Of a stretch of 64,000 nt of DNA, positions 1 through 64,000 are shown piece after piece. Origin of the DNA: Astropecten irregularis (taxonomy: Eukaryota > Echinodermata > Asteroidea > Paxillosida > Astropectinidae). The first letter of the stretch is position 1, and every line of letters starts with the position of its first letter. The notes below the pieces were generated by a model, which saw nothing but the letters and a program-made list of their open reading frames with translations, did no database searches and was not told the origin of the DNA. The stretch is from contig OZ020258.1 of the NCBI GenBank assembly GCA_963971285.1, positions 15,517,390 through 15,581,389 on the forward strand, written 5' to 3'. Made by a program: the position numbers and the translations under genes.

Positions 1-3000
1 CATCTCTTAATCTACCATAAAGCATATTCCAGTGGTCGTGATACCAATAGGCTGGGCACGTAACAAACAAGCCACTTGGCACACAACGTGGAGATGCATG
101 AGCGGGTTTTTCAAAGTGTCGTGCACTAACCTGCCATAGATGAGCATGAAGTAGACGGTGTTGTCATGGTGTTATCGACTTGAATTGATGATGAGCTTGG
201 ATCATGACTTGAGTTTCCATGAAGGATTTCCTTGCTTTGGAGTTGCAAGTAAACGTATCAACCGTACTATCCTCAGTACTATATCAGGGCAGCATTAATA
301 TGCATGGCTGACGTCACGTGCGCGTTTGTGCGCGCGCGCGCGCCATATACTCCGACCACCACCCCCACCACCACACCAACGGGGGTTAAACCGCCCCTGA
401 TACACTACTATCCTCCATTTTGATAGTCATATCAAGGTCGTTCTTACCCAAGTAATTCATCTCGAAGTGCCAAACATTTACGATTTACAAAAGTTGTAAG
501 AAGAACGACAACTATGACACTTGATCGAGGATAACTTTTTTGAAAGTTGAATTTATGCGATAAATTGTCTTCATCTTCATGATTGACAGCTGATTGAGTT
601 AACGTACACATATCACTCTTCACAAAAGACAAAATAATACTCCTACAACGAAACAACACACACACAACAGACATTCAAACAAACGTGGTCGTTATTATGC
701 AGGGTGCTCAATCTATTACCCTGAGGAATTGAACAGTCTTAAGATGAAGAAACAAAGAATACAGATGAAAGAAAGATAAAGAGGAATAGATGGCAAGGAT
801 GAGGGGAGGCTGGTAGGGGAAAGGCTAGATTAAGATGGCGAATCTCTCGCTCTAATGCATGGCTCTGTTCCACTCAGGCACACACTTTTACGCTGTGTAT
901 TATGTACGCCAATCGCATGCAGCAAAGATCGTGCGATGAATCATCAATTGCTAGAAGTTGAGGATCCCATGGCCAGTGCTGGATCAGGTACGGCTAGTCA
1001 TTGCCATGTAGGCGATGTATCTTCTGATTAACAGAATGGATAAATTGCCGGAATAAATTACGACAGCGGTATAGGTGAATATGCTACCCGTGGCCTCAAA
1101 GCAACCCGATATGCCCGTTAATAAATTGTCATGCATTATGCGTGGTGGCAATATCAGTACAGGACTGTATATCAATAGTCAATTTGAAGTTTCAATCAAA
1201 TTAATTGTGGTTCTTGTGGATATCTCTGTCCCTATCTCTTTGATATGGCTAAATGATAACACAAAAATAGGGACAGTTTATGAATGCGATGGCAAGACCG
1301 ATTCCACGACAGGTTGAATGAAACATTTTACGCGTCATCTTTGTTATCTCATAAATACAGTTTATTTTTCAAATTTCAAACATTGATTTAAGTTCAATGT
1401 TTTACCTCGCCATATCTATCTCGCCATTTGTAAAATATCACCATTTCAACCAGAACAGACTCCCGCAGTGCAATGGAAGGTATATTCAACGGTCATGTAG
1501 CAGTGGAATGTTCCCCTTTGTGGGTGAAGTGACCAATGTCACAACAATAATTGATATTATACATATGGTTTGATAAACGTCACAACAAACCATGTATGCA
1601 CGTTCCATATTCATGATATGATTAGCGCCGAATGAACTTAGTGACACCTTCCAGCCGTATATACAAATGAAGCTAACTGACTTGAAGCAGCTGATTACTG
1701 AAGATAAGCTGAGACCTATCGTATCATCCAGCTGTGACAGGATCCAAAGAAATGTACACATTCATTTCATCAAAATCTGTGTTCACGTTTTTCTTTAAAG
1801 GGACAAATTGATTTCGATCCCGCTTTGAAATTAGCTGTTGGGTTTTTGGTAGAATACCGATACAATTCCAACCTTTCCCCTTATTTTATTTCCCATTAGT
1901 TTCTGTTTCGTTTTTTTGTCTCATTCCTCTATATAGCATACTTTCAATATTGACAATAACGCACTTAAACTGTTCATTAACATGACAATTTTGGACCTTT
2001 GAACCCAGGTTCTGCGTATAATCGTGCAACATTCCAACCACTGGTATGCAATCTTGTCTCAATTATACAGCGTCACTACGGGTGAGAATCTTTGACATTT
2101 AATGGCAATTAACTTCATATTATTCCGGCTCATCAAGATTGTCCTCCGTGAGACGGAGCACGGGTTATTGGAGATGCGTAGCCATTTTGGTCTTCTTCAA
2201 AGTAAATATTTCATGAGTTTGTATTTTGTTCTCTTATTCCCTGCAGATTCCAAGGTATTTTTGTACATCGAAAACAACCAAGTAACAGCGTGTGTTGAAT
2301 AAACCCAATTCTTCATAATTCAAACTGCATTTAAGCTTCAATAGTTTAACTGCGACATTAAGAGCGCCATTTCTGTTTATCATGCAAGATTTTTTATTTG
2401 AAAAGGAAATGTATTTCAATTTATCTAGTCTCCGAAAGTTAACGTTATTGTATAATCACTCCATTCTCGTTTCATTGCAATTCATTTTGCAACGGGGTCC
2501 TATTTGTTACGAAATACTTTCATTTATTGATAAACTTAATTTGCATCGAATTAAGTATATAGTTTTGTGTATGTAAATCTATTATATATAAGCTTACTAC
2601 AAGGCTATCATAGCAAATAGAAATAATGTCGCTAGCATATATTGATTGCTATAAGAATGTATGCAATGAATATTTCTGATTGCTTGTTGTGTAGTATTCT
2701 TACTGCTTTCCCTACCTGAGGCACGAAATGAAGAAACCTCTTTCACTCCCACGCCCTTGTTCATTCTGCAGAGTGTGCCGGCACTTAGCGTGCCGGTCCA
2801 GAGCAGTACGCGCCAAAACAAGATTTTCAGCTGTTCTCGTAATTGAAGCACGAGGCCAGAGGAGGAATAGGGCACAATCAGGTAAAAATAGATGGCAAGC
2901 AGGCTGTGTATAATGCTTATGCATTTGCCTTCAACCAGTTCTACACACTTACAAGGGTTCCCCCATTAAGCTGTACTGTAAAGACAGCATATTATTTGTG

Positions 3001-3200
3001 CGTGTATTTCAAGTTCACAACTACGAAAATTGTTTAGTTGCTCACGATATTGGCTGAAAGGTAGCGACGTTCTGACTGAAGACTGCTAGCCTTTATCGGA
3101 CTGTTGAAAGACACTTGCGTGGTCACTTTTCATACAATGTGATTGGTTTTGGTTGTTACTTCTTGCCCTATCTATCAAGATGTCTGGAGCAGAGCCGTCC
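1..3200. other. No recognisable gene; CRE/E-box overlap and GC dinucleotide run
   Basis: I see no convincing coding exon here. Short open frames are present on both strands but none resembles a known family. At 309-320 a perfect CRE-type palindrome TGACGTCA overlaps an E-box CACGTG. It is followed at 328-343 by an alternating CG run and then CCACC-rich sequence. This could be a promoter-proximal or simple-sequence patch, but no attached gene is visible. Confidence 0.4.
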
Positions 3201-3207
3201 ACTCAGC

Positions 3208-3426
3208 ATGGTCTCCAATTGTTACATCCAGTTCTTAGTGTTCACTGCGATCCTTGATTTACACACAACGTGGGCAATTAAGGCACGCGGTGAATGCCAA
3301 GAGCCTGGAAACCATACACATCGTTCATCAATAGCTGACGCATCAACGCCAAAAGTCACCTCTTCTACACCATTCTGCATGGAATCCAAGGAATTGAAAG
3401 ATGTGGTGTCTCGTTTACAAACCTGA
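3208..3426 (+). CDS. Candidate small secreted peptide ORF, 72 aa, unrecognised
   Basis: I do not recognise this ORF. The ATG at 3208 opens 72 codons. The first 23 or so residues are hydrophobic (MVSNCYIQFLVFTAILD and on), which looks like a signal peptide, and the rest is hydrophilic with two cysteines (GECQEPGN and FCMESKEL). An AATAAA polyadenylation-type signal occurs about 75 bp after the stop, near 3500. The same frame is open upstream to 3115 without an ATG, so this could instead be a 3' terminal exon. There is no homology evidence, and an ORF of this length can arise by chance in AT-rich DNA. Confidence 0.22.
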   Translation: MVSNCYIQFLVFTAILDLHTTWAIKARGECQEPGNHTHRSSIADASTPKVTSSTPFCMESKELKDVVSRLQT

Positions 3427-3509
3427 CATGATGGTGTCTAACATCATAATGACTGAACCATTGAAAATAGTTCTATATCCTTATCGTCTTTTTTGTCTGA
3501 ATAAAGATG

Positions 3510-4025
3510 ATTTGCAATGATCGCTAAATGTTTATTAGATGTACATGTACCGGTACATTATGCATTGACGTGCTCAATAAAAATTATATTTAAAATATAA
3601 CAAGAAAAACTAGGACATGATGTATAAGATTTCAAAGAATAAATGTTATTAAAGAATACAAAACATGGATTTGTCATTAACGAGGAAATAATATACCGTT
3701 GGGACTACCCCTTGTATAGAATATCCTGTAATCTACCGTACTTAATTTGTATCCTAAATCTTTGTCTACTTTCAAAGGTAAAATTTACAAATTATAAGCA
3801 CTTCAAAAGAATATCTTACTTTAATTGAATAAACTACCGTATAATAGAACAAATCATGTGGCAGGTACTTTGTGACGTTTTAATATATTTGTGTACCATG
3901 TTTGAAGATGACATACCTTGCAGACCGTATACAAAATACATGCAGTATTTGTGGTATAGCATGAGCAAACAGCGCTGCCTTGAATGGTTTTTCTTTACTT
4001 GTAAGAACCATATTCATATGAGAGA
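3510..4025. other. AT-rich spacer, nothing recognised
   Basis: This AT-rich sequence has no coding, RNA or repeat signature that I can support. Confidence 0.4.
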
Positions 4026-4406
4026 TTAAAGGCATACATACAGGATTGGTAAAGGAGACAGAACAGCTGTAGACTGTTCATTATATTATTATCATGTAAT
4101 AAAATCAAACTTGTGAAAACCAGCAAACAAACAGCTTAATAAACCAGATCAAGTCATCATCGGAATCTGTAGAAAACAATGAAAAACGCTCACGGTATTT
4201 TCAAATCCATTCACAGGAGTTTTGATCTTACCCTGAGATCAAAACTGCTTTCGGTCGTTGTTTTACTCATTTCTGGATAAATACAGCATTTAAGATATTT
4301 TAACGGTATGTTTCTTCCATTACCATTTTTATATCCTGAATTGCCTGAAAGTAAATCTGTGCACATTTTTGTTTGGGTATGTTGCCAATCCTGTACTGAT
4401 CTTTAA
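4026..4406 (-). mobile_element. MITE family B, full length, reverse orientation
   Basis: The copy starts with TTAAAGGCATACATACAGG and ends with CCAATCCTGTACTGATCTTTAA, an imperfect terminal inverted repeat. Between them it keeps the family's central palindrome (TTTTGATCTTACC...GAGATCAAAA) and the stretch with GGTATGTTTCTTCCATTACC that all copies share. It has no coding capacity. It is the most diverged full-length B copy in the window. Confidence 0.75.
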
Positions 4407-4720
4407 ATAATACAAGGAATAATAGAACAATATGTTTGTACACATGCAAGGTTATAGTCCATGGTTCATGTTCATATGAAGCAAGCTGTGTACGACATCT
4501 ACTTCACTGTTGCAAACCAATGTGGAAACCTGCATGCTTCCCATGAAAGATTGTGTTTAGGAAAATAAAACTACAAACAATTGAATATGAAATCCTGTTT
4601 AAATTCTAAAACAATGTTATGCCCATTTTCATACTTTTTCTAAAAATTGTTAGTTCTAAGCCAACAGATTTTAAATTTAGATTTTTTGGGGATAAACGCG
4701 ATATTAAAACCAAATGTGTA

Positions 4721-5283
4721 AACAGCGGCAACGACAATGACAACAACGGCAACAGTAATGACAACAACAACAATGACAACGGCAATAACAACGACCGTGA
4801 ATGACAATGACAATGACAATGACAATGACAATGACAACGGCAACAATAACTGCAACAACAACAACGACCGTGAATGACAATGACAATGACAACGGCAACA
4901 ATAACGGCAACAACAATGACAACGGCAACAACATAGACCGTGGATGACAATGACAATGACAACGGCAACAATAACGGCAACAACAATGACAACGGCAACA
5001 ACAACGACAACAACAATGACAACGGCAAAAACAACGACCGTGAATGACAATGACAATGACAACAACAACGGCAACAATAACTGCAACAACAACAACGACC
5101 GTGAATGACAATGACAATGACAACGGCAACAATAACGGCAACAACAATGACAACGGCAACAACATAGACCGTGGATGACAATGACAATGACAACGGCAAC
5201 AAACAACAACGACAACAACAATGACAACGGCAACAACAACGACCGTGAATGACAATGACAATGACAACGATAACAATAATGAT
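4721..5283. repeat. GAC/AAC-type microsatellite array with higher-order structure
   Basis: This array of about 560 bp is made almost entirely of GACAAT, GACAAC, GGCAAC and AACAAC units on the plus strand. Punctuating words such as GACCGTGAATGACAATGAC recur near 4793, 4868, 5037, 5098 and 5240, with GACCGTGGATG variants near 4935 and 5167. A block of about 120 bp beginning near 4839 recurs almost exactly about 231 bp later, so the array grew by segmental duplication as well as by slippage. Long open frames on the minus strand here are by-products of the trinucleotide and hexanucleotide periodicity and should not be read as proteins. Confidence 0.9.
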
Positions 5284-5504
5284 AGCTATTGATACCAACG
5301 CAGGATACATGAATGTTCCTACACGGTTTGATCATACCTTGTAGTAGTCCAGATCTATCGACTTATATGACAACAATAATTGTCAAATCAACATACTATC
5401 CCTAACGGTGGTAACTTTGACATTGTCTGTTGTGTAATGTATTCATATTCCTGTGTCACATTCTCGTCTATTCCATTTCCCTCCCTTTCCTTTATTCGAA
5501 AATG

Positions 5505-5766
5505 AACAAAGACAGTCCGTCTGAAGCGAGATTCGAACCAGCGACCCCTGGGATACCATGAAACAATTCAGAGTGATTTGTTTCATGGCCTCTAACTGAT
5601 AATTGACCATTAGGGACACCGTCAACATAGGGCTGGATAGCTCAGTTGGTAAGAGTGCCGGTACGGCATTCCAGATGTCGCTGGTTCGAATCACGCTCGA
5701 CAATGTTTTTGATTACTTTTCAATGACATATAATTAATCCAGTCAGTTTCCCTTGTGGTTATTTGA
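5505..5766. mobile_element. tRNA-like foldback element (family D), copy 1
   Basis: Two tRNA-like sequences face each other. On the minus strand a B-box-like GATTCGAACC lies at about 5530. On the plus strand, at 5631-5702, there is an A-box-like TAGCTCAGTTGGTAAGAG and a B-box-like GGTTCGAATCA. The element ends with CAGTCAGTTTCCCTTGTGG and TTATTTGAT, which recurs at 47375, 49480 (inverted) and 58039 (inverted). The left terminal repeat is not visible here. The T stem is imperfect, so a working tRNA is unlikely. Confidence 0.6.
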
Positions 5767-5789
5767 TAATTCGTTTTTATCCATTACAA

Positions 5790-7215
5790 ATCTTCCGAAC
5801 ATAAACCTTTCTAGAGCGTCTTTCCTACGTAATATTTTTTATTTTTCCTTTAACAGGTTTGTCTAAAATATTTAATATCAATTGTGTTCTCTTCCCCTTT
5901 TCACATCATTGCCTTCTGTTTGCTGCGTTGTTGTGCCTGTGATAGTTGGCTTGTGAGTAACCCGACAGGACTCCATTTCCTTTTCCCCTATCCAAAGAGG
6001 GCGTTCGTTGTATTGCATGTAAAAAATAGTTCCGTTATAATATAACACATTTCAGTTTACTCAGGTAAGACGTGTTTATCACGTAGCATTTTTGAATACA
6101 ATTTGAACGAGAAAATTCACAACTCAAATGCTAATGATCATTCCTTGAAAATGAAACAAATTGAGGTTCAGTATAGAGCTGTATCCCTTGCTGTATTATT
6201 ATTTGACACAGATAGTCAGACCTACTATTTGAAAGGTGCTTAATGTATCGATCTTAGAAGACTCCTGGCCTTAATTATTCATGCGAGGTTTTTACTTTGT
6301 ACCAACACATCGTGTCATTCCCCATCATGTAGTCCACGGTATATGCAGTTCCTCACGCCACCAAATTGAATCGTTCCATGTTGTCTTGAGTTTATCTCCA
6401 GTATCGACAAATCGAAATGTCTATTTCAACCAAGCGCTCCAACCAAAACCCAGCTTACTCATGCCGGCCTTTTCTATTAAAACAAAACAAGGTGGCAGTG
6501 CACTCAACTTGATGTCGTAGTGCATAATTCCGACCGAGGTCTTAAAAGCCAGCGCATGCCCATCTTTGCCCGTCTTTCGTCTTCTGAAACACGCCTTGGT
6601 CCTCTCATATTTCCGCACCAATCGATCGTCTTGGCAGAGCTGAAGGGAGCGGCTGTGGGTAAATGATAAGATTGTGAGAGCGCGGAAGGCATCTTGTGGA
6701 GTAAATGGGAAAAATTGAGTTGTGGACGCCAGACACATTTCCCTTAATGTACCGGAAGTAGGGACCTACGTTCCCCTGTACGTCCCCGCGTGGCACGGCA
6801 CGTTTCAACAGGCACGGACCGCTTGCTTTCCCGCTCCCTCCGTGCTGAGTGCCGTATACATCCAATCGATAGGTTTGCAGGTCGATGAGCAAATTTTTTT
6901 GGGGAGCAGAGGAGGAAAAGCGAGGTGACAAGATATGCAGCTCGCATTGGATGGAATCAGGGATAGTATCCGGTTTACACATTTAGTGATTGGGTCAATG
7001 CCCAAAGTACGCTCTTTCACTCAATTGTGAAGTGGGTGCCAACCCCGAATAAACAACCCAATAAAAAGAAAATATAAGTGAATCACAATCCCCAGCCTAA
7101 TACCCCCCAAGCCCATTGCATATCCACCGTTATCATATTCAAACAGAAATGGTTGGAGATTAAACATAAACATGACGAAGAAAATTCAAGGACAATTTCA
7201 CCAAGATTTTTTGGT
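5790..7215. other. No recognised gene; GC-richer island at about 6590-6960
   Basis: Most of this stretch has no signature. Between about 6590 and 6960 the base composition rises clearly in GC and several overlapping open frames appear in both directions. None looks like a known protein, and they shadow each other. The island could be a promoter or first exon of an unseen gene, or an old element. Confidence 0.35.
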
Positions 7216-7220
7216 AGTTG

Positions 7221-7253
7221 CCTGTCTGTCTGTCTGTCTGTTTGTTTGTTTGC
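7221..7253. repeat. (CTGT)n/(TTTG)n microsatellite
   Basis: About five CTGT units pass into TTTG units on the plus strand. This is a simple tetranucleotide repeat with no further signal. Confidence 0.85.
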
Positions 7254-7399
7254 TTCTCTTTTTTAGGTTGGAAATAGAGACCCTCACCTTTTCGAGAGAC
7301 ATCGCTGTGAAAATATTATTTGCGTTCTAAAGTGTCAAATATCCAATGTTTCGTTTCCCCTTTTGGGGAAATTAACTCAATTAAACAGGCTTTTCCAAA

Positions 7400-7577
7400 G
7401 CTTGGCTCCGGCTCCGGCTCCGACTCCATTTCGTGAATCCATTCTAATGTAACGGATATCAAAATAGAGGCTTTTGGCTGCTGTTCGGATGTAGATACTC
7501 TCTTTTGAACAAGAAAACAGGGCTTGAGATTCAATGGAAAACCACAACCTATATTTTCAGCATAATTATGAATGATA

Positions 7578-7626
<49 letters not shown>

Positions 7627-7630
7627 GGTT
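7400..7630. mobile_element. MITE family C, copy 1, with expanded GGAGCC end
   Basis: The left end reads CTTGGCTCCGGCTCCGGCTCC. The right end is its inverted counterpart expanded into about eight GGAGCC hexamers at 7577-7627. The interior is homologous to the reverse complement of 55885-56102: both contain GTAGATACTCT, GAACAAGAAAAC and a stretch close to CCACAACCTATATTTTCAGC. A frame open across 7316-7720 on the minus strand contains a run of Gly-Ser pairs, but it is only the translation of the hexamer array and I do not call it a gene. Confidence 0.7.
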
Positions 7631-7639
7631 TAGAAAAAG

Positions 7640-9530
7640 TCCCCCGGTCCACCGAATACACAGCACATTTAAATACAGGTTTGAGTAAAGAATAGATAAA
7701 AGAATTAATGGATACATCAAGCAATTATTGTAAAAAAAAACAAACTCACCTCCAATTTATTTTGCTAAAACATTTATCTCGAACCTTACTCTTAAAATAA
7801 TTACATTTTGCTGGTGATCAACGTTCATACAAGTCCCAGTAGCTGTCGTTTGCGAAGTCTGAAGGGTTCAACATTCTCCAAGTTCTGAAGTCTATCGACT
7901 CACAACCATCTTAAATATTAAACCCAGAGAGACAAAGTAAACTGAGTGCTAAGACCCTATGCCTGCCACAGCCTCGGATACTTCATAGATTTGTGAAACC
8001 CATACCAGAGCAGAATCTAAATGTCCAGGCGTTTTCAAAGGGGAACAAATCCGAGGAAACAGGAATAAACTCTGGAGACAGATCGGTAGAATCTGCCCTC
8101 ATCACCTTGGTCATTTTACCCAAGAACCCATTATGATGATAATGCCAGTTGCATCCAACTCTCGAGTTTTAATTATTAAAGATGGAAGGGACTGACATTT
8201 CAGTCCCAGAAGGATCTTTAAGAACGGCTGAATAAAAGAAGCAGGAAAACAGACGAATGAGAGTGATTGTCAAGTCATCTTCAGCAGACTGACCTGAGAA
8301 ACAAACGTGTTAGATAGAGTGATACAGTAGGACTACTGTCAATGAAAGGGGGACGATGGGTGTGTGCATAGCAAAGATTCAAACTTGAATGATTAAAGAT
8401 GAATACATTCTTAATCTAGTATATAATAATGTATAGGCGTCGGGACAACCTCTACCTTTTAACAGTTTTTGTCCAAAATCATGTAATTGTGGACAAAAAG
8501 TGACCGCCAAACACTTAATAGGCCAAAGATCATCCATAAAATAATACATACATCAAAGTGGACCCTCGGGATAACTGAAGGGCTGATGACCCATTGTATT
8601 AAGATGGTTAATCGTGCCGATACTGAACATTTACAACAAAGACATGGCAGTAAAATGTTGCAAACATTTTCCCTAAACGAATAATTGAGCAATTTTCACG
8701 CTTGCGTAGTGTGCTGAAGACATTTGTCTTTGTGTTTTCATCTAAAAAATGGGACAGTGGGCTCAATTCACAGGTTTGCTCTTTCTTTTGTTTGGTTTTC
8801 TTTCCCCTGATTTCTTTTTTTTTCATTTGCTGTTCCCCATGTGACGCCTATTGCTAGGGCCTCATGACTTGTTCCAGGGATCTGACAAACTTCTCCGAAG
8901 AATATGAGGGAGTGTGGGGTCCGTTTGCAAGCTAGGAAGAGTGTGTTTCGGTATAGGGACTCCAACATAAATTCTGCCATATATTAAATTGGCTAAGGTT
9001 TCTCTTCAATATTTTCTAATTTGTTTTTATAGAAATGTTCAATTTCGACAAAGGAACACAAATCGGAGGGAATGGATTTCCGAGGACATATCAAATGTTT
9101 CATTTGTCGCTTCAGAAAGAACTGTCAGTCATGTAAGTCTTGCAACAATCATGCACCTAATCCGACCATGGTTAACATGAACAGCGCAGGCATTGCCATT
9201 GTAGTGGATTGGCGAGTATGTTATTATTATGATTATGATTTTTATTCATTCATATCTTACCATCATCAGCATGGAACTAGGATCTTGTAGCTTCGGAGAA
9301 AGTTCATCATAGATGTCATCATCCCACCAGAATCCTATTGGATCGAACACGTTTTTTACTCATGGGTACTCAAAACATTGAGTATTTATTCTCAGTGCTA
9401 ATACATGCAGATGGACTTTCAATTAAATAAAATATTCCAATTCGTTTAATTCTACTTTAACAGTCATCAGCACAAACTGACCCTTCATTCAAGCCAGTCT
9501 TGTCTGTAACTTGGTGAATGCGTACACAAT
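7640..9530. other. No recognised gene; short hairpin near 8190
   Basis: No coding or repeat family is recognised. A short near-perfect inverted repeat, GGGACTGACATTTCAGTCCC, lies at about 8188-8207. The open frame around 9072 contains several Cys residues (CFICRFRKNCQSCKSC), but nothing else supports it as an exon. Confidence 0.35.
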
Positions 9531-9539
9531 GATGTTCAT

Positions 9540-9668
9540 GGGCGTAGATCACGGGGGGTTAGGTTTTCACTTTTTATATATATTAAAAATGATTTTGTGC
9601 ACTCACGTATATGGAAGACCCAGATACAAGATCACCCCCCCCCCCCCAGATCTGAGGACGTGTCTACA
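9540..9668 (+). mobile_element. Short repeat family E, copy 1 (GGCGTAGATCACGGGG type)
   Basis: The sequence begins GGCGTAGATCACGGGGG and ends with CCCCCAGATCTGAGGACGTG TCTAC. It matches 54352-54650 over both ends and the shared centre (TTTTGTGCAC, CGTATATGGAAG). The ends share GTAGA and CACG in inverted orientation, so it is probably a small DNA transposon derivative. The C run near 9642 is about 13 bases. Confidence 0.55.
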
Positions 9669-10215
9669 CAACTGATGATGTTTGATGTTTTTACCAAAAA
9701 TGCATGTCTATATTATCTAACCGGAAAATAATTTCGATTTTAATTTATCGTGATTTATAAATAAAACATTATTCTACTTAAAAGGCACTATCAGTGTGTC
9801 CCCCCAAAAACCCCGCAACAATTTGTGTCGAGAACCATTATTTTAAAATTAAACTATTTTTCAATTCAAGATTCAGGTGTATGATACAACCATATCTTGG
9901 CTATCAGCATGTAGAATTTGAGCAAAATTTGACTGAAATTGTTGGAAAAAACTAAGACTGAATTACCCAACCTCAAAACCCGATTGTCACCTTTCTTTCA
10001 TACACATTATGTGGGTATTGACCACTTATTCTAGAATACAGCAAATTTGTTTTTAAAGGGTACTCTTTCAATTTGCCATATTTACGTAAATTTCAGCCCT
10101 ATTTTGATTAAATTCTACATGGTAATAGCCAATACATAAATACATCATATACCTGAATCTTGAAGTGATAAACAGTTTAATTTTAACATAATGGTTGCCG
10201 ACAAAGTGTTGTTTT

Positions 10216-10574
10216 TTAAGGGGGCACGCTGTAGTATACAGAAACAGACATTTTCACTGATTTGCCCATAACTGACAGGAATATGAAGATGGTGATGGTA
10301 GAAACATACCGTTAAAAATTCTTCCTAAAATGCTGTATTTATCCAGAAAAGAGTAAAACAAATGACCAAAACCAATTCTGATCTTCTAAAGATAAGAAAT
10401 AACGGTGAAATGACATAAGAAATACAGTGGCTGTTTTTTGCTGTTTTCTCTAAAAGTGGGCACCGTATGGGACTTTAAGAGAGGACTGTTACTGTATCTT
10501 TCTTGATTATGTTTGCCCATGTATCTGTATTTCTTTGACAAAAACAAAGTATGATATTATGATATTACCTTTAA
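10216..10574 (+). mobile_element. MITE family A, copy 1
   Basis: The left terminus is degraded (GTAGTATACAGAAACAGAC), but the interior matches the family: GATGGTGATGGTAGAAACAT, TGCTGTATTTATCCAGAAAA, and the central TTTTGATCTTTTAAAGATC-like palindrome. The right end is intact, ending AGTATGATATTATGATATTACCTTTAA with a short local duplication. It has no coding capacity. Confidence 0.75.
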
Positions 10575-10599
10575 AATGTTCGCCGGTTTTAAAAAGATA

Positions 10600-13280
10600 A
10601 TGTATCTTTGCAATGGATATAATTATTGGCGAGTTGCCAATACGATATCTTACTAATGTCTGTGGGTTGTTTGTGGTGAGTAAAGAAAGTTGCCTAGAAA
10701 GAAAGCCCGAGGAGTTTTGCACAGATGCATTACATATGAAAATTGCCTTCATAATACTTTACGAGTTCTAAATGTTCAGTTTATGCTATTCTGAATTCAC
10801 TAATCTGCTCGAATGGGATTATCTCATTCGGCTTTTATGTCTTATGTTGAAAATCAGCCCTCCCAATCCCCTATAATACTATTATATCAGCTTAACATTT
10901 ATTCCTGGAAGCACAAAACCCACAATTGAATCTGCACATGGAGAAAGGAAGATGAAACTTTATCTTGCCGATGGTCAACTGCCCCCCCCCCCCTCACCAT
11001 AAATGCCATTTTGCAAAATGTCAACGAGGAAGGATGTCACTATTCTTAAATAATAAACAGGCCTACATACAGAGAACTATATATTGCGTTATGGGGTGAC
11101 ATTTCCATAGGGTTATGTACAAAACTTGACCTACCTATTTTTAAACATCCTCCAAAATAATGAACGTGAAATTTACATGTTCATATTGAGAGCATTTTCT
11201 GCCTTATATAAACATTTGGACAGTAAATATATGTCTTTAAAAGGAGACTGGGATGTTACGGTCGACCTCCAAATGTCGCCCTTTAAGTACATGGTCGCCA
11301 TAACCTTCGCTGAAATACGAAAACTGGTCTACTACCTGTGTGTTAATGAGCAAAGATACACACACTATAATTATATACCAGTAGATGAGGACCATTCTGA
11401 TGCTTATATCTTCATATTTGTATATCGAGGTCTGTTTAGGTATAGCACAAATTCATCTAAGGCTGTGGGTTGAATCTAACGTCGTGATGTACACATTCCT
11501 GCACACGCCTGTGCAATTGGGAGCTGACATTCACAAAAGGCCCGTACTTTGAGGCAAAAGAGAGCAAATAATCATTCATTAGAAGACGTCATGGGTGAGC
11601 GAAGTCCATCATAAACGACAACGTTTACAAGCATTTATTTTTGTCAATTGAAATCACTAACATTGAAGATGATGTACTGGTTGGAAGCGAAAAGACACCG
11701 GTTCTCTTGCATGGCGGTTCATTACGAGGGTTTGTTAATGCAGACTTGAAAACACCCCTCATGGGCGGGGCTTCGCTATTCGCACCGGCGCCGCATATAT
11801 TTAAGATATGACGTCATAAGCAGGATAATGCATGCCTTTAGTAGAACCTCACGCAATGCATACATGTACAGGGTTCACGACTTCAAAGTAGGATCATCTT
11901 TGCTATTTACTTGACATTTATGCTGCAGATGAATACGGCTGCCCAAATTTGAGCACAGTTATTTTGTGCGGGATATTTGTGATTGGTTTAGTATTTTTAA
12001 CAAATCGTATCTTAGTCCAACGAAGTATGTGTAATAAGATGCTTTGTACTAAATAGGGAACAGTACTATACATATAAACTTAGAAGGAAAAAAACGAAAA
12101 CGGCTGCTTTCTTGTTTATGTACTTTCCTGAAAAAGGAGAATTAAAGGAAAAAAAAAAAAAATCATTCCCGATCATAACATTATAATAATCTATATTATA
12201 TAGAATTCCAGAATTTGAACGATTTGTATGCTTTGAGCAGCAGTGCCTATGAATTAAATAACTCAGAGAGGAAATATCTTAACTGTCTGAAATAAATTAG
12301 GTTTCCGGGAGTCTGAGATACTTCAATTATAATTTTGTAACATATTATCAGCTTAAAAAAAGTAAATACCATAATTTATTGAACAATTTATTTGTACAGT
12401 TGTTAATGTCTGAAAAACAACTATTTAACCCAAAGCAAAATTAAATGACACAAGCCAAATCAAGAGAAAACATCAACAATAGAAAACCCAAAAAAATCTA
12501 AACAGAAACAAAATCTAAACACCAAAAAACAAAAACAAAAGTGAAGAACGTCTGCCCTCACGTCCGTTAGCAGGTAGCTTGGTTCACGACACCTGCCCAG
12601 GGTATGGGGTTAATTATACAAGACGCGTTAGAATAATTTTGGATGTTGAAATTGGATAGCGGTTGATTATCTACGGGGACATGGGAGTGATTGAGGAGGA
12701 TCTGGAGGAGAGGTGGACACGAACACGAGGCAGGGGTCATTCACTCAAAAGTACTGATGGTGATGAAGATAGAATTCTGAGGAGCTTGAGGTGGAATAGT
12801 GTGATACAGGACATGGGATCATCGTAGGCCCATCTGACATGTCAAGATGTGCTTGGATAAATAACTACAAGAAATTATATGCGTGAAAACAAAATGACGG
12901 GGACACTTCAGCAGCGCAAAGTGCCTGTCCTTTTGACCCTTCCCATGTTTTCATTAAACATCTTAAAGGGCGGAGATTTTGTGCTAGAGATCAGGAGTGC
13001 TGTGAAATTAAAACAAATTAAAAGACACTGAATGATAGCATACTGGGCTTTCCCTAACAAAACACTTTTAGGAAAGAAAACGGGATAAAGAAATGGTACG
13101 GGGTGATGGATATTCGACTGGTTTATGTTGCAGAGAAAACGCCTGATGAAGTTCGATGTAAATGTATAGAAGGGATTGAATTCAACGATGAATAGATTCA
13201 GTTCACTTAAAGGCCTTCCTTTTAGACCAATACCAACCAAGTGCTGACGTATTACTGTAATTAAGCAGTTTGAAGGGGAC
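10600..13280. other. No recognised gene; promoter-like cluster near 11763-11816
   Basis: Two moderately long open frames (11126-11473 plus; 12908-13318 minus) show no recognisable domain. Neither begins with a good ATG context, and the second runs into a MITE, so I treat both as chance frames. The promoter-like cluster is listed separately. Confidence 0.35.
11763..11816 (+). promoter_or_regulatory. Possible core promoter: GC box, TATA-like box, CRE
   Basis: Within 54 bp there is a GC box GGGCGGGGC (11763-11771), a GC-rich CACCGGCGCC, a TATA-like TATATTTAAG (11796-11805) and a perfect CRE palindrome TGACGTCA (11809-11816). No downstream coding exon can be assigned. The cluster may be coincidence. 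Confidence 0.2.
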
Positions 13281-13283
13281 TGA

Positions 13284-13556
13284 TTAAAAGTAAAATACAG
13301 GATTGGTAACGCACCCAAACAGAAATCTTCACATATTTACGTCTAACTTTCAGGGTATGAAGGTGGTGCCGGTAGAAACATACCGTTAAAATATTTCCGT
13401 CTGAAATGGTGTATTTATCCAGAAATTAGTAAAACAAAGACCGAAAACAGTTTTGATCTCGGGGTATGATCAAAACCATTCTTTATGTTTATAAGAAAAA
13501 TGATATGGTTTTTCGCTATTTTCTCGTGACTCAGATGTCAGATTGAGCTCAATTAA
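13284..13556 (+). mobile_element. MITE family B, copy truncated at the right end
   Basis: It starts TTAAAAGTAAAATACAGGATTGG and carries the B interior (CTTTCAGGGTATGAAGGTGG, AACATACCGTTAAAATATTT, GAAATGGTGTATTTATCCAG) and the central TTTTGATCTCGGGGTATGATC palindrome. It stops after GATTGAGCTCAA. The normal right end with CCAATCATGTATTATACC is missing. Confidence 0.75.
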
Positions 13557-13879
13557 ATTTAGTGTCAGTGCTGTATTTTGTCAATTGTCGTATTCACAGC
13601 AAGAATCCTAGGAACATTTCCACAAATATTAGAATACTACAATACTTCACTTTATATGATCTTCTGTACATGTGCTGTACTGAGAATTGATACATAAACA
13701 CCACAAGGCCACCTTCTAGAGATAATAATGGAGGTAAAACAGATCGTGATATAAGAAGACATTTTCAGATTATGGATTCAAGTCACCATAATCTGAATTG
13801 ATATGAAGGTCGTATGATGTCGGTGGAGTATGGTCAGACTGTTTGGTCAGGATACATGATGTAGTGTGCTAGCTCCATG

Positions 13880-14178
13880 CAGGCGCGGTTCTACGGGGGC
13901 TACAGGGGGCTGTACCCCCCCCCCCCTCAATTTTGTATAGCCCTTCCAAAATAAAACGGAAAAAAATGCAGGAAATTGGGAAACTACTGGATCTTTTAAG
14001 TTATTACGCGCCAATTACTTGACAAACGCGCTGTGTATGGCTATATGTTGCTTTTCGACACCTAATAAGATGACGTCACATGCGAAGGGTCTAGCCCCCT
14101 CCAAAAAATAAATAAATAAATAAATAATGTTGCTCTTCTAGTCCCCCCCCCTAAATATTGGCTCTAGAACCGCGCCTG
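13880..14178. mobile_element. hAT-type MITE, 299 bp
   Basis: The termini are CAGGCGCGGTTCTA and its inverse TAGAACCGCGCCTG. The flanks are GCTCCATG on the left and GCTCCACG on the right, an 8-bp target-site duplication with one mismatch. Eight-bp duplications and CAGG... termini are typical of hAT transposons. The interior has no transposase and includes C runs and an AAAT microsatellite near 14109. A short relative is at 59394-59492. Confidence 0.8.
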
Positions 14179-14199
14179 GCTCCACGAGAGACCAGAAAA

Positions 14200-17100
14200 C
14201 CTGTCTTTGCTCGTTCAAAATGTACACAAAAGGAAGGAAGAATTTGCTCAGATAAAAAAGCAACTATGCACCCCTATCTTTTTTCTTTATGTATACAATG
14301 TTGTACGTCAATGGTATACATCTTTCAGTGCACAGCAGCAAAACGGCAGGGTCGAGATCACCATTAGAATGATTCGTCTTTCTCTGTCTTTCTTCTCTTC
14401 CCTTTTTTTGTTTGCGGATTCAGGGGAGAAAGTCGGAATATTAAGCGTTTGTGTCTGCTAAGGCAGGATGCAGCTGAGAGCATGTGATGATGACATGGAT
14501 CAGAATGGAGCGGAGCTTGAGCTAGGTAGATGAATAGACGTTAATCCAGTCTGTTGGCTTCTAATCGCCATTTCTATATGATGCTGATTGGCAGAGATGA
14601 GAACGCTGATGGTCAGAATGACTTACCAGTAGGCAATAGGCTTGATTCAAGTCTGCAACGGTACTCCTTCAATGTCAAATATCCCTTGCAATAATGTCGG
14701 TGCTTACTCGAATTAGTGGCTCGAGATTTGCAACCAACGAGTACATTGGGAGAATGGTTTTCATTAAAATGTGATTGGTAACTGTCTACAAGAAAATTAT
14801 TTTGGAACTGTGCTTCTTTTAGATTACATCTGTTGATTGGCATTTGATGAACAGTCTGGGTAAATAAGCCGACGTTTAAAGGAGTATCTCTTCACACATC
14901 ATCCATGAAACCACAATGATTAAAACGTGTTCAGCAAAATCAAACACACAAATCAGAAGCCCCGAGATCCATAATTCATTACTGCTGATAGTTTTCAATA
15001 GGAATACTGCGAATTGAACGGAATTCAGTCCGTGAAATTAAGACTTGAAATAAGGTCATATGTTAGATGGTCCAGGTGTTGAAATGGATGAGATGAAGGC
15101 TACGTGGATATTGGGGATCAGGGAACGAGGTGGGAGAAACACAGACTGATTTGACTTCATGAGTAAATAGGCCTTAGTGTAGGGGCATAAGGGCAATAGA
15201 TTTGCCTGTGTTGGATGAGACCAAGAACTATTTCAATGAAAGCAATATGAAGCGGTTATTTACTAGAGATGGTGACACATTTTGTTGTCTTATTTCGTTT
15301 ATGAAATGAAGGTGTGACGTCAGAAAGGGCAAAGAAGTAGTCAACAGGAATCAGGAAATGTTTGTAAAATAAATGTATCTGTTGGGAGATTTAATTTAAA
15401 TGTAAAAAAAAAAGAAAGAATGTAAAACTAAATATTTCACTTAAAAAATAAATTGTTCGAATATTAAAGAGTTCAATGTGTACAACTGTCATAATTCGTT
15501 GTAAAGTGTGTATTGATTTTAGTTACTTTTGTCTATATCCGTGAATATAAGTGTATGTTGGCTTGTATTACATGTACTGGTACTCTGGTAGTATCAGTTT
15601 AACAACCTAGAAAGGTAGCAGCTCTAGCGCCCTCTCGTGTTCATTTCAGATGAATTGTTGTAACATTGTTGAGCGGAAAGCCTAATATTTAGGCCTAATA
15701 GTCTTAGACGATGCAAATGGACTCCGTTCACACAAACACACTTTTTCTTTTTCAAATTTAATACATAATACATTGAAGTAATGGAGACTGTTTTAAGATA
15801 TATTAATAAAACGTTAAAGTCCACATTCCACAAAAAATTATAATCACCGGAAGCTAAAACGAAACATTTCATTTGAAAATCAAGTAGGTAGCTGCAATGG
15901 TGTTAACAATCGTCATTTTTTAAATATAATTTATATAAATAAAACCCTGGATTTAATGACGGTCGGTATTATAATATGGGAAATGATAAAAACCTATTAA
16001 GTTTCAGTCTGTAAACTTACTATTTATTTAGTGAATTGTATAACAACAACGTGAACGTGCTCAAAATGTGTAAAATAAAAAAAGGTAACCGATATTGGTT
16101 ATTTCACTCACATCTAGTTTGATAGAACATTCACAGATTTGTTTGAATGTTAAACATTGATGATTGGAATGAATGTTCTGTTCCAAAATAAGACTGCATG
16201 AACGAGGTCACGTAAATCACCAAACATTATAATTACATTATATGAATTGATTTGTTTGGTTTATAAGGATGCCCAGTACTTATAAAGAAAAAAGCACTTG
16301 ATTGGAAGTGTAATAAACTGATAATAAAAGGAAAAACCAATATTGACAACTGCACACATCGCTGGGCATTATGTGATGTGGCAGTGGCGATGACTCACCA
16401 TGCATGCGCATTGGCTTCAACGCCGTAGTATCCCACTTGCATAATGCCTAGTGTTTGGATAAGTGGCGCATAGTATAGGAATTCACTAGGGATATATGGG
16501 AGGCAAGCAATTGCATGCAAAGATGTTGGCAGTGTTTTCTCGAGTTCACCATTACTGCCACTGGCCAATAATAAAGAAAACAATCCATAATACATGTAAA
16601 GAATTATTCACAAGGTTAAGCCTGTACACACAGGATTCATGACAATATTCGGAATAATGAAAATGTGCTAACAGATGTAAATGGTATATTAACTGGACGT
16701 GTTTAGGTAATACATAAAGAGCATAGGTCGGGTCTGTTTAACATTTACAGTAGTATACGGACATGTCTTGTATTTGATGACATATCAAAATGGTGGATAA
16801 AAATCCAACATTTCTCACTGGTTCTCACGTAAAACAAATACATGATTGATTTTCAAAAGGATAGATAGGCCCCCTATCTGAAAGAAAACAAATGATGCAG
16901 TATTTCCAATCACATCTGATTCATCTATGATTGTGCTTGACAGAATGCAGTCCTGAAGCCTATGCATGTTATTTCGATTCTGATGAATAAATCAAGAGAA
17001 ATATCACATTTTACAAAATCATGTCAAATCGCGACCTATTTGCTATTTTACCGTTAACTCAAATTGATTTGACTACATTTACTCTTAAGTACAAATGGCT

Positions 17101-19130
17101 AGGGCACGATGTGACATGTAACATTAAATTGGCTTTCTCTCTAGATAGGCATCCGTGGAATGAAATCAAATATATTGTGTCATAGACACGATAATCCGCC
17201 TGCAAGTGATGCAAATCGTTATTGAAAGGTATTCTTTTATGAATATATCACTTTAAAACACGCCTTGATCATAGAGAATATTACATTCAGCTATGTGCAA
17301 GCTCTCGTAATTCTGTCATCGAAATTGAGAAGAATCTTGGTGAAAGATTTGACTGAGAATATTCTCAATTAACCATTACCTAATCAAGCCTCGTGGTGTG
17401 TTCCATGATAGTAATGCAGACAAGTATTGATGTCTGGTTGGAATATCCCACGGGAGCTGGTGAGGTGTCGTAACGAAGATTAGGTGTTCCGTGCAGGTTC
17501 TAATTTATTAATCAAATGCGCATATAAAAGTCATGGGAGAATTGAACGATTATTTTCACCCTCATGCGTGTGATTACCATTCCGTGCGGGAAGCAAAAAT
17601 TCATTATCTCAAAGATTTGGCCGGATACCAAATCTCTTTCAACATCTCCCGGTGACCGCAATTATTTTAAAATTCATATTCCCGATAAGCATAGGTCTAA
17701 AACAATCAGATAAAGAGCTTGCAAAGGAAATGCGGAGAAACAAAAAGACAGAAAAAAAATTCAGAGAAGTTCTAGAGGCGATGACTATTCGCGCTCTGCA
17801 AGCCGACATGTTTCGCGCAAAAAATTATAAAAGAGCGCGAAAAAAAATGCACTTGCGCGGGTCCGTATGTGCGGTGTAATGAGTAGAGCAGCCTTTAGGA
17901 GACGACATGCCGACACACACAAACCACCAATATACTGTGTGAATGACGATAATTATCTCTGGGTGAGAACTGGCAATTCCTTTGCTCGATTTCACGGCAA
18001 TTCATCGAGAAACAAAATGGGTTAGAGGTAGATATATGAAGAACTGAAATATATTGCACTCACACTTCCAGCAATTGAGCACGTTCTATGAGGCCATTTA
18101 TCAGCAGATATCAGGATACGTGAGTTGAACGGACAAAGTGTTAAACAGTCATGTTTGAAACAATACAAAACAAACAGCACAATTCTTAAGAACATAGTAT
18201 AAAACAAACAGCGTTTGTTGAAATATGGATTGAATTACTACCAAAAATTCTCAATCTATTTATGAAAGCGTATTATTTATATGCTATGGATATGCTATGC
18301 AGGAAAATTATATCATCGGAATGGGCGTAGTTTCACCTACCACTAAATAACATCCCCACTTTTACACCTTACAAAAAACGGAAAGGGCGGTGCCTTGTTA
18401 TTAACCTTTACAGACAGTTCATCTGTAAAGGTTTTGCTCTTACTGCTCTTAATGGAGCTTTTGCTCTTACTCTGTACTTGAATAAATTCAGAGGAGTATT
18501 TTTTTTTTTACAAATCTCAAAGGATTCATATTGTGAGTGGTTGTATCTTGATTGATGAAATGTTCACCGCTATAGCATGCAAATGTCATATGTATACAAA
18601 GTGCTGTTTTAGTCAATCTTTTTAAAGAAATTGTATCAGTTTGAGTTCATCTGAACTTTTAAATTATGTTATTTCAGCTTCAAAATAAAAGCGACATAAT
18701 TTACCTTAGCGATATTTGAATCGATTCTGGTTTATGCACCATGCATAGAATCAACATTTTGGTAATCGATTCCTTATACTAGGATGTCCGTTAGCTCTGT
18801 AGGGTGCCGTCATAATTTGATTTTCAAGGGGCAGTAGAATACAGCAGGCATTCTAGATCAATATTAAGGAAAAACTTCTTGCCAGCGAATAACATGCAGT
18901 CTTTTGAAACGTGTTTTTCTTGTGAATGTAATTCAGGTTAACTGTAGTTTCTTTTAAAAATAACCAACCTGGAAAAGGCAAACAAACCAGCCTAATTTAC
19001 AATCTGGTCGGTATTGATGATGCCACAGTTTCTGCAACCAATCACTGAAAGTGTATAGAATTCAATGATTCTTCATAATGTCCTGTACGTTTTGACTTTG
19101 TATCCAATGCTTTACACTCAAACTTATGAG
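14200..19130. other. No recognised gene; possible E2F/TATA cluster near 17811
   Basis: This stretch of nearly 5 kb has only short open frames without recognisable domains. No repeat family described elsewhere in the window is visible in it. The one notable motif, at 17811-17842, is listed separately. Confidence 0.35.
17811..17842. promoter_or_regulatory. Symmetric E2F-like sites around a TATA box
   Basis: TTTCGCGC (17811-17818) and its inverse GCGCGAAA (17835-17842) flank TATAAAA (17826-17832). TTTCGCGC matches the E2F consensus. The arrangement could be a promoter, but no exon is attached, and a palindromic remnant of a mobile element is equally possible. Confidence 0.25.
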
Positions 19131-19137
19131 GTGTTCG

Positions 19138-19503
19138 TTAAAGGTACAGTACAAGACTGGTAACATATCCAAACAGAAATGTTCACAGATTTATGTATAA
19201 TTTTTAGGCTATGAATATGGTGATGGTAGAAACATACCTTTAAAAAGTCTCCAGCTGAAATGCTGAAAAGCTGAAATCAGTACACAAAACAACAGCAAAA
19301 ACAGTTTTGATCTCGAGGTAAGATCAAAACCATTTTTTATGTTTTATGAGAAACAATTGAGTTAGGTTTTTACTATTTTCTTGTGACTCAGATGACAGAG
19401 TGAGCTCAAATTTTCACAGGTATATCATTCCATGTACATGTTGGATTAGACAAAGAGTGAGTGCTGTTCTGTGACCTTCACCAATCAAGTATTTTACCTT
19501 CAA
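19138..19503 (+). mobile_element. MITE family B, full length
   Basis: It starts TTAAAGGTACAGTACAAGAC and ends CCAATCAAGTATTTTACCTTCAA. The interior shows the B pattern, including GGCTATGAATATGGTGATGG, the TTTTGATCTCGAGGTAAGATC palindrome and GTGAGTGCTGTTCTGTGACC. It lies 121 bp from a family A copy in the opposite orientation. Confidence 0.8.
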
Positions 19504-19624
19504 GTAACAAAAACGTGCAGCGTTTGAATGTGTCTTTTTTGCTTTACTAATGGAGTATTTAGGGACGTTGGGGACTGTTGGGCGCAGCATGAGCACTTAC
19601 TTGAACGTTGGCTCTGCTCAATGT

Positions 19625-20145
19625 TTAAAGGTAATATCATACTTTGGTTTTCGTCAAAGAAATGCAGATTCTGGGGCAAAAATATCAAGGAAGATACAGT
19701 AACAGTCATCTGTGAAAATTGCAGATTGCATACATAAAATGGATCAGAGGATATCCATTTTATGTATGGATCAATTTTATGTATGCTTCCTTCATTTGCA
19801 CGTTCGTGTATTTTGTCATTCAGCCTTTGAGAAAGATCCTGCTAGGATCGAAACGCGTCAGGCCCTCTTAACTTTAAGCATTTGATATATTTCAGGTCAT
19901 TTTGGCTGATGAGCAGTTTGCAGCAGTTTATTACTTGTATTTCTCTTTTATTTTTTATCTTTAAAAGATCAAAAATACTTTGGGTCACTGGTTTTACTCT
20001 TTTCTTGATAAATACAGCATTTCAATCAGAAACATTGTAACGGTATGTTTCTACCATCGCCATCTTTATACCCTGTAAGTTTTAAGTGAATCTGTGAAAA
20101 TTTCTGTTTTGGTATGTTAATACCAAAGTGTGATATTACCTTTAA
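19625..20145 (-). mobile_element. MITE family A, interrupted by about 220 bp
   Basis: Both termini are intact: TTAAAGGTAATATCATACTT at the left and GTGTGATATTACCTTTAA at the right. The A interior breaks near 19721 and resumes near 19940. The inserted part holds a 16-bp-arm hairpin of ATCCATTTTATGTATG (about 19729-19768), the ribozyme-like motif at 19822-19872, and TGATGAGCAGTTTGCAGCAG, which recurs inverted at 44277-44300. Confidence 0.75.
19822..19872 (+). ncRNA. Hammerhead-ribozyme-like motif, copy 1
   Basis: The order is AGCCTTTGAGAAA, then arm GATCC, loop TGCTA, arm GGATC, then GAAACGCGTCAGGCC. The outer GCCT can pair with AGGC. The hairpin followed by GAAAC resembles stem II plus the GAAA core of hammerhead ribozymes found in Penelope-like retroelements. 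The other half of the core (CUGANGA) is not matched exactly, so activity is doubtful. Confidence 0.35.
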
Positions 20146-20149
20146 ACGT

Positions 20150-21535
20150 TCATGAACGACCCAGAATTTGGAGAAAGAAACGGTATGCACTGACATCAGT
20201 TTCATAGGCTCATGTTGTTTTAGGGAAGAAGTATTAAAATACATTTAAGCATCATCTTAACTGGGAAAGTCAACCCCTAAAGCCACAAGATTAACATAAA
20301 GAGGTATTTCCTTTATGTTACTGTAGACTACGTTAATTAAGCTGTTTTGTGGTTATGAGAGATATGTTCATTTAAACCGTATGCTGACCAGTAAACAGAT
20401 TGTAATTTGAATAAGCTAGTTCTGCTTGAAAACTATATGGCCGACTAAAAGCCACTTTTTAATACTCGAGTCAATACCAAGATAAGAAGCGATCACTATG
20501 ATTTTAAATATAAGAAGCACTTAAAGATGAAGCGGTAAGGATGTACGTAGGTAATAAGACCTGTACTATTCAATCAACCACCTATGGTCACAGACAGGTG
20601 AAAAACAAATTTGCTTCGTATTAGAAAGGGTTCGTTTAATATTCCATGATAAGAATGGCCTTGACCAAGGCATAAACTTGAATTGAGCATCTTACGCTAG
20701 AGTGGTAGCCATTATCAGTACATGCATTTCAATTATGGTTGAGCAAAAGACAGCTCAAGGGCAGGCCCGAAGAAGAAATGGCTCTTTTGTTTAGAAATGG
20801 TTCCTAAATGGCCCCAAACCACGAGTTAAAAACTGCGCAGAGAAAGGAGAGGTCATTCATACATAGAAACGTCTAATGTCGTCCTGGTCTTTGAATTATT
20901 CTTCGTGGCAGCAAGGTGTCCACATAATGCGCAGTACGTTTCACAATAGGTAGATTGACAATTTAATTACTTAAACATGAAAAGTAACCGACGAACAGAG
21001 TTCCTTCATAAAAGCAGAGCCCTGTGCAGCATACACCATGGAGGTATATAGCCAAGTGCATCATAAAGAAGAATAATTAATCACGAAAAAGGGAAAAACG
21101 GCTGTCTTTTGTGCACGTGTGTGTGTCGTATTTTGTATGGCCCTCAGCAATAAATCAGTCTTTTTACCTCCCAAAGATCAGTTTCCTCTGAACAATAAAG
21201 CTGATATTCAGCTGTCTTGCACGAAGAATAACCTTGTTTCTATATCCATGCTGTGGGTTGTGTTTATATTATAGCTGAGCTCATTTTGATCTATGAAGCC
21301 CGACGGCTGATTAGTTTGCTTACGGAGTTCTATTCGGCACCTGTAAAAACATTAGGATTCGGACTAAATTACTTACTTTACCATAAACTATAAGCATACA
21401 TACATACAATTATCACTCAATACAAAAAGGAACAATACGAGCAAGTCTAACTTGGATCATTTAGATCAATCGCCCAATTTGTTCCCAAGTCTTCTTGCTG
21501 AAGTAATGTATACGATTGTATCACGTTTAAGCACG
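20150..21535. other. No recognised gene
   Basis: Only short chance open frames are present, with no repeat or RNA signature that I can support. Confidence 0.4.
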
Positions 21536-21539
21536 TTGG

Positions 21540-21855
21540 GACCATAGGTGGCAAGTAGTCACTCGCCTCTCACCAATGTGGCCTGAGTTCGATCCCGGCT
21601 TCGGTCACATGTGAGTTGTATGTTGGTTCTCTGCTATGTTACAAGGGTTTTTCTCTGGGTTCTCCGGTTTTCCTCCCTCCACAAAAATCAAACACTTTCG
21701 ATCTCAGGCTGTACTCCATGATCATATACGGGTTGATGTGGCTGGCAGCCAAGGGTGCCCATGCCGGCCGTTCAATCACGTTGTAGTCGCATCCTTTGCA
21801 ATTCAGCACCCTAGCTGCCAGTAAGGATGATCAGCCTCCCAAATTATTATTATAA
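21540..21855 (+). mobile_element. tRNA-derived SINE
   Basis: The head is tRNA-like, with a degraded A box (GGTGGCAAGTAGTCACTCGCC) and a B-box-like GAGTTCGATCCCGG. It is followed by a body with TACAAGGGTTTTTCTCTGGG, TTCTCCGGTTTTCCTCCCTCC, GGCTGTACTCCATGATCAT and an ATT-type tail near 21845. This architecture fits a Pol III SINE. From memory, similar bodies occur in echinoderms and other marine invertebrates, but I cannot name the family. Confidence 0.65.
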
Positions 21856-21859
21856 CGTA

Positions 21860-23095
21860 GTTATCTACGTATGCTTATAACTATACAAGACTAATGTATT
21901 CTACAAAGAAGTCAGTCTGCCATGGCTGCAGTGGTGTTTAGGACTCTATACCCAACCCCAGCCGCAAAACATGCATTGCCTTGGCCTTCCTTCCCCACAA
22001 TAAGCAACTACAGTATAAAGACGAGACAACCATCAAGGCAAGCCCAATGTCAAGATGCAATTCCATCAACTAGTCTGTATCACCCTACTGCACAGTGACA
22101 ATACGGTACAATCACTACTCCTACGATTATACTTTATCAGGAAATAATGCTTGTATAGCTTTATTGGTGGACATTTTTCATAATTTGCATTATTTTATCA
22201 ATCTGAAAATTACCATTTTTTTTCAAAAAGATAGTCACTGAGGGTTTATCAAATTCATTTAAATTCACAATTACATGTATTGTTTAAAATATTTTCATTT
22301 TAAAACGATGAATATTGTTATGTCTCTATACAAATTATGATGCATACATGAAAACATCGCTGTGCAGCCCTGTCGTTCAATTTACCGTCGATATACCGAG
22401 ACAAATACATAAATTAGGTATGACATTGCAGACAAGGCCTTCACTAACACGCCTGTCAGTTTAAAGGTGAATGGAACTAATCAATTTATTCTTTTGGAAG
22501 GCTATCACATCCAGACTACAGTGATACCATGTTAAGACACCTAGATAACAGTCCAGGTCCAACAGGAAGGTTATTGGGCTCGTCTTTGTAGAAACAAGAA
22601 AGATGCATGATCATTATATGGGTAAAGCGTGCGTCATGACATCATCATGTGTCTATGTAGCATCTACACCACCTAAATTACCAGCAACCTCATGCTTAAA
22701 CTAATTCCAGACACGATTGCAACTTCAGCGCGACATACTACGTCATCAAATACCCACCAACCAGAACGCGTTATAATAGCCCTGACGTCATTGGCAATAT
22801 GGTGACATGTTGGGCATGATGACGTAAGTTGCTGCATTACTGGTGATAATATCCAATCGAATGATTACAGAATGTCGCCTGGGCATTCTCCATGATGGTT
22901 TCTACGAAGCGCCGCTCGCAATGCTTAGGCAAGATCACATAATGACATGATTTCGGCCAAGGTAGCAGTATCATTTCTAAAAGGTTGTGCCAATTTGAAT
23001 GAAAGAAAAAAACATGTCTTCTACTTACTATAAAGATGGGTTGTATATATTATCACATAGCCACTGATGGTTACGTATGGTGGTTTTGCCTGTAG
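21860..23095. other. No recognised gene
   Basis: There are no recognisable exons or repeats. Two isolated TGACGT motifs occur near 22740-22800, without context. Confidence 0.4.
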
Positions 23096-23099
23096 ATAC

Positions 23100-24475
23100 A
23101 TCTAAAACCCATTTATCATTGAACTTTCTGATCGTTCGCAAACTGTTCGTTACCATGGAGCAACCTCGTCCCAGCTTGGTCTTACTTGTGGTGTTCCACA
23201 GGGTACCAAATTGGGTCCTATTATTTTCTTGGCCATGGTTAATGATGCAGCAGTAAACCATGATAATCGCTGGAAGTATGTTGATGATCTAAGCTTGGTT
23301 GAAATCGTATCAAAACGTAAACAAACAAATTTACAATCACACATTGATTCACTCGTTAATTGGTTTATTAACGTAAATGACATGAAACCAAACCCATCAA
23401 AATATAAATCTATGCAAATCTCTTTCCTTCGTAATCCACCACCTGCCATTAACTTAAAGATCAATGGCATTGAGCTTACAGTAGTTACATCTATTAAATT
23501 ATTAGGGGTTCATATTCAGAATGACTTGAAGTGGGATCAGCAGGTCAAAGATGTCACTAGTAATGCTTCCCGGCGATTGTATATTTTGACTAAGCTTAAG
23601 AAATATGGTGTTAAATCTGAAGACCTTGTATCCATTTACAAAATGTACATTCGTCCTACACTTGAATTTGGAGCTGCTGTATGGTCATCTGGTCAAAAAA
23701 GGGCTTTACGCATAATAGCTTTTCCCAATGTCTTGCCTTATAATGATATGTTAAACAATTTTAATATGGAAACCTTAGCTGACAGGCGTGATAGTTTAGT
23801 CTTAAAATTTGCTAAATCTAGTTTTCTATCCAATAAACACCGTCATCTGTTTCCAGAAAATAGGCAATCGATATCAGGTCGCATCCTAAGGAATTCCAAA
23901 CAACTACATGTTCCTAGAACAAGAACCTCTCGATATAAACAGTCACCGATACCTTTTATGACAAACCTCTTGAATGCAACTCAGCTTGATTTAACTTAAT
24001 TTCTAATTTAATTTCTATGTTACTCTAATCCATTTTTGAATCATGTCTTCCTCTTTTTTAGTGGTTTGTATATTTAAAGTTAATTTACACCCATTTTTAT
24101 GGAGCTTTATAGTTGAATTAACTTAGGGCCCCTTTTAAACTTAATGTATGTGTTTTTTTATTCCTTTTAATATCATATGCACTGTTATTTGTTTCGTGCC
24201 AAAGTTTATTTTAAAACAATGATTTTAATTGATTTAACTTAGGGCCCCTTTTGAACTTAATGTCTGTGGGTTTTTCTTATCCCTTTTAATATCATGTGCA
24301 CTGTTATTTGTTTTTGTGCCAAAGTCTATTTTTTTTTGTAATTACCAGTTTTGTAATTTTTAACTAGACATTATCATCTATAGTAATTTATTGTAAACCT
24401 AATATTTTTAGTCTTCGGACTTTTTATTGGGTCGTTGAAATAAACCGAAATTGAATTGAATTGAATTGAATTGAA
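23100..24475 (+). mobile_element. 5'-truncated non-LTR retrotransposon (CR1/L2-like LINE)
   Basis: This insertion contains the C-terminal half of a LINE reverse transcriptase followed by a 3' UTR and a terminal pentanucleotide repeat. Coding sequence becomes readable near 23107 and ends at 23999. The 3' UTR includes a tandem duplication of about 116 bp (units starting near 24121 and 24237, each with TTAGGGCCCCTTTT). The end is AAATAAACCGAAA followed by five TTGAA units at 24451-24475. Short 3' tandem repeats rather than poly(A) are usual for the CR1 and L2 group. The assignment within that group is an inference. Confidence 0.8.
23107..23999 (+). pseudogene. Reverse transcriptase fragment of the LINE, 5' truncated
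   Basis: The frame reads from about 23107 to the stop at 23997-23999; an internal ATG at 23235 is not a true start. In order it shows the SDRSQTVRYHGATSSQ region, GVPQGTKLGPIIF (RT motif around the conserved GVPQGS block), the catalytic YVDDL (23277-23291), KPNPSKYKSMQ, LGVHIQNDLKWDQQV, and the thumb region ending SIYKMYIRPTLEFGAAVWSSG. QKRALRII then follows directly. In related elements a dozen or so residues usually separate those two blocks, so a small in-frame deletion is likely. The endonuclease and N-terminal RT motifs are missing, so this copy cannot be mobile by itself. Confidence 0.8.
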
Positions 24476-24598
24476 CTAGGTAGAAGGATATCCTGCATCT
24501 TTAGTTTCCGTACAGGTCATGATTTGTCGTCGATCAACTAGTCCGTTTTGCTGACTCAGTTAAAAAAAAGTTAAATATGACAATTTATTCACATACAG

Positions 24599-24917
24599 TT
24601 AAAGGTACATTACATGATTGGTAACATACCAAAACAGATGTTTACAGATTTACGTATAACTTTCAGGGTATGAAGATGGTGCTGGTAGAAACATATTCTT
24701 AAAATATTTCCGCCTGAAATGGTGTATTTATCCAGAAATAAGATCAGTATTCTTTATGTTTTTATAAAAAAAATTGAGTCGGGTTTTCGCTTTTTTCTCG
24801 TGGTTCAGATGTCCGATTGAGCTCAAATTTCCACAGGTTTATTATTCCATGCCATTGATTGGATCAGACAAAGTATGAGTGCTGTTCTGTGACCTTTATA
24901 AATCATGTATTATACTG
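24599..24917 (+). mobile_element. MITE family B
   Basis: The left end is intact (TTAAAGGTACATTACATGATTGG) and the interior is typical (TTTCAGGGTATGAAGATGG). The central palindrome is shortened, and the right end stops at AATCATGTATTATACTG without CTTTAA. It lies about 120 bp downstream of the LINE. Confidence 0.75.
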
Positions 24918-24919
24918 TC

Positions 24920-27900
24920 GTAGAAAAATTCGTTTCATAAGACTCGTTCAAAGAATGGAAAATATTGAAATTAATCATATCCATTCTGTTATCTACCCAA
25001 GTTTGTCTTTGTTCTTTTTATTTTCAAAATGACCACTAAAATTTACCAGATCGTCATGAATACGCACAAGCAATAATGAAAAAAAAATTGACAAAGGACA
25101 CATGTAGTGAAATACACACTGACTAGACAACTTCATACCACAATGCTTACCATGTTTAACGTGGCAATTATTGCAGAGATCTTAATCAATTGTTTTGATG
25201 GGGCAAAAAAAAGACATTTCTTTTTGGCAGCAAATTCTTAGTTTGTTTGCCTCGTCTGCGTTCTCGCACTAGCTGTCCATGCAGTGTTGTCATTTGTTCA
25301 CCGCTAGTTTGAGACAGTTTTAGGCACTATTTTGAAATTGTATTACATTTATAATAATTTTACGAATGCACTTTAAGAACCAAGAACAAATGAATATTTC
25401 AAAGGACAACGACAGAGGGTTTAACCTACTCCCTTATTTGATTTAAGTTAGAATGACTTGAGGAATATTTTGAACTAATTTGCTGTAAATATACTGTCTG
25501 ATAATCCATCACAAAATCTAAATTCCATGAAAGAAACACAAGAGGATTTGTAACTAAAAAAGTGGATAACCTTTTATAGTCCAGGAGATTGGAGGTCAAT
25601 TACCAATGTATTGAGGAATTAGTATAATATTCGTGACTAACTGGACCAATTCACTGTGCAGGGAATAGGACGTACACATTCCGTTGTAATTAGCGAAGGA
25701 AACTGTACAATTGACTGCAATTCTTAAGGTCTGAGGATAGAGTGAAACTGACGCAGATATTGATTCATGACACAATCTACTCGTGCTATCATCATGAACC
25801 TTTATCTGTACTAAATAATGCCTTTGAGGATGTTCCCTCTACTGACGTCATCACATCAGTGTCTAAGATGAAATTGAGATGACGAGTTCATATGGCGTGC
25901 GTAGGCCTACCTACATTGCATTGTGTGCTTTACTTACAATGCTGCGATGCAATGCTTCTATCAGAATCCGCAAAGGTTACGATCCTTAACCAGCTGTTCT
26001 TGGTGGGCAATGGCCAGGAAGGCTGCTTCGTTTCATCCCAACTGACCAGTCAAGACAACCTTAAGACCCCTCGTCACTAATTAAAACTTCTATCATACTG
26101 CACTCGACCATCGCCTCAAGGACGTGACGTGATGGCGATATATTTAAATTCCAAGGGCATTTGAATTCATTCAAATTGAGAGTCTTACAAGAGAGTGGTT
26201 ACAATGTACGTGATTTACAGTCAGTTTTGATCAAGCTGGACAACAAAGACACGGGTGAGCTCTGTCTATTGTCAAGAAATATAACACTTCCAAGGTAAAA
26301 TTGTACGTTTGTCATCTCAGGCTTGCCTCCCACGCACTCCTACATACATACTAACCCTTAACCAACCTATTCGGATCATCGCTTACAATGCTTACATAGC
26401 AATGTTTAACTCATTTTCTTTGACTCAGTAAATGCCGCTACAGACTACTCCAACTACTGCATAGCCTTGCTCAAGATCAAAGGCATTCAGGTTGCCCGCG
26501 CTAACCGTCAATATAACACACTGTGCACTGAACAATATGCAGAGCAAAATAGACCTGGAATGAATCCTATAAATATATAGTTTGTGGTTTCAATGGGTAG
26601 TTTAGGAGTTGTGCTCATTATGCTCATGATCTAAGCTGACCTTAGCATGTCTTCTTCTTGTTTGGTATTTAGAGACATTTTTGAAATTCTTGTATACCGC
26701 AACGATCCGCCCAAAGTCAAATACTACCAGCATGGTTTGCATATGCATGCAAGCTATACTCCAATGAAACCTGCTTACAAATTTTGTAAAGAAAGTTCAG
26801 ATTTCAGGTTAGAACTTAAGCAACACGAGATCTTTGAACGACAATCAACGTAGAACTGTCGCATTTCACTGGAGTTTGGAAGTAGGAGTAGATTGTGTGA
26901 TGTTGTGGTTAATCATGGTTTGATTACAGCATCCAAATATAGTCCCGTATACACTAATACGTAATCACATACGACGTCATGTGCTACTAAATACGTGCTA
27001 AAAAGGCAAGAGTAATGTATAATATGAATAAATAAATAATTATATACAATCATTAAAGCTGAATAAAATATTGGCGTTGCGACTACACCTAACGATGGCC
27101 AATGCCATAAGAGGCAATTTACAGGCAATCAATCCACAAGAAATGGCATTCAGCTTTAAATCTTCATATAATTTGCCTGGGGATTACAGTGAGAAGATAT
27201 CAGAAAAATGATGTATGTACGAGCAAGGTTCTCCTCTTGCATGCATTGTAGTTGGTTGCCTCCAATGTACGAATCACCTTGTGAAACAACCCAGCACAAA
27301 CGCATCTTACTTTGTGGTGCTTAAAGTATGTCGTATAGGAGACATATTTACTCTACGAGTATTCTCCGGATTGGATACGGGTCCAACCTGAGTCAAAGTT
27401 ACTGACCTTTTAACACTGTATGATTTTAACACAATGTGGACCCGTGTCGAAAACTAACTCTACTCTTGAAGTGGGTTAAGAGCTGTTAACCCGTGTTGTG
27501 AATGTGAGCACGTGTTGAAAGTGGGCGTTTGTGTAATATCAAGATGGCGCGCAACGGTTTGGTGTGGTTGCAATCTCCCCAATGCATGACATGCATGTTT
27601 AGTACATTGTACATGGTTGTTCCACACTGTACGATCCGGTATAGCGCCACCAAGCATCAAGAAACATTAGAGCGGGAAAGTGAATACCTTGAGGCAGTGT
27701 TGGGGTGACTCAACCCTCAGCCTTCTGGTTCAATGCTTCCAAGTCTCAGCACCTCACCTCATCCTGAAAATTAGTCATAATTGTCTTACATGGCATCTCT
27801 TTAATACAACCGTAGAAATATTTTTGCCGACTGATTGGAAACCAGTCGGGTGTACGTGTGCTTCCTCAGCCTCAACTTATTGAATTAAGACAATCAATTT

Positions 27901-30900
27901 TCACCGATTATTAGATAACTTTTGAACAGATTTGTTTGTTTTGACTGTATAATGCAGCATACAGTATGGAGATCAAAGATTAATGAAAAATCCCTGCATC
28001 TCAATTAAAACCAGCACCTTAATGTCCATAAGATTCAGACAAAATATTCAAAATAGCATTTCAAGGACATCCTTTGAACGCGCTCTGTGCAATGAATAAC
28101 ATCCATCGTTAACAGTCAACACGAAATGTAAGTGAGCGCCATAAACCATCTATCTATCTATCACCATGACGACCTTGAAATATCAATTGAATAAGAGGAG
28201 CAAATTCTTTACTTATGTTAATATGTTTTCCAATTTCATATATGAATGGTCCTCGCTTATGAGCATTGTGACATTTGCCCATGCATTCATATATACGTTC
28301 ATGCATGAAGGACGGGTCCGGGAATATGGCGGCATAGCATGCATATAGCAGCATTGCAAGTACATGCTCTTTTAATCTCACAATTTGAAGCGATAGCGTC
28401 GTGCGATAGAAAGAAAGATATCCGTGCCTCAAGTGTCCTGTGAACCCTCCCCATCCATTGCCCATATATGGACACTACACCTTGAGGAGTAGAGGCATGA
28501 AAACCAATGACGACGGCTGACAAAGAAAAGACAGTGAAATGTGAGAGAAAGAAAGACTCGGCTGAAGGCGCCATTTTGATTCGATTAAGTGATGATGAAG
28601 AAACTCTCAAGTTGTGTGCATCTTCCTGTGTGTGCTTGGGACATGCCACTCAAGCACATTCAGCTGCCAGCATGTACATTCAATCTCGCGTTCAGTCAAC
28701 CTCAAAATCACATGTCTCGGCTTACCAAGATAGAAGCTGGCTGAAAACAGATTAAGAGCAGCCGCCTATGCAGTCTCGTGTTTATTCCAGCCCATGCAAA
28801 TAATTTGGATGAAGGAATCTGCATGGGAAGATTGAGGAATACTGATCAATCCATTCGATCGAAATTGAAAAACCATTTTCCCTTTTCTTGCTTAATATTG
28901 CTCATCCCTGCTTCGCGGCTGTCTTATTGGGACATGGCAGAACTATTTTCGTGTTATTGTTTATTTGTTAAGGGAGTTAACTTGTTTGTTTGTTGGGCTC
29001 TTGTTTATTGATTTATTTGTTTTAATTTGTGAAGTCGTTTAACTGAGTGTTTAGTGGAATGTACATTGATTCACACCGTATTGTTTGGCATAAGAAATCA
29101 TGCCCAAATTGCCCATTGGACAGCATTGTGTCAAGTCAATCATCGGGATTCCCAAGACATTCCATTTTGTTTTTTTGTAATAAGAAACATATATTTTGTC
29201 TGCTTCACCGTCAATGAATTCCCGATAATAAGTGTGCGCTCGGGATTACGAAGGATTATTCCTGATGTGCCTCTAAGATTATAATGCATATTACTGAGCA
29301 TGGCTTAGAAAGACTTTCACCAGTATAAGTTTCTATAACCAGAACAAAATAATGCACAATGTATCTTCAGAATAAGCTTTAGTTTCTCACGTGAAAATAA
29401 TCTGACCTCAGTTTTAAGCAAAACCCCCTCGGATCCTGAAACGCAATACGTTTGGAAAACACACGAGAAATTAGCGCCATAGGGCCTGGGTGTATAACAT
29501 CCATGTAAGAGCACCGCTATATGACCAGTATTACAAACAAACCACACTGAAATACAATACAATTCCCGCACAAAGAAATTAATTTGGAGAAAGCTTAAAT
29601 AAATGCAATCGCCGTAGTCATTGCTGGCCAATGACCTTCTTTTCTTTTTTAGTTCTCTAGTTTTTCAGGTTCACGCAATTAAAACAAAGATATTTTCCTT
29701 TGATGTGATGTGCAATAAAGCGCTATCGTTAGGTTACATCGGGTAGAGAAAGTAATAGGGACAGTAGATGACAGATAATAAGAATCATCAGTAATAAGTA
29801 TTACTCCAAATGCAATATTAGGCTATCAATTCCATAGACTCAAATAAACCCTTCTTACCCCCTTACTAGGAAACCCAGCTGCACCAAATGTTATAGACGA
29901 ATGTTTCAGACTACTGATCCCCCCAAAACAAAATTCTTTCTAGTTTTCGAGAAAAAAACAGTATTAGGGTGACACAAATGTTAAAAAGCTATGCCTCCAT
30001 GTTTAGCAGACTGTGCGGACTGCTGCTTATGCAATGTACAATTATTGTCAACATTTCAAGGTTTTCCAGATGAAATGGGAAAAGCGTGTCCTCTACAAAT
30101 TAACAGAACATTGACAGAAATACATGATTCAAAAATACTATGGCACGTTCACAGCTAAACCTATACATGTACATGTACAATACATTATGCTGATACATTG
30201 CAAGAATTGTTTAACACCGATAAGGAGAACTGTTTAAAGAATAGGAAAGAAATGGCAATAAATGTGAAACTATCTAAGTGATCCGTATTTGTTTTAAGTC
30301 TTCACTTTTAATATGACCACCCCATGCCATGTTTACCACGTTCCATTATAGCCAGGTGAATCACTGAAAATGTTAATGCTCCCTGCCAATTCTTCTTTAT
30401 TCCCAGATATAAGGTTATATGTAGCATCTTCATAGTCCAGGCCCAAGGAGCACACGATTCCAGGACATACAAACCGGTACGCCAACGCGTTTGACCCGGG
30501 GCGTTTCTACTCCTCTCTCATGCAGCTTCCAATACATTGCTCCTGGTTCTTAAACCTCTTCTCCTCGCCCACGCACGCCAGCATTCTGTAATTCAAGGTA
30601 AAAATCCACAAGCAAAAGGGGAGGGAGAAAAGGGGACTCGAATTAAAGGCATTATGCATTGAACGCTCAGGGTCTTGAGCTCAATATAGAGCATTGTATG
30701 ATAACCTTAGAGATTGCTTGCCGTTGCAAGGTGAGATGGATGCAAATTGATGCGTCTCATAAATTGGATAATTATATGCCGATCAGTCAGAGCATATATT
30801 ATATACCGTGATGATAAGACTATATATGTCCACGATATTATAATTCAGACAAACATGTTAAGGTTTGGCCCTGCAATTGTCGTAAGCCTTGGATTTCTAG

Positions 30901-31700
30901 ATTCCAATCTGTACCGCGTCAGTCAGTGTGTGGGTCAAGGAAACTAAAGGTAGAAGAAGAGGCCTTGCACAGGAAAGCAAATAACAACATTCAAATTAAA
31001 AAGGTTACTGAGCCCACTTCCACTGTCCGATTGATGAAATATTTGGCGTGATTAATGATGCTAAAAGTTAAATGGAAATAAAAATTGATACATGCAATAT
31101 ATTTACATAAGAGATAACCGCGACAAAATAAGTCAAATTCCAGGACCTCTGTTCTTTTGAAATTGCCTTAATAAGATGCAACATCATTCGTTTCATGTCA
31201 CATTTGACCGTCGGTATTTTAGTTGGCAATGATACATTCAACATAGGTAGGTTGGCATAGTAGCATCTCGTTTAGTTATATTTCAATATACAAACATTAA
31301 CGAGCAAAATGTTAGTGATAATTTTGTTCCCAACAGTCATCAGGGATGAAGCTTGAAGAGCAATGAATATTCATGAGCAAACGCAGTATGTATTTTACAG
31401 TTTCTGTCAACAATAGAAACACGCGTTATCACTCACGCCATTCCTAGGTTTTCAGACCTTTTATCTTTGGATTTGTTGTCATTCTTCGAAAGGTCTCAGC
31501 TGTGTAGGTGATGAATGGAGGAACCCATTCCTAGCGGCTTTAAGCGGGTATTGTTAATGGTGTTTTACATAAACATTTTCTTTCAAAATGTCATTATCTT
31601 GCAATAATCAAAGAAATCATGGAACTTGATTAATTTTCGACCTTTAGGCCAGAGAAGGTGATGTATTCTGAAATGAATAAAATACAATAATAATAATGAT
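24920..31700. other. Long stretch with no recognised gene
   Basis: Nearly 7 kb holds no exon that I can identify. The best-looking ATG frame, at 28507-28755, begins in a reasonable context and is hydrophilic at first (MTTADKEKTVKCERKKD), but it shows no family resemblance and could be chance or a first exon. A TATC microsatellite sits at about 28147-28162. No A, B or C MITE is visible here, which contrasts with the flanking regions. Confidence 0.35.
28507..28755 (+). CDS. Weak candidate ORF or first exon, 82 aa
   Basis: I do not recognise it. The ATG lies in an ACCAATGA context and the first 35 residues are charged (DKEK, CERKKD, LSDDEE), unlike the surrounding chance frames. The second half looks random. 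There is no obvious donor site in a convincing position. A frame of this size has limited weight. Confidence 0.15.
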   Translation: MTTADKEKTVKCERKKDSAEGAILIRLSDDEETLKLCASSCVCLGHATQAHSAASMYIQSRVQSTSKSHVSAYQDRSWLKTD

Positions 31701-31702
31701 GA

Positions 31703-32085
31703 TTAAAGGTAAATATCATACTTTATATAGTAGCATACCGAAACATAAATTTTTACAGATTTACCTATGAGTTACAGGGTATAGAGATGATGATGGTAGA
31801 AGCATACAGTTAACATTTTTCTCCCTGAAATGCTGTATTTATCCAGAAAAGAATAAAACCAATGGAAAAAAACAATTTTGATCGTTTAAAGATTAAAAAA
31901 AATAAAAATAAAATAACAGTGAAAAGATTTAAGAAATACTGTGGGCGTTTTCACTGTTTTCTCAAAATGTGGGCACAATATGGGACTGAAACTTTAACAG
32001 ATCACTGTTACTGTATCTTCTTTGATATTTTTGCCCGGGAATCTGCATTTCTTTGACAAAAACCAAAGTACGATATTACCTTTAA
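31703..32085 (+). mobile_element. MITE family A, full length
   Basis: It is bounded by TTAAAGGTAAATATCATACTT and AAAGTACGATATTACCTTTAA. The interior follows the family consensus, including GTATAGAGATGATGATGGTAG, ATGCTGTATTTATCCAGAAA, CTGTTTTCTCAAAATGTGGGC and GATCACTGTTACTGTATCTTC. It has no coding capacity. The ORF-like stretches inside are incidental. Confidence 0.85.
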
Positions 32086-32089
32086 ATGT

Positions 32090-32840
32090 GTGCAAACACA
32101 TTGTTATGAAAAATTGGTGGCGCTTTCATACGTTTGTGAGCAGGACGAGTAATATCGCACTGGCCGATTTTTACTTCAAGAGGGCGCTCTTTACTTTGAA
32201 GCATTACACTATAGTTCTTGTTGCCAATCCAGGTATTGGTTTGTTTACATTGTTTTATTGACGGAATTATACAAGCTGGCAGATATCAGACAGGTTCAGT
32301 ACCACTATAAGGGTTTAATATGCCCTGTATATTATAAGTACTTCATAACTCATTGTTTATTCACACTGCAATACTGCAACGCTACATTCTCCAATTGAAG
32401 AAAAGAGCTTTTCTCATATTTTTGGAAAGCCCTTATGGTCGAACACTTAAATCAGTTTCCTTTTAGAAAAAAATCTGGAAATTTATACTTTAAATTATAG
32501 ACAATTACCTGAATTACTTGGCAATATTATGTTTCCAGCATAATCATCCCAGGAGTGCACGAACAGAAATAATCGCTTAGGCCTTGAATCAATCTAATGA
32601 CAGGAAATCGAATTTGTAAGACAAGTTGAGCGAATCAAATCGATTTCATTCTGTCCACCTGCAGGCCTTCTGAACCAATTGAATTCTACATTTTTGTGGT
32701 ATTACTTTTGACATTTTGTGACGGCTAAAGGAAATATGTTCCAAGAGAGGCCGCTAATGTCTGAAATCTTTCCTGCAATTTATTTTTTTAGAATAAATAA
32801 AAATCTACAGAACGACGGCAAATATTAAGTTCAAGTTACA
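32090..32840. other. No recognised gene
   Basis: This spacer lies between a family A MITE and the minisatellite. I see no feature in it. Confidence 0.4.
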
Positions 32841-32844
32841 TTTA

Positions 32845-33981
32845 GTATATGGAGGAACCAACAGTGATTGCATAGTATATGCAGGAACCAACAATGATTG
32901 CATAGTATTATGCAGGAACCAACAGTGATTGCATAGTATATGCAGGAACCAACAGTGATTGCATAGTATTATGCAGGAACCAACAGTGATTGCATAGTAT
33001 TATGCAGGAACCAACAGTGATTGCATAGTATTATGCAGGAACCAACAGTGATTGCATAGTATTATGCAGGAACCAACAGTAATTGCATAGTATATGCAGG
33101 AACCAACAGTGATTGCATAGTATATGCAGGAACCAACAGTGATTGCATAGTATATGCAGGAACCAACAGTGATTGCATAGTATATGCAGGAACCAACAGT
33201 GATTGCATAGTATATGCAGGAACCAACAGTGATTGCATAGTATATGCAGGAACCAACAGTGATTGCATAGTATATGGGGGAACCAACAGTGATTGCATGG
33301 TATTATGCAGGAACCAACAGTGATTGCATAGTATTATGCAGGAACCAACAGTGATTGCATAGTATATGCAGGAACCAACAGTGATTGCATAGTATTATGC
33401 AGGAACCAACAGTGATTGCATAGTATATGCAGGAACCAACAGTGATTGTATAGTATTATGCAGGAACCAACAGTGATTGCATAGTATATGCAGGAACCAA
33501 CAGTGATTGCATAGTATATGCAGGAACCAACAGTGATTGCATAGTATTATGCAGGAACCAACAGTGATTGCATAGTATATGCAGGAACCAACAGTGATTG
33601 TATAGTATTATGCAGGAACCAACAGTGATTGCATAGTATATGCAGGAACCAACAGTGATTGCATAGTATTATGCAGGAACCAACAGTGATTGCATAGTAT
33701 TATGCAGGAACCAACAGTGATTGCATAGTATATGCAGGAACCAACAGTGATTGCATAGTATTATGCAGGAACCAACAGTGATTGCATAGTATATGCAGGA
33801 ACCAACAGTGATTGCATAGTATATGCAGGAACCAACAGTGATTGCATAGTATTATGCAGGAACCAACAGTGATTGCATAGTATATGCAGGAACCAACAGT
33901 GATTGCATAGTATTATGCAGGAACCAACAGTGATTGCATAGTATATGCAGGAACCAACAGTGATTGTATAGTATATGCAGG
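32845..33981. repeat. Minisatellite, 30/31-bp unit, about 37 copies
   Basis: The unit contains TATGCAGGAACCAACAGTG followed by ATTGCATAGTA. Units are highly homogeneous and come in two lengths that differ by one T at the junction (AGTATATGC, 30 bp, or AGTATTATGC, 31 bp). Rare point variants include GGAGG for GCAGG at the left edge, GGGGG near 33275 and TGTATAG near 33450, 33600 and 33966. The minus-strand decapeptide frame (MQSLLVPAYT) exists only where 30-bp units are consecutive, so it is not evidence of a protein. Confidence 0.95.
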
Positions 33982-34175
33982 TTTTTGAAGATAAGAAAAT
34001 AAAAGAGAAATGATAAAAAAAAACTGTGGCAGTTTTCACTGTTTTTCTCAAAAAGTGGGCGTTCGTATAGGACCGCAAATTTCATAGATGGCTTTTACTG
34101 TGTCTTCCTTGATATATTTGCCCATAAATCTGCATTTCTTTGACAGCCCCCCCCCAAATATGATATTAACATTAA
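33982..34175 (+). mobile_element. Right half of a MITE family A copy
   Basis: Directly after the minisatellite the sequence continues as the second half of family A: TTTTTGAAGATAAGAAAATAA, CACTGTTTTTCTCAAAAAGTG, TTTACTGTGTCTTCCTTGAT, and an end close to ATATGATATTAACATTAA. The left half is absent. The junction with the repeat is abrupt. Confidence 0.75.
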
Positions 34176-34179
34176 GCTG

Positions 34180-35740
34180 CATGTAATATTGGTTATAATA
34201 ACATAAATTCACGAATAGAGCGTTACTTGCTAAGTTCTCGAATAAGTGAAGAACGATTTTGATAATTTATTTTTTAGAACGTATTATTAAATCTAAACTA
34301 CGATTACCCGAATTTAAATGTTAAGATTTCTGATTGATGTATTTTAAATAATTTCAGTTGATGATAATTTTGCAACACCATTTACATGTTTAAACAGAGT
34401 ACATACAAGTCGTGAGCATTGCTCATGTTTTGCATTCCAAAAGATTATCGTATATATATATACAATATTCTGAAAAGTTGTTTTGATATAATTATTGGCA
34501 AACGTGCTTATAATATGCTCTTGATATTCTCCCGGTAAGTTCATAAAGAAAATTACATTTGAATGTATAGAATAATATCGTTGCAACTTATAATTAGTTA
34601 TGCTTGTATGAAATATCTAAGTCTGGGTTAAATTTAATTCAAATTAGCAATAATCAGGTACAGGGCCGGACGCATCCTCCCTAGCAGGGCGGGAGAAACT
34701 TCACAAAGGCCCCGTCAGTAAGGTTCCGTTGCTCGCTGCTGGCATTTCACGGAGGAACGCTCCAGGAGCAATGATTCAATCATGCTAGGGACTGAAGCAG
34801 GTGGAAGACCGGTCTATCGAATTATAACCCTCGCGGTGGGTCGCCTGCTGTATTACGCTCCGAAGAGCTGATGCGGATCCTCTTATTGATTTTTGATGGG
34901 GTCTTGCCTCAACTCGCTTGCTGAACTTTGATGCTGGCTGTATGATGTCTTGGCTGATGTTTTTTCTTTCTTCCGGCTTGTTTATCTCAAGAGTGTCGTT
35001 CATGGTCTGGCATTTTCTTAGCTTGACAATTGGATTTGGAATTTCGGGTCTTTTTTATGGTGAACGTATTATTCCTTCACAAGCATATTATGGTAACTAT
35101 GGTGATATCATTAAAGAATGATTACTAACATAATATAAGTCATCTGTGTTTGAAATGTCTAGATTCCTCCATTTAGCGAAGGAAGCAGAAAAATTGGATA
35201 AGAAGAACTGTTTCATGTCTGAGGTTTACAACGCCTATGCACTGGCATACAAATGAATCGAGAACGTGGACACGTTGTAAGACGCCCTCTACCGATCAAT
35301 GGGAATTTATTTAGTAAACATTAGGCCTACAATACTGGGCCACCAATTATCTGCTGCGTCATTTCCTAATCATATGCACCCGATCGAGACATAACATTAA
35401 TAATCGAATTGTTAAGAAGAAGAAGAGATACAACGTGAAGACTGAAATGTCAGTTAACTTTGGTTGGACACAATGGGCCTATATTATTTTGTATGCAATT
35501 TAGCTAGTTTCATGTGCCTATAGACTTTTCTTTTGCTACGTCACAGCCCGAGTATGGAGAGTCATTTTGATGACATGAAAATAACCACAATTTGAACACA
35601 ATTTGTACACAACAAATCATATACATTGAAAGATGTTGCTGAATACATGCGGGAAACAACATAAGCAATGATGGTATTATGCAAATTAGGCTTGCCCTTC
35701 ACCGACGTGGATGAGCACTGTATAATCAGTGCTTGTGAGA
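34180..35740. other. No recognised gene; GC-richer patch at about 34670-34900
   Basis: Most of it is AT-rich spacer. The patch near 34670-34900 is richer in GC and might be an old exon or element, but no frame in it resembles a protein I know. Confidence 0.35.
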
Positions 35741-35754
35741 GCACGTGAGAAAAA

Positions 35755-35800
35755 ATCACATGCTTGCTCAGGTGGGATTCGAACCCACGACCTCCTGCAA
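35755..35800 (-). repeat. tRNA-like 3' half with B box
   Basis: On the minus strand GGAGGTCGTGGGTTCGAATC continues with CCACCTGAGCA, a perfect T-arm-like stem-loop (GTGGG TTCGAAT CCCAC). No A box or D arm is found upstream. It is probably a fragment of a tRNA-derived repeat, unrelated in sequence to family D. Confidence 0.45.
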
Positions 35801-35989
35801 TGATGGTATGTATTTTGTACAGCTATGGACGTTGAAAAACGTTGAAGTTGGTTACACTGTCTTTCGAGAAGACGAAATGATTTGCAGCATTTGGCCGTCC
35901 ATGCCAACCACGAGTCAATGTTTGTAAATAAAGGAAAGGTGTACACGTACAGTGGCGCTTGGGCTCCCTAAAAAAACCAAAAAACACAC

Positions 35990-36170
35990 AAAAATAATAA
36001 TAATAATAATAATAATAACAAAAAAAATATTTAAAAAAGCTCCCTACCAAAAAAGGGGGGGGGGGGGGGGGGGGCACCCCCCTTCCATAACTCCAACTCC
36101 CCGCTCCGCTCCGTTGCAGTGCCTGGCTACAAAATTTCACTCCGGGTACCCCCCCCCCCCCTATGGTGGG
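35990..36170. repeat. Simple-sequence cluster: (AAT)n, poly-G, poly-C
   Basis: An AAT run at about 35993-36018 is followed by a run of about 20 G at 36055-36074 and a run of about 14 C at 36150-36163. The segment between has CTCCGCTCCG-type sequence. This resembles the degraded interior of a small element with G/C-rich ends, but no matching termini were found. Confidence 0.5.
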
Positions 36171-36191
36171 TTTAAAGGGACATCGTAAACA

Positions 36192-36238
36192 AATATTGAC
36201 GCCAATATTGACGCCAATATTGACGCCAATATTTGCGA
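36192..36238. repeat. 12-bp tandem repeat, about 3.5 units
   Basis: AATATTGACGCC is repeated head to tail, with a final partial unit AATATTTGCG. Confidence 0.85.
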
Positions 36239-36388
36239 CTTTTACCGCCAAACTCGGTAACATGTGCCCAGTTAGGGCAACACACCTGGGCAACACGTTT
36301 TTTGGCCCTGTGTACGTACACTAGCAACATTTTGGCCAACATGTTACTGAGATGTTGATGCGACATGTTACCCAACTCGTTTTGCTCT

Positions 36389-36476
36389 GTGTACACTGTC
36401 AACATTTTCAGCAACAAGGTAGGCCTACCTGGGCAACATTTTACCGAGATTGTTACTGAAAATGTTGACAGTGTAC
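36389..36476. repeat. Long hairpin, 26-bp arms
   Basis: Left arm 36391-36416 (GTACACTGTCAACATTTTCA and GCAACA) pairs with right arm 36451-36476 with one mismatch. The preceding 150 bp repeats related words (GCAACATTTTGGCC, AACATGTTAC), so this is probably the end of a foldback MITE. Confidence 0.65.
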
Positions 36477-36765
36477 GCTCTACTCTATACTGTCTTCTTG
36501 TTTCCTCCTTACTCGTTTTCCGTGTATGGATTGGTTTATAAAAGCTTGCTTAACTAATGTAGTCTCTCGTCATCATCATAAATAGCCACTACATTATCCA
36601 AATATCACAACATCTCATAGCCTAGAGGTTGGCAGTATAACGTGCATGCACCAGGAAAAACCCAACCTAACCCACTACGGCTGATGTGGTCAACTCACGA
36701 CTAAAGAATATAGGCCAAACACGTGACTTACAAACAGATTTCATGTGAAAACAAAAGCCATGCAC

Positions 36766-37408
36766 GAGAGGGCGCTATTGCACAGCTATATGGTGCACTA
36801 CACTTAATAGCTCAAAAATCAATGCGCCGAGCTGATTATCATAATGTGTGTACCCTCAAATGTTTTTTTAAATATGCAATTTGGGGGGTCGTGCAATTAA
36901 TATATTGTGTATGTATTGTGCAATTATCACGCTTGTTGCGGAGACTTGAGAAATATTGGTTTAAAATGTGGCCCTACATTGTTTTGAACGTGGAGGGTTG
37001 CTTCATGAAAACTCGTAGCAAGTCGGTTACGGAAAAAAGACATTGAGGTGTATTTTTTTTCTTGGAGTAATTAGCAAAACATTCAATTGGCTAGCAAAGA
37101 CAAAAATGGTAAAGAATTGGGTAGATGAGGGTTCAAACTACCATTTACAATATTGCACACAACTGAGAGACTCCTGGATGAGGGTTTTAACATTTAAGTT
37201 GAGGGATTTTAAACTAATGTCATTTGGAATTTATTTAGGGTGCATTCGTTTAGCTCCCCCGGGTCGACACCAGTCAACCCCGTCTCCATTCTCTCGCTTG
37301 TTTTGTGCAGTAAAACACGACCATTCCCAGAAAGGGCTGACCCGGGGGAGCTAAACGAATGCACCCTTTGTGTGGTGCACCCTTGTAAAAAATGAACAGC
37401 GCCCTCTG
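36766..37408. mobile_element. Inverted-repeat element F, copy 1, carrying a nested MITE
   Basis: It is bounded by GAGAGGGCGCTATT and AACAGCGCCCTCT, with further inverted similarity inward (GGTGCACTACAC and GTGTGGTGCACCC). Its body matches copy 2 (37456-37977) closely: CTCAAAAATCAATGCGCCGA, TTTTTAAATATGCAATTTGG, ACGTGGAGGGTTGCTTCATG and others. A 129-bp MITE is inserted at 37238. A frame open across parts of the element is not a recognisable protein. Confidence 0.75.
37238..37366. mobile_element. Nested 129-bp MITE with perfect 28-bp inverted termini
   Basis: The 28-bp ends at 37238-37265 and 37339-37366 are perfect inverse complements, beginning GGGTGCATTCGTTTAGCTCC. The segment is absent from the matching place in F copy 2, where the sequence runs directly from GTTTAG to TTAGTGTGGTGCACCC. 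That gives direct empty-site evidence for insertion. No clear target-site duplication is visible. Confidence 0.85.
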
Positions 37409-37455
37409 TAACATGCCGTTATTGATCTCAATCTCTCATTTTGGAGAAGAAGGGT

Positions 37456-37977
37456 AAACCACACTAAATAGCTCAAAAATCAATGCGCCGAGCTGATTAT
37501 CATAATGTGTGTACCCTCAAATGTTTTTTAAATATGCAATTTGGGGGGGGGGGGGGGGGGGGGGGTCGTGCAATTAATATATTGTGTAATTTTGACTGGT
37601 TATGAGTGCTTCAGCCTGTTGTGGAGATTTTAGATATTTTGGTTTAAAATCCGGTCCTACATTGTCTTGAACGTGGAGGGTTGCTTCATGAAAACTCGCA
37701 GCAAGTCGGTTACGGACGGAAAACGGACATTTCGGGGGTGTTTTTTTTTCTTGGGGCAATTAGCAAAAAATAAAATCAGTTACCGAACCAAAAATTTAAA
37801 AGTATTGGGTAGATGAGAGTTCACACTACCATTTACAATATTGCACCAACAACTGAGAATCTTCTGGATGGGTTTTTTTGAACTGTGAAGTTGAGGGATT
37901 TTACACAAAGGTCAATGCCAGTTTAGTTAGTGTGGTGCACCCAGAAAGTTTTGTTCCACTCAGTAGAGGGCGCCCTC
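37456..37977. mobile_element. Inverted-repeat element F, copy 2
   Basis: It is in direct orientation to copy 1 and about 50 bp from its end. It lacks the left GAGGGCGC terminus and ends GAGGGCGCCCTC. A G run of 23 (37543-37565) replaces the G run of 6 at 36883-36888 in copy 1. Confidence 0.7.
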
Positions 37978-38389
37978 ACAGATAACAGAACGTTATCAGG
38001 AAAAGATTGTGAACCACCGAATTAGTGATAGTAACATAATATCTTGTTTTGAAGAATATCAGAATGTCATTATGCAGCTTGCCATAGTGTCGATGCCTGA
38101 CGCAGGATTCAAGCTTCTATGAAATCATAATCATAGTAATAATGTCACAGGAACCCAAATATCACAGCATTCGAAATCTCCAATCCCCATACACTACACC
38201 ATAGACTTCCACGTAATGTCACACAAAAAACTTAGTATTTATTAATTCATCCATTATTCATATTATCAATTCGTAATTAACAAGCTTTCAGCCTAGAATC
38301 CTTGTCACTTTAGTAAAACTGGAATGAGGAAAACTGGTGCAAATTAGTTCAGCTTATAAGAAATTCATCTCTTAACAGGCAAATTAAGT

Positions 38390-38746
38390 TTCAAAGGTAA
38401 TATCACACTTTGGTTTTTATCACAGAAATATTAAGGAAGGCAACAATATCAAGGAAAATACAGTAACAGTCATCTGTGAAAATTTCAGTCCCATACGGTG
38501 CCCACTTTTTGAGAAAACAGTGAGATTGCCCACGGAATTTTCTTAATCTTGTCACCGTTATTATTATTTTGTTATCTTTGATAAATCCGACAAATATTTC
38601 CGATAATTGTTTTACTAATTTCTTGATAAATACAGCATTTCAGGCGGAAACAGTTATAGGTACGTTTCTATTAGCCCCATCTTTATACCCTGTAAGTTAT
38701 AGGTAAATCTCTGTTTTGCTTTCCTACCAAAGAATGATACCTTTAA
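38390..38746 (-). mobile_element. MITE family A, full length
   Basis: It starts TTCAAAGGTAATATCACACTT and ends AAAGAATGATACCTTTAA. The interior contains GTAACAGTCATCTGTGAAAA, CCATACGGTGCCCACTTTTT and GATAAATACAGCATTTCAGG in the reverse sense. Confidence 0.8.
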
Positions 38747-38749
38747 TAA

Positions 38750-39375
38750 ATAATCAGTACGAAACAGGCGAAATCACGAAGAAAACGAAAAATAAAATGC
38801 AGAGGAAATCAGGTTCCAAGAATACTACCAAATAACCTGTTTCTTCCCGTAACCACAGCTTGAATAGTTAGCTTTACGCAAGAATTTTGCAGTTTCTTTT
38901 TATTTCACAGTTCAACTTGGCTAACCAACTAATCCTGTATATATGTGAAATTAATGTCGTTTGGCAAATTTTTTTCCTGACAGATTTTAATCTTATTCAA
39001 GCTCACAGTGTTTATTTCCACACAGAGAGACCCTGGACAGATCCAACATGACACATTCTGACCAATTTTTTGCCTGATTTTGCGCTGATTTGAAATGACG
39101 AGAAAAGCAGATTCAAATTTGAAATTGCTTGTCTCAGAAAGTGGGGGAAGTAAAGAACTTCTATTTGATGATTTCACCTCAATACATCTCTGAAGATGAT
39201 GGCAGTTCATTTAAAACCATGACATTAAAAAAAGGTTGAATGACAATATAAACGAAATGTGTTCAAATAAAAGTACTTTTGACAAAATCAAAATTCATTA
39301 AGTTGACTTTTAGGTATAGGTAGCCCTTACCTCCCATATTTGATTATGAGTTACTGTTTTGTTCCTATGCTTGTT
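38750..39375. other. No recognised gene; possible distal 3' UTR signal of the bHLH gene
   Basis: No exon is seen. On the minus strand an AATAAA lies at about 39008. It is the first clear polyadenylation-type hexamer that I noticed downstream of the bHLH stop, about 1.3 kb away. Confidence 0.25.
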
Positions 39376-39379
39376 TGTT

Positions 39380-39742
39380 TTAAATGTATAATACATGATT
39401 GGTAAAAAGTCAAAGAACAGCACTCACACTTTGTCTGATCAAACATGTACATGAAATAACACACCTGTGAAAATTCGAGCTCAATCGGACATCTGAGTCA
39501 CGACAAAATAACGGAACTCATTTTTTTCTTATAAAACATAAAGTATGGTTTTGATCTTACCTCGTGATCAAAATTGTTTTTCGGTCTTTGTTTTACTAAT
39601 TTCTGGATAAAAACACCATTTCAGGCGGAAATATTATACCGGTATGTTTCTACCAGCACCATCTTCATACCCTGAAAGTTATACGTAAATCTGTGAACAT
39701 TTCTGTTTGGGTATGTTACCAATCCTGTACTGCACTTTTAAT
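39380..39742 (-). mobile_element. MITE family B, full length
   Basis: It begins TTAAATGTATAATACATGATTGG and ends CCAATCCTGTACTGCACTTTTAA. It carries AGAACAGCACTCACACTTTG, GAGCTCAATCGGACATCTGA and the central palindrome. It lies 600 bp downstream of the bHLH stop codon and, if the 3' UTR is long, could be transcribed. Confidence 0.85.
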
Positions 39743-40342
39743 CCCATTAGTTCTTCAAACAATCACTGTGTGAGGACGAAACAATTTCTGTTGGGAAAAA
39801 CAACAACTTGAAATGCTGGTAATAGATAGTCTAATTCTCGACATACCCTGGATATTCATAAGAATGATTTTTGCTTAACATGAAAACCAGTTGTTGAATG
39901 TCAAAGGCCAAAAATGATTTTGATTTGGTTGGAAACCGAACATTGTACATTGTCCTCAAGTACTAAACCTATTTGAATTTGTTGCCCAATGGCTAGGTCT
40001 GTGGCAAATTATGCAAAGTTCAATCATTATCGCAATCTTACAAACACTTCATATTATTTGATTAATTACAGTACTTTTGGCCGATTTGATAAGTGCATCG
40101 CCGAAAACCCCAAACATTTTGAAATATTAATTGGAAATAGGTTTAGTGTAAGTCAATTAGGAAGAACAGCTGTTATTTTAAAATGAATATTTAATATTCA
40201 TTTAATAGATATTTAACCTAACAAAATGCAAAATGAGCCTAAATAGTACTGAAACCATTCTTAGAGTCTTAATAAAAACAAAATAAGTAAATACATACAT
40301 GGTAGACGACTCTAGTCCATGGGGGATTAACAAATAACTTGT

Positions 40343-41215
40343 TTAGGGCTTTTCTACACACTGTTGACATGAACTTGCATAGGAGTTCTTAGTGACCCCA
40401 ACTGTCTGTCGAAGGGCTGGTGATATTGATGATACACTGCGTGATGATGGGAATGTTGGGACAATAGATGACTGCCCAGACGATGGTGTGATCAGGTTTG
40501 TATCGTTTGTAGGTGTGGTCAGGTAGCTTGGAATAGGATAACCACTGAAGAAAGGTGTAGTAGGTGGTGTGGATATGTGAATCTGAGACTGATAATTCAC
40601 CATTCTCTTCATCTCATCCAGGGCATTTGCCTGCATCAGTATATAATTCTTGGCAAGAAGGAGAGTTGCAATCTTAGAAAGTTTCCTGACGGAAGGACCA
40701 TGAGCATATGGAATGACAGAGCGCAGATCGTCCAAAGCGTCATTCAGATCGTGCATACGGCGACGTTCTCTTGAATTTATGCTTAATCTATTTTGCTTAC
40801 TCGATCCCTTCCCTGTGGATTTGAAAGTCCCAATTTTCCCAATCATTCGCTGTTTGGGTTGGATGGCATCCCCGTCATCTTCTACATCTGAAGGTTCAGT
40901 GGGCTCGCGAGATCTCGCGATGTCTCTCCCATCTCTGGAAATGCCATGATGGATTTCATCCGAGTCTGTTGAAGATGATGAATTTTCGTCTGAACAACTT
41001 TCCCGATAGCCAAAAAGATGGTGATGTACGGAGCGTTCTGCACCCACCACGGCCCCCCAACGCACGTCATCCGTCTTCACGGGATTGTCAATCATTCTGT
41101 CCAGGGGTGATGTCATGGTTGTATGACGAGGTGTATTTGAAGATTCTGACACACTGATAACCTTTGACCTTTCTCCTACACAGCTGTAATGTCCATAGGT
41201 CTTGTCCTGCGACAT
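40343..41215 (-). CDS. bhlhe22/23-like: bHLH transcription factor, BHLHE22/BHLHE23 (Beta3/Oli) group
   Basis: This is an intronless gene of 290 codons. The bHLH domain covers residues about 141-205. The basic region reads [16 protein letters not shown], with the Glu and Arg residues that contact the E-box. Helix 1 and the loop read [20 protein letters not shown], and helix 2 reads [20 protein letters not shown]. The loop and helix 2 match vertebrate BHLHE22/23 better than Olig, which has a KINSRERKRMHDLN-type basic region and LARNYILMLT. Residues 71-120 are acidic and Ser-rich, and the C-terminus is rich in Pro, Ser and Thr. The start is supported by an in-frame stop nine codons upstream. Family members are nuclear E-box-binding repressors in neural differentiation. 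Whether this is the single invertebrate orthologue of both vertebrate genes is an inference. Confidence 0.93.
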
Positions 41216-41835
41216 GTAAACACCAGTCTTGCAATCAACTGATTACTTACGAAGAGAGTTCACTCGATCATTTCGAACATTTTCTCCTCTCAAATTAAAG
41301 TCGGGTTGATGACACAACAGTGCATGAATGCTGGAGCGGGGACAAAATTCATCTCAAAGCATTTCGATGTCCAGTATGATGCATTCTGCATTGCAGGTCA
41401 TTCCCCTTCGACCTTTACTAGATTCTGTCAAACGGACGTACTTAGTTTAAATGCAAATGAAATGCATTTCAGCACATAAAGTAAATCGAACAGAACATTT
41501 GAAAAGTCTCTCCTCCAAATGAAGCAGTTTTAAGTGAAACACCGTTGATCCTAAGTACATCCGCACAATCCAATGAGTTGCTGAAGTCCCTGGCGCACCT
41601 ACAATGCTATGATGCAGCCAATTCTTGCTTTGTACATGTATGATGCGGATCACGAAACTTGAGCCGTAGACGAACGTGTTGCATCAACGTACCGCCACTG
41701 GGACACGGGACTTCTGACCATTATTGAATTTGACCATCAAAATCTCGTCAAAGGACACAGACAGTTGAGCTAGCCCTTGGTGAGGAGCAGACTGCCGCTC
41801 AGACCTCTTCAAGTTGCTTTCCCCCTCAGTCTTAG
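41216..41835 (-). other. Probable 5' UTR of the bHLH gene
   Basis: It lies between the TATA box and the start codon on the minus strand. It holds no exon of its own that I can support. A frame from an ATG at 41851 sits almost on the TATA box, so it would be upstream of the expected transcription start. A GTAAGT occurs about 30 nt before the start codon, but no matching acceptor pair is convincing. Confidence 0.4.
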
Positions 41836-41856
41836 CCTCCGTGGACTCCATGGAGT

Positions 41857-41863
41857 TTTTATA
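41857..41863 (-). promoter_or_regulatory. TATA box upstream of the bHLH gene
   Basis: TATAAAA on the minus strand, within GTGTATAAAAACTCC, is about 645 bp upstream of the start codon. The expected transcription start is near 41830. The sequence just upstream is moderately GC-rich. The link to the gene rests on position and orientation only. Confidence 0.45.
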
Positions 41864-41899
41864 CACTGGAGTCAGCTTCAGTGACGCCCATTCATTGTC

Positions 41900-44270
41900 C
41901 GCACCACTCTAGAACAGACCCAGCCACGTTCATTGATATGTCAGTTCAAATAAAGCCAGAGCCAATGGCATTACCTAATTAATTAATCAGATCACAATAT
42001 GACAGCATCTCCCTCAGGACAGTGTGTGATGTGGGACCGTCACCAGACACATAGTGCGAGATAAAAAAAAAGAAGTCCAAGTCGACGGCTCTTGCATGTT
42101 TGACTGAACAAACGTTCCACCATAGAGCTACAAACAGCTCTATGGTTCCACTACTTTTCATTTACATGTAATTCATTTGTTGATCAGCGGGAGAGCTTAA
42201 CTTACAAACCGCGTTACCACTGAGTTTGATTTGTGCATCCTGGATTATCATCAATCCAATGTGTATGATCTCAAGGCCGATCCACATCTGATGAAGAATC
42301 TTCAATTCAATGTGTCACCATACACGTGTGATACCTGCAATTGTAAGTACATCATCTGGGCTTTTTCGGTCATTTGGAATCTTATTTCTAATCAATTACC
42401 ACATGTGCCATCATAAACTGACATCCTTAAATATTTACCAAACCTTTGGCCTTGGATCCAAACATTAATTCGTTTGCATAACATTATTGTAGTAATTACT
42501 ACGAAGACATTTGAGGTTACTTGAGAAGTTGAACTACATCCTAATAAATACTAAAACAGATGCTGGATTATTGCGGAAAATTGAGGGACCATGTCACAAC
42601 GACACATTATGGACCGATGGGTTACCTTTACATCAGTAATATTGTCATCTTCATGAAACTGCCGTCGCATTGCCATCGATGGAGCTCGCCCGTCGTCGCA
42701 TGTGCTTAGCTTGACATCGTTGCACTTAAATAAATGATGGCTTTTATTCCGCAGCAGGGCCCCGAGTTATGAAAATTGGCTTGCCACCCCACAAGACCCC
42801 CCCCCCCACCCCAGCATCATCCCACATTTACGATATGCAGGACACGCCATGTATCTTCTTAATTTTCCCAATACCAGTTAAGCTCTTTTATCCCAAAGAA
42901 AAGAGAAATCACATTCATGAGTAGCAGAAGACTGTTTGGAATTCTAAATAATTGCAATTATTCGTTAGTCGGTGAAATCTCGAATTCCCGGAGAACGTTG
43001 CTCAATCATTTATTCCAATCGTTCAGTTTCCAAAACACACGTCATGACACAAAACTAAATCTTCATCTAAATCGCTCTGTTTCTTTTTTTTTCTTTGCAT
43101 AGACATGTAAACTTTTTAAGAATTGTTGTCTTCAGGAACTAATTTTGTTATTCCTTCGCGCAAATACGGGCTTTGCATGGATCAATTCAAACTGAATGTT
43201 ACAAATGTCTGGCCGATAACAAGCATTAATTACTAAACAATGTTGGACTTTTTATGGTCTTGTCTGCATATTTTGAATAAAAAAAACTACAGTCTGATTT
43301 TACATCAGATACTCGAGAAATCATACAGTAAATCCCTCACACACCTTTGCATTCATTATGAACATAGAGCGAACCAAACTTGCATTACGCACGCATCACT
43401 AACTAAAATGATGAAAACATACAGTGTATTGCCATATGGTTCACTTTCAAATCACCAATACATGTACTAGGCCTTGATTGGGGGTAAAGGCATGCAAGTG
43501 AAGTTGACATCAATCGAGGTTTATCATGATCATGATAATTTTTTTTCTAAACTACGAATACAATAATTCACAGAGACCGTGGACTGGAGTGCCACTTGAA
43601 ATATGTTTGTGAAAACTGCAAACCAGATAGCACTGTGGGCATTATTTATCCATAAACCAATGTGCTATCTAGTTTCCCTTAGGCCAGAGACATGGAGATG
43701 GATTCATCCAACAAAGAGAAGCCCTTACCATTTTCCTCCTGCCACTTTGCTCTTGTTGCCCCTCGATACAGATTGAGGGCCTTACGGCTCCCCCTCTTCC
43801 CGCGCAAATGGAGCGAATATTATTAAGAAGCTTTTCGTGAGCATAAACACCCACAGGTCATGGGCTTTTGTTCAGACAAAACCACGACACTTCTTGCTAA
43901 AAAAGAAAACCTGGCTTTACTCACAGTCGTTGTAATCCTGCATCGATCAAGAAATAAGTTCATGTCTGTTGTTACATAATATCTATCCAAGGGGAGATGG
44001 CAGTACGTCTAACATCATTGAGGACAGACGAGGTACACAACTATTACTTTCTGTGATGGACTATTGACTAAAACTGATTGATTTTGTTAACGAAATGTAA
44101 AACATTGAAATGGAAATATGAGCGAAATTACAAGCACTGCATAATTATAGCAAACGATTATGAATACATAGATCTAAACCCATAGTCCCATCTTGATTAC
44201 TGAACTAAGAAAATGACATATACATGTAACTATAAGCACGGTCATTTCTTAACAATACAATAGTACACGT
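41900..44270. other. No recognised gene; 18-bp palindrome at 43521
   Basis: This would hold upstream regulatory DNA of the bHLH gene, but no specific element can be assigned. A perfect palindrome TTATCATGATCATGATAA lies at 43521-43538. A C run of about 11 lies near 42801. Confidence 0.35.
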
Positions 44271-44360
44271 ATAACTGCTGCAAACTGCTCATCAACCAAA
44301 ATAATGATCTTAAATAGGCCCTCTTGGAGGAAACGTCAGTTCCTCCTAACTCCAAGCAAT
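44270..44360. repeat. Fragment sharing two blocks with the 19.8-kb insertion; diverged ribozyme-like motif
   Basis: CTGCTGCAAACTGCTCATCA at about 44277 is the inverse of a block at 19912-19934. It is followed by GGCCCTCTTGGAGGAAACGTC and AGTTCCTCCTAACTCCAAGC. The small arm pair CTC/GAG before GAAACGTC occupies the place of the GATCC/GGATC arms in the other copies. Confidence 0.45.
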
Positions 44361-44369
44361 ACACTAATA

Positions 44370-45535
44370 CATGACACCATGTAGACGGAAATAGTTACTA
44401 GTGCTTATTGGATCAATGGTCTGTCTAGGGGTCAAGGTGTAATCGGCTCACATGAGGTTGGACCCAAATTCAACAAAAAGAAACCCTTAACAACATAGGT
44501 CTTCACAAGATTCTCCTTATTAAAACGATGTCAACTTTCCATGTGAACTAGATACTACGATTGCCATTTTGCTTGACTACAGTCGCTTAATCCATTGCAG
44601 CCAAGACAAGCCCAAGGATGACCAAATGCGCATCATGCCTTGTCCGCTATATGTAGGGGTTTTCTGCTCTCCATATGTCCGACAGCCGCTACGCTGCCAG
44701 CCAACCGTGAATGAAAAATGACTGCGTGATGGGAAACACTACTCCATATAACTCTTGCTGTGAAGTCACACGTTGAAGAATTTAGATTCATCTTGTAGCA
44801 ATTTCACCTCTCTTTTCCTTCTATATCTCTTTTTTTAAATGTTGAACCGTGAAAGCGATCAAGTGTGGCCTCCAGAGACCGTGGTCCATTACGGGAGAAG
44901 CGACCGGCAGAGAAGGCCACATCTGTTGGGTGGTTGTGCTGTGCTGTGGTGTGGTGTGCTGCATAATCCACGCAAATGTTGATGGATAGGGTGGGAACGT
45001 TGGAGCAAGAAAATACGGAGAGGTCACCTCTCGATGGTCCCGGACAATGGTGCACCCCACAATGCATGGTAGAATAGAAACTGAATTGGGGGTGTTCTGA
45101 CTAATCATATTTATCAGTTTTTATTTATTAATTGTATTTTATCTTCGATGCCCAGACCCTCAGGGATTCCCGAGTAGACTTTAAGAAATGATGATTCCTT
45201 CCAACGTGAATTGAAGTTTCATTTCGTCTGATCTTTGTCGTCTTCATGTTTGATCGATTCTGCTTGCTTGCCAATAGCCATGAATATAAATATCGATAAT
45301 GTGAAATATCTCGCTTCCAAGTTCTCATTCGATAAATCCATAGAGGAAGGACTCCTCTGTGATAAAACCAAGTACTTCAAGAGGCGCTCAGTGGTATAGG
45401 ATTTAGCACAGGAATAGTGATGACCACGCAATAGGTATGGGGAGGAATGTTTCTACTTGAGATCATTACGATCTGAGCAAATTAAAATTTTATAATTATT
45501 ATAATTTCATTATAATTACATCATTATAATTTATC
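44370..45535. other. No recognised gene
   Basis: Open frames on the minus strand between 44804 and 45431 show no known domain. The last 60 bp are nearly pure A and T. Confidence 0.35.
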
Positions 45536-45542
45536 AAAGGCT

Positions 45543-45589
45543 AGCCTTTGAGAAAGATCCTGGTGGGATCAAAACGTCAGGCCCTCCTA
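45543..45589 (+). ncRNA. Hammerhead-ribozyme-like motif, copy 2
   Basis: The order is AGCCTTTGAGAAA, arm GATCC, loop TGGT, arm GGGATC, then AAAACGTCAGGCCCTCC. The G of the GAAA core is A here, which would be expected to abolish hammerhead activity. It abuts a family A fragment directly. Confidence 0.35.
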
Positions 45590-45889
45590 ACAATACAGTA
45601 ACAGTCATTTGTGAAAATTTCAGTCCTATACGATGCCCAGTTTTTGAGAAAACTGTGAAAAACGGCCGCAATATTTCTTAAGTTTTTTCTCTTTTATTTT
45701 TGATCTTTTTTAAAGATCAACAAGATTTTCTGTCGTTGTTTTACTAAATTCGGGATAAATACATCATTTCAGGCGGAAAAAATTTAACTGTATGTTTCTA
45801 CCACCACCATCTTCATATTCTGAAAGTTTTACGTAAATCTGTGAACATTTCTGTTTTGGATTCTTACCAAAATATGATACTACCTTTAA
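45590..45889 (-). mobile_element. MITE family A, truncated at one end by the ribozyme-like repeat
   Basis: It begins inside the family at ATACAGTAACAGTCATTTGTG and runs to the normal terminus ATATGATACTACCTTTAA. It contains the TTTTGATCTTTTTTAAAGATC-type centre. The first 60-70 bp of the element are missing, and the ribozyme-like motif occupies their place. Confidence 0.8.
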
Positions 45890-46433
45890 AATAGGGAATA
45901 CTGAGATTTTATCATATTTAATCTGGAACAATAGGAGCGCCTTTGTTCATTTTTGAAGTCTTTTAAAGCTGGCCAATCTTCATTAGTCTATGCAGTCCCA
46001 GCAAAGCACTTTAGCGTAGCAGATGTCCCGGCGGTCCCATGAGTACTGTGCAGGAAATTACGGAAGCGTATAATCCATGTCTCGTTGCTGTAGCGTGTAG
46101 CTCAGTCTATAATAGAATGCCATCCAAATTAACCATGTTACCAGGCTAGCAGCATCTGTGTGCATCAACCAAAGACATCAATAATTATGATGGATTCACC
46201 ATTCTCATCACCACGATCGCTCAGCCGGAGAAATAAAATGTTTTATTAGCATTGTATCAAAGATGATCAAACCCCGCATATCCAATATGCTTGATCTTTA
46301 TCAAATGCTGCATTGGAGTCGCTATTGTGGCATATACTAGCGTATGGCTTGAAATTGGCACCTGTCATATCTCATTTTACGAAAGGGACAATTCATAAGG
46401 CTCATAACATTTTATTCAAACCTGTGCGTTAAC

Positions 46434-46799
46434 TTCAAAAGGTAAAGTACAGGATTGGTTACATACCCAAACATAAATGTTGACAGATTTACGTATAACT
46501 GTCAGGATATGAAGATGGTGATGGTAGAAACATACCGTTAAAATATTTCCGCCGGAAATAGTGCATATATCCAGTAATTAGTCAAACAAAGACTGAAACC
46601 AGTTTTGATATCGGGGTAAGATCAAAACCATTCTTTATGTTTTATAAGAAAAATCAAGTTGGGTTTCGCAATTTTCTCGTGACTCAGATGTCCTATTGAG
46701 CTGATATTTTCACAGGTCTTTTATTTCATGAACATGCTGGATCAGACAAAGCGTGAGTGCTGTTCTGTGAGCTTTACCAATCATGTATTATACCTTTAA
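46434..46799 (+). mobile_element. MITE family B, full length
   Basis: It runs from TTCAAAAGGTAAAGTACAGG to CCAATCATGTATTATACC and TTTAA. It is close to the family consensus, including GATATGAAGATGGTGATGGT, the TTTTGATATCGGGGTAAGATC centre and GTGAGTGCTGTTCTGTGAGC. Confidence 0.85.
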
Positions 46800-47374
46800 A
46801 TGGCTTGCATTTCTAAACTCCACGTGAAGGTTATGGATGGGAGCAGGTGTGCTGAAGGTTTCGAAAAAAAAACAACCCTTTTTGCTGACAGAGACCAGAG
46901 TCTGGAGTTGGGGGCCGTGGAAGTGACATTCAGCTTGATTAGATTTAATGTAATTTAATGCAGGGTGTCGACACAATGCATACAAGATATCATGCCATTG
47001 GATGACGAAATCCTGAAATATGGAAGTCCACATTCTGAGATTATTCATTTTGGGATGACGTCGTCCTTAAATAAATGACATTATCCCAAGGATAATTATC
47101 TCAGGATGTCGAAAGCTAATTTGACAGTGTCGACATCTTGTATGTAATATACCGTTGCCCTTATTCCCCCCCGGGATCTTAGCAAGTCTGATGTCACCTC
47201 CAGAGTACCGTACATGGTTGCTAGGTTCGAGTAGCTCGATACTAGGGACCCATGGTTTCACATATAATGGCCGATGGTATACACACAACTCCCTGTCACT
47301 ACACCATGCTCATGTGGAACACACAATGAGCAATGCATTCTTTATCCAAATTCATGAAGTTGTCGTTTCTACAG

Positions 47375-47562
47375 GGTCAGTTTCCCTTGTGGTTATTTGA
47401 TGATTATATTAATTAAAAAGCCGTATCCTTTTTGAGTGATCTCCCATGTACCGTTCGCAGGCTGCAGCATTGCTACACTTTTCGGTGAAACGATCCTTGG
47501 ATATAGCGGTGTGTGTGCGTGGTTTCAGGAGGTCACCGGTTCGAATCCCGCTCCAGTCAATT
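47375..47562 (+). mobile_element. tRNA-like family D, rearranged copy
   Basis: The family terminus TCAGTTTCCCTTGTGGTTAT lies at 47378. About 140 bp later comes a tRNA-like 3' part: TCAGGAGGTCACCGGTTCGA, then ATCCCGCTCCAGTCAATTTG. The order of the two blocks differs from copies at 5.6 and 58.2 kb, where the terminus lies outside the tRNA-like part. Confidence 0.5.
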
Positions 47563-47599
47563 TGTTTCAACGAATTCAATAAAAACTACTTAGACGCCA

Positions 47600-49350
47600 A
47601 TGCTGGAACCTTAAACGGGGTTTATTTAAGCTCACATAGACTCCCGTTCACGTACAAATATCTGGAAAACATGCTCCTTCTCTTATCTTATCTGTGGGAC
47701 ATACTGTACAGGAGATGTAGCTAATTTACTCATACACGACAAATTCTTAAATTTGACAAGATGGGCTTCCCAAGCATACGAGACCAGGTGCTAATTTCAT
47801 GGAGCTGCTTAAGCACAAAAATTGCTTAAGCTGAAAAGTCTTCCTTGATCAAACAGTATTAACATGTGACGTTTACTGCTTTTGACTTGCATTCGGTCAT
47901 TGTTTGCTGAGCATAACATTCACAAGGAGTTGTGGCTGGCATACTGATTTTATTTAAAAAGGTTTTTGGTGCTTAAGCAAATTTTGGTGCTCAAGCAGGT
48001 CTATGATATTAGCCCCCTATTGGATTATTGACTGACAAGAACTGACCATGCAAGCGTGTGGATAGGCAAACTTTAAGAGGATCAAGTCTCGTAACCTCAT
48101 CATAGTATAACGATGTATGGCAATGATGCAGGCGTGCTGGATCAACATAACAGGCATTACAAGTACTGACTGAATGCACACTGCCACTGGTCAGTATACC
48201 AGGCTCTTGGCGTCAACAACACTAGAAACAAGCATGACGATTGAAGCACAGTGATGTTATCATCACCCAGACCGATCACGGGACAGAATCCCCCCTGCCT
48301 CCCGGACTCTGGATACATCAAGTCCCCCCTTGTCCACCTTACGGTTGTCATTTTTGTCAAACAACGATTCACAAGTTGAGGAGACAGGACAGACCGAGGA
48401 GTAGAGAGAACGGGAAGCAGCGCGCCTAGCGTAAAGTAAACACGGGGAGACAGGGCGATTATGCTGCCGTCTATTTACATTTAATCGCTTTGTGATACAT
48501 CCATCTGCTCACAAATTTCCTTCGTCATCTTCAGCGGATGCCAGCGGCGGTAAGAGAAGTATAAGAGTGAAGGGTTTAACTTTGCAGGAATTTGTGGAGT
48601 TGATGTTCTGGGTGTAGAAATGATCGTAAGGGGAAAGCAAACGACGAAGAAATGAAATGTTGGACATGAAGTGAACATTTTACAATACTCAAAATTGTGA
48701 AAATTCGTGAAAGCTGTGTCAAATAATCGTTCACATGCACTACAGGAAAGAGAGCTTCATTTCAGACGTGAAGGGGGTGAATAAGCCTTGAAGGATCCCG
48801 ATATTGTAAAGCGTTGAAATGAAACTGCAGTTCCATTTGTCAATGATATCATTGTATTGAAATGTGCATACTGACAGAAATATGGTGAAGAAGTTCTTGA
48901 AAATTCAGCAGAAACATATCGTACACCATACAGATCCCATACACAAACATTTCAGGTTCCGTAAATACAGTAAATAAGAATGTATGCAATTATTTCCGCT
49001 TCTCTCTGTTTTTATCCATACACTTATTATATGCTCCCCTTTTCATTGTTCATCATTTATTCATTAAGCTCTTATAGAACCCATTCTTGAATATGAGACA
49101 CAATTGAAATATGGACGTGATATTCAGTTGTGTGTCTTTTACACCCCATCAATAGCCGCTTGGTAAGTTCAATGCAGCATATCATCTTATCGGGGAACAA
49201 CGTGTAAGTGGTGTAGTATTTGTACAGGACTTGAAGTAGAAGTGACCCTTTACAGGAAGTCAAGTAGGCGTTGACTTCAATGCTGTAAGTGTTTGGACAG
49301 TACTTGGTGCTGCTAACCTCTACATATATGAAGACTGGCAATATGCCATA
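47600..49350. other. No recognised gene
   Basis: I see no exon, RNA gene or known repeat. A GC-richer stretch around 48270-48440 has opposing open frames but no recognisable protein. Confidence 0.35.
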
Positions 49351-49479
49351 CGGGGCCGTCCATAAAGCACGTACGCACGAAATGCCCACTTTTTAGAACC
49401 CCTCCCCCTGTACGCATAAGCAATCCACATTTTGTTTTTCACTTCTCATGATACCTTGCTTTAGCATCTTTAAAATGTA

Positions 49480-49660
49480 ATCATCAAATACCACAAGGAA
49501 ACTGACTGAATGTTTAAGTGTGAACAAAGAAAAATTGACTGGAGCGGGATTCGAACCGGTGACCTCCTGAGTACCGTACAGGCGCTCTACCACTATCCAG
49601 CCCTACGTCGGCGGCGTCCCTAATTATCTTTGTCCGTCTATTAAAATGTTACAGTAATCG
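49480..49660 (-). mobile_element. tRNA-like family D, single-head copy
   Basis: It starts with the family terminus ATCAAATACCACAAGGAAAC and then has one complete tRNA-like unit in reverse at 49537-49602. No second, facing tRNA-like half is present, unlike the copies at 5.6 and 58.2 kb. Confidence 0.6.
49537..49602 (-). tRNA. tRNA-like unit of a repeat (possible Thr-GGT relic), not a functional call
   Basis: On the minus strand the unit runs GGGCTGGATAGTGGTAGAGC to CCGCTCCAGTC, about 66 nt. The ends can pair as an acceptor stem (CTGGA with TCCAG), there is a D-arm-like block, and CCTG pairs with CAGG around ACGGTAC, which would give anticodon GGT. The T stem (CCGG TTCGAAT CCCGC) pairs poorly, and the unit is shorter than a usual tRNA. 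I regard it as a tRNA-derived repeat head. Confidence 0.3.
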
Positions 49661-49773
49661 GGACCGGAACCGTTATTGGGACGTCACTTCCAAATTCTGA
49701 AATGACTAAAGTGATAACAGGTTTTTATACAGGTAGGCCTACAGGAGTATTTTACTATTATCAATTTTGCTTG

Positions 49774-49820
49774 GAGTTAGGAGAGCCTGACGCGTTTCGA
49801 TCCTAGCAGGATCTTTATCT
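49774..49820 (-). ncRNA. Hammerhead-ribozyme-like motif, copy 3
   Basis: On the minus strand the sequence is AAAGATAAA, arm GATCC, loop TGCTA, arm GGATC, then GAAACGCGTCAGGCTCTCC. The GAAAC block and hairpin are identical to copy 1, while the 5' side is diverged. Confidence 0.35.
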
Positions 49821-50237
49821 TTATTTTGTTGAATAAGAAAAACAGAGAGGAAAAAACAAAACAACATTTGCGTACGGTACGCATTGGCCATGACCCCCCC
49901 CCCCCCCCTGTACGCATGGTGTACGCATCTGTGCCACCCCTTCCCTTTCGTGCATACTTACTTTATGGACGGTCCTATAGTCCTATGTCCTTATAGTTAT
50001 AGACGCGTTGAGTTCATCAAAATCAAATATTTGCACAGGAATGAACAATTGTAAATGTATATCTGCTCAAAACGATGGTCAATAGATTCCAGCCACAAGT
50101 GTTCAAGTTCCACACTGGACACATTTCGGAATTGGTTAACATCCCCATTCACCTTACACTATTACAATAAACCTACATACGCTATACCTATGAAATTTGT
50201 GGTCAAGTTCTATTACTTGGCTTTTCTTCACCCATTA

Positions 50238-50514
50238 TCAAAGGTAGCATACCGAAACAGAAATCTTCACGGATTTACCTATAACTTACAGGGTATAATT
50301 AAAATGGTGATGGCAGAAACATGCTGTTGAAATTTTTCTGCCCGAAATGCAGTATTTACCAAAAAAAAGAGTAAAACCAATGACCACATTTTTGGGGGAT
50401 CTTTTGTGACACGATTTAAGAAATACTGTGACCGTTTTTCACTGTTTTCTCAAATATTTTGGTCTTTAAATCTGCAGTTCTCTGACAAAAATCAAAGTAT
50501 AATTTAACGTTTAA
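50238..50514 (+). mobile_element. MITE family A, internally shortened
   Basis: It starts TCAAAGGTAGCATACCGAAA, lacking the ATCATACTTTGG part of the terminus, and ends AATCAAAGTATAATTTAACG. Interior deletions remove most of the GTGGGCACCGTATGGG stretch. Confidence 0.75.
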
Positions 50515-50519
50515 TCAAC

Positions 50520-52655
50520 AGTTTTGGGGAACACTTTAAATTGCCAATTCTGGGCAGCCATTTTCAACATGGAGATTTTGTTCACAATAATTATTACTGA
50601 CACCAATTTTGCCACTGTACTTTTTGGTAGGACTGAGTTGGAACATACAAGGAAAAGGCCTGGGCACGTATTTGATGGATATTATATCTGTGTGTGTGTG
50701 TGTCTTGGGGCGTCGTGCCTACCTTACCACGCCACCAATTTATTGCCTTTCGTCGCCTTAGATTTCATCAGTAAAACCCTAATCCATTCCTAGGTGGAGA
50801 AACCGGAACATATATACAAAGAATTATTAGCCACGGTTCAGCAAAACCAATCTGGTCTGGAAAATCCCCCGATCTACGTCCTTATGCCGTCACTGATATG
50901 TGTCAGTACAAAGTGGCAGAGAAAAAAGCAATTTCACTAATTGAATCGCGCCAAAAACTGTGAGCAACGCACGCGAATCACATGTGCATTAAGCGATGGC
51001 ATATTGTCCAGTCATCTGACAGCAATCTCTCAACTTGATAATCAAGCTATTCCCATTCCGGAGGGTTTTTCATGTTCTTTGGTTTGGCATAAGCCCATAG
51101 GGACCTAATTATTAAAACACTGCAAAGAGTGTTAGGCTATGTCTAGGGCGCGGAGGGGTTTTGATAGGATTTTTAGTTCCATAGTTTCACATAGACTGGT
51201 GACTGAAGAGTGCATGTGTTTGAAATACGACTGACAAGATAAATATTAAGATAATGTAAAACTACCTGCCTTAATTCTTCTAATAGTTTGTAAATAATGA
51301 GTATCAAAAGATTGTTAATAAGTTGAAAGAATGAATGTCACCACTATTCAACATGTGCTTATAGGAACAGTTTAAGTGATTTTTTGTGTGGTAATTCTTT
51401 AGTAATGTTGCAATAAATTTACCGTTTCGCACCAAAATACACGAGAAGAGCCGAATATCTAAGATCCAGTATCTTGTGAGGAATATTCTACATATTTTAT
51501 GTTGACATGCATTATTAAATCTTTCGCCTAGAAAGTTTGATTGGAAAAAGTTAAAAAATTACATGAATAAAATTTGTGAATGTTCGTATAGGTTCGACCA
51601 TGACTACCTCGCAAATGTATCCAGGTGGAACTATTAAAAAACAATCCAGAATATTCATTTCAAGTCTCATTGAAAAATGCTTTTAAGTTTTACTTTGGTT
51701 TATAACGAAGAGATATGTAATAGCGCCCCCGTGCGGCAAGGTGCATGACAATCAACAACAGAAGTTTTCCCATTTCCATTTTCTAAATGTACAGGAGGTG
51801 TTTGCTACCCCTGGGGCATTATCCCTTAACTGGGGAAAAAGAGTGCGATTGCAGATGTCAAAACATCCCACGACCAATCAATATGATTTTGTGAGCAACT
51901 TATAATGCCCCAAATTCATTCCATAAGGAAAGAGCTAGCACCTATTAGTATTGTAGTATTAGGCGGGAAAGGAGCTTGCGGCCAGTGACCGTAGCGTGCT
52001 GATCCGGGCTACGGTGATGACTGAACGGTGTCTCCACTCGCCCCTCGGTGGTTTGTCGCTCCTGATCTAGAGATGGATGCGGTTTCTTGACGCTCACAGG
52101 GCGATGAGATGCTTGATGAATGATTCAAAGTCAGCAGGCTTTCCCGTGTAGTTACTTTTGTCTGCATATCAGTCATTTTTCAAGTAGTCTCCATTCCAGA
52201 CACTTTAGAAGATTCGATAATGCCTCATCACATACAGTATAAACAAATTGACCTATAGGTTTGTTTGGCATTTCAAAGACACGTATAGAGACTTGATATG
52301 GGATATAATAACTGGATCAACTATGTAAGACGCAGTGCTATTGGGACCCCCCCCCTGCACACAGCAGACAAATTCGACCACGCCCGAGAGGTTGCAAAAG
52401 CAAGGACAATCACAAGACACCAATGGCCAATTGACATAATATAAGCATGGACAAAATGTTGGTATGCGTGGATACCATGGACCCTTCTATGTGATCCAAG
52501 ATGCTTGATGTCACCAATTAGGATTCTTGTCTTAGATGAGTTCTCAATTTGGCCATAGTAGGCCTTGCATGTATTATGATCTCACTCTTGCACATATACT
52601 ATAAATAACAATGCAAACCTCGGTATGATCTGTCTATATAGCGAATCAGTTACTC
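50520..52655. other. No recognised gene
   Basis: An open frame at 50524-50793 on the plus strand includes a GT microsatellite and is not convincing. No other feature is seen. Confidence 0.35.
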
Positions 52656-52660
52656 GTGAC

Positions 52661-53034
52661 TTAAAGGTAGTATCATACTTTGGTAGAATACCGAAACAGA
52701 AATCTTCACAGAATTACCTATTAATTTACCTATAACTTACAGGGTATAATGATGGTGATGATAGAAACATACTGTTAACATTTTCTGCCTGAAAATAGTG
52801 AAATGCTGTATTTATCCAGAAAAGAGTAAAACCAATCATCAAAAAGCAATTTTGATCTTTTAAAGATAAAAAACAACGGTGAAAAGTCTTAAGAAATACT
52901 GTGGCCGTTTCCCCCCGTTTTCTTCAAAAGAGGCCACTGTATAGGGCAGGGAATGTCACAGATGACTGTTACTATATCTTCCTTGATATTCTTGTCCACG
53001 AATGTTTGACAAAAACAAATGATATTACATTTAA
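52661..53034 (+). mobile_element. MITE family A, full length
   Basis: It runs from TTAAAGGTAGTATCATACTT to AATGATATTACATTTAA. A short local duplication (ATTACCTATTAATTTACC) lies near 52710. Confidence 0.85.
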
Positions 53035-53550
53035 TGGAAGTTGAAATGTGCATTCAGCATACGAAAAGTAGGAGGGCACACCCATAACGGTCTATTGAAA
53101 ATGGCATTTATATTGGAAATGGTGATAGACTTAAAAAGTAGCAACCACATACATCGTGAAGACAGTTTGGCTTAAGCTATTTATTCACATCTCCAATGTT
53201 AATGACAATGACTGCCATTGTCTGCTGACATTCTGATGTTCGGAAGCAACATTTACACAACTAATGAATCGCATTATTTTCAAAGCTTTTTCTTTTAATC
53301 TAATTTGATTAAACTTGATCATAATTTGATCGATCTTTATACAACAGATAAGGCATATACACATAGTCACGTTATGATCCGCACCAAGTCACAAAGCCAA
53401 TCATAACGTTAGATTACAGTGACGTATTCCCCATATTGAATTGAACTTAGGATATTATACAACATCAATGCAACAATATACAGGCAATGATGTACAGTCA
53501 ATGATATGACTACAATGACATGAATGATGCTGATTGCTATTACGTTTAAT

Positions 53551-53917
53551 TTAAAGGTAATATCATACTTTGGTTTTTATCAAAGAAATAAAGATTCTTG
53601 GGCAAAAATATCAAGACAGATACAGTAACAGTCATCTGTGAAAATGTCAGTCTTATACGGTGCCCACTTTTTGAGAAAACAGTGAAAAACGGCCACAGTA
53701 TTTCTTAAGTCGTTTCTCTTTTAATTTTTGATCTTTAAAAGATCAAAAATAATTTTGGTCACTGGTTTTACTCTTTTCTGGATAAATAAAGAATTCCAGG
53801 CAGCAAACTTTGAACGGAATATGTTTCTACTATCACCATCTTTGTACCGTGTAAGTTATAGGTAAATCTGTGAAGATTTCTGTTTCGGTATGCTACCAAA
53901 GTATGATACTACCTTCA
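53551..53917 (-). mobile_element. MITE family A, full length
   Basis: It runs from TTAAAGGTAATATCATACTT to AAGTATGATACTACCTTCA. It lies about 520 bp from the previous copy in opposite orientation, so the two can form a long inverted pair. The centre holds the palindrome TTTTGATCTTTAAAAGATCA. Confidence 0.88.
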
Positions 53918-54351
53918 GCCAATCGGCTACATACACAAGTAAACATATTGTTTATCTAAATTTCTTTTTAATAACGCAAAAAGGGCAAAACATTTGTCTT
54001 TAACTGAAGTCTAAAACAGATATCATATTTGTAATTATTCACTATTTACACCCAATAAGCTCTGACAATTATTAATCAATTAATATCAAATCATGTGTTA
54101 GCGAAATGTTTATTATTTTGAATAAATAAGCAGGTAGAATAACACAAATAAAAATAACATTCTTAATTCATATTCTATAAGATTCAACAACGATGCTACT
54201 TTCCACTTGGTTGTCAATGATTTAAATACCACAGGATTTAAAGGTTTGTTCTGTACAATTATTCCCGCCAATAATCTCAAAACAACTTGCGTGCTGTGAA
54301 TTTTGGGGCGGAGTTTATGTTTACTATAATAATTACATTTACGTATCCATT

Positions 54352-54650
54352 GGCGTAGATCACGGGGGTGTGGGGTGTGGGGTGTGGGGTGTGGGGTGTG
54401 GGGTGTGGGGTGTGGGGTGTGGGGTGTGGGGTGTGGGGTGTGGGGTGTGGGGTGTGGGGTGTGGGGTGTGGGGTGTGGGGCGTGGGGCGTGGGGCGTGGG
54501 GCGTGGGGCGTGGGGTGTGGGGTGTGCTACACCCCCAGGTTTTCATTTTTTATACATAAACAAAAATGTATTTGTGGGATTTTGTGCACAAACGTATATG
54601 GAAGTACGACCCAGCTACAGGATCATACCCCCAGATCTGAGGACGTGTCT
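54352..54650 (+). mobile_element. Short repeat family E, copy 2, with expanded G-rich core
   Basis: GGCGTAGATCACGGGGG at the left, and CCCCCAGATCTGAGGACGTG at the right, match copy 1 at 9540-9668. In copy 1 only six G follow CACG. Here a heptanucleotide array is in that place. Confidence 0.6.
54364..54526 (+). repeat. (GGGGTGT)n array, about 23 units, with a GGGGCGT block
   Basis: Near-perfect heptamers GGGGTGT run for about 160 bp. Five consecutive units near 54478-54512 carry C in place of T. Runs of four G every seven bases make the plus strand a strong G-quadruplex candidate. Open frames across it in several phases are artefacts. Confidence 0.95.
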
Positions 54651-55418
54651 ATGCTACTGTATGGTTACTTGATGAGAATTCAGGTACATTAACTTTACCA
54701 GTATTTAGTGGAAACTGCAAGTACTCGAAATTTGGGTCCGAGTGGACTCAATCATGATCAACCCACTTGAAGAAAGTTGCACTTTTCATTCTAATTTACA
54801 GCGCAAAATACAGCATGCAGGGAGATGACGTCATCTAAAGCAAAGCATACAAGTCTGGACTGAGTGCAAATCTTCATCACGCATTATGCATGATCTGCAC
54901 AATCTTTAATAATTGTTCAATTACTTGACATTTTGCAACAACGATTTCCATTCAAAGCGGTTTACTTTCCACTATTAGACATTTTCATTGAAAGGTACGT
55001 GTGCATTCACATTGAAAGATATAATTTTTTCTATTATTCATATCTTACTGCAGAGAAAATGATAAGGGGATAACAATCACTATGCTGTCCTTAAATCAAA
55101 AGCTTTGTAGAGAAAGGCACTGGCTGAAAAACATGAAGAGTCTATGGGAGTGTCTTTAACTAAATTTCCAGACAAAACAACAACCGTATCTTCTCGTGAC
55201 TTAAGAAATGCTAATTATTTTCACAAAACCTTCGACACGATTTGCTGAGTTGTACAACTTTCAAGGCCATCGTCTTTATTATGTTGAATACAGATGCTAC
55301 GAATTGGGGTAATGATACACAATAGATATACAATTTTAAAATGTACACACTTGAGTATTATACATAGACCAGTGCTGTTTAATATACTATTCAGAGATGC
55401 ATAATAAATAAGACGCCT

Positions 55419-55549
55419 GGGGTCGATTTCACCAAACTCATCGCAACTTACTATCAATCGTAGGACTTATGATGCATTGCAGGCCTACGATAGGTTATCC
55501 TTCGCAACTTAAGTTGCGATCGATCGTAGAGCTTCGTGAAATCGACCCC
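55419..55549. mobile_element. MITE with GGGGTCGATTTCAC termini
   Basis: The left end GGGGTCGATTTCACCAAACTC and the inverse of the right end, GGGGTCGATTTCACGAAGCTC, match over about 20 bp. Inner words (CGCAACTTA, ATCGTAGG) are also inverted. The form recalls Harbinger/ISL2EU-type MITEs of marine genomes, from memory. No clear target-site duplication is seen. Confidence 0.7.
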
Positions 55550-55665
55550 TGTGGTTTAATAGGATAATTTCAATATCATTTTGAGATCCCCCTTTTCCTT
55601 GCGTATAAATAAGCACCCTTCAATAAGGCCAACATAATGTTCCACTCCATTCCAGACACAAGCAT

Positions 55666-55781
55666 CTACTTCTTGGTCGTGAGCAGAAAGACGTTTTCAT
55701 AGAAGTAGGTGACACCCCAGGTCTTGGACCAGGGGTTCATGGCGTCCACATGTTCCAGAATCTCAACGTCGTACATCGATC
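55666..55781 (-). CDS. TPMT-like: TPMT-like exon 6 (terminal)
   Basis: It encodes SMYDVEILEHVDAMNPW to VFLLTTKK and the stop at 55666-55668, with acceptor TGTACAG. The WGVTYFYENVFLLT ending matches the human WGIDCLFEKLYLLT ending. Confidence 0.9.
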
Positions 55782-58700
55782 CTGTACATTGACACACAAA
55801 GTTTAGTTTGCAACAGAACGCCAAATAATTGGAATCGAAAGAACTGATATGGCTTAAAGGTTATTTCGGTTGAGGCATAGGCACTTTACGAAATAACGGC
55901 TTGGGCTCCGTCTTCTAAAAGCTGAATATACATGTTGTGTTTTTCCCCGAGGTTGAAGCTCCGTTTTCTTGTTCGAAACAGAGTATCTACTTCGAAACCA
56001 GAACCCCAACCCCCCCCCTCTGTTTTGATACCTGTTAGTTTAAAATGGATGTAAGAAATGGAGCCGAAGCCGTAGCTGGTGCCCAAGCCGAGGTTTCGTA
56101 AACGCCCATATATAGAGAATTTTGAAATACAATGACCTTTTCACAACAATATGCAAAGGGCGTTGCACTTGCAGTGAAGCCTACTTATGAAGGCAAGTGT
56201 AACATTTTCCCTTTTCTGTTTTATTTCGTTGTCGTTTTTGTTTTATTTACTAAAGGTTTGGGTTATTAGTTTGCTTGTTTATCGTTATGCAAAGTGCCTA
56301 CCGAAGAGTTCCTTGACCTCTTGTTTTTCAATGTTGTGTGGTGGTCCAGAGAAAACATCATGGGGAACCTCAAAGACATCCAGTAGGTAGCGACTATCAG
56401 GCTTCATAACATTGGTGACAATGTCATGGTATCTGCAGATGAGTCAAATACACATGATAACCAATCATTCCATTCTCATTCCAGAAATTGTAGGCCTATC
56501 AGATGAAGAAGTTTTGATTGTGTCGCATTTTGGCGGTAAATAATCGCGATCATTTGTGTCCATACATGGAAAAAAAACCCCGGTTTTTGAATCGCGAAAC
56601 AAATTGCGAGTCATATAATCGCGATTATTTGTGTCAACACATAATTTAAAAAGCCCGGTTTTTGAATCGCGATGCAAATCGCTAACCAAATAAGAAACCA
56701 CTGTCACGCAATCACGTTTTGCTAATTGCTTATTCCTATATGTCAGGGAAGCTCAGTCTCAGCGAAACAGCGTCCTGTATGCACACCATAGAATGCATCG
56801 CTATGGACGACAATGAACTTCAGAATTACATATACAGTTGTACATACTATTCTAAAAGGAAGACAACACAAATATATGAAATCAAAGCATTTTAGCCAAC
56901 GAATGTAGAAAGTTTGTTTATGTAGCGAACGAAATCATTGCATAATGTAAAATTCCACTTCTAACATTTTAATTAAGTAGTCTTTGTTCTTATTTTTTGC
57001 GAATAAATAGCTAGGTCGGATATTCATTAACGTTTTTGTTAAAACATTTATCTCAATAAATCCTTAGTGAATATTTTCGGCCCATGTAAAAAAAGAAGTT
57101 TGAACTTATCCTACCTCTTCAAATTCAAGTAATTCACTAGTATAAATGTATACCGTTTTCCCTTACAAATAGGGGCTATATGTGTCTTCAATTGTGTCTC
57201 ATGGAAACAGCATTTGCCAAGAAATTACCTCTTTCTGTCTGCAGGATTGATTGCCGCCATTGAGCCTCGATCCCAAACGCAGTCAAATTGTCCAATGAGG
57301 GCGCCAGACAGTTTGAAGAAGTCTGTACAGTAGATGGTGATATTCTTGTCTTTTGCCTGTTCAGACCGTTAAACGTACAGTACAGGATTGGTAACATTCA
57401 CAAACAGAAATGTTCACAGATTTACGTATAATTTTCAAGGTATGAAGATGGTACTGATACTGTTAAAATACTTCCGCCTGAAATGGTGTACGTGTATTTA
57501 TCCGGAAATTAGCAAATAAAAGACCGGAAACAGTTTTGGCCTCATGGTAAGATCAAAATCATTCTATATGTTTCATAACAAAACTTTAGTCTGGATTTTG
57601 CTAGTTTCTCGTGACTTAGACAAAGTGTGGTTGCTGCTCTTTGACCTTTACCAATCATGTATTTTACCTTTAAACATGAACAATACACAATTTGCCAGGG
57701 TCAGGGTGTCACTTTGATTAACCTTAGTATGGTAACCGACTCCATGACTCATATAATCACACACTGAGCATACTGTTAACATTGATGTTGGTCAATTGGT
57801 CTGTGAGTCAGTCAGATTAATTTGGGCCGTGAACAGACAAACTAAATTCCATAGAACCATGTGTGTGTTTTCCGTGAAGAAAGAGCAAAACTTAAATATA
57901 TTGTGCATTGTTAATTTTTATGGCTTAGATGCCAAACATGGAATGGGCGACTTCTGCACACCTTAAGTAGGTTTTATGTTAGATTTTCCCCATGGTGGCG
58001 CTGTGACACCAATCATGTCTTATAATTATGTACTGATCATCAAATAACCACAAGGGAAACTGACTGGATTCATTCTAAGTCATTGAAAAGTGGACAAAGA
58101 AAAATAAACTGGAGCGGGATTCGAACCAGCAACCACTGGAATACCGTACCGGCAGTAAGTGAGTGGTTTCATGGCTTCTAACTGCCAAACGAACAAAGGA
58201 TTATTGACTATTAGGGACACCACCAACATAGGACTGGATAGCTCAGTTTGTATTCAGGTGGTCGATGGTTCGAATCCCGCTCCAGTCAATTTTCTATGTT
58301 AACTTTTCAATGATTTCATGATATTAGATGTGAGAAAGTGCCTGTCTGTCTACCTTGTACACCAAACCACCAATATCCTTTAGTGGTTCTGTAGTATATT
58401 CTATGTCATGTTCTGTGAAGAACTGTTTCACTCCAAGTTCGACCAGCTCACATCCAACAACGCTACAGCCTTTCTCTAAAAGCCTGCAAAGGGTTGATAC
58501 ATAAAAAGTGAGACTGATGAATGAACAAATCATTGCCTTTTCAGCCATTGATCTAATGTATTACAATTCTGTTCATTAGGGCGCCCCTTTTTATTACTGT
58601 GGTTCTCATTTCCGACCGACCCATATTTTGGGCTCCAACCGAAGAAAAGAACAACCTTTTTTTGCCGCCGACCCTGTCCAGAATGACATAATATCAATTC

Positions 58701-60628
58701 AAGAAAAAAAAAAAAATCCACAATTTCGGAAACAAATGTTGCCAACAGGCCTACATTTTTATACTTTCTATCACAGAAATAATAAACAAATATTCAAACG
58801 AGATTAAAGTGAATACAATGAATATTTCTCATCATTTTCTTTAGGTTTTTGTGTATTCAGACATATTTTTTTCCACCAAACCTTTTTTTTCCGACCGACC
58901 GACCCTCCCTCAAGGTGAACAAGAAATGAGAACCACAGTTACAGCGACAGTCTTCCTTTAATACGTGAATGTGTCGATGTCTTCTTATATTATGTCTACA
59001 TAGTATTGCATATGCAATACTATGGTTACCCGAAAGCTAATATTTAGTGTGCAATGGAACACGGTTAAGGGTCATGCACAACTTTTGTAACAAACCAAAA
59101 AAGAAAAGTTTACAGATAAAAAATTATACGTATAACTTTCAGGATATGAAGATGGTGGTGGTAAAAACATACCCGTGAAATATTTCCGCCTGTATTTATG
59201 CAAGATCAAAAATCCTTCTTTATGTTTTATAAGAAAAATTGAGTAGATTTCCCCCTTATTTTCAAGGGACTAAGATGTCCGATTGTGCTCAAAGCTTTCA
59301 CAGGTTATCATTTCATGTACATGCTGGATCAGACAAAGTGTGAGTGCTGCTCTGCATGTGACCTTTATACGAACGATTCCCCCCAGGCGCGGTTCTAGAG
59401 CCAATACCTTTGGGGGGCTAGAAGAGCCATTTTTGGGGTGGGGGGGGGGGGGGGGGGGGGGGCTGGAAGACCCCCCCCTAGAACCGCGCATGGTTTCCCC
59501 TTCTAACGGTAAATGAATAAAGAGATTGTGTACAGGAATTATTAAGTGATATTTACCAAATCATGTCGACTGATTTCCCGCAAAGTGGCACAAAAAATCT
59601 CGGTGCTTCTTTCTCTTCTGACAGTCTGTCGAAATATTTCTTCAGCATACTGGTAAATAAACACAAGATCGATAACATCATTCATTTGCCTTCTGATTAA
59701 TATTACCGATTACACGAACTATTGTTCAAAGTAAGCTACAAACGGGAATGTAGTTTATAAGACAGAAAATATATAATATCATGACGGACTTGCAGTTATG
59801 GACACACACAGTATTGAATTTGGCTGATTGTTCCATGACTTCAGATTTCGATTGTGGGGGAAAAGGAAGAATAAGATATTTTTATGTGGCGACCCAAGGC
59901 ATACTTTCCCCTAGTGGTCTAGCGTGTCGTATAGTAGGCCTACTCAAGATCTCGTGGTCAATCTACAGATTGTGGGTTCGAATCCAGCCATGGCCGTATG
60001 GTGCTTGCGTCCTTGGGCAAGACGCTTTGTCACATATTGCTCCTCTTCATCCAGGTTTGGCCCAATTACCAGGGATGATAATAATGTGCGCCAAGATTGT
60101 CTTTGGACAGATGTGTGCGCCGAATAAATTCAGAATTATTATGAATTATTATAAATTTACATAATAATTTGAGTTATTGAATTTTAAAAATAAAAGGTCA
60201 ATGCTAGCGAATTAAATTCAAAGAGGGATAATTATAAAAACTTACGCATGAACCTGCGTCTTATGGAACCTAGTTTTTCCTCTTTCCCACTTGACTTTCC
60301 AGCCTTCTTTTGTGACGTAACCATCAGATATTTCACCGTCTTGGTTTCTTCTTAATGCCTCAGTAATAGCTTCATCTTTCTTTGCGTCCTGATGGCCATT
60401 CTCAGCTATCGTAACTGTCCCATTGCTGCAAGTGGTGGCGCTCTTCCTTCTTTCCGTAGTCTTTGTCGTCACATGCACTCCGTTAGTAGCTGTGATGGTT
60501 GTCTGGATGTCGTTGATCTCAGCAGACGAATGATTGGTTGGGGCGAGTTTGATTCTCTTTGCACAGCTACCGTTCTCGTCGCCCCCGTGAGAGAAACAGT
60601 TCTCGAGGGGTGCAGCTATTGTGCTCAT
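55666..60628 (-). CDS. TPMT-like: Thiopurine S-methyltransferase (TPMT) family protein, six coding exons
   Basis: Joining the minus-strand exons 60246-60628, 59557-59649, 58354-58483, 57229-57356, 56302-56432 and 55666-55781 gives 981 nt, or 326 residues plus stop. Every junction is GT-AG and in phase. The family core begins near residue 108: EGWKVKWERGKTRFH, then VPLCGKSVDMIW (148-159), VVGCELVELGVKQFF (167-181, with the acidic residue expected to bind the SAM ribose), FDCVWDRGSMAAINPADR (226-243) and the C-terminal WGVTYFYENVFLLT. Human TPMT is 245 residues, so the first 80 or so residues, which include KRIKLAP, are an extension. The family transfers methyl from S-adenosylmethionine to sulfur (or, in bacterial relatives, tellurium and selenium) and is usually cytosolic. 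The natural substrate is unknown. Confidence 0.92.
55885..56102. mobile_element. MITE family C, copy 2, in the last TPMT-like intron
   Basis: The termini are TTTACGAAATAACGGCTTGG (left) and, inverted at the right, TTTACGAAACCTCGGCTTGG. Its reverse complement matches 7400-7630 across the interior (GTAGATACTCT, GAACAAGAAAAC). Here the ends have only single GGAGCC-like words, so the expansion at 7.6 kb is secondary. A 66-codon open frame inside it is not a gene. Confidence 0.75.
56302..56432 (-). CDS. TPMT-like: TPMT-like exon 5
   Basis: It encodes YHDIVTNVMKPDSRYLL to EKQEVKELF, with acceptor CATCTGCAG and donor TTCG|GTAGGC. GPPHNIEKQEV corresponds to the human GPPFYVPHAEI stretch. Confidence 0.9.
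56543..56693. repeat. Tandem dimer of a 75-bp unit in a TPMT-like intron
   Basis: Two head-to-tail units share AATCGCGATNATTTGTGTC and CCCGGTTTTTGAATCGCGA. The units themselves are partly palindromic (ATCGCGAT). They probably derive from an inverted-repeat element. Confidence 0.7.
57229..57356 (-). CDS. TPMT-like: TPMT-like exon 4
   Basis: It encodes AKDKNITIYCTDFFKL to INPADRK, with acceptor TGAACAG and donor AG|GTAATT. The WDRG motif is at residues 230-233. The acceptor has a weak pyrimidine tract because a family B MITE starts 10 nt upstream of the AG. Confidence 0.9.
57369..57673 (+). mobile_element. MITE family B at a splice acceptor of the TPMT-like gene
   Basis: It runs from TTAAACGTACAGTACAGGAT to CCAATCATGTATTTTACC and TTTAA. 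Its left end is 10 nt from the AG of exon 4. It is somewhat shortened (GGTAGAAACATACC is missing). Confidence 0.8.
58039..58318. mobile_element. tRNA-like foldback element (family D), copy in a TPMT-like intron
   Basis: It begins ATCAAATAACCACAAGGGAA. A reversed tRNA-like half (GGAGCGGGATTCGAACCAGC) lies at 58111, and a forward half at 58231-58290 has GGATAGCTCAGTTTG and GATGGTTCGAATCCCGCTCC. The two halves are inverted copies with outer arms ACTGGAGCGGGATTCGAACC and its complement. The middle holds CATGGCTTCTAACTGCC, shared with 5580. Confidence 0.7.
58354..58483 (-). CDS. TPMT-like: TPMT-like exon 3
   Basis: It encodes LLEKGCSVVGCELVELGV and on to GGLVYK, with acceptor TTTGCAG and donor AAG|GTAGAC. 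It forms the second strand and helix of the methyltransferase fold, with the acidic residue after VVGC. Confidence 0.9.
58596..58939. mobile_element. Harbinger-like MITE with TTA target duplication
   Basis: Terminal inverted repeats CTGTGGTTCTCATTTC and GAAATGAGAACCACAG are perfect over 16 bp and are flanked by TTA on both sides. Three-base TWA duplications are typical of PIF/Harbinger elements. The interior has CCGACCGACC repeats and no transposase. It lies in the second intron of the TPMT-like gene. Confidence 0.75.
59090..59386 (+). mobile_element. MITE family B, degraded
   Basis: The left terminus is lost, but AACTTTCAGGATATGAAGATGG, AGATGTCCGATTGTGCTC and ACATGCTGGATCAGACAAAG match family B. 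The right end is broken near 59370, where the hAT-type element follows. Confidence 0.7.
59394..59492. mobile_element. Short hAT-type MITE, 99 bp, with a G23 run
   Basis: The ends CAGGCGCGGTTCTAG and CTAGAACCGCGCATG match the element at 13880-14178, with one change in the right end. The flanks ATTCCCCC and GTTTCCCC agree at 6 of 8 positions. A run of 23 G lies at 59440-59462. Confidence 0.75.
59557..59649 (-). CDS. TPMT-like: TPMT-like exon 2
   Basis: It encodes MLKKYFDRLSEEKE to LCGKSVDMIW, with acceptor TTTACCAG and donor TTG|GTAAAT. LLKKHL and LCGKAVEMKW are the human counterparts. A hAT-type MITE lies 65 bp downstream in the next intron. Confidence 0.88.
59910..60165 (+). mobile_element. 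tRNA-derived SINE in TPMT-like intron 1
   Basis: The head has TAGTGGTCTAGCG and GTGGGTTCGAATCCAGCC (A and B boxes separated by a small insertion). The body follows, with GTGCTTGCGTCCTTGGGCAA and GACGCTTTGTCACATATTGC, and then an AT-rich tail. The CCTTGGGCAAGACGCTT block is, from memory, shared by many SINEs of marine invertebrates. It is inserted antisense to the gene. Confidence 0.7.
60246..60628 (-). CDS. TPMT-like: TPMT-like exon 1 (first coding exon)
   Basis: It encodes residues 1-127 and two bases of codon 128. The ATG at 60628 is in a CACCATGA context. The same frame stays open upstream to 60745, but a pyrimidine tract ending TTTGCCTAG at 60670 looks like a splice acceptor, so the exon probably begins at 60669 with a short 5' UTR. 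The donor is GC|GTAAGT. The extension is polar and Thr/Ser-rich, with a basic KRIKLAP near residue 24. Confidence 0.8.
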
Positions 60629-60669
60629 GGTGCACGCTTCACAAGACACAAAATTATCAGCAATCAAAT

Positions 60670-61750
60670 CTAGGCAAAGGAAAGAAAACGTAAACGTTAA
60701 CGTAGTAAACGTTTTTGTAAAAAGTGATCGCATATAACTGTGCAACTATCTCGGTTTTGTGACACTAGTACATAATACGGTTTCAATAGGATTTGAAGTT
60801 TTGCATGGTGGAGACTCGGACTGAGTAAGGTAGGAAGGTTTACAATGCTATGTCATGTAAAATACTCTTATAAGAATAGGTGTGGTTATGAGTTATTACT
60901 CACCGGTTCTTATCAGAACCACATCTCTTCCAATAGGAATACTTTACATGGTGTAACCGCAAACCATTCTCAGTTATATACATGTATATGAATTATACAT
61001 GAACGTATTTTTCATTTAACTTCATTCTGTGCATTTATGAATATGTTGATAATGCAATTGTAAAGGCTTGGTTTAAAGCAAAAAAAGACAATAAAGTTCA
61101 TCTTTACACATTGATCATTGTAATGGGTTATATTCATGTAACATTAACCTGGAGTCATAAAAACGATAACGAATTTGACATGTTAACCCAATTTCATTTG
61201 TTTGTGACATTTTCTCCACCAATTAATTTGCATAGAACACAACAACTGTGATCATATCATGATAAAGCGGGTGAATTCAAGTAACGATATTCATATTAAA
61301 CAGGAGCCACTTTCTTTGTTTTCAATGGAAGTTATGGTCCGTTATGTTATGGTATGTTATGTTTAAATCTGATTAGTTGCCCAGGTAACAGTGCTCCTTC
61401 GTATAAACGAAGGAGAAATACACGGATACATAATGATTTACTTCACAGAAGATAACCATACACAAAGAAAACACGACCTCTAACATTACCTGCAAAACAC
61501 TAATTGCAATAAGTCAACTTCGTTGCAATATTAGTCTTATCACATTGATGGTTAAAATGTGCACTTTGGTGAAGCACATGGGCAAAATCATGGACCATGT
61601 TACAAAATTGTATAAGCGTCTGCTGGGGAATATTATAATAAATGTAATATCACATGCAAGTTTGGCTGGTGCCTCTATGTTTAAATAATAACAGTGAACA
61701 AGGTGTTGACAAGAGAATGGTTTTATGTAAGTATTGTAAGTTAAGGTTTG
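60670..61750. other. Upstream of the TPMT-like coding exons; no further exon recognised
   Basis: The non-coding first exon and promoter of the TPMT-like gene should lie here or beyond. No TATA box or clear donor site can be assigned. A GTTATG-type short repeat lies near 61340. Confidence 0.3.
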
Positions 61751-61752
61751 GC

Positions 61753-62110
61753 TTAAAAGTAGTATCGTACTTTGGTAGCATACCAAAACAGAAATCTTCA
61801 CAGATTTACCTATAACTTAGAGGGTATAAAGATGGTGATGGCAGAAACATGCTGATACAATTTTCTGCCTAAAATGCTGTATTTATCCAGAAAAGAGTAA
61901 AACCAGTGACCGAAATTATTTTGATCTTTTAAAGATCAAAAGTAAAAGGGAAAAGACTTAAGAAATACTGTGGGCGTTTTTTTACTGTTTTCTCAAAATG
62001 TGGGCACCGTATGGGACTCAAATTTTCACAGATGACTGTTAGTATCCTCCTTGGTATTCATTGCCCATGAATCTACATTTTTTGACAAAAACCAAAGTAT
62101 GATATCACCT
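61753..62110 (+). mobile_element. MITE family A, full length
   Basis: It runs from TTAAAAGTAGTATCGTACTT to AAGTATGATATCACCTACG. The interior is close to consensus, with the TTTTGATCTTTTAAAGATCA palindrome intact. Confidence 0.85.
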
Positions 62111-62114
62111 ACGT

Positions 62115-63370
62115 TTGAAAGTTGGTTTGTTCACGTCAGCAAGCAAGTGTAAGTAGCTTTAGGTACCTTTTTGTAACCGTGCAAACATTTTAAGAAAAGG
62201 TTGAATTATTTTGTTGTTGTAAAATACACTGATAAATCAAACTGCATAATACAGCATTGTCACTAACATGATTGTTTATGGTGTGTGGCGGTGAATACAT
62301 TGTTTGAGTCCGGATGCATGTCAATATTGGTGTTATATGATGGTTATGCTGGATGACTGCAGATTTGTGACGATATATTGATGCTTAGGCCTATTGCTGA
62401 AGTTCATATCGATTCATTGTGCAACTGCCTCCTCGAATAATAAGCCTAATGCGTGTGCAGGAAAATGCCATGATGTGAAAAGCGATATAAACAAGGACCG
62501 TGGAGAATATTGCTCAATATTAGTGACGTAATGCCGATGCCTTTAATGAAGACGTGGAGAAAAGATAAACGAGATGTCTCAAATTAATGACCTCTGAAAT
62601 TATAATGACTCCTATCGCAGTAAGTTTTCATGGGATGATATCAATAATGTTGACACTCTTTCTGCTGTGACGTGCTGTTCTCGAGATCGACGAGAACAGC
62701 GCACCTCATTGGACCATGAACACATCAAGCAGTTGTCAAAACAATAAGCCAACACCAAAACAATTTCTTACATTTTTCTTACTATCATACAATGGATACG
62801 TTTCGGTGCGGTACAGCTATTGCCACGGGCGCCATAGACACAACAGAACAACAAATTGAAGCAAATTTAATTTCGGCATTCTAACCAGTACACAATAACC
62901 AGCCACAAAATCAATATATGCGTAGGATATACCCACAACACTCAGCCTTATAGACGCCAGCAGTATAGTAGTAAGACAGCCCAGCTGCTGCAGTTAGGGA
63001 ACCACGTACTAATAAGTATTCATCCATCTGCCACTTACTTCCCTTTAAAGGATAACTGCGGGTTTGAAACAGCATGGAACTTGAATTTCAAGAAATATTC
63101 ACTTGTTTTGTTGCACTGGTAAGCTTTACACTCCATCTATTGTGTTATATGCTGTGTCATAGTCGGATGTGGTGTTTACTTGGGATGAACTAATTGTACA
63201 AATGTCTGAGTGGCAGTTTGCGGTTAAACTTTAATTGAATCAAGGTTCATATTTCGTGTTGAACATCTAGAAACGGAACTTCAATCATGAGTAAAAATCG
63301 CGTGTCGTCGTGGTTCCGGATTTTATTCAAAACCAAGCAATATTACCAAATAAATACTAAATGAAATACT
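62115..63370. other. No recognised gene; short hairpin at 62674-62700
   Basis: No exon is recognised. GCTGTTCTCG (62674-62683) and its inverse CGAGAACAGC (62691-62700) form a 10-bp stem with a 7-nt loop. Confidence 0.4.
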
Positions 63371-63371
63371 T

Positions 63372-63424
63372 AGAGTTAGGAGAGCCATGACGTTTCGATC
63401 CTTGCAGGATCTTTCACAAAGGCT
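63372..63424 (-). ncRNA. Hammerhead-ribozyme-like motif, copy 4
   Basis: On the minus strand the order is AGCCTTTGTGAAA, arm GATCC, loop TGCA, arm AGGATC, then GAAACGTCATGGCTC. The outer AGCC can pair with GGCT. It lies about 70 bp left of a family A MITE. Confidence 0.35.
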
Positions 63425-63491
63425 AATTATGATTCAGCATTTTATACCAGGCGAAATGGAGGCTAATGTAGGCAGGTTGCTGCATGACCAC

Positions 63492-63947
63492 TTAAAGGTA
63501 GTATCATACTTTGGTAGCATATCGAAACAGAAATCTTCACAGATTTACCTATAACTGACAGAGTATAAAGATAGTGATGGTAGAAACATACTGTTAATTC
63601 CTTTTCTGCCTGAAATGCTGTAGTTTTCCAGAAAAGAGTAAAAATAAAAGAGAAAAGACTTCAGAAATACTGTGGCCGTTTTCCCATGTTTTCTCAAAAA
63701 GTGGGGCCCGTATGACACTGGCATTTAAAGAAAAGACTATTACTGTATCTTCCTTGTTTGATTTTTTGCCCATGAATCTTTATTTCTATGACAAAAACTA
63801 AAGTGTACTGCGGCCGTTTTCCAAATGTTTTCTCAAAAAGTGGGCACCGTATATGGGACTGATATTTGCACAGATGACTGTTACTGTATCTTCCTTGATA
63901 TTTGTTGCCCATAAGTCTGTATTTCTTTGACAAAAACCAAAGTATCT
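63492..63947 (+). mobile_element. MITE family A with internal tandem duplication
   Basis: It starts TTAAAGGTAGTATCATACTT. The right half is present twice, at about 63670-63803 and 63808-63947; each has CTGTATCTTCCTTG and a final GACAAAAAC(C)(A/T)AAAGT. The last copy ends at AAAGTATC without ACCTTTAA. Confidence 0.8.
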
Positions 63948-64000
63948 AAGTCATTATAAACGTGTTTATACGAAGTTTGGTGAGGATAATTGAACGTGAT

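Follow-up and report, generated by a model that had tools for sequence, protein, structure and literature searches.

How do two families of short repeats come to share one half of their interior and differ in the other? The question is raised by a 64,000-nucleotide stretch of Astropecten irregularis DNA (hereafter the window), in which a first-pass annotation had described two sister MITE families, A and B, with swapped modules. Searching the whole window with nhmmer profiles of A and B, and giving each place to whichever profile scored better, we found, as described, 11 copies of A and 8 of B, spread from 4026 to about 63945; the best profile match in ten shuffled windows (E = 0.057) fell far short of the real copies. 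Together the 19 copies occupy 6721 bp, 10.5% of the window, and the end motifs and shared interior motifs picked out earlier were both located in them.

Among the A copies, 31703..32085 (+) and 52661..53034 (+) have TTAA at both ends, as does 19625..20145 (-), which is enlarged by an internal insert; 10215..10574 (+) has a decayed left end repeat, 53551..53918 (-) has CTGA on the left and TTAA on the right, 38391..38746 (-) has a partly B-like left interior, and a further copy lies at 61753..62118 (+). Four A copies are partial or rearranged: 33983..34175 (+) consists of the right half only, 50235..50514 (+) carries an internal deletion, 63492..63943 (+) is without the palindrome and has its right half in tandem duplicate (139 bp x 2), and 45590..45889 (-), of the A2 type described below, joins an A end repeat and right half to a B-like left interior, with other sequence in place of its right end. 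The B copy nearest to consensus is 39380..39741 (-), with TTAA at both ends. The others lie at 13284..13642 (+; right end decayed), 19138..19503 (+), 24599..24923 (+; internal deletion at the palindrome), 46434..46799 (+; TTAA on the right and, as had been noted of some copies, TTCA on the left), 57369..57673 (+; TTAA at both ends, internal deletion) and 59065..59368 (+; ends decayed). A last B-type copy, 4026..4406 (-), has TTAA at both ends and a mosaic-like right half, whose pieces most closely resemble A copies, a divergent copy in locus L043, and B ends.

The right-half copy at 33983 adjoins a 30-bp minisatellite (32843-33981), whose derivation from a MITE was rejected, the best of four comparisons scoring 23 against a shuffle mean of 18.1, with 46/500 shuffles as good. 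Elements consisting of end repeats only were not evident in the window, where 4 end-repeat matches fell outside the copies as against 0-6 in ten shuffles; one of these, at 58008, resembles the B right end. Exact-pattern scans of the virus and prokaryote collections (viral_contigs and genome_contigs) gave 0 matches.

Consensus sequences were 365 bp for A, 366 bp for B and 375 bp for a third family, C, with end repeats of about 20 bp in all three. Short, bounded by end repeats, without a transposase and present in many copies, these elements have the properties of MITEs. Family C is young, its 1.3% divergence being a lower bound because the 8 copies behind it are top scorers out of 40. Copies differ from their own consensus by 10.7% (left half) and 11.9% (right half) in A, and by 9.3% and 14.3% in B. 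Across twenty 10-kb stretches, hand-picked at round coordinates with no random generator, 31 pieces made up 4.34% of bases, so that the elements may rank among the commoner repeats of the genome; 9 of the 20 stretches were without any copy, and two of the 8 pieces scored as B belong to family C (L023, L026).

The TTAA target proposed in the first-pass annotation was borne out. In a 306-kb pool comprising the window and other stretches of the same genome, 34 copies with both ends placed were flanked by TTAA on the left in 29, on the right in 26 and on both sides in 21; the pool is not random, since it contains the window and the matches of the copy-collecting search, and the count excludes 8 loci that repeat others (L001, L029-L035) and, out of 48 near-full copies, 14 for which the ends could not be assigned. 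In family C, TTAA stands at both ends of 8/8 copies retrieved. Unfilled relatives were found for three insertions: L010:7081, against four relatives; the A copy L014:3560, against the window (35578..35681, +, with a single TTGA at the junction); and L014:2067, at a TTAA that ends a B copy. Each holds a single TTAA-like site, which is one base short in the four relatives of L010:7081 and otherwise reads TTGA or CTAA. For 17 of the 19 window copies the two flanks were joined and compared with the window only, and no unfilled site came to light. These observations indicate a 4-bp TTAA target site duplication, which by sequence is indistinguishable from a 2-bp TA duplication, as the latter with AAGG...CCTT ends would yield identical sequences.

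A TTAA target is common to these elements and to piggyBac MITEs, and had led to the proposal that they are of piggyBac type; the terminal bases differ. piggyBac termini usually read CCY...RGG, and such ends are absent here, the A, B and C consensus sequences all having the termini AG...CT. We therefore rejected piggyBac membership and consider that affiliation very improbable. PMC9587614 defines Kolobok termini as 5'-RR...YY-3', setting Kolobok apart from piggyBac on this basis, and the AG...CT termini adjoining TTAA match that definition, so the elements fit the Kolobok superfamily and not piggyBac. Kolobok transposases are described in PMC6004289 as of the DDE type, with THAP and H2CH motifs. 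The same paper describes the T2-MITEs of Xenopus, also of the Kolobok superfamily, as having a TTAA target and an end repeat starting AGG, with 16 major subfamilies in X. tropicalis, where they predominate in the genome, and as including Xmix, an internal segment of which gave rise by expansion to the repeat family Xstir. The present elements share the target, the AGG start and the division into subfamilies; of the T2-MITE terminal AGGRR next to TTAA, C (AGGGA) is an instance, whereas A and B, which both read TTAA-AGGTA...TACCT-TTAA, are not and were for that reason not filed as T2-MITEs. KolobokP, according to PMC9587614, likewise has RR...YY termini, but it bears terminal direct repeats that are long, some 450 or 660 bp, and it encodes both a transposase and a nuclease; the 365-375-bp consensus elements have neither the long direct repeats nor such coding.

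The palindrome noted earlier at the centre of the elements (TTTTGATC/GATCAAAA) is present, in one B copy as GTTTTGATC...GATCAAAAC at 13450..13476 (+). It occupies the same position (about 166-193) in the A2, B and C consensus sequences, with both arms differing in sequence in C. The A1 consensus is without the left arm, partly because the search that collected many copies used a window copy lacking it. Fold-back between the two halves was rejected (49/1000 shuffles as good for A, 870/1000 for B).

The left interior of A2 is 93% identical to that of B (138/148; B 25-172), which upholds the shared interior half described before, while elsewhere the pair falls to 55% in the right-proximal part (41/75), 38% in the distal part (16/42) and 11/20 and 12/20 in the end repeats. 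For B and C the pattern is opposite: 59% on the left (86/147), 81% right-proximal (61/75), 57% distal (24/42) and 16/20 and 14/20 in the end repeats. Site patterns on the left differ from those of the right half and end repeats (Fisher p = 1.5e-18 with A2 and p = 3.3e-13 with A1, the centre at 173-225 excluded), and the best A2 segment is B 31-176, with 0/200 permutations as good when single C copies were used. The other halves of A and B had been called completely different, and this holds for the distal ~50 bp, where no significant alignment was found (483/1000 shuffles as good). The remainder aligns and is distantly homologous: without palindrome and end repeat, the right halves reach a local score of 43 against a shuffle mean of 22.4 (sd 3.9), with 0/1000 as good, and their total unrelatedness was thus rejected. 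The right half of a further type, F (L026:431-870), was taken from the same copy that it then matched.

Subfamilies A1 (24 copies) and A2 (15) were initially separated on sites of the left half, setting aside 15 of the 54 A pieces, which were short or intermediate; such a procedure favours a left difference. When the split was redone by clustering each half (41 of the 54 pieces), the left half gave two groups, carrying 0-2 and 5-10 of 13 B-like states, whose consensus sequences differ at 15/140 sites on the left and 1/136 on the right; the right half gave only 40 copies against 1 outlier. Left and right distances within A show no clear linkage (Mantel r = 0.14; 102/1000 permutations as high), which fits exchange but proves nothing.

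Could the families simply have diverged, the left interior being kept between A and B by a need in cis during transposition while the right halves drift? The direct repeat GAAATTTTCACAGAT, present in both halves of the A window consensus (3/1000 shuffles as good; B 37/1000) and hinting at candidate binding sites, would suit such a constraint, and a single A clade is not rejected by the tree built from the left halves of window copies (AU p = 0.43). Because unrooted trees of three families allow only one branching order, the case for exchange depends on branch lengths, and strong rate shifts in opposite halves could mimic the pattern. Yet the left half that is conserved between A2 and B has changed between A1 and A2 (15/140 against 1/136 on the right) and between B and C (59% against 81% right-proximal), and one constant constraint cannot yield both; we regard simple divergence as unlikely. 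Alternatively, A and B may each have arisen by internal deletion from a different autonomous element, the two parents having had a common 5' region from which the left half is inherited. One step would then account for a single shared half with different ends, but A1 and A2, alike in right half and ends and different on the left, are left unexplained, as is the mosaic-like right half of 4026..4406, and homology persists between the A and B right halves. This derivation too seems improbable.

Exchange of left modules is favoured over a simple rate difference because the left and right similarity patterns oppose each other, and the comparisons with C and between A1 and A2 lend weight to the module swapping first suggested for these families. 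We consider it probable that A with its subfamilies A1 and A2, B and C are non-autonomous Kolobok-type MITEs and that their lineages have traded left interiors. Each element would comprise, in order, an end repeat, a left interior of ~150 bp, the central palindrome, a right half and an end repeat. A transposase supplied from elsewhere would bind the ~20-bp end repeats, excise the element and integrate it at a TTAA, whose four bases would be duplicated, as the TTAA flanks and unfilled relatives support. One changeover would lie close to the end repeat (about position 25-31) and the other at the central palindrome or slightly past it (about 176), and the simplest route may be gene conversion, or repair of an excision gap templated by a related copy. 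It is possible, if somewhat doubtful, that the palindrome is a changeover point that repeatedly re-joins halves of Kolobok-type families, by which a lineage may change its end repeats, and hence its transposase, while keeping its interior. Halves exchanged between families with a changeover near the palindrome would distinguish these elements from T2-MITEs, for which the available part of PMC6004289 holds no such description; among titles and abstract openings of the open-licence literature we recognised no report of half exchange between MITEs or Kolobok MITEs, which is weak evidence of absence.

If left halves have indeed been traded, family trees of MITEs built from whole elements would mislead, and MITEs could switch transposase partner with the interior retained. 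The presence of the young family C beside the old A and B in one genome makes the exchange hypothesis testable.

Profile searches of the window recovered 11 copies of MITE family A and eight of family B, the same numbers as in the first-pass annotation, together occupying 6721 bp or 10.5% of the window; in ten shuffled windows the top match reached only E = 0.057. Both families are old, since their copies are 83-95% identical to the family consensus. Including TTAA, the consensus is 365 bp for A, ending in TTAAAGGTAGTATCATACTTTGGT and inverted TTAAAGGTAATATCATACTTTGGT, and 366 bp for B, ending in TTAAAGGTACAGTACAGGATTGGT and TTAAAGGTATAATACATGATTGGT. A third family, C, was first met as two odd B matches, and its consensus was rebuilt from eight genome copies; its 375-bp copies in other stretches of the genome (L049-L056) are young and homogeneous, and its transposition is thus fairly recent. 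Across the genome (475.7 Mb, 168 contigs), initial counts gave 11425 candidates with A as the query and 1406 with C, of which 40 were scored in each case. Twenty 10-kb stretches on 16 contigs contained 31 MITE pieces (4.34% of bases, pieces in 11 of the stretches), 23 assigned to A and eight to B, two of the latter being family C.

The families are related differently in their two halves. B shares its left interior with both A subfamilies (A1 89%, A2 93% identity), while identity between A and B falls to 55% in the right-proximal part, 38-40% in the distal right and 55-60% in the end repeats. Their right halves are still homologous (0/1000 shuffles as good), with no detectable homology in the distal ~50 bp (483/1000). 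C resembles B in the right-proximal part (81%) and end repeats (80% and 70%), less so distally (57%), and its left is distant from both A and B (59-64%). Site patterns counted outside the centre (173-225) uniting A2 with B versus B with C stood at 52 to 1 on the left and 15 to 50 across the right half and end repeats together (p = 1.5e-18); replacing A2 by A1 gave 39 to 3 on the left and, in the second region, 15 to 49 (p = 3.3e-13). Using single C copies, the best-scoring segment spanned B 31-176 for A2 and 27-222 for A1 (0/200 permutations each).

Could a rate difference alone, without exchange, underlie these similarities? Within B the right half is indeed more diverged than the left (14.3% vs 9.3%), monophyly of A is not rejected by the left-half tree of the window's copies (AU p = 0.43), and with only three families a branching conflict is impossible. 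However, left-half clustering of the 41 of 54 A pieces retaining both halves separated 16 copies from 25, and the consensuses of these two groups disagree at 15/140 sites on the left and 1/136 on the right (p = 3.7e-4), whereas right-half clustering yielded one outlier and nothing more; at 13 sites, 24 A copies carry 0-2 B-like states and 17 carry 5-10. A1 and A2 therefore differ in the very half in which A2 and B are conserved, a pattern that a fixed rate difference does not produce and exchange does. Left B-C identity (59%) is closer to A-C than to right B-C, hinting weakly, from these identities, that B may have acquired its left from an A-like element.

Of 70 left-module matches in the pool, 50 continued into an A right half, 14 into that of B, two into that of C and one into type F, the last being the copy that defined F; two had no right half and one was cut by the locus end. 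That F copy (L026:431-870) joins end repeat TTAAAGGCACTATTATACTTTGGT and the shared left module to a different right half, which seems to contain a nested inverted-repeat element. The window copy at 4026-4406 looks like a mosaic: its left is B-like, and the pieces of its right are nearest to A copies, to a divergent L043 copy and to B ends. Tandemly duplicated A right halves, beginning at nearly the same position, occur at window 63668-63943 and at L003:1863, L005:1866 and L038:782-1075 (three units), the latter three retrieved with a query that was itself an A copy with a tandem right half. A 30-bp minisatellite (window 32843-33981, ~37 units, 96%) adjoins an A right half (33983) without a left half, and GCAGGATCTTTCTCAAAGGCT-type repeats lie inside or beside several A copies (19822-19889, 45542-45591, 49770-49816, ~63400-63450). 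The window also holds a (GGGGTGT) x 23 array (54365-54526, 98% matches), a minus-strand ORF with a helix-loop-helix domain (40343-41242; PF00010, E 1.4e-15) and a plus-strand reverse transcriptase ORF (23106-23999; PF00078), probably a LINE remnant.

Both ends could be placed in 34 of 48 near-full copies of the 305.6-kb pool; TTAA flanked 29 on the left, 26 on the right and 21 on both sides, agreement dropping to 8-11/34 at six compared positions beyond it. All eight C copies had TTAA on both sides. Joined flanks matched across the junction for 5 of 38 sequences (10 rows, one of them for L048). The copy at L010:7081 lies in another repeat, four relatives of which (L014, L038, L002, L011) lack it and carry a single site one base shorter than the joined TTAA; in matches from L025 and L026 the junction itself is ambiguous. 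For the L014:3560 copy, the window contains an unfilled relative that reads TTGA; L037:510 has a weak match reading CTAA, and L014:2067 sits in the TTAA ending a B copy. By sequence alone, 4-bp and 2-bp (TA) duplications are indistinguishable here. As the cited descriptions have it, TTAA duplications and 5'-RR...YY-3' ends mark Kolobok, in contrast to piggyBac (PMC9587614), and TTAA with AGGRR marks T2-MITEs (PMC6004289). On those descriptions A and B, starting AGGTA, have the Kolobok features and lack AGGRR, whereas C (AGGGA) agrees with both.

The elements have a palindrome close to their centre, at 167-192 in A2 (13-bp arms), 167-193 in B (10-bp arms) and 166-193 in C (14-bp arms, one mismatch); in the A1 consensus the left arm is missing. 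Those of A2, B and copy C2 were equalled by 0/100 shuffles and that of copy C1 by 6/100; in single copies, score 9 was reached in 15/45 central versus 1/90 flanking windows. Single-stranded folding of one A copy (z = -6.2) is as expected from end repeats and palindrome. Behind the observed ends, TTAA flanks, single-copy unfilled sites and mosaic patterns, a Kolobok-type transposase would act in trans, and modules would be exchanged by gene conversion or gap repair with a related copy as template; the palindrome as a hotspot of changeover is our hypothesis only.
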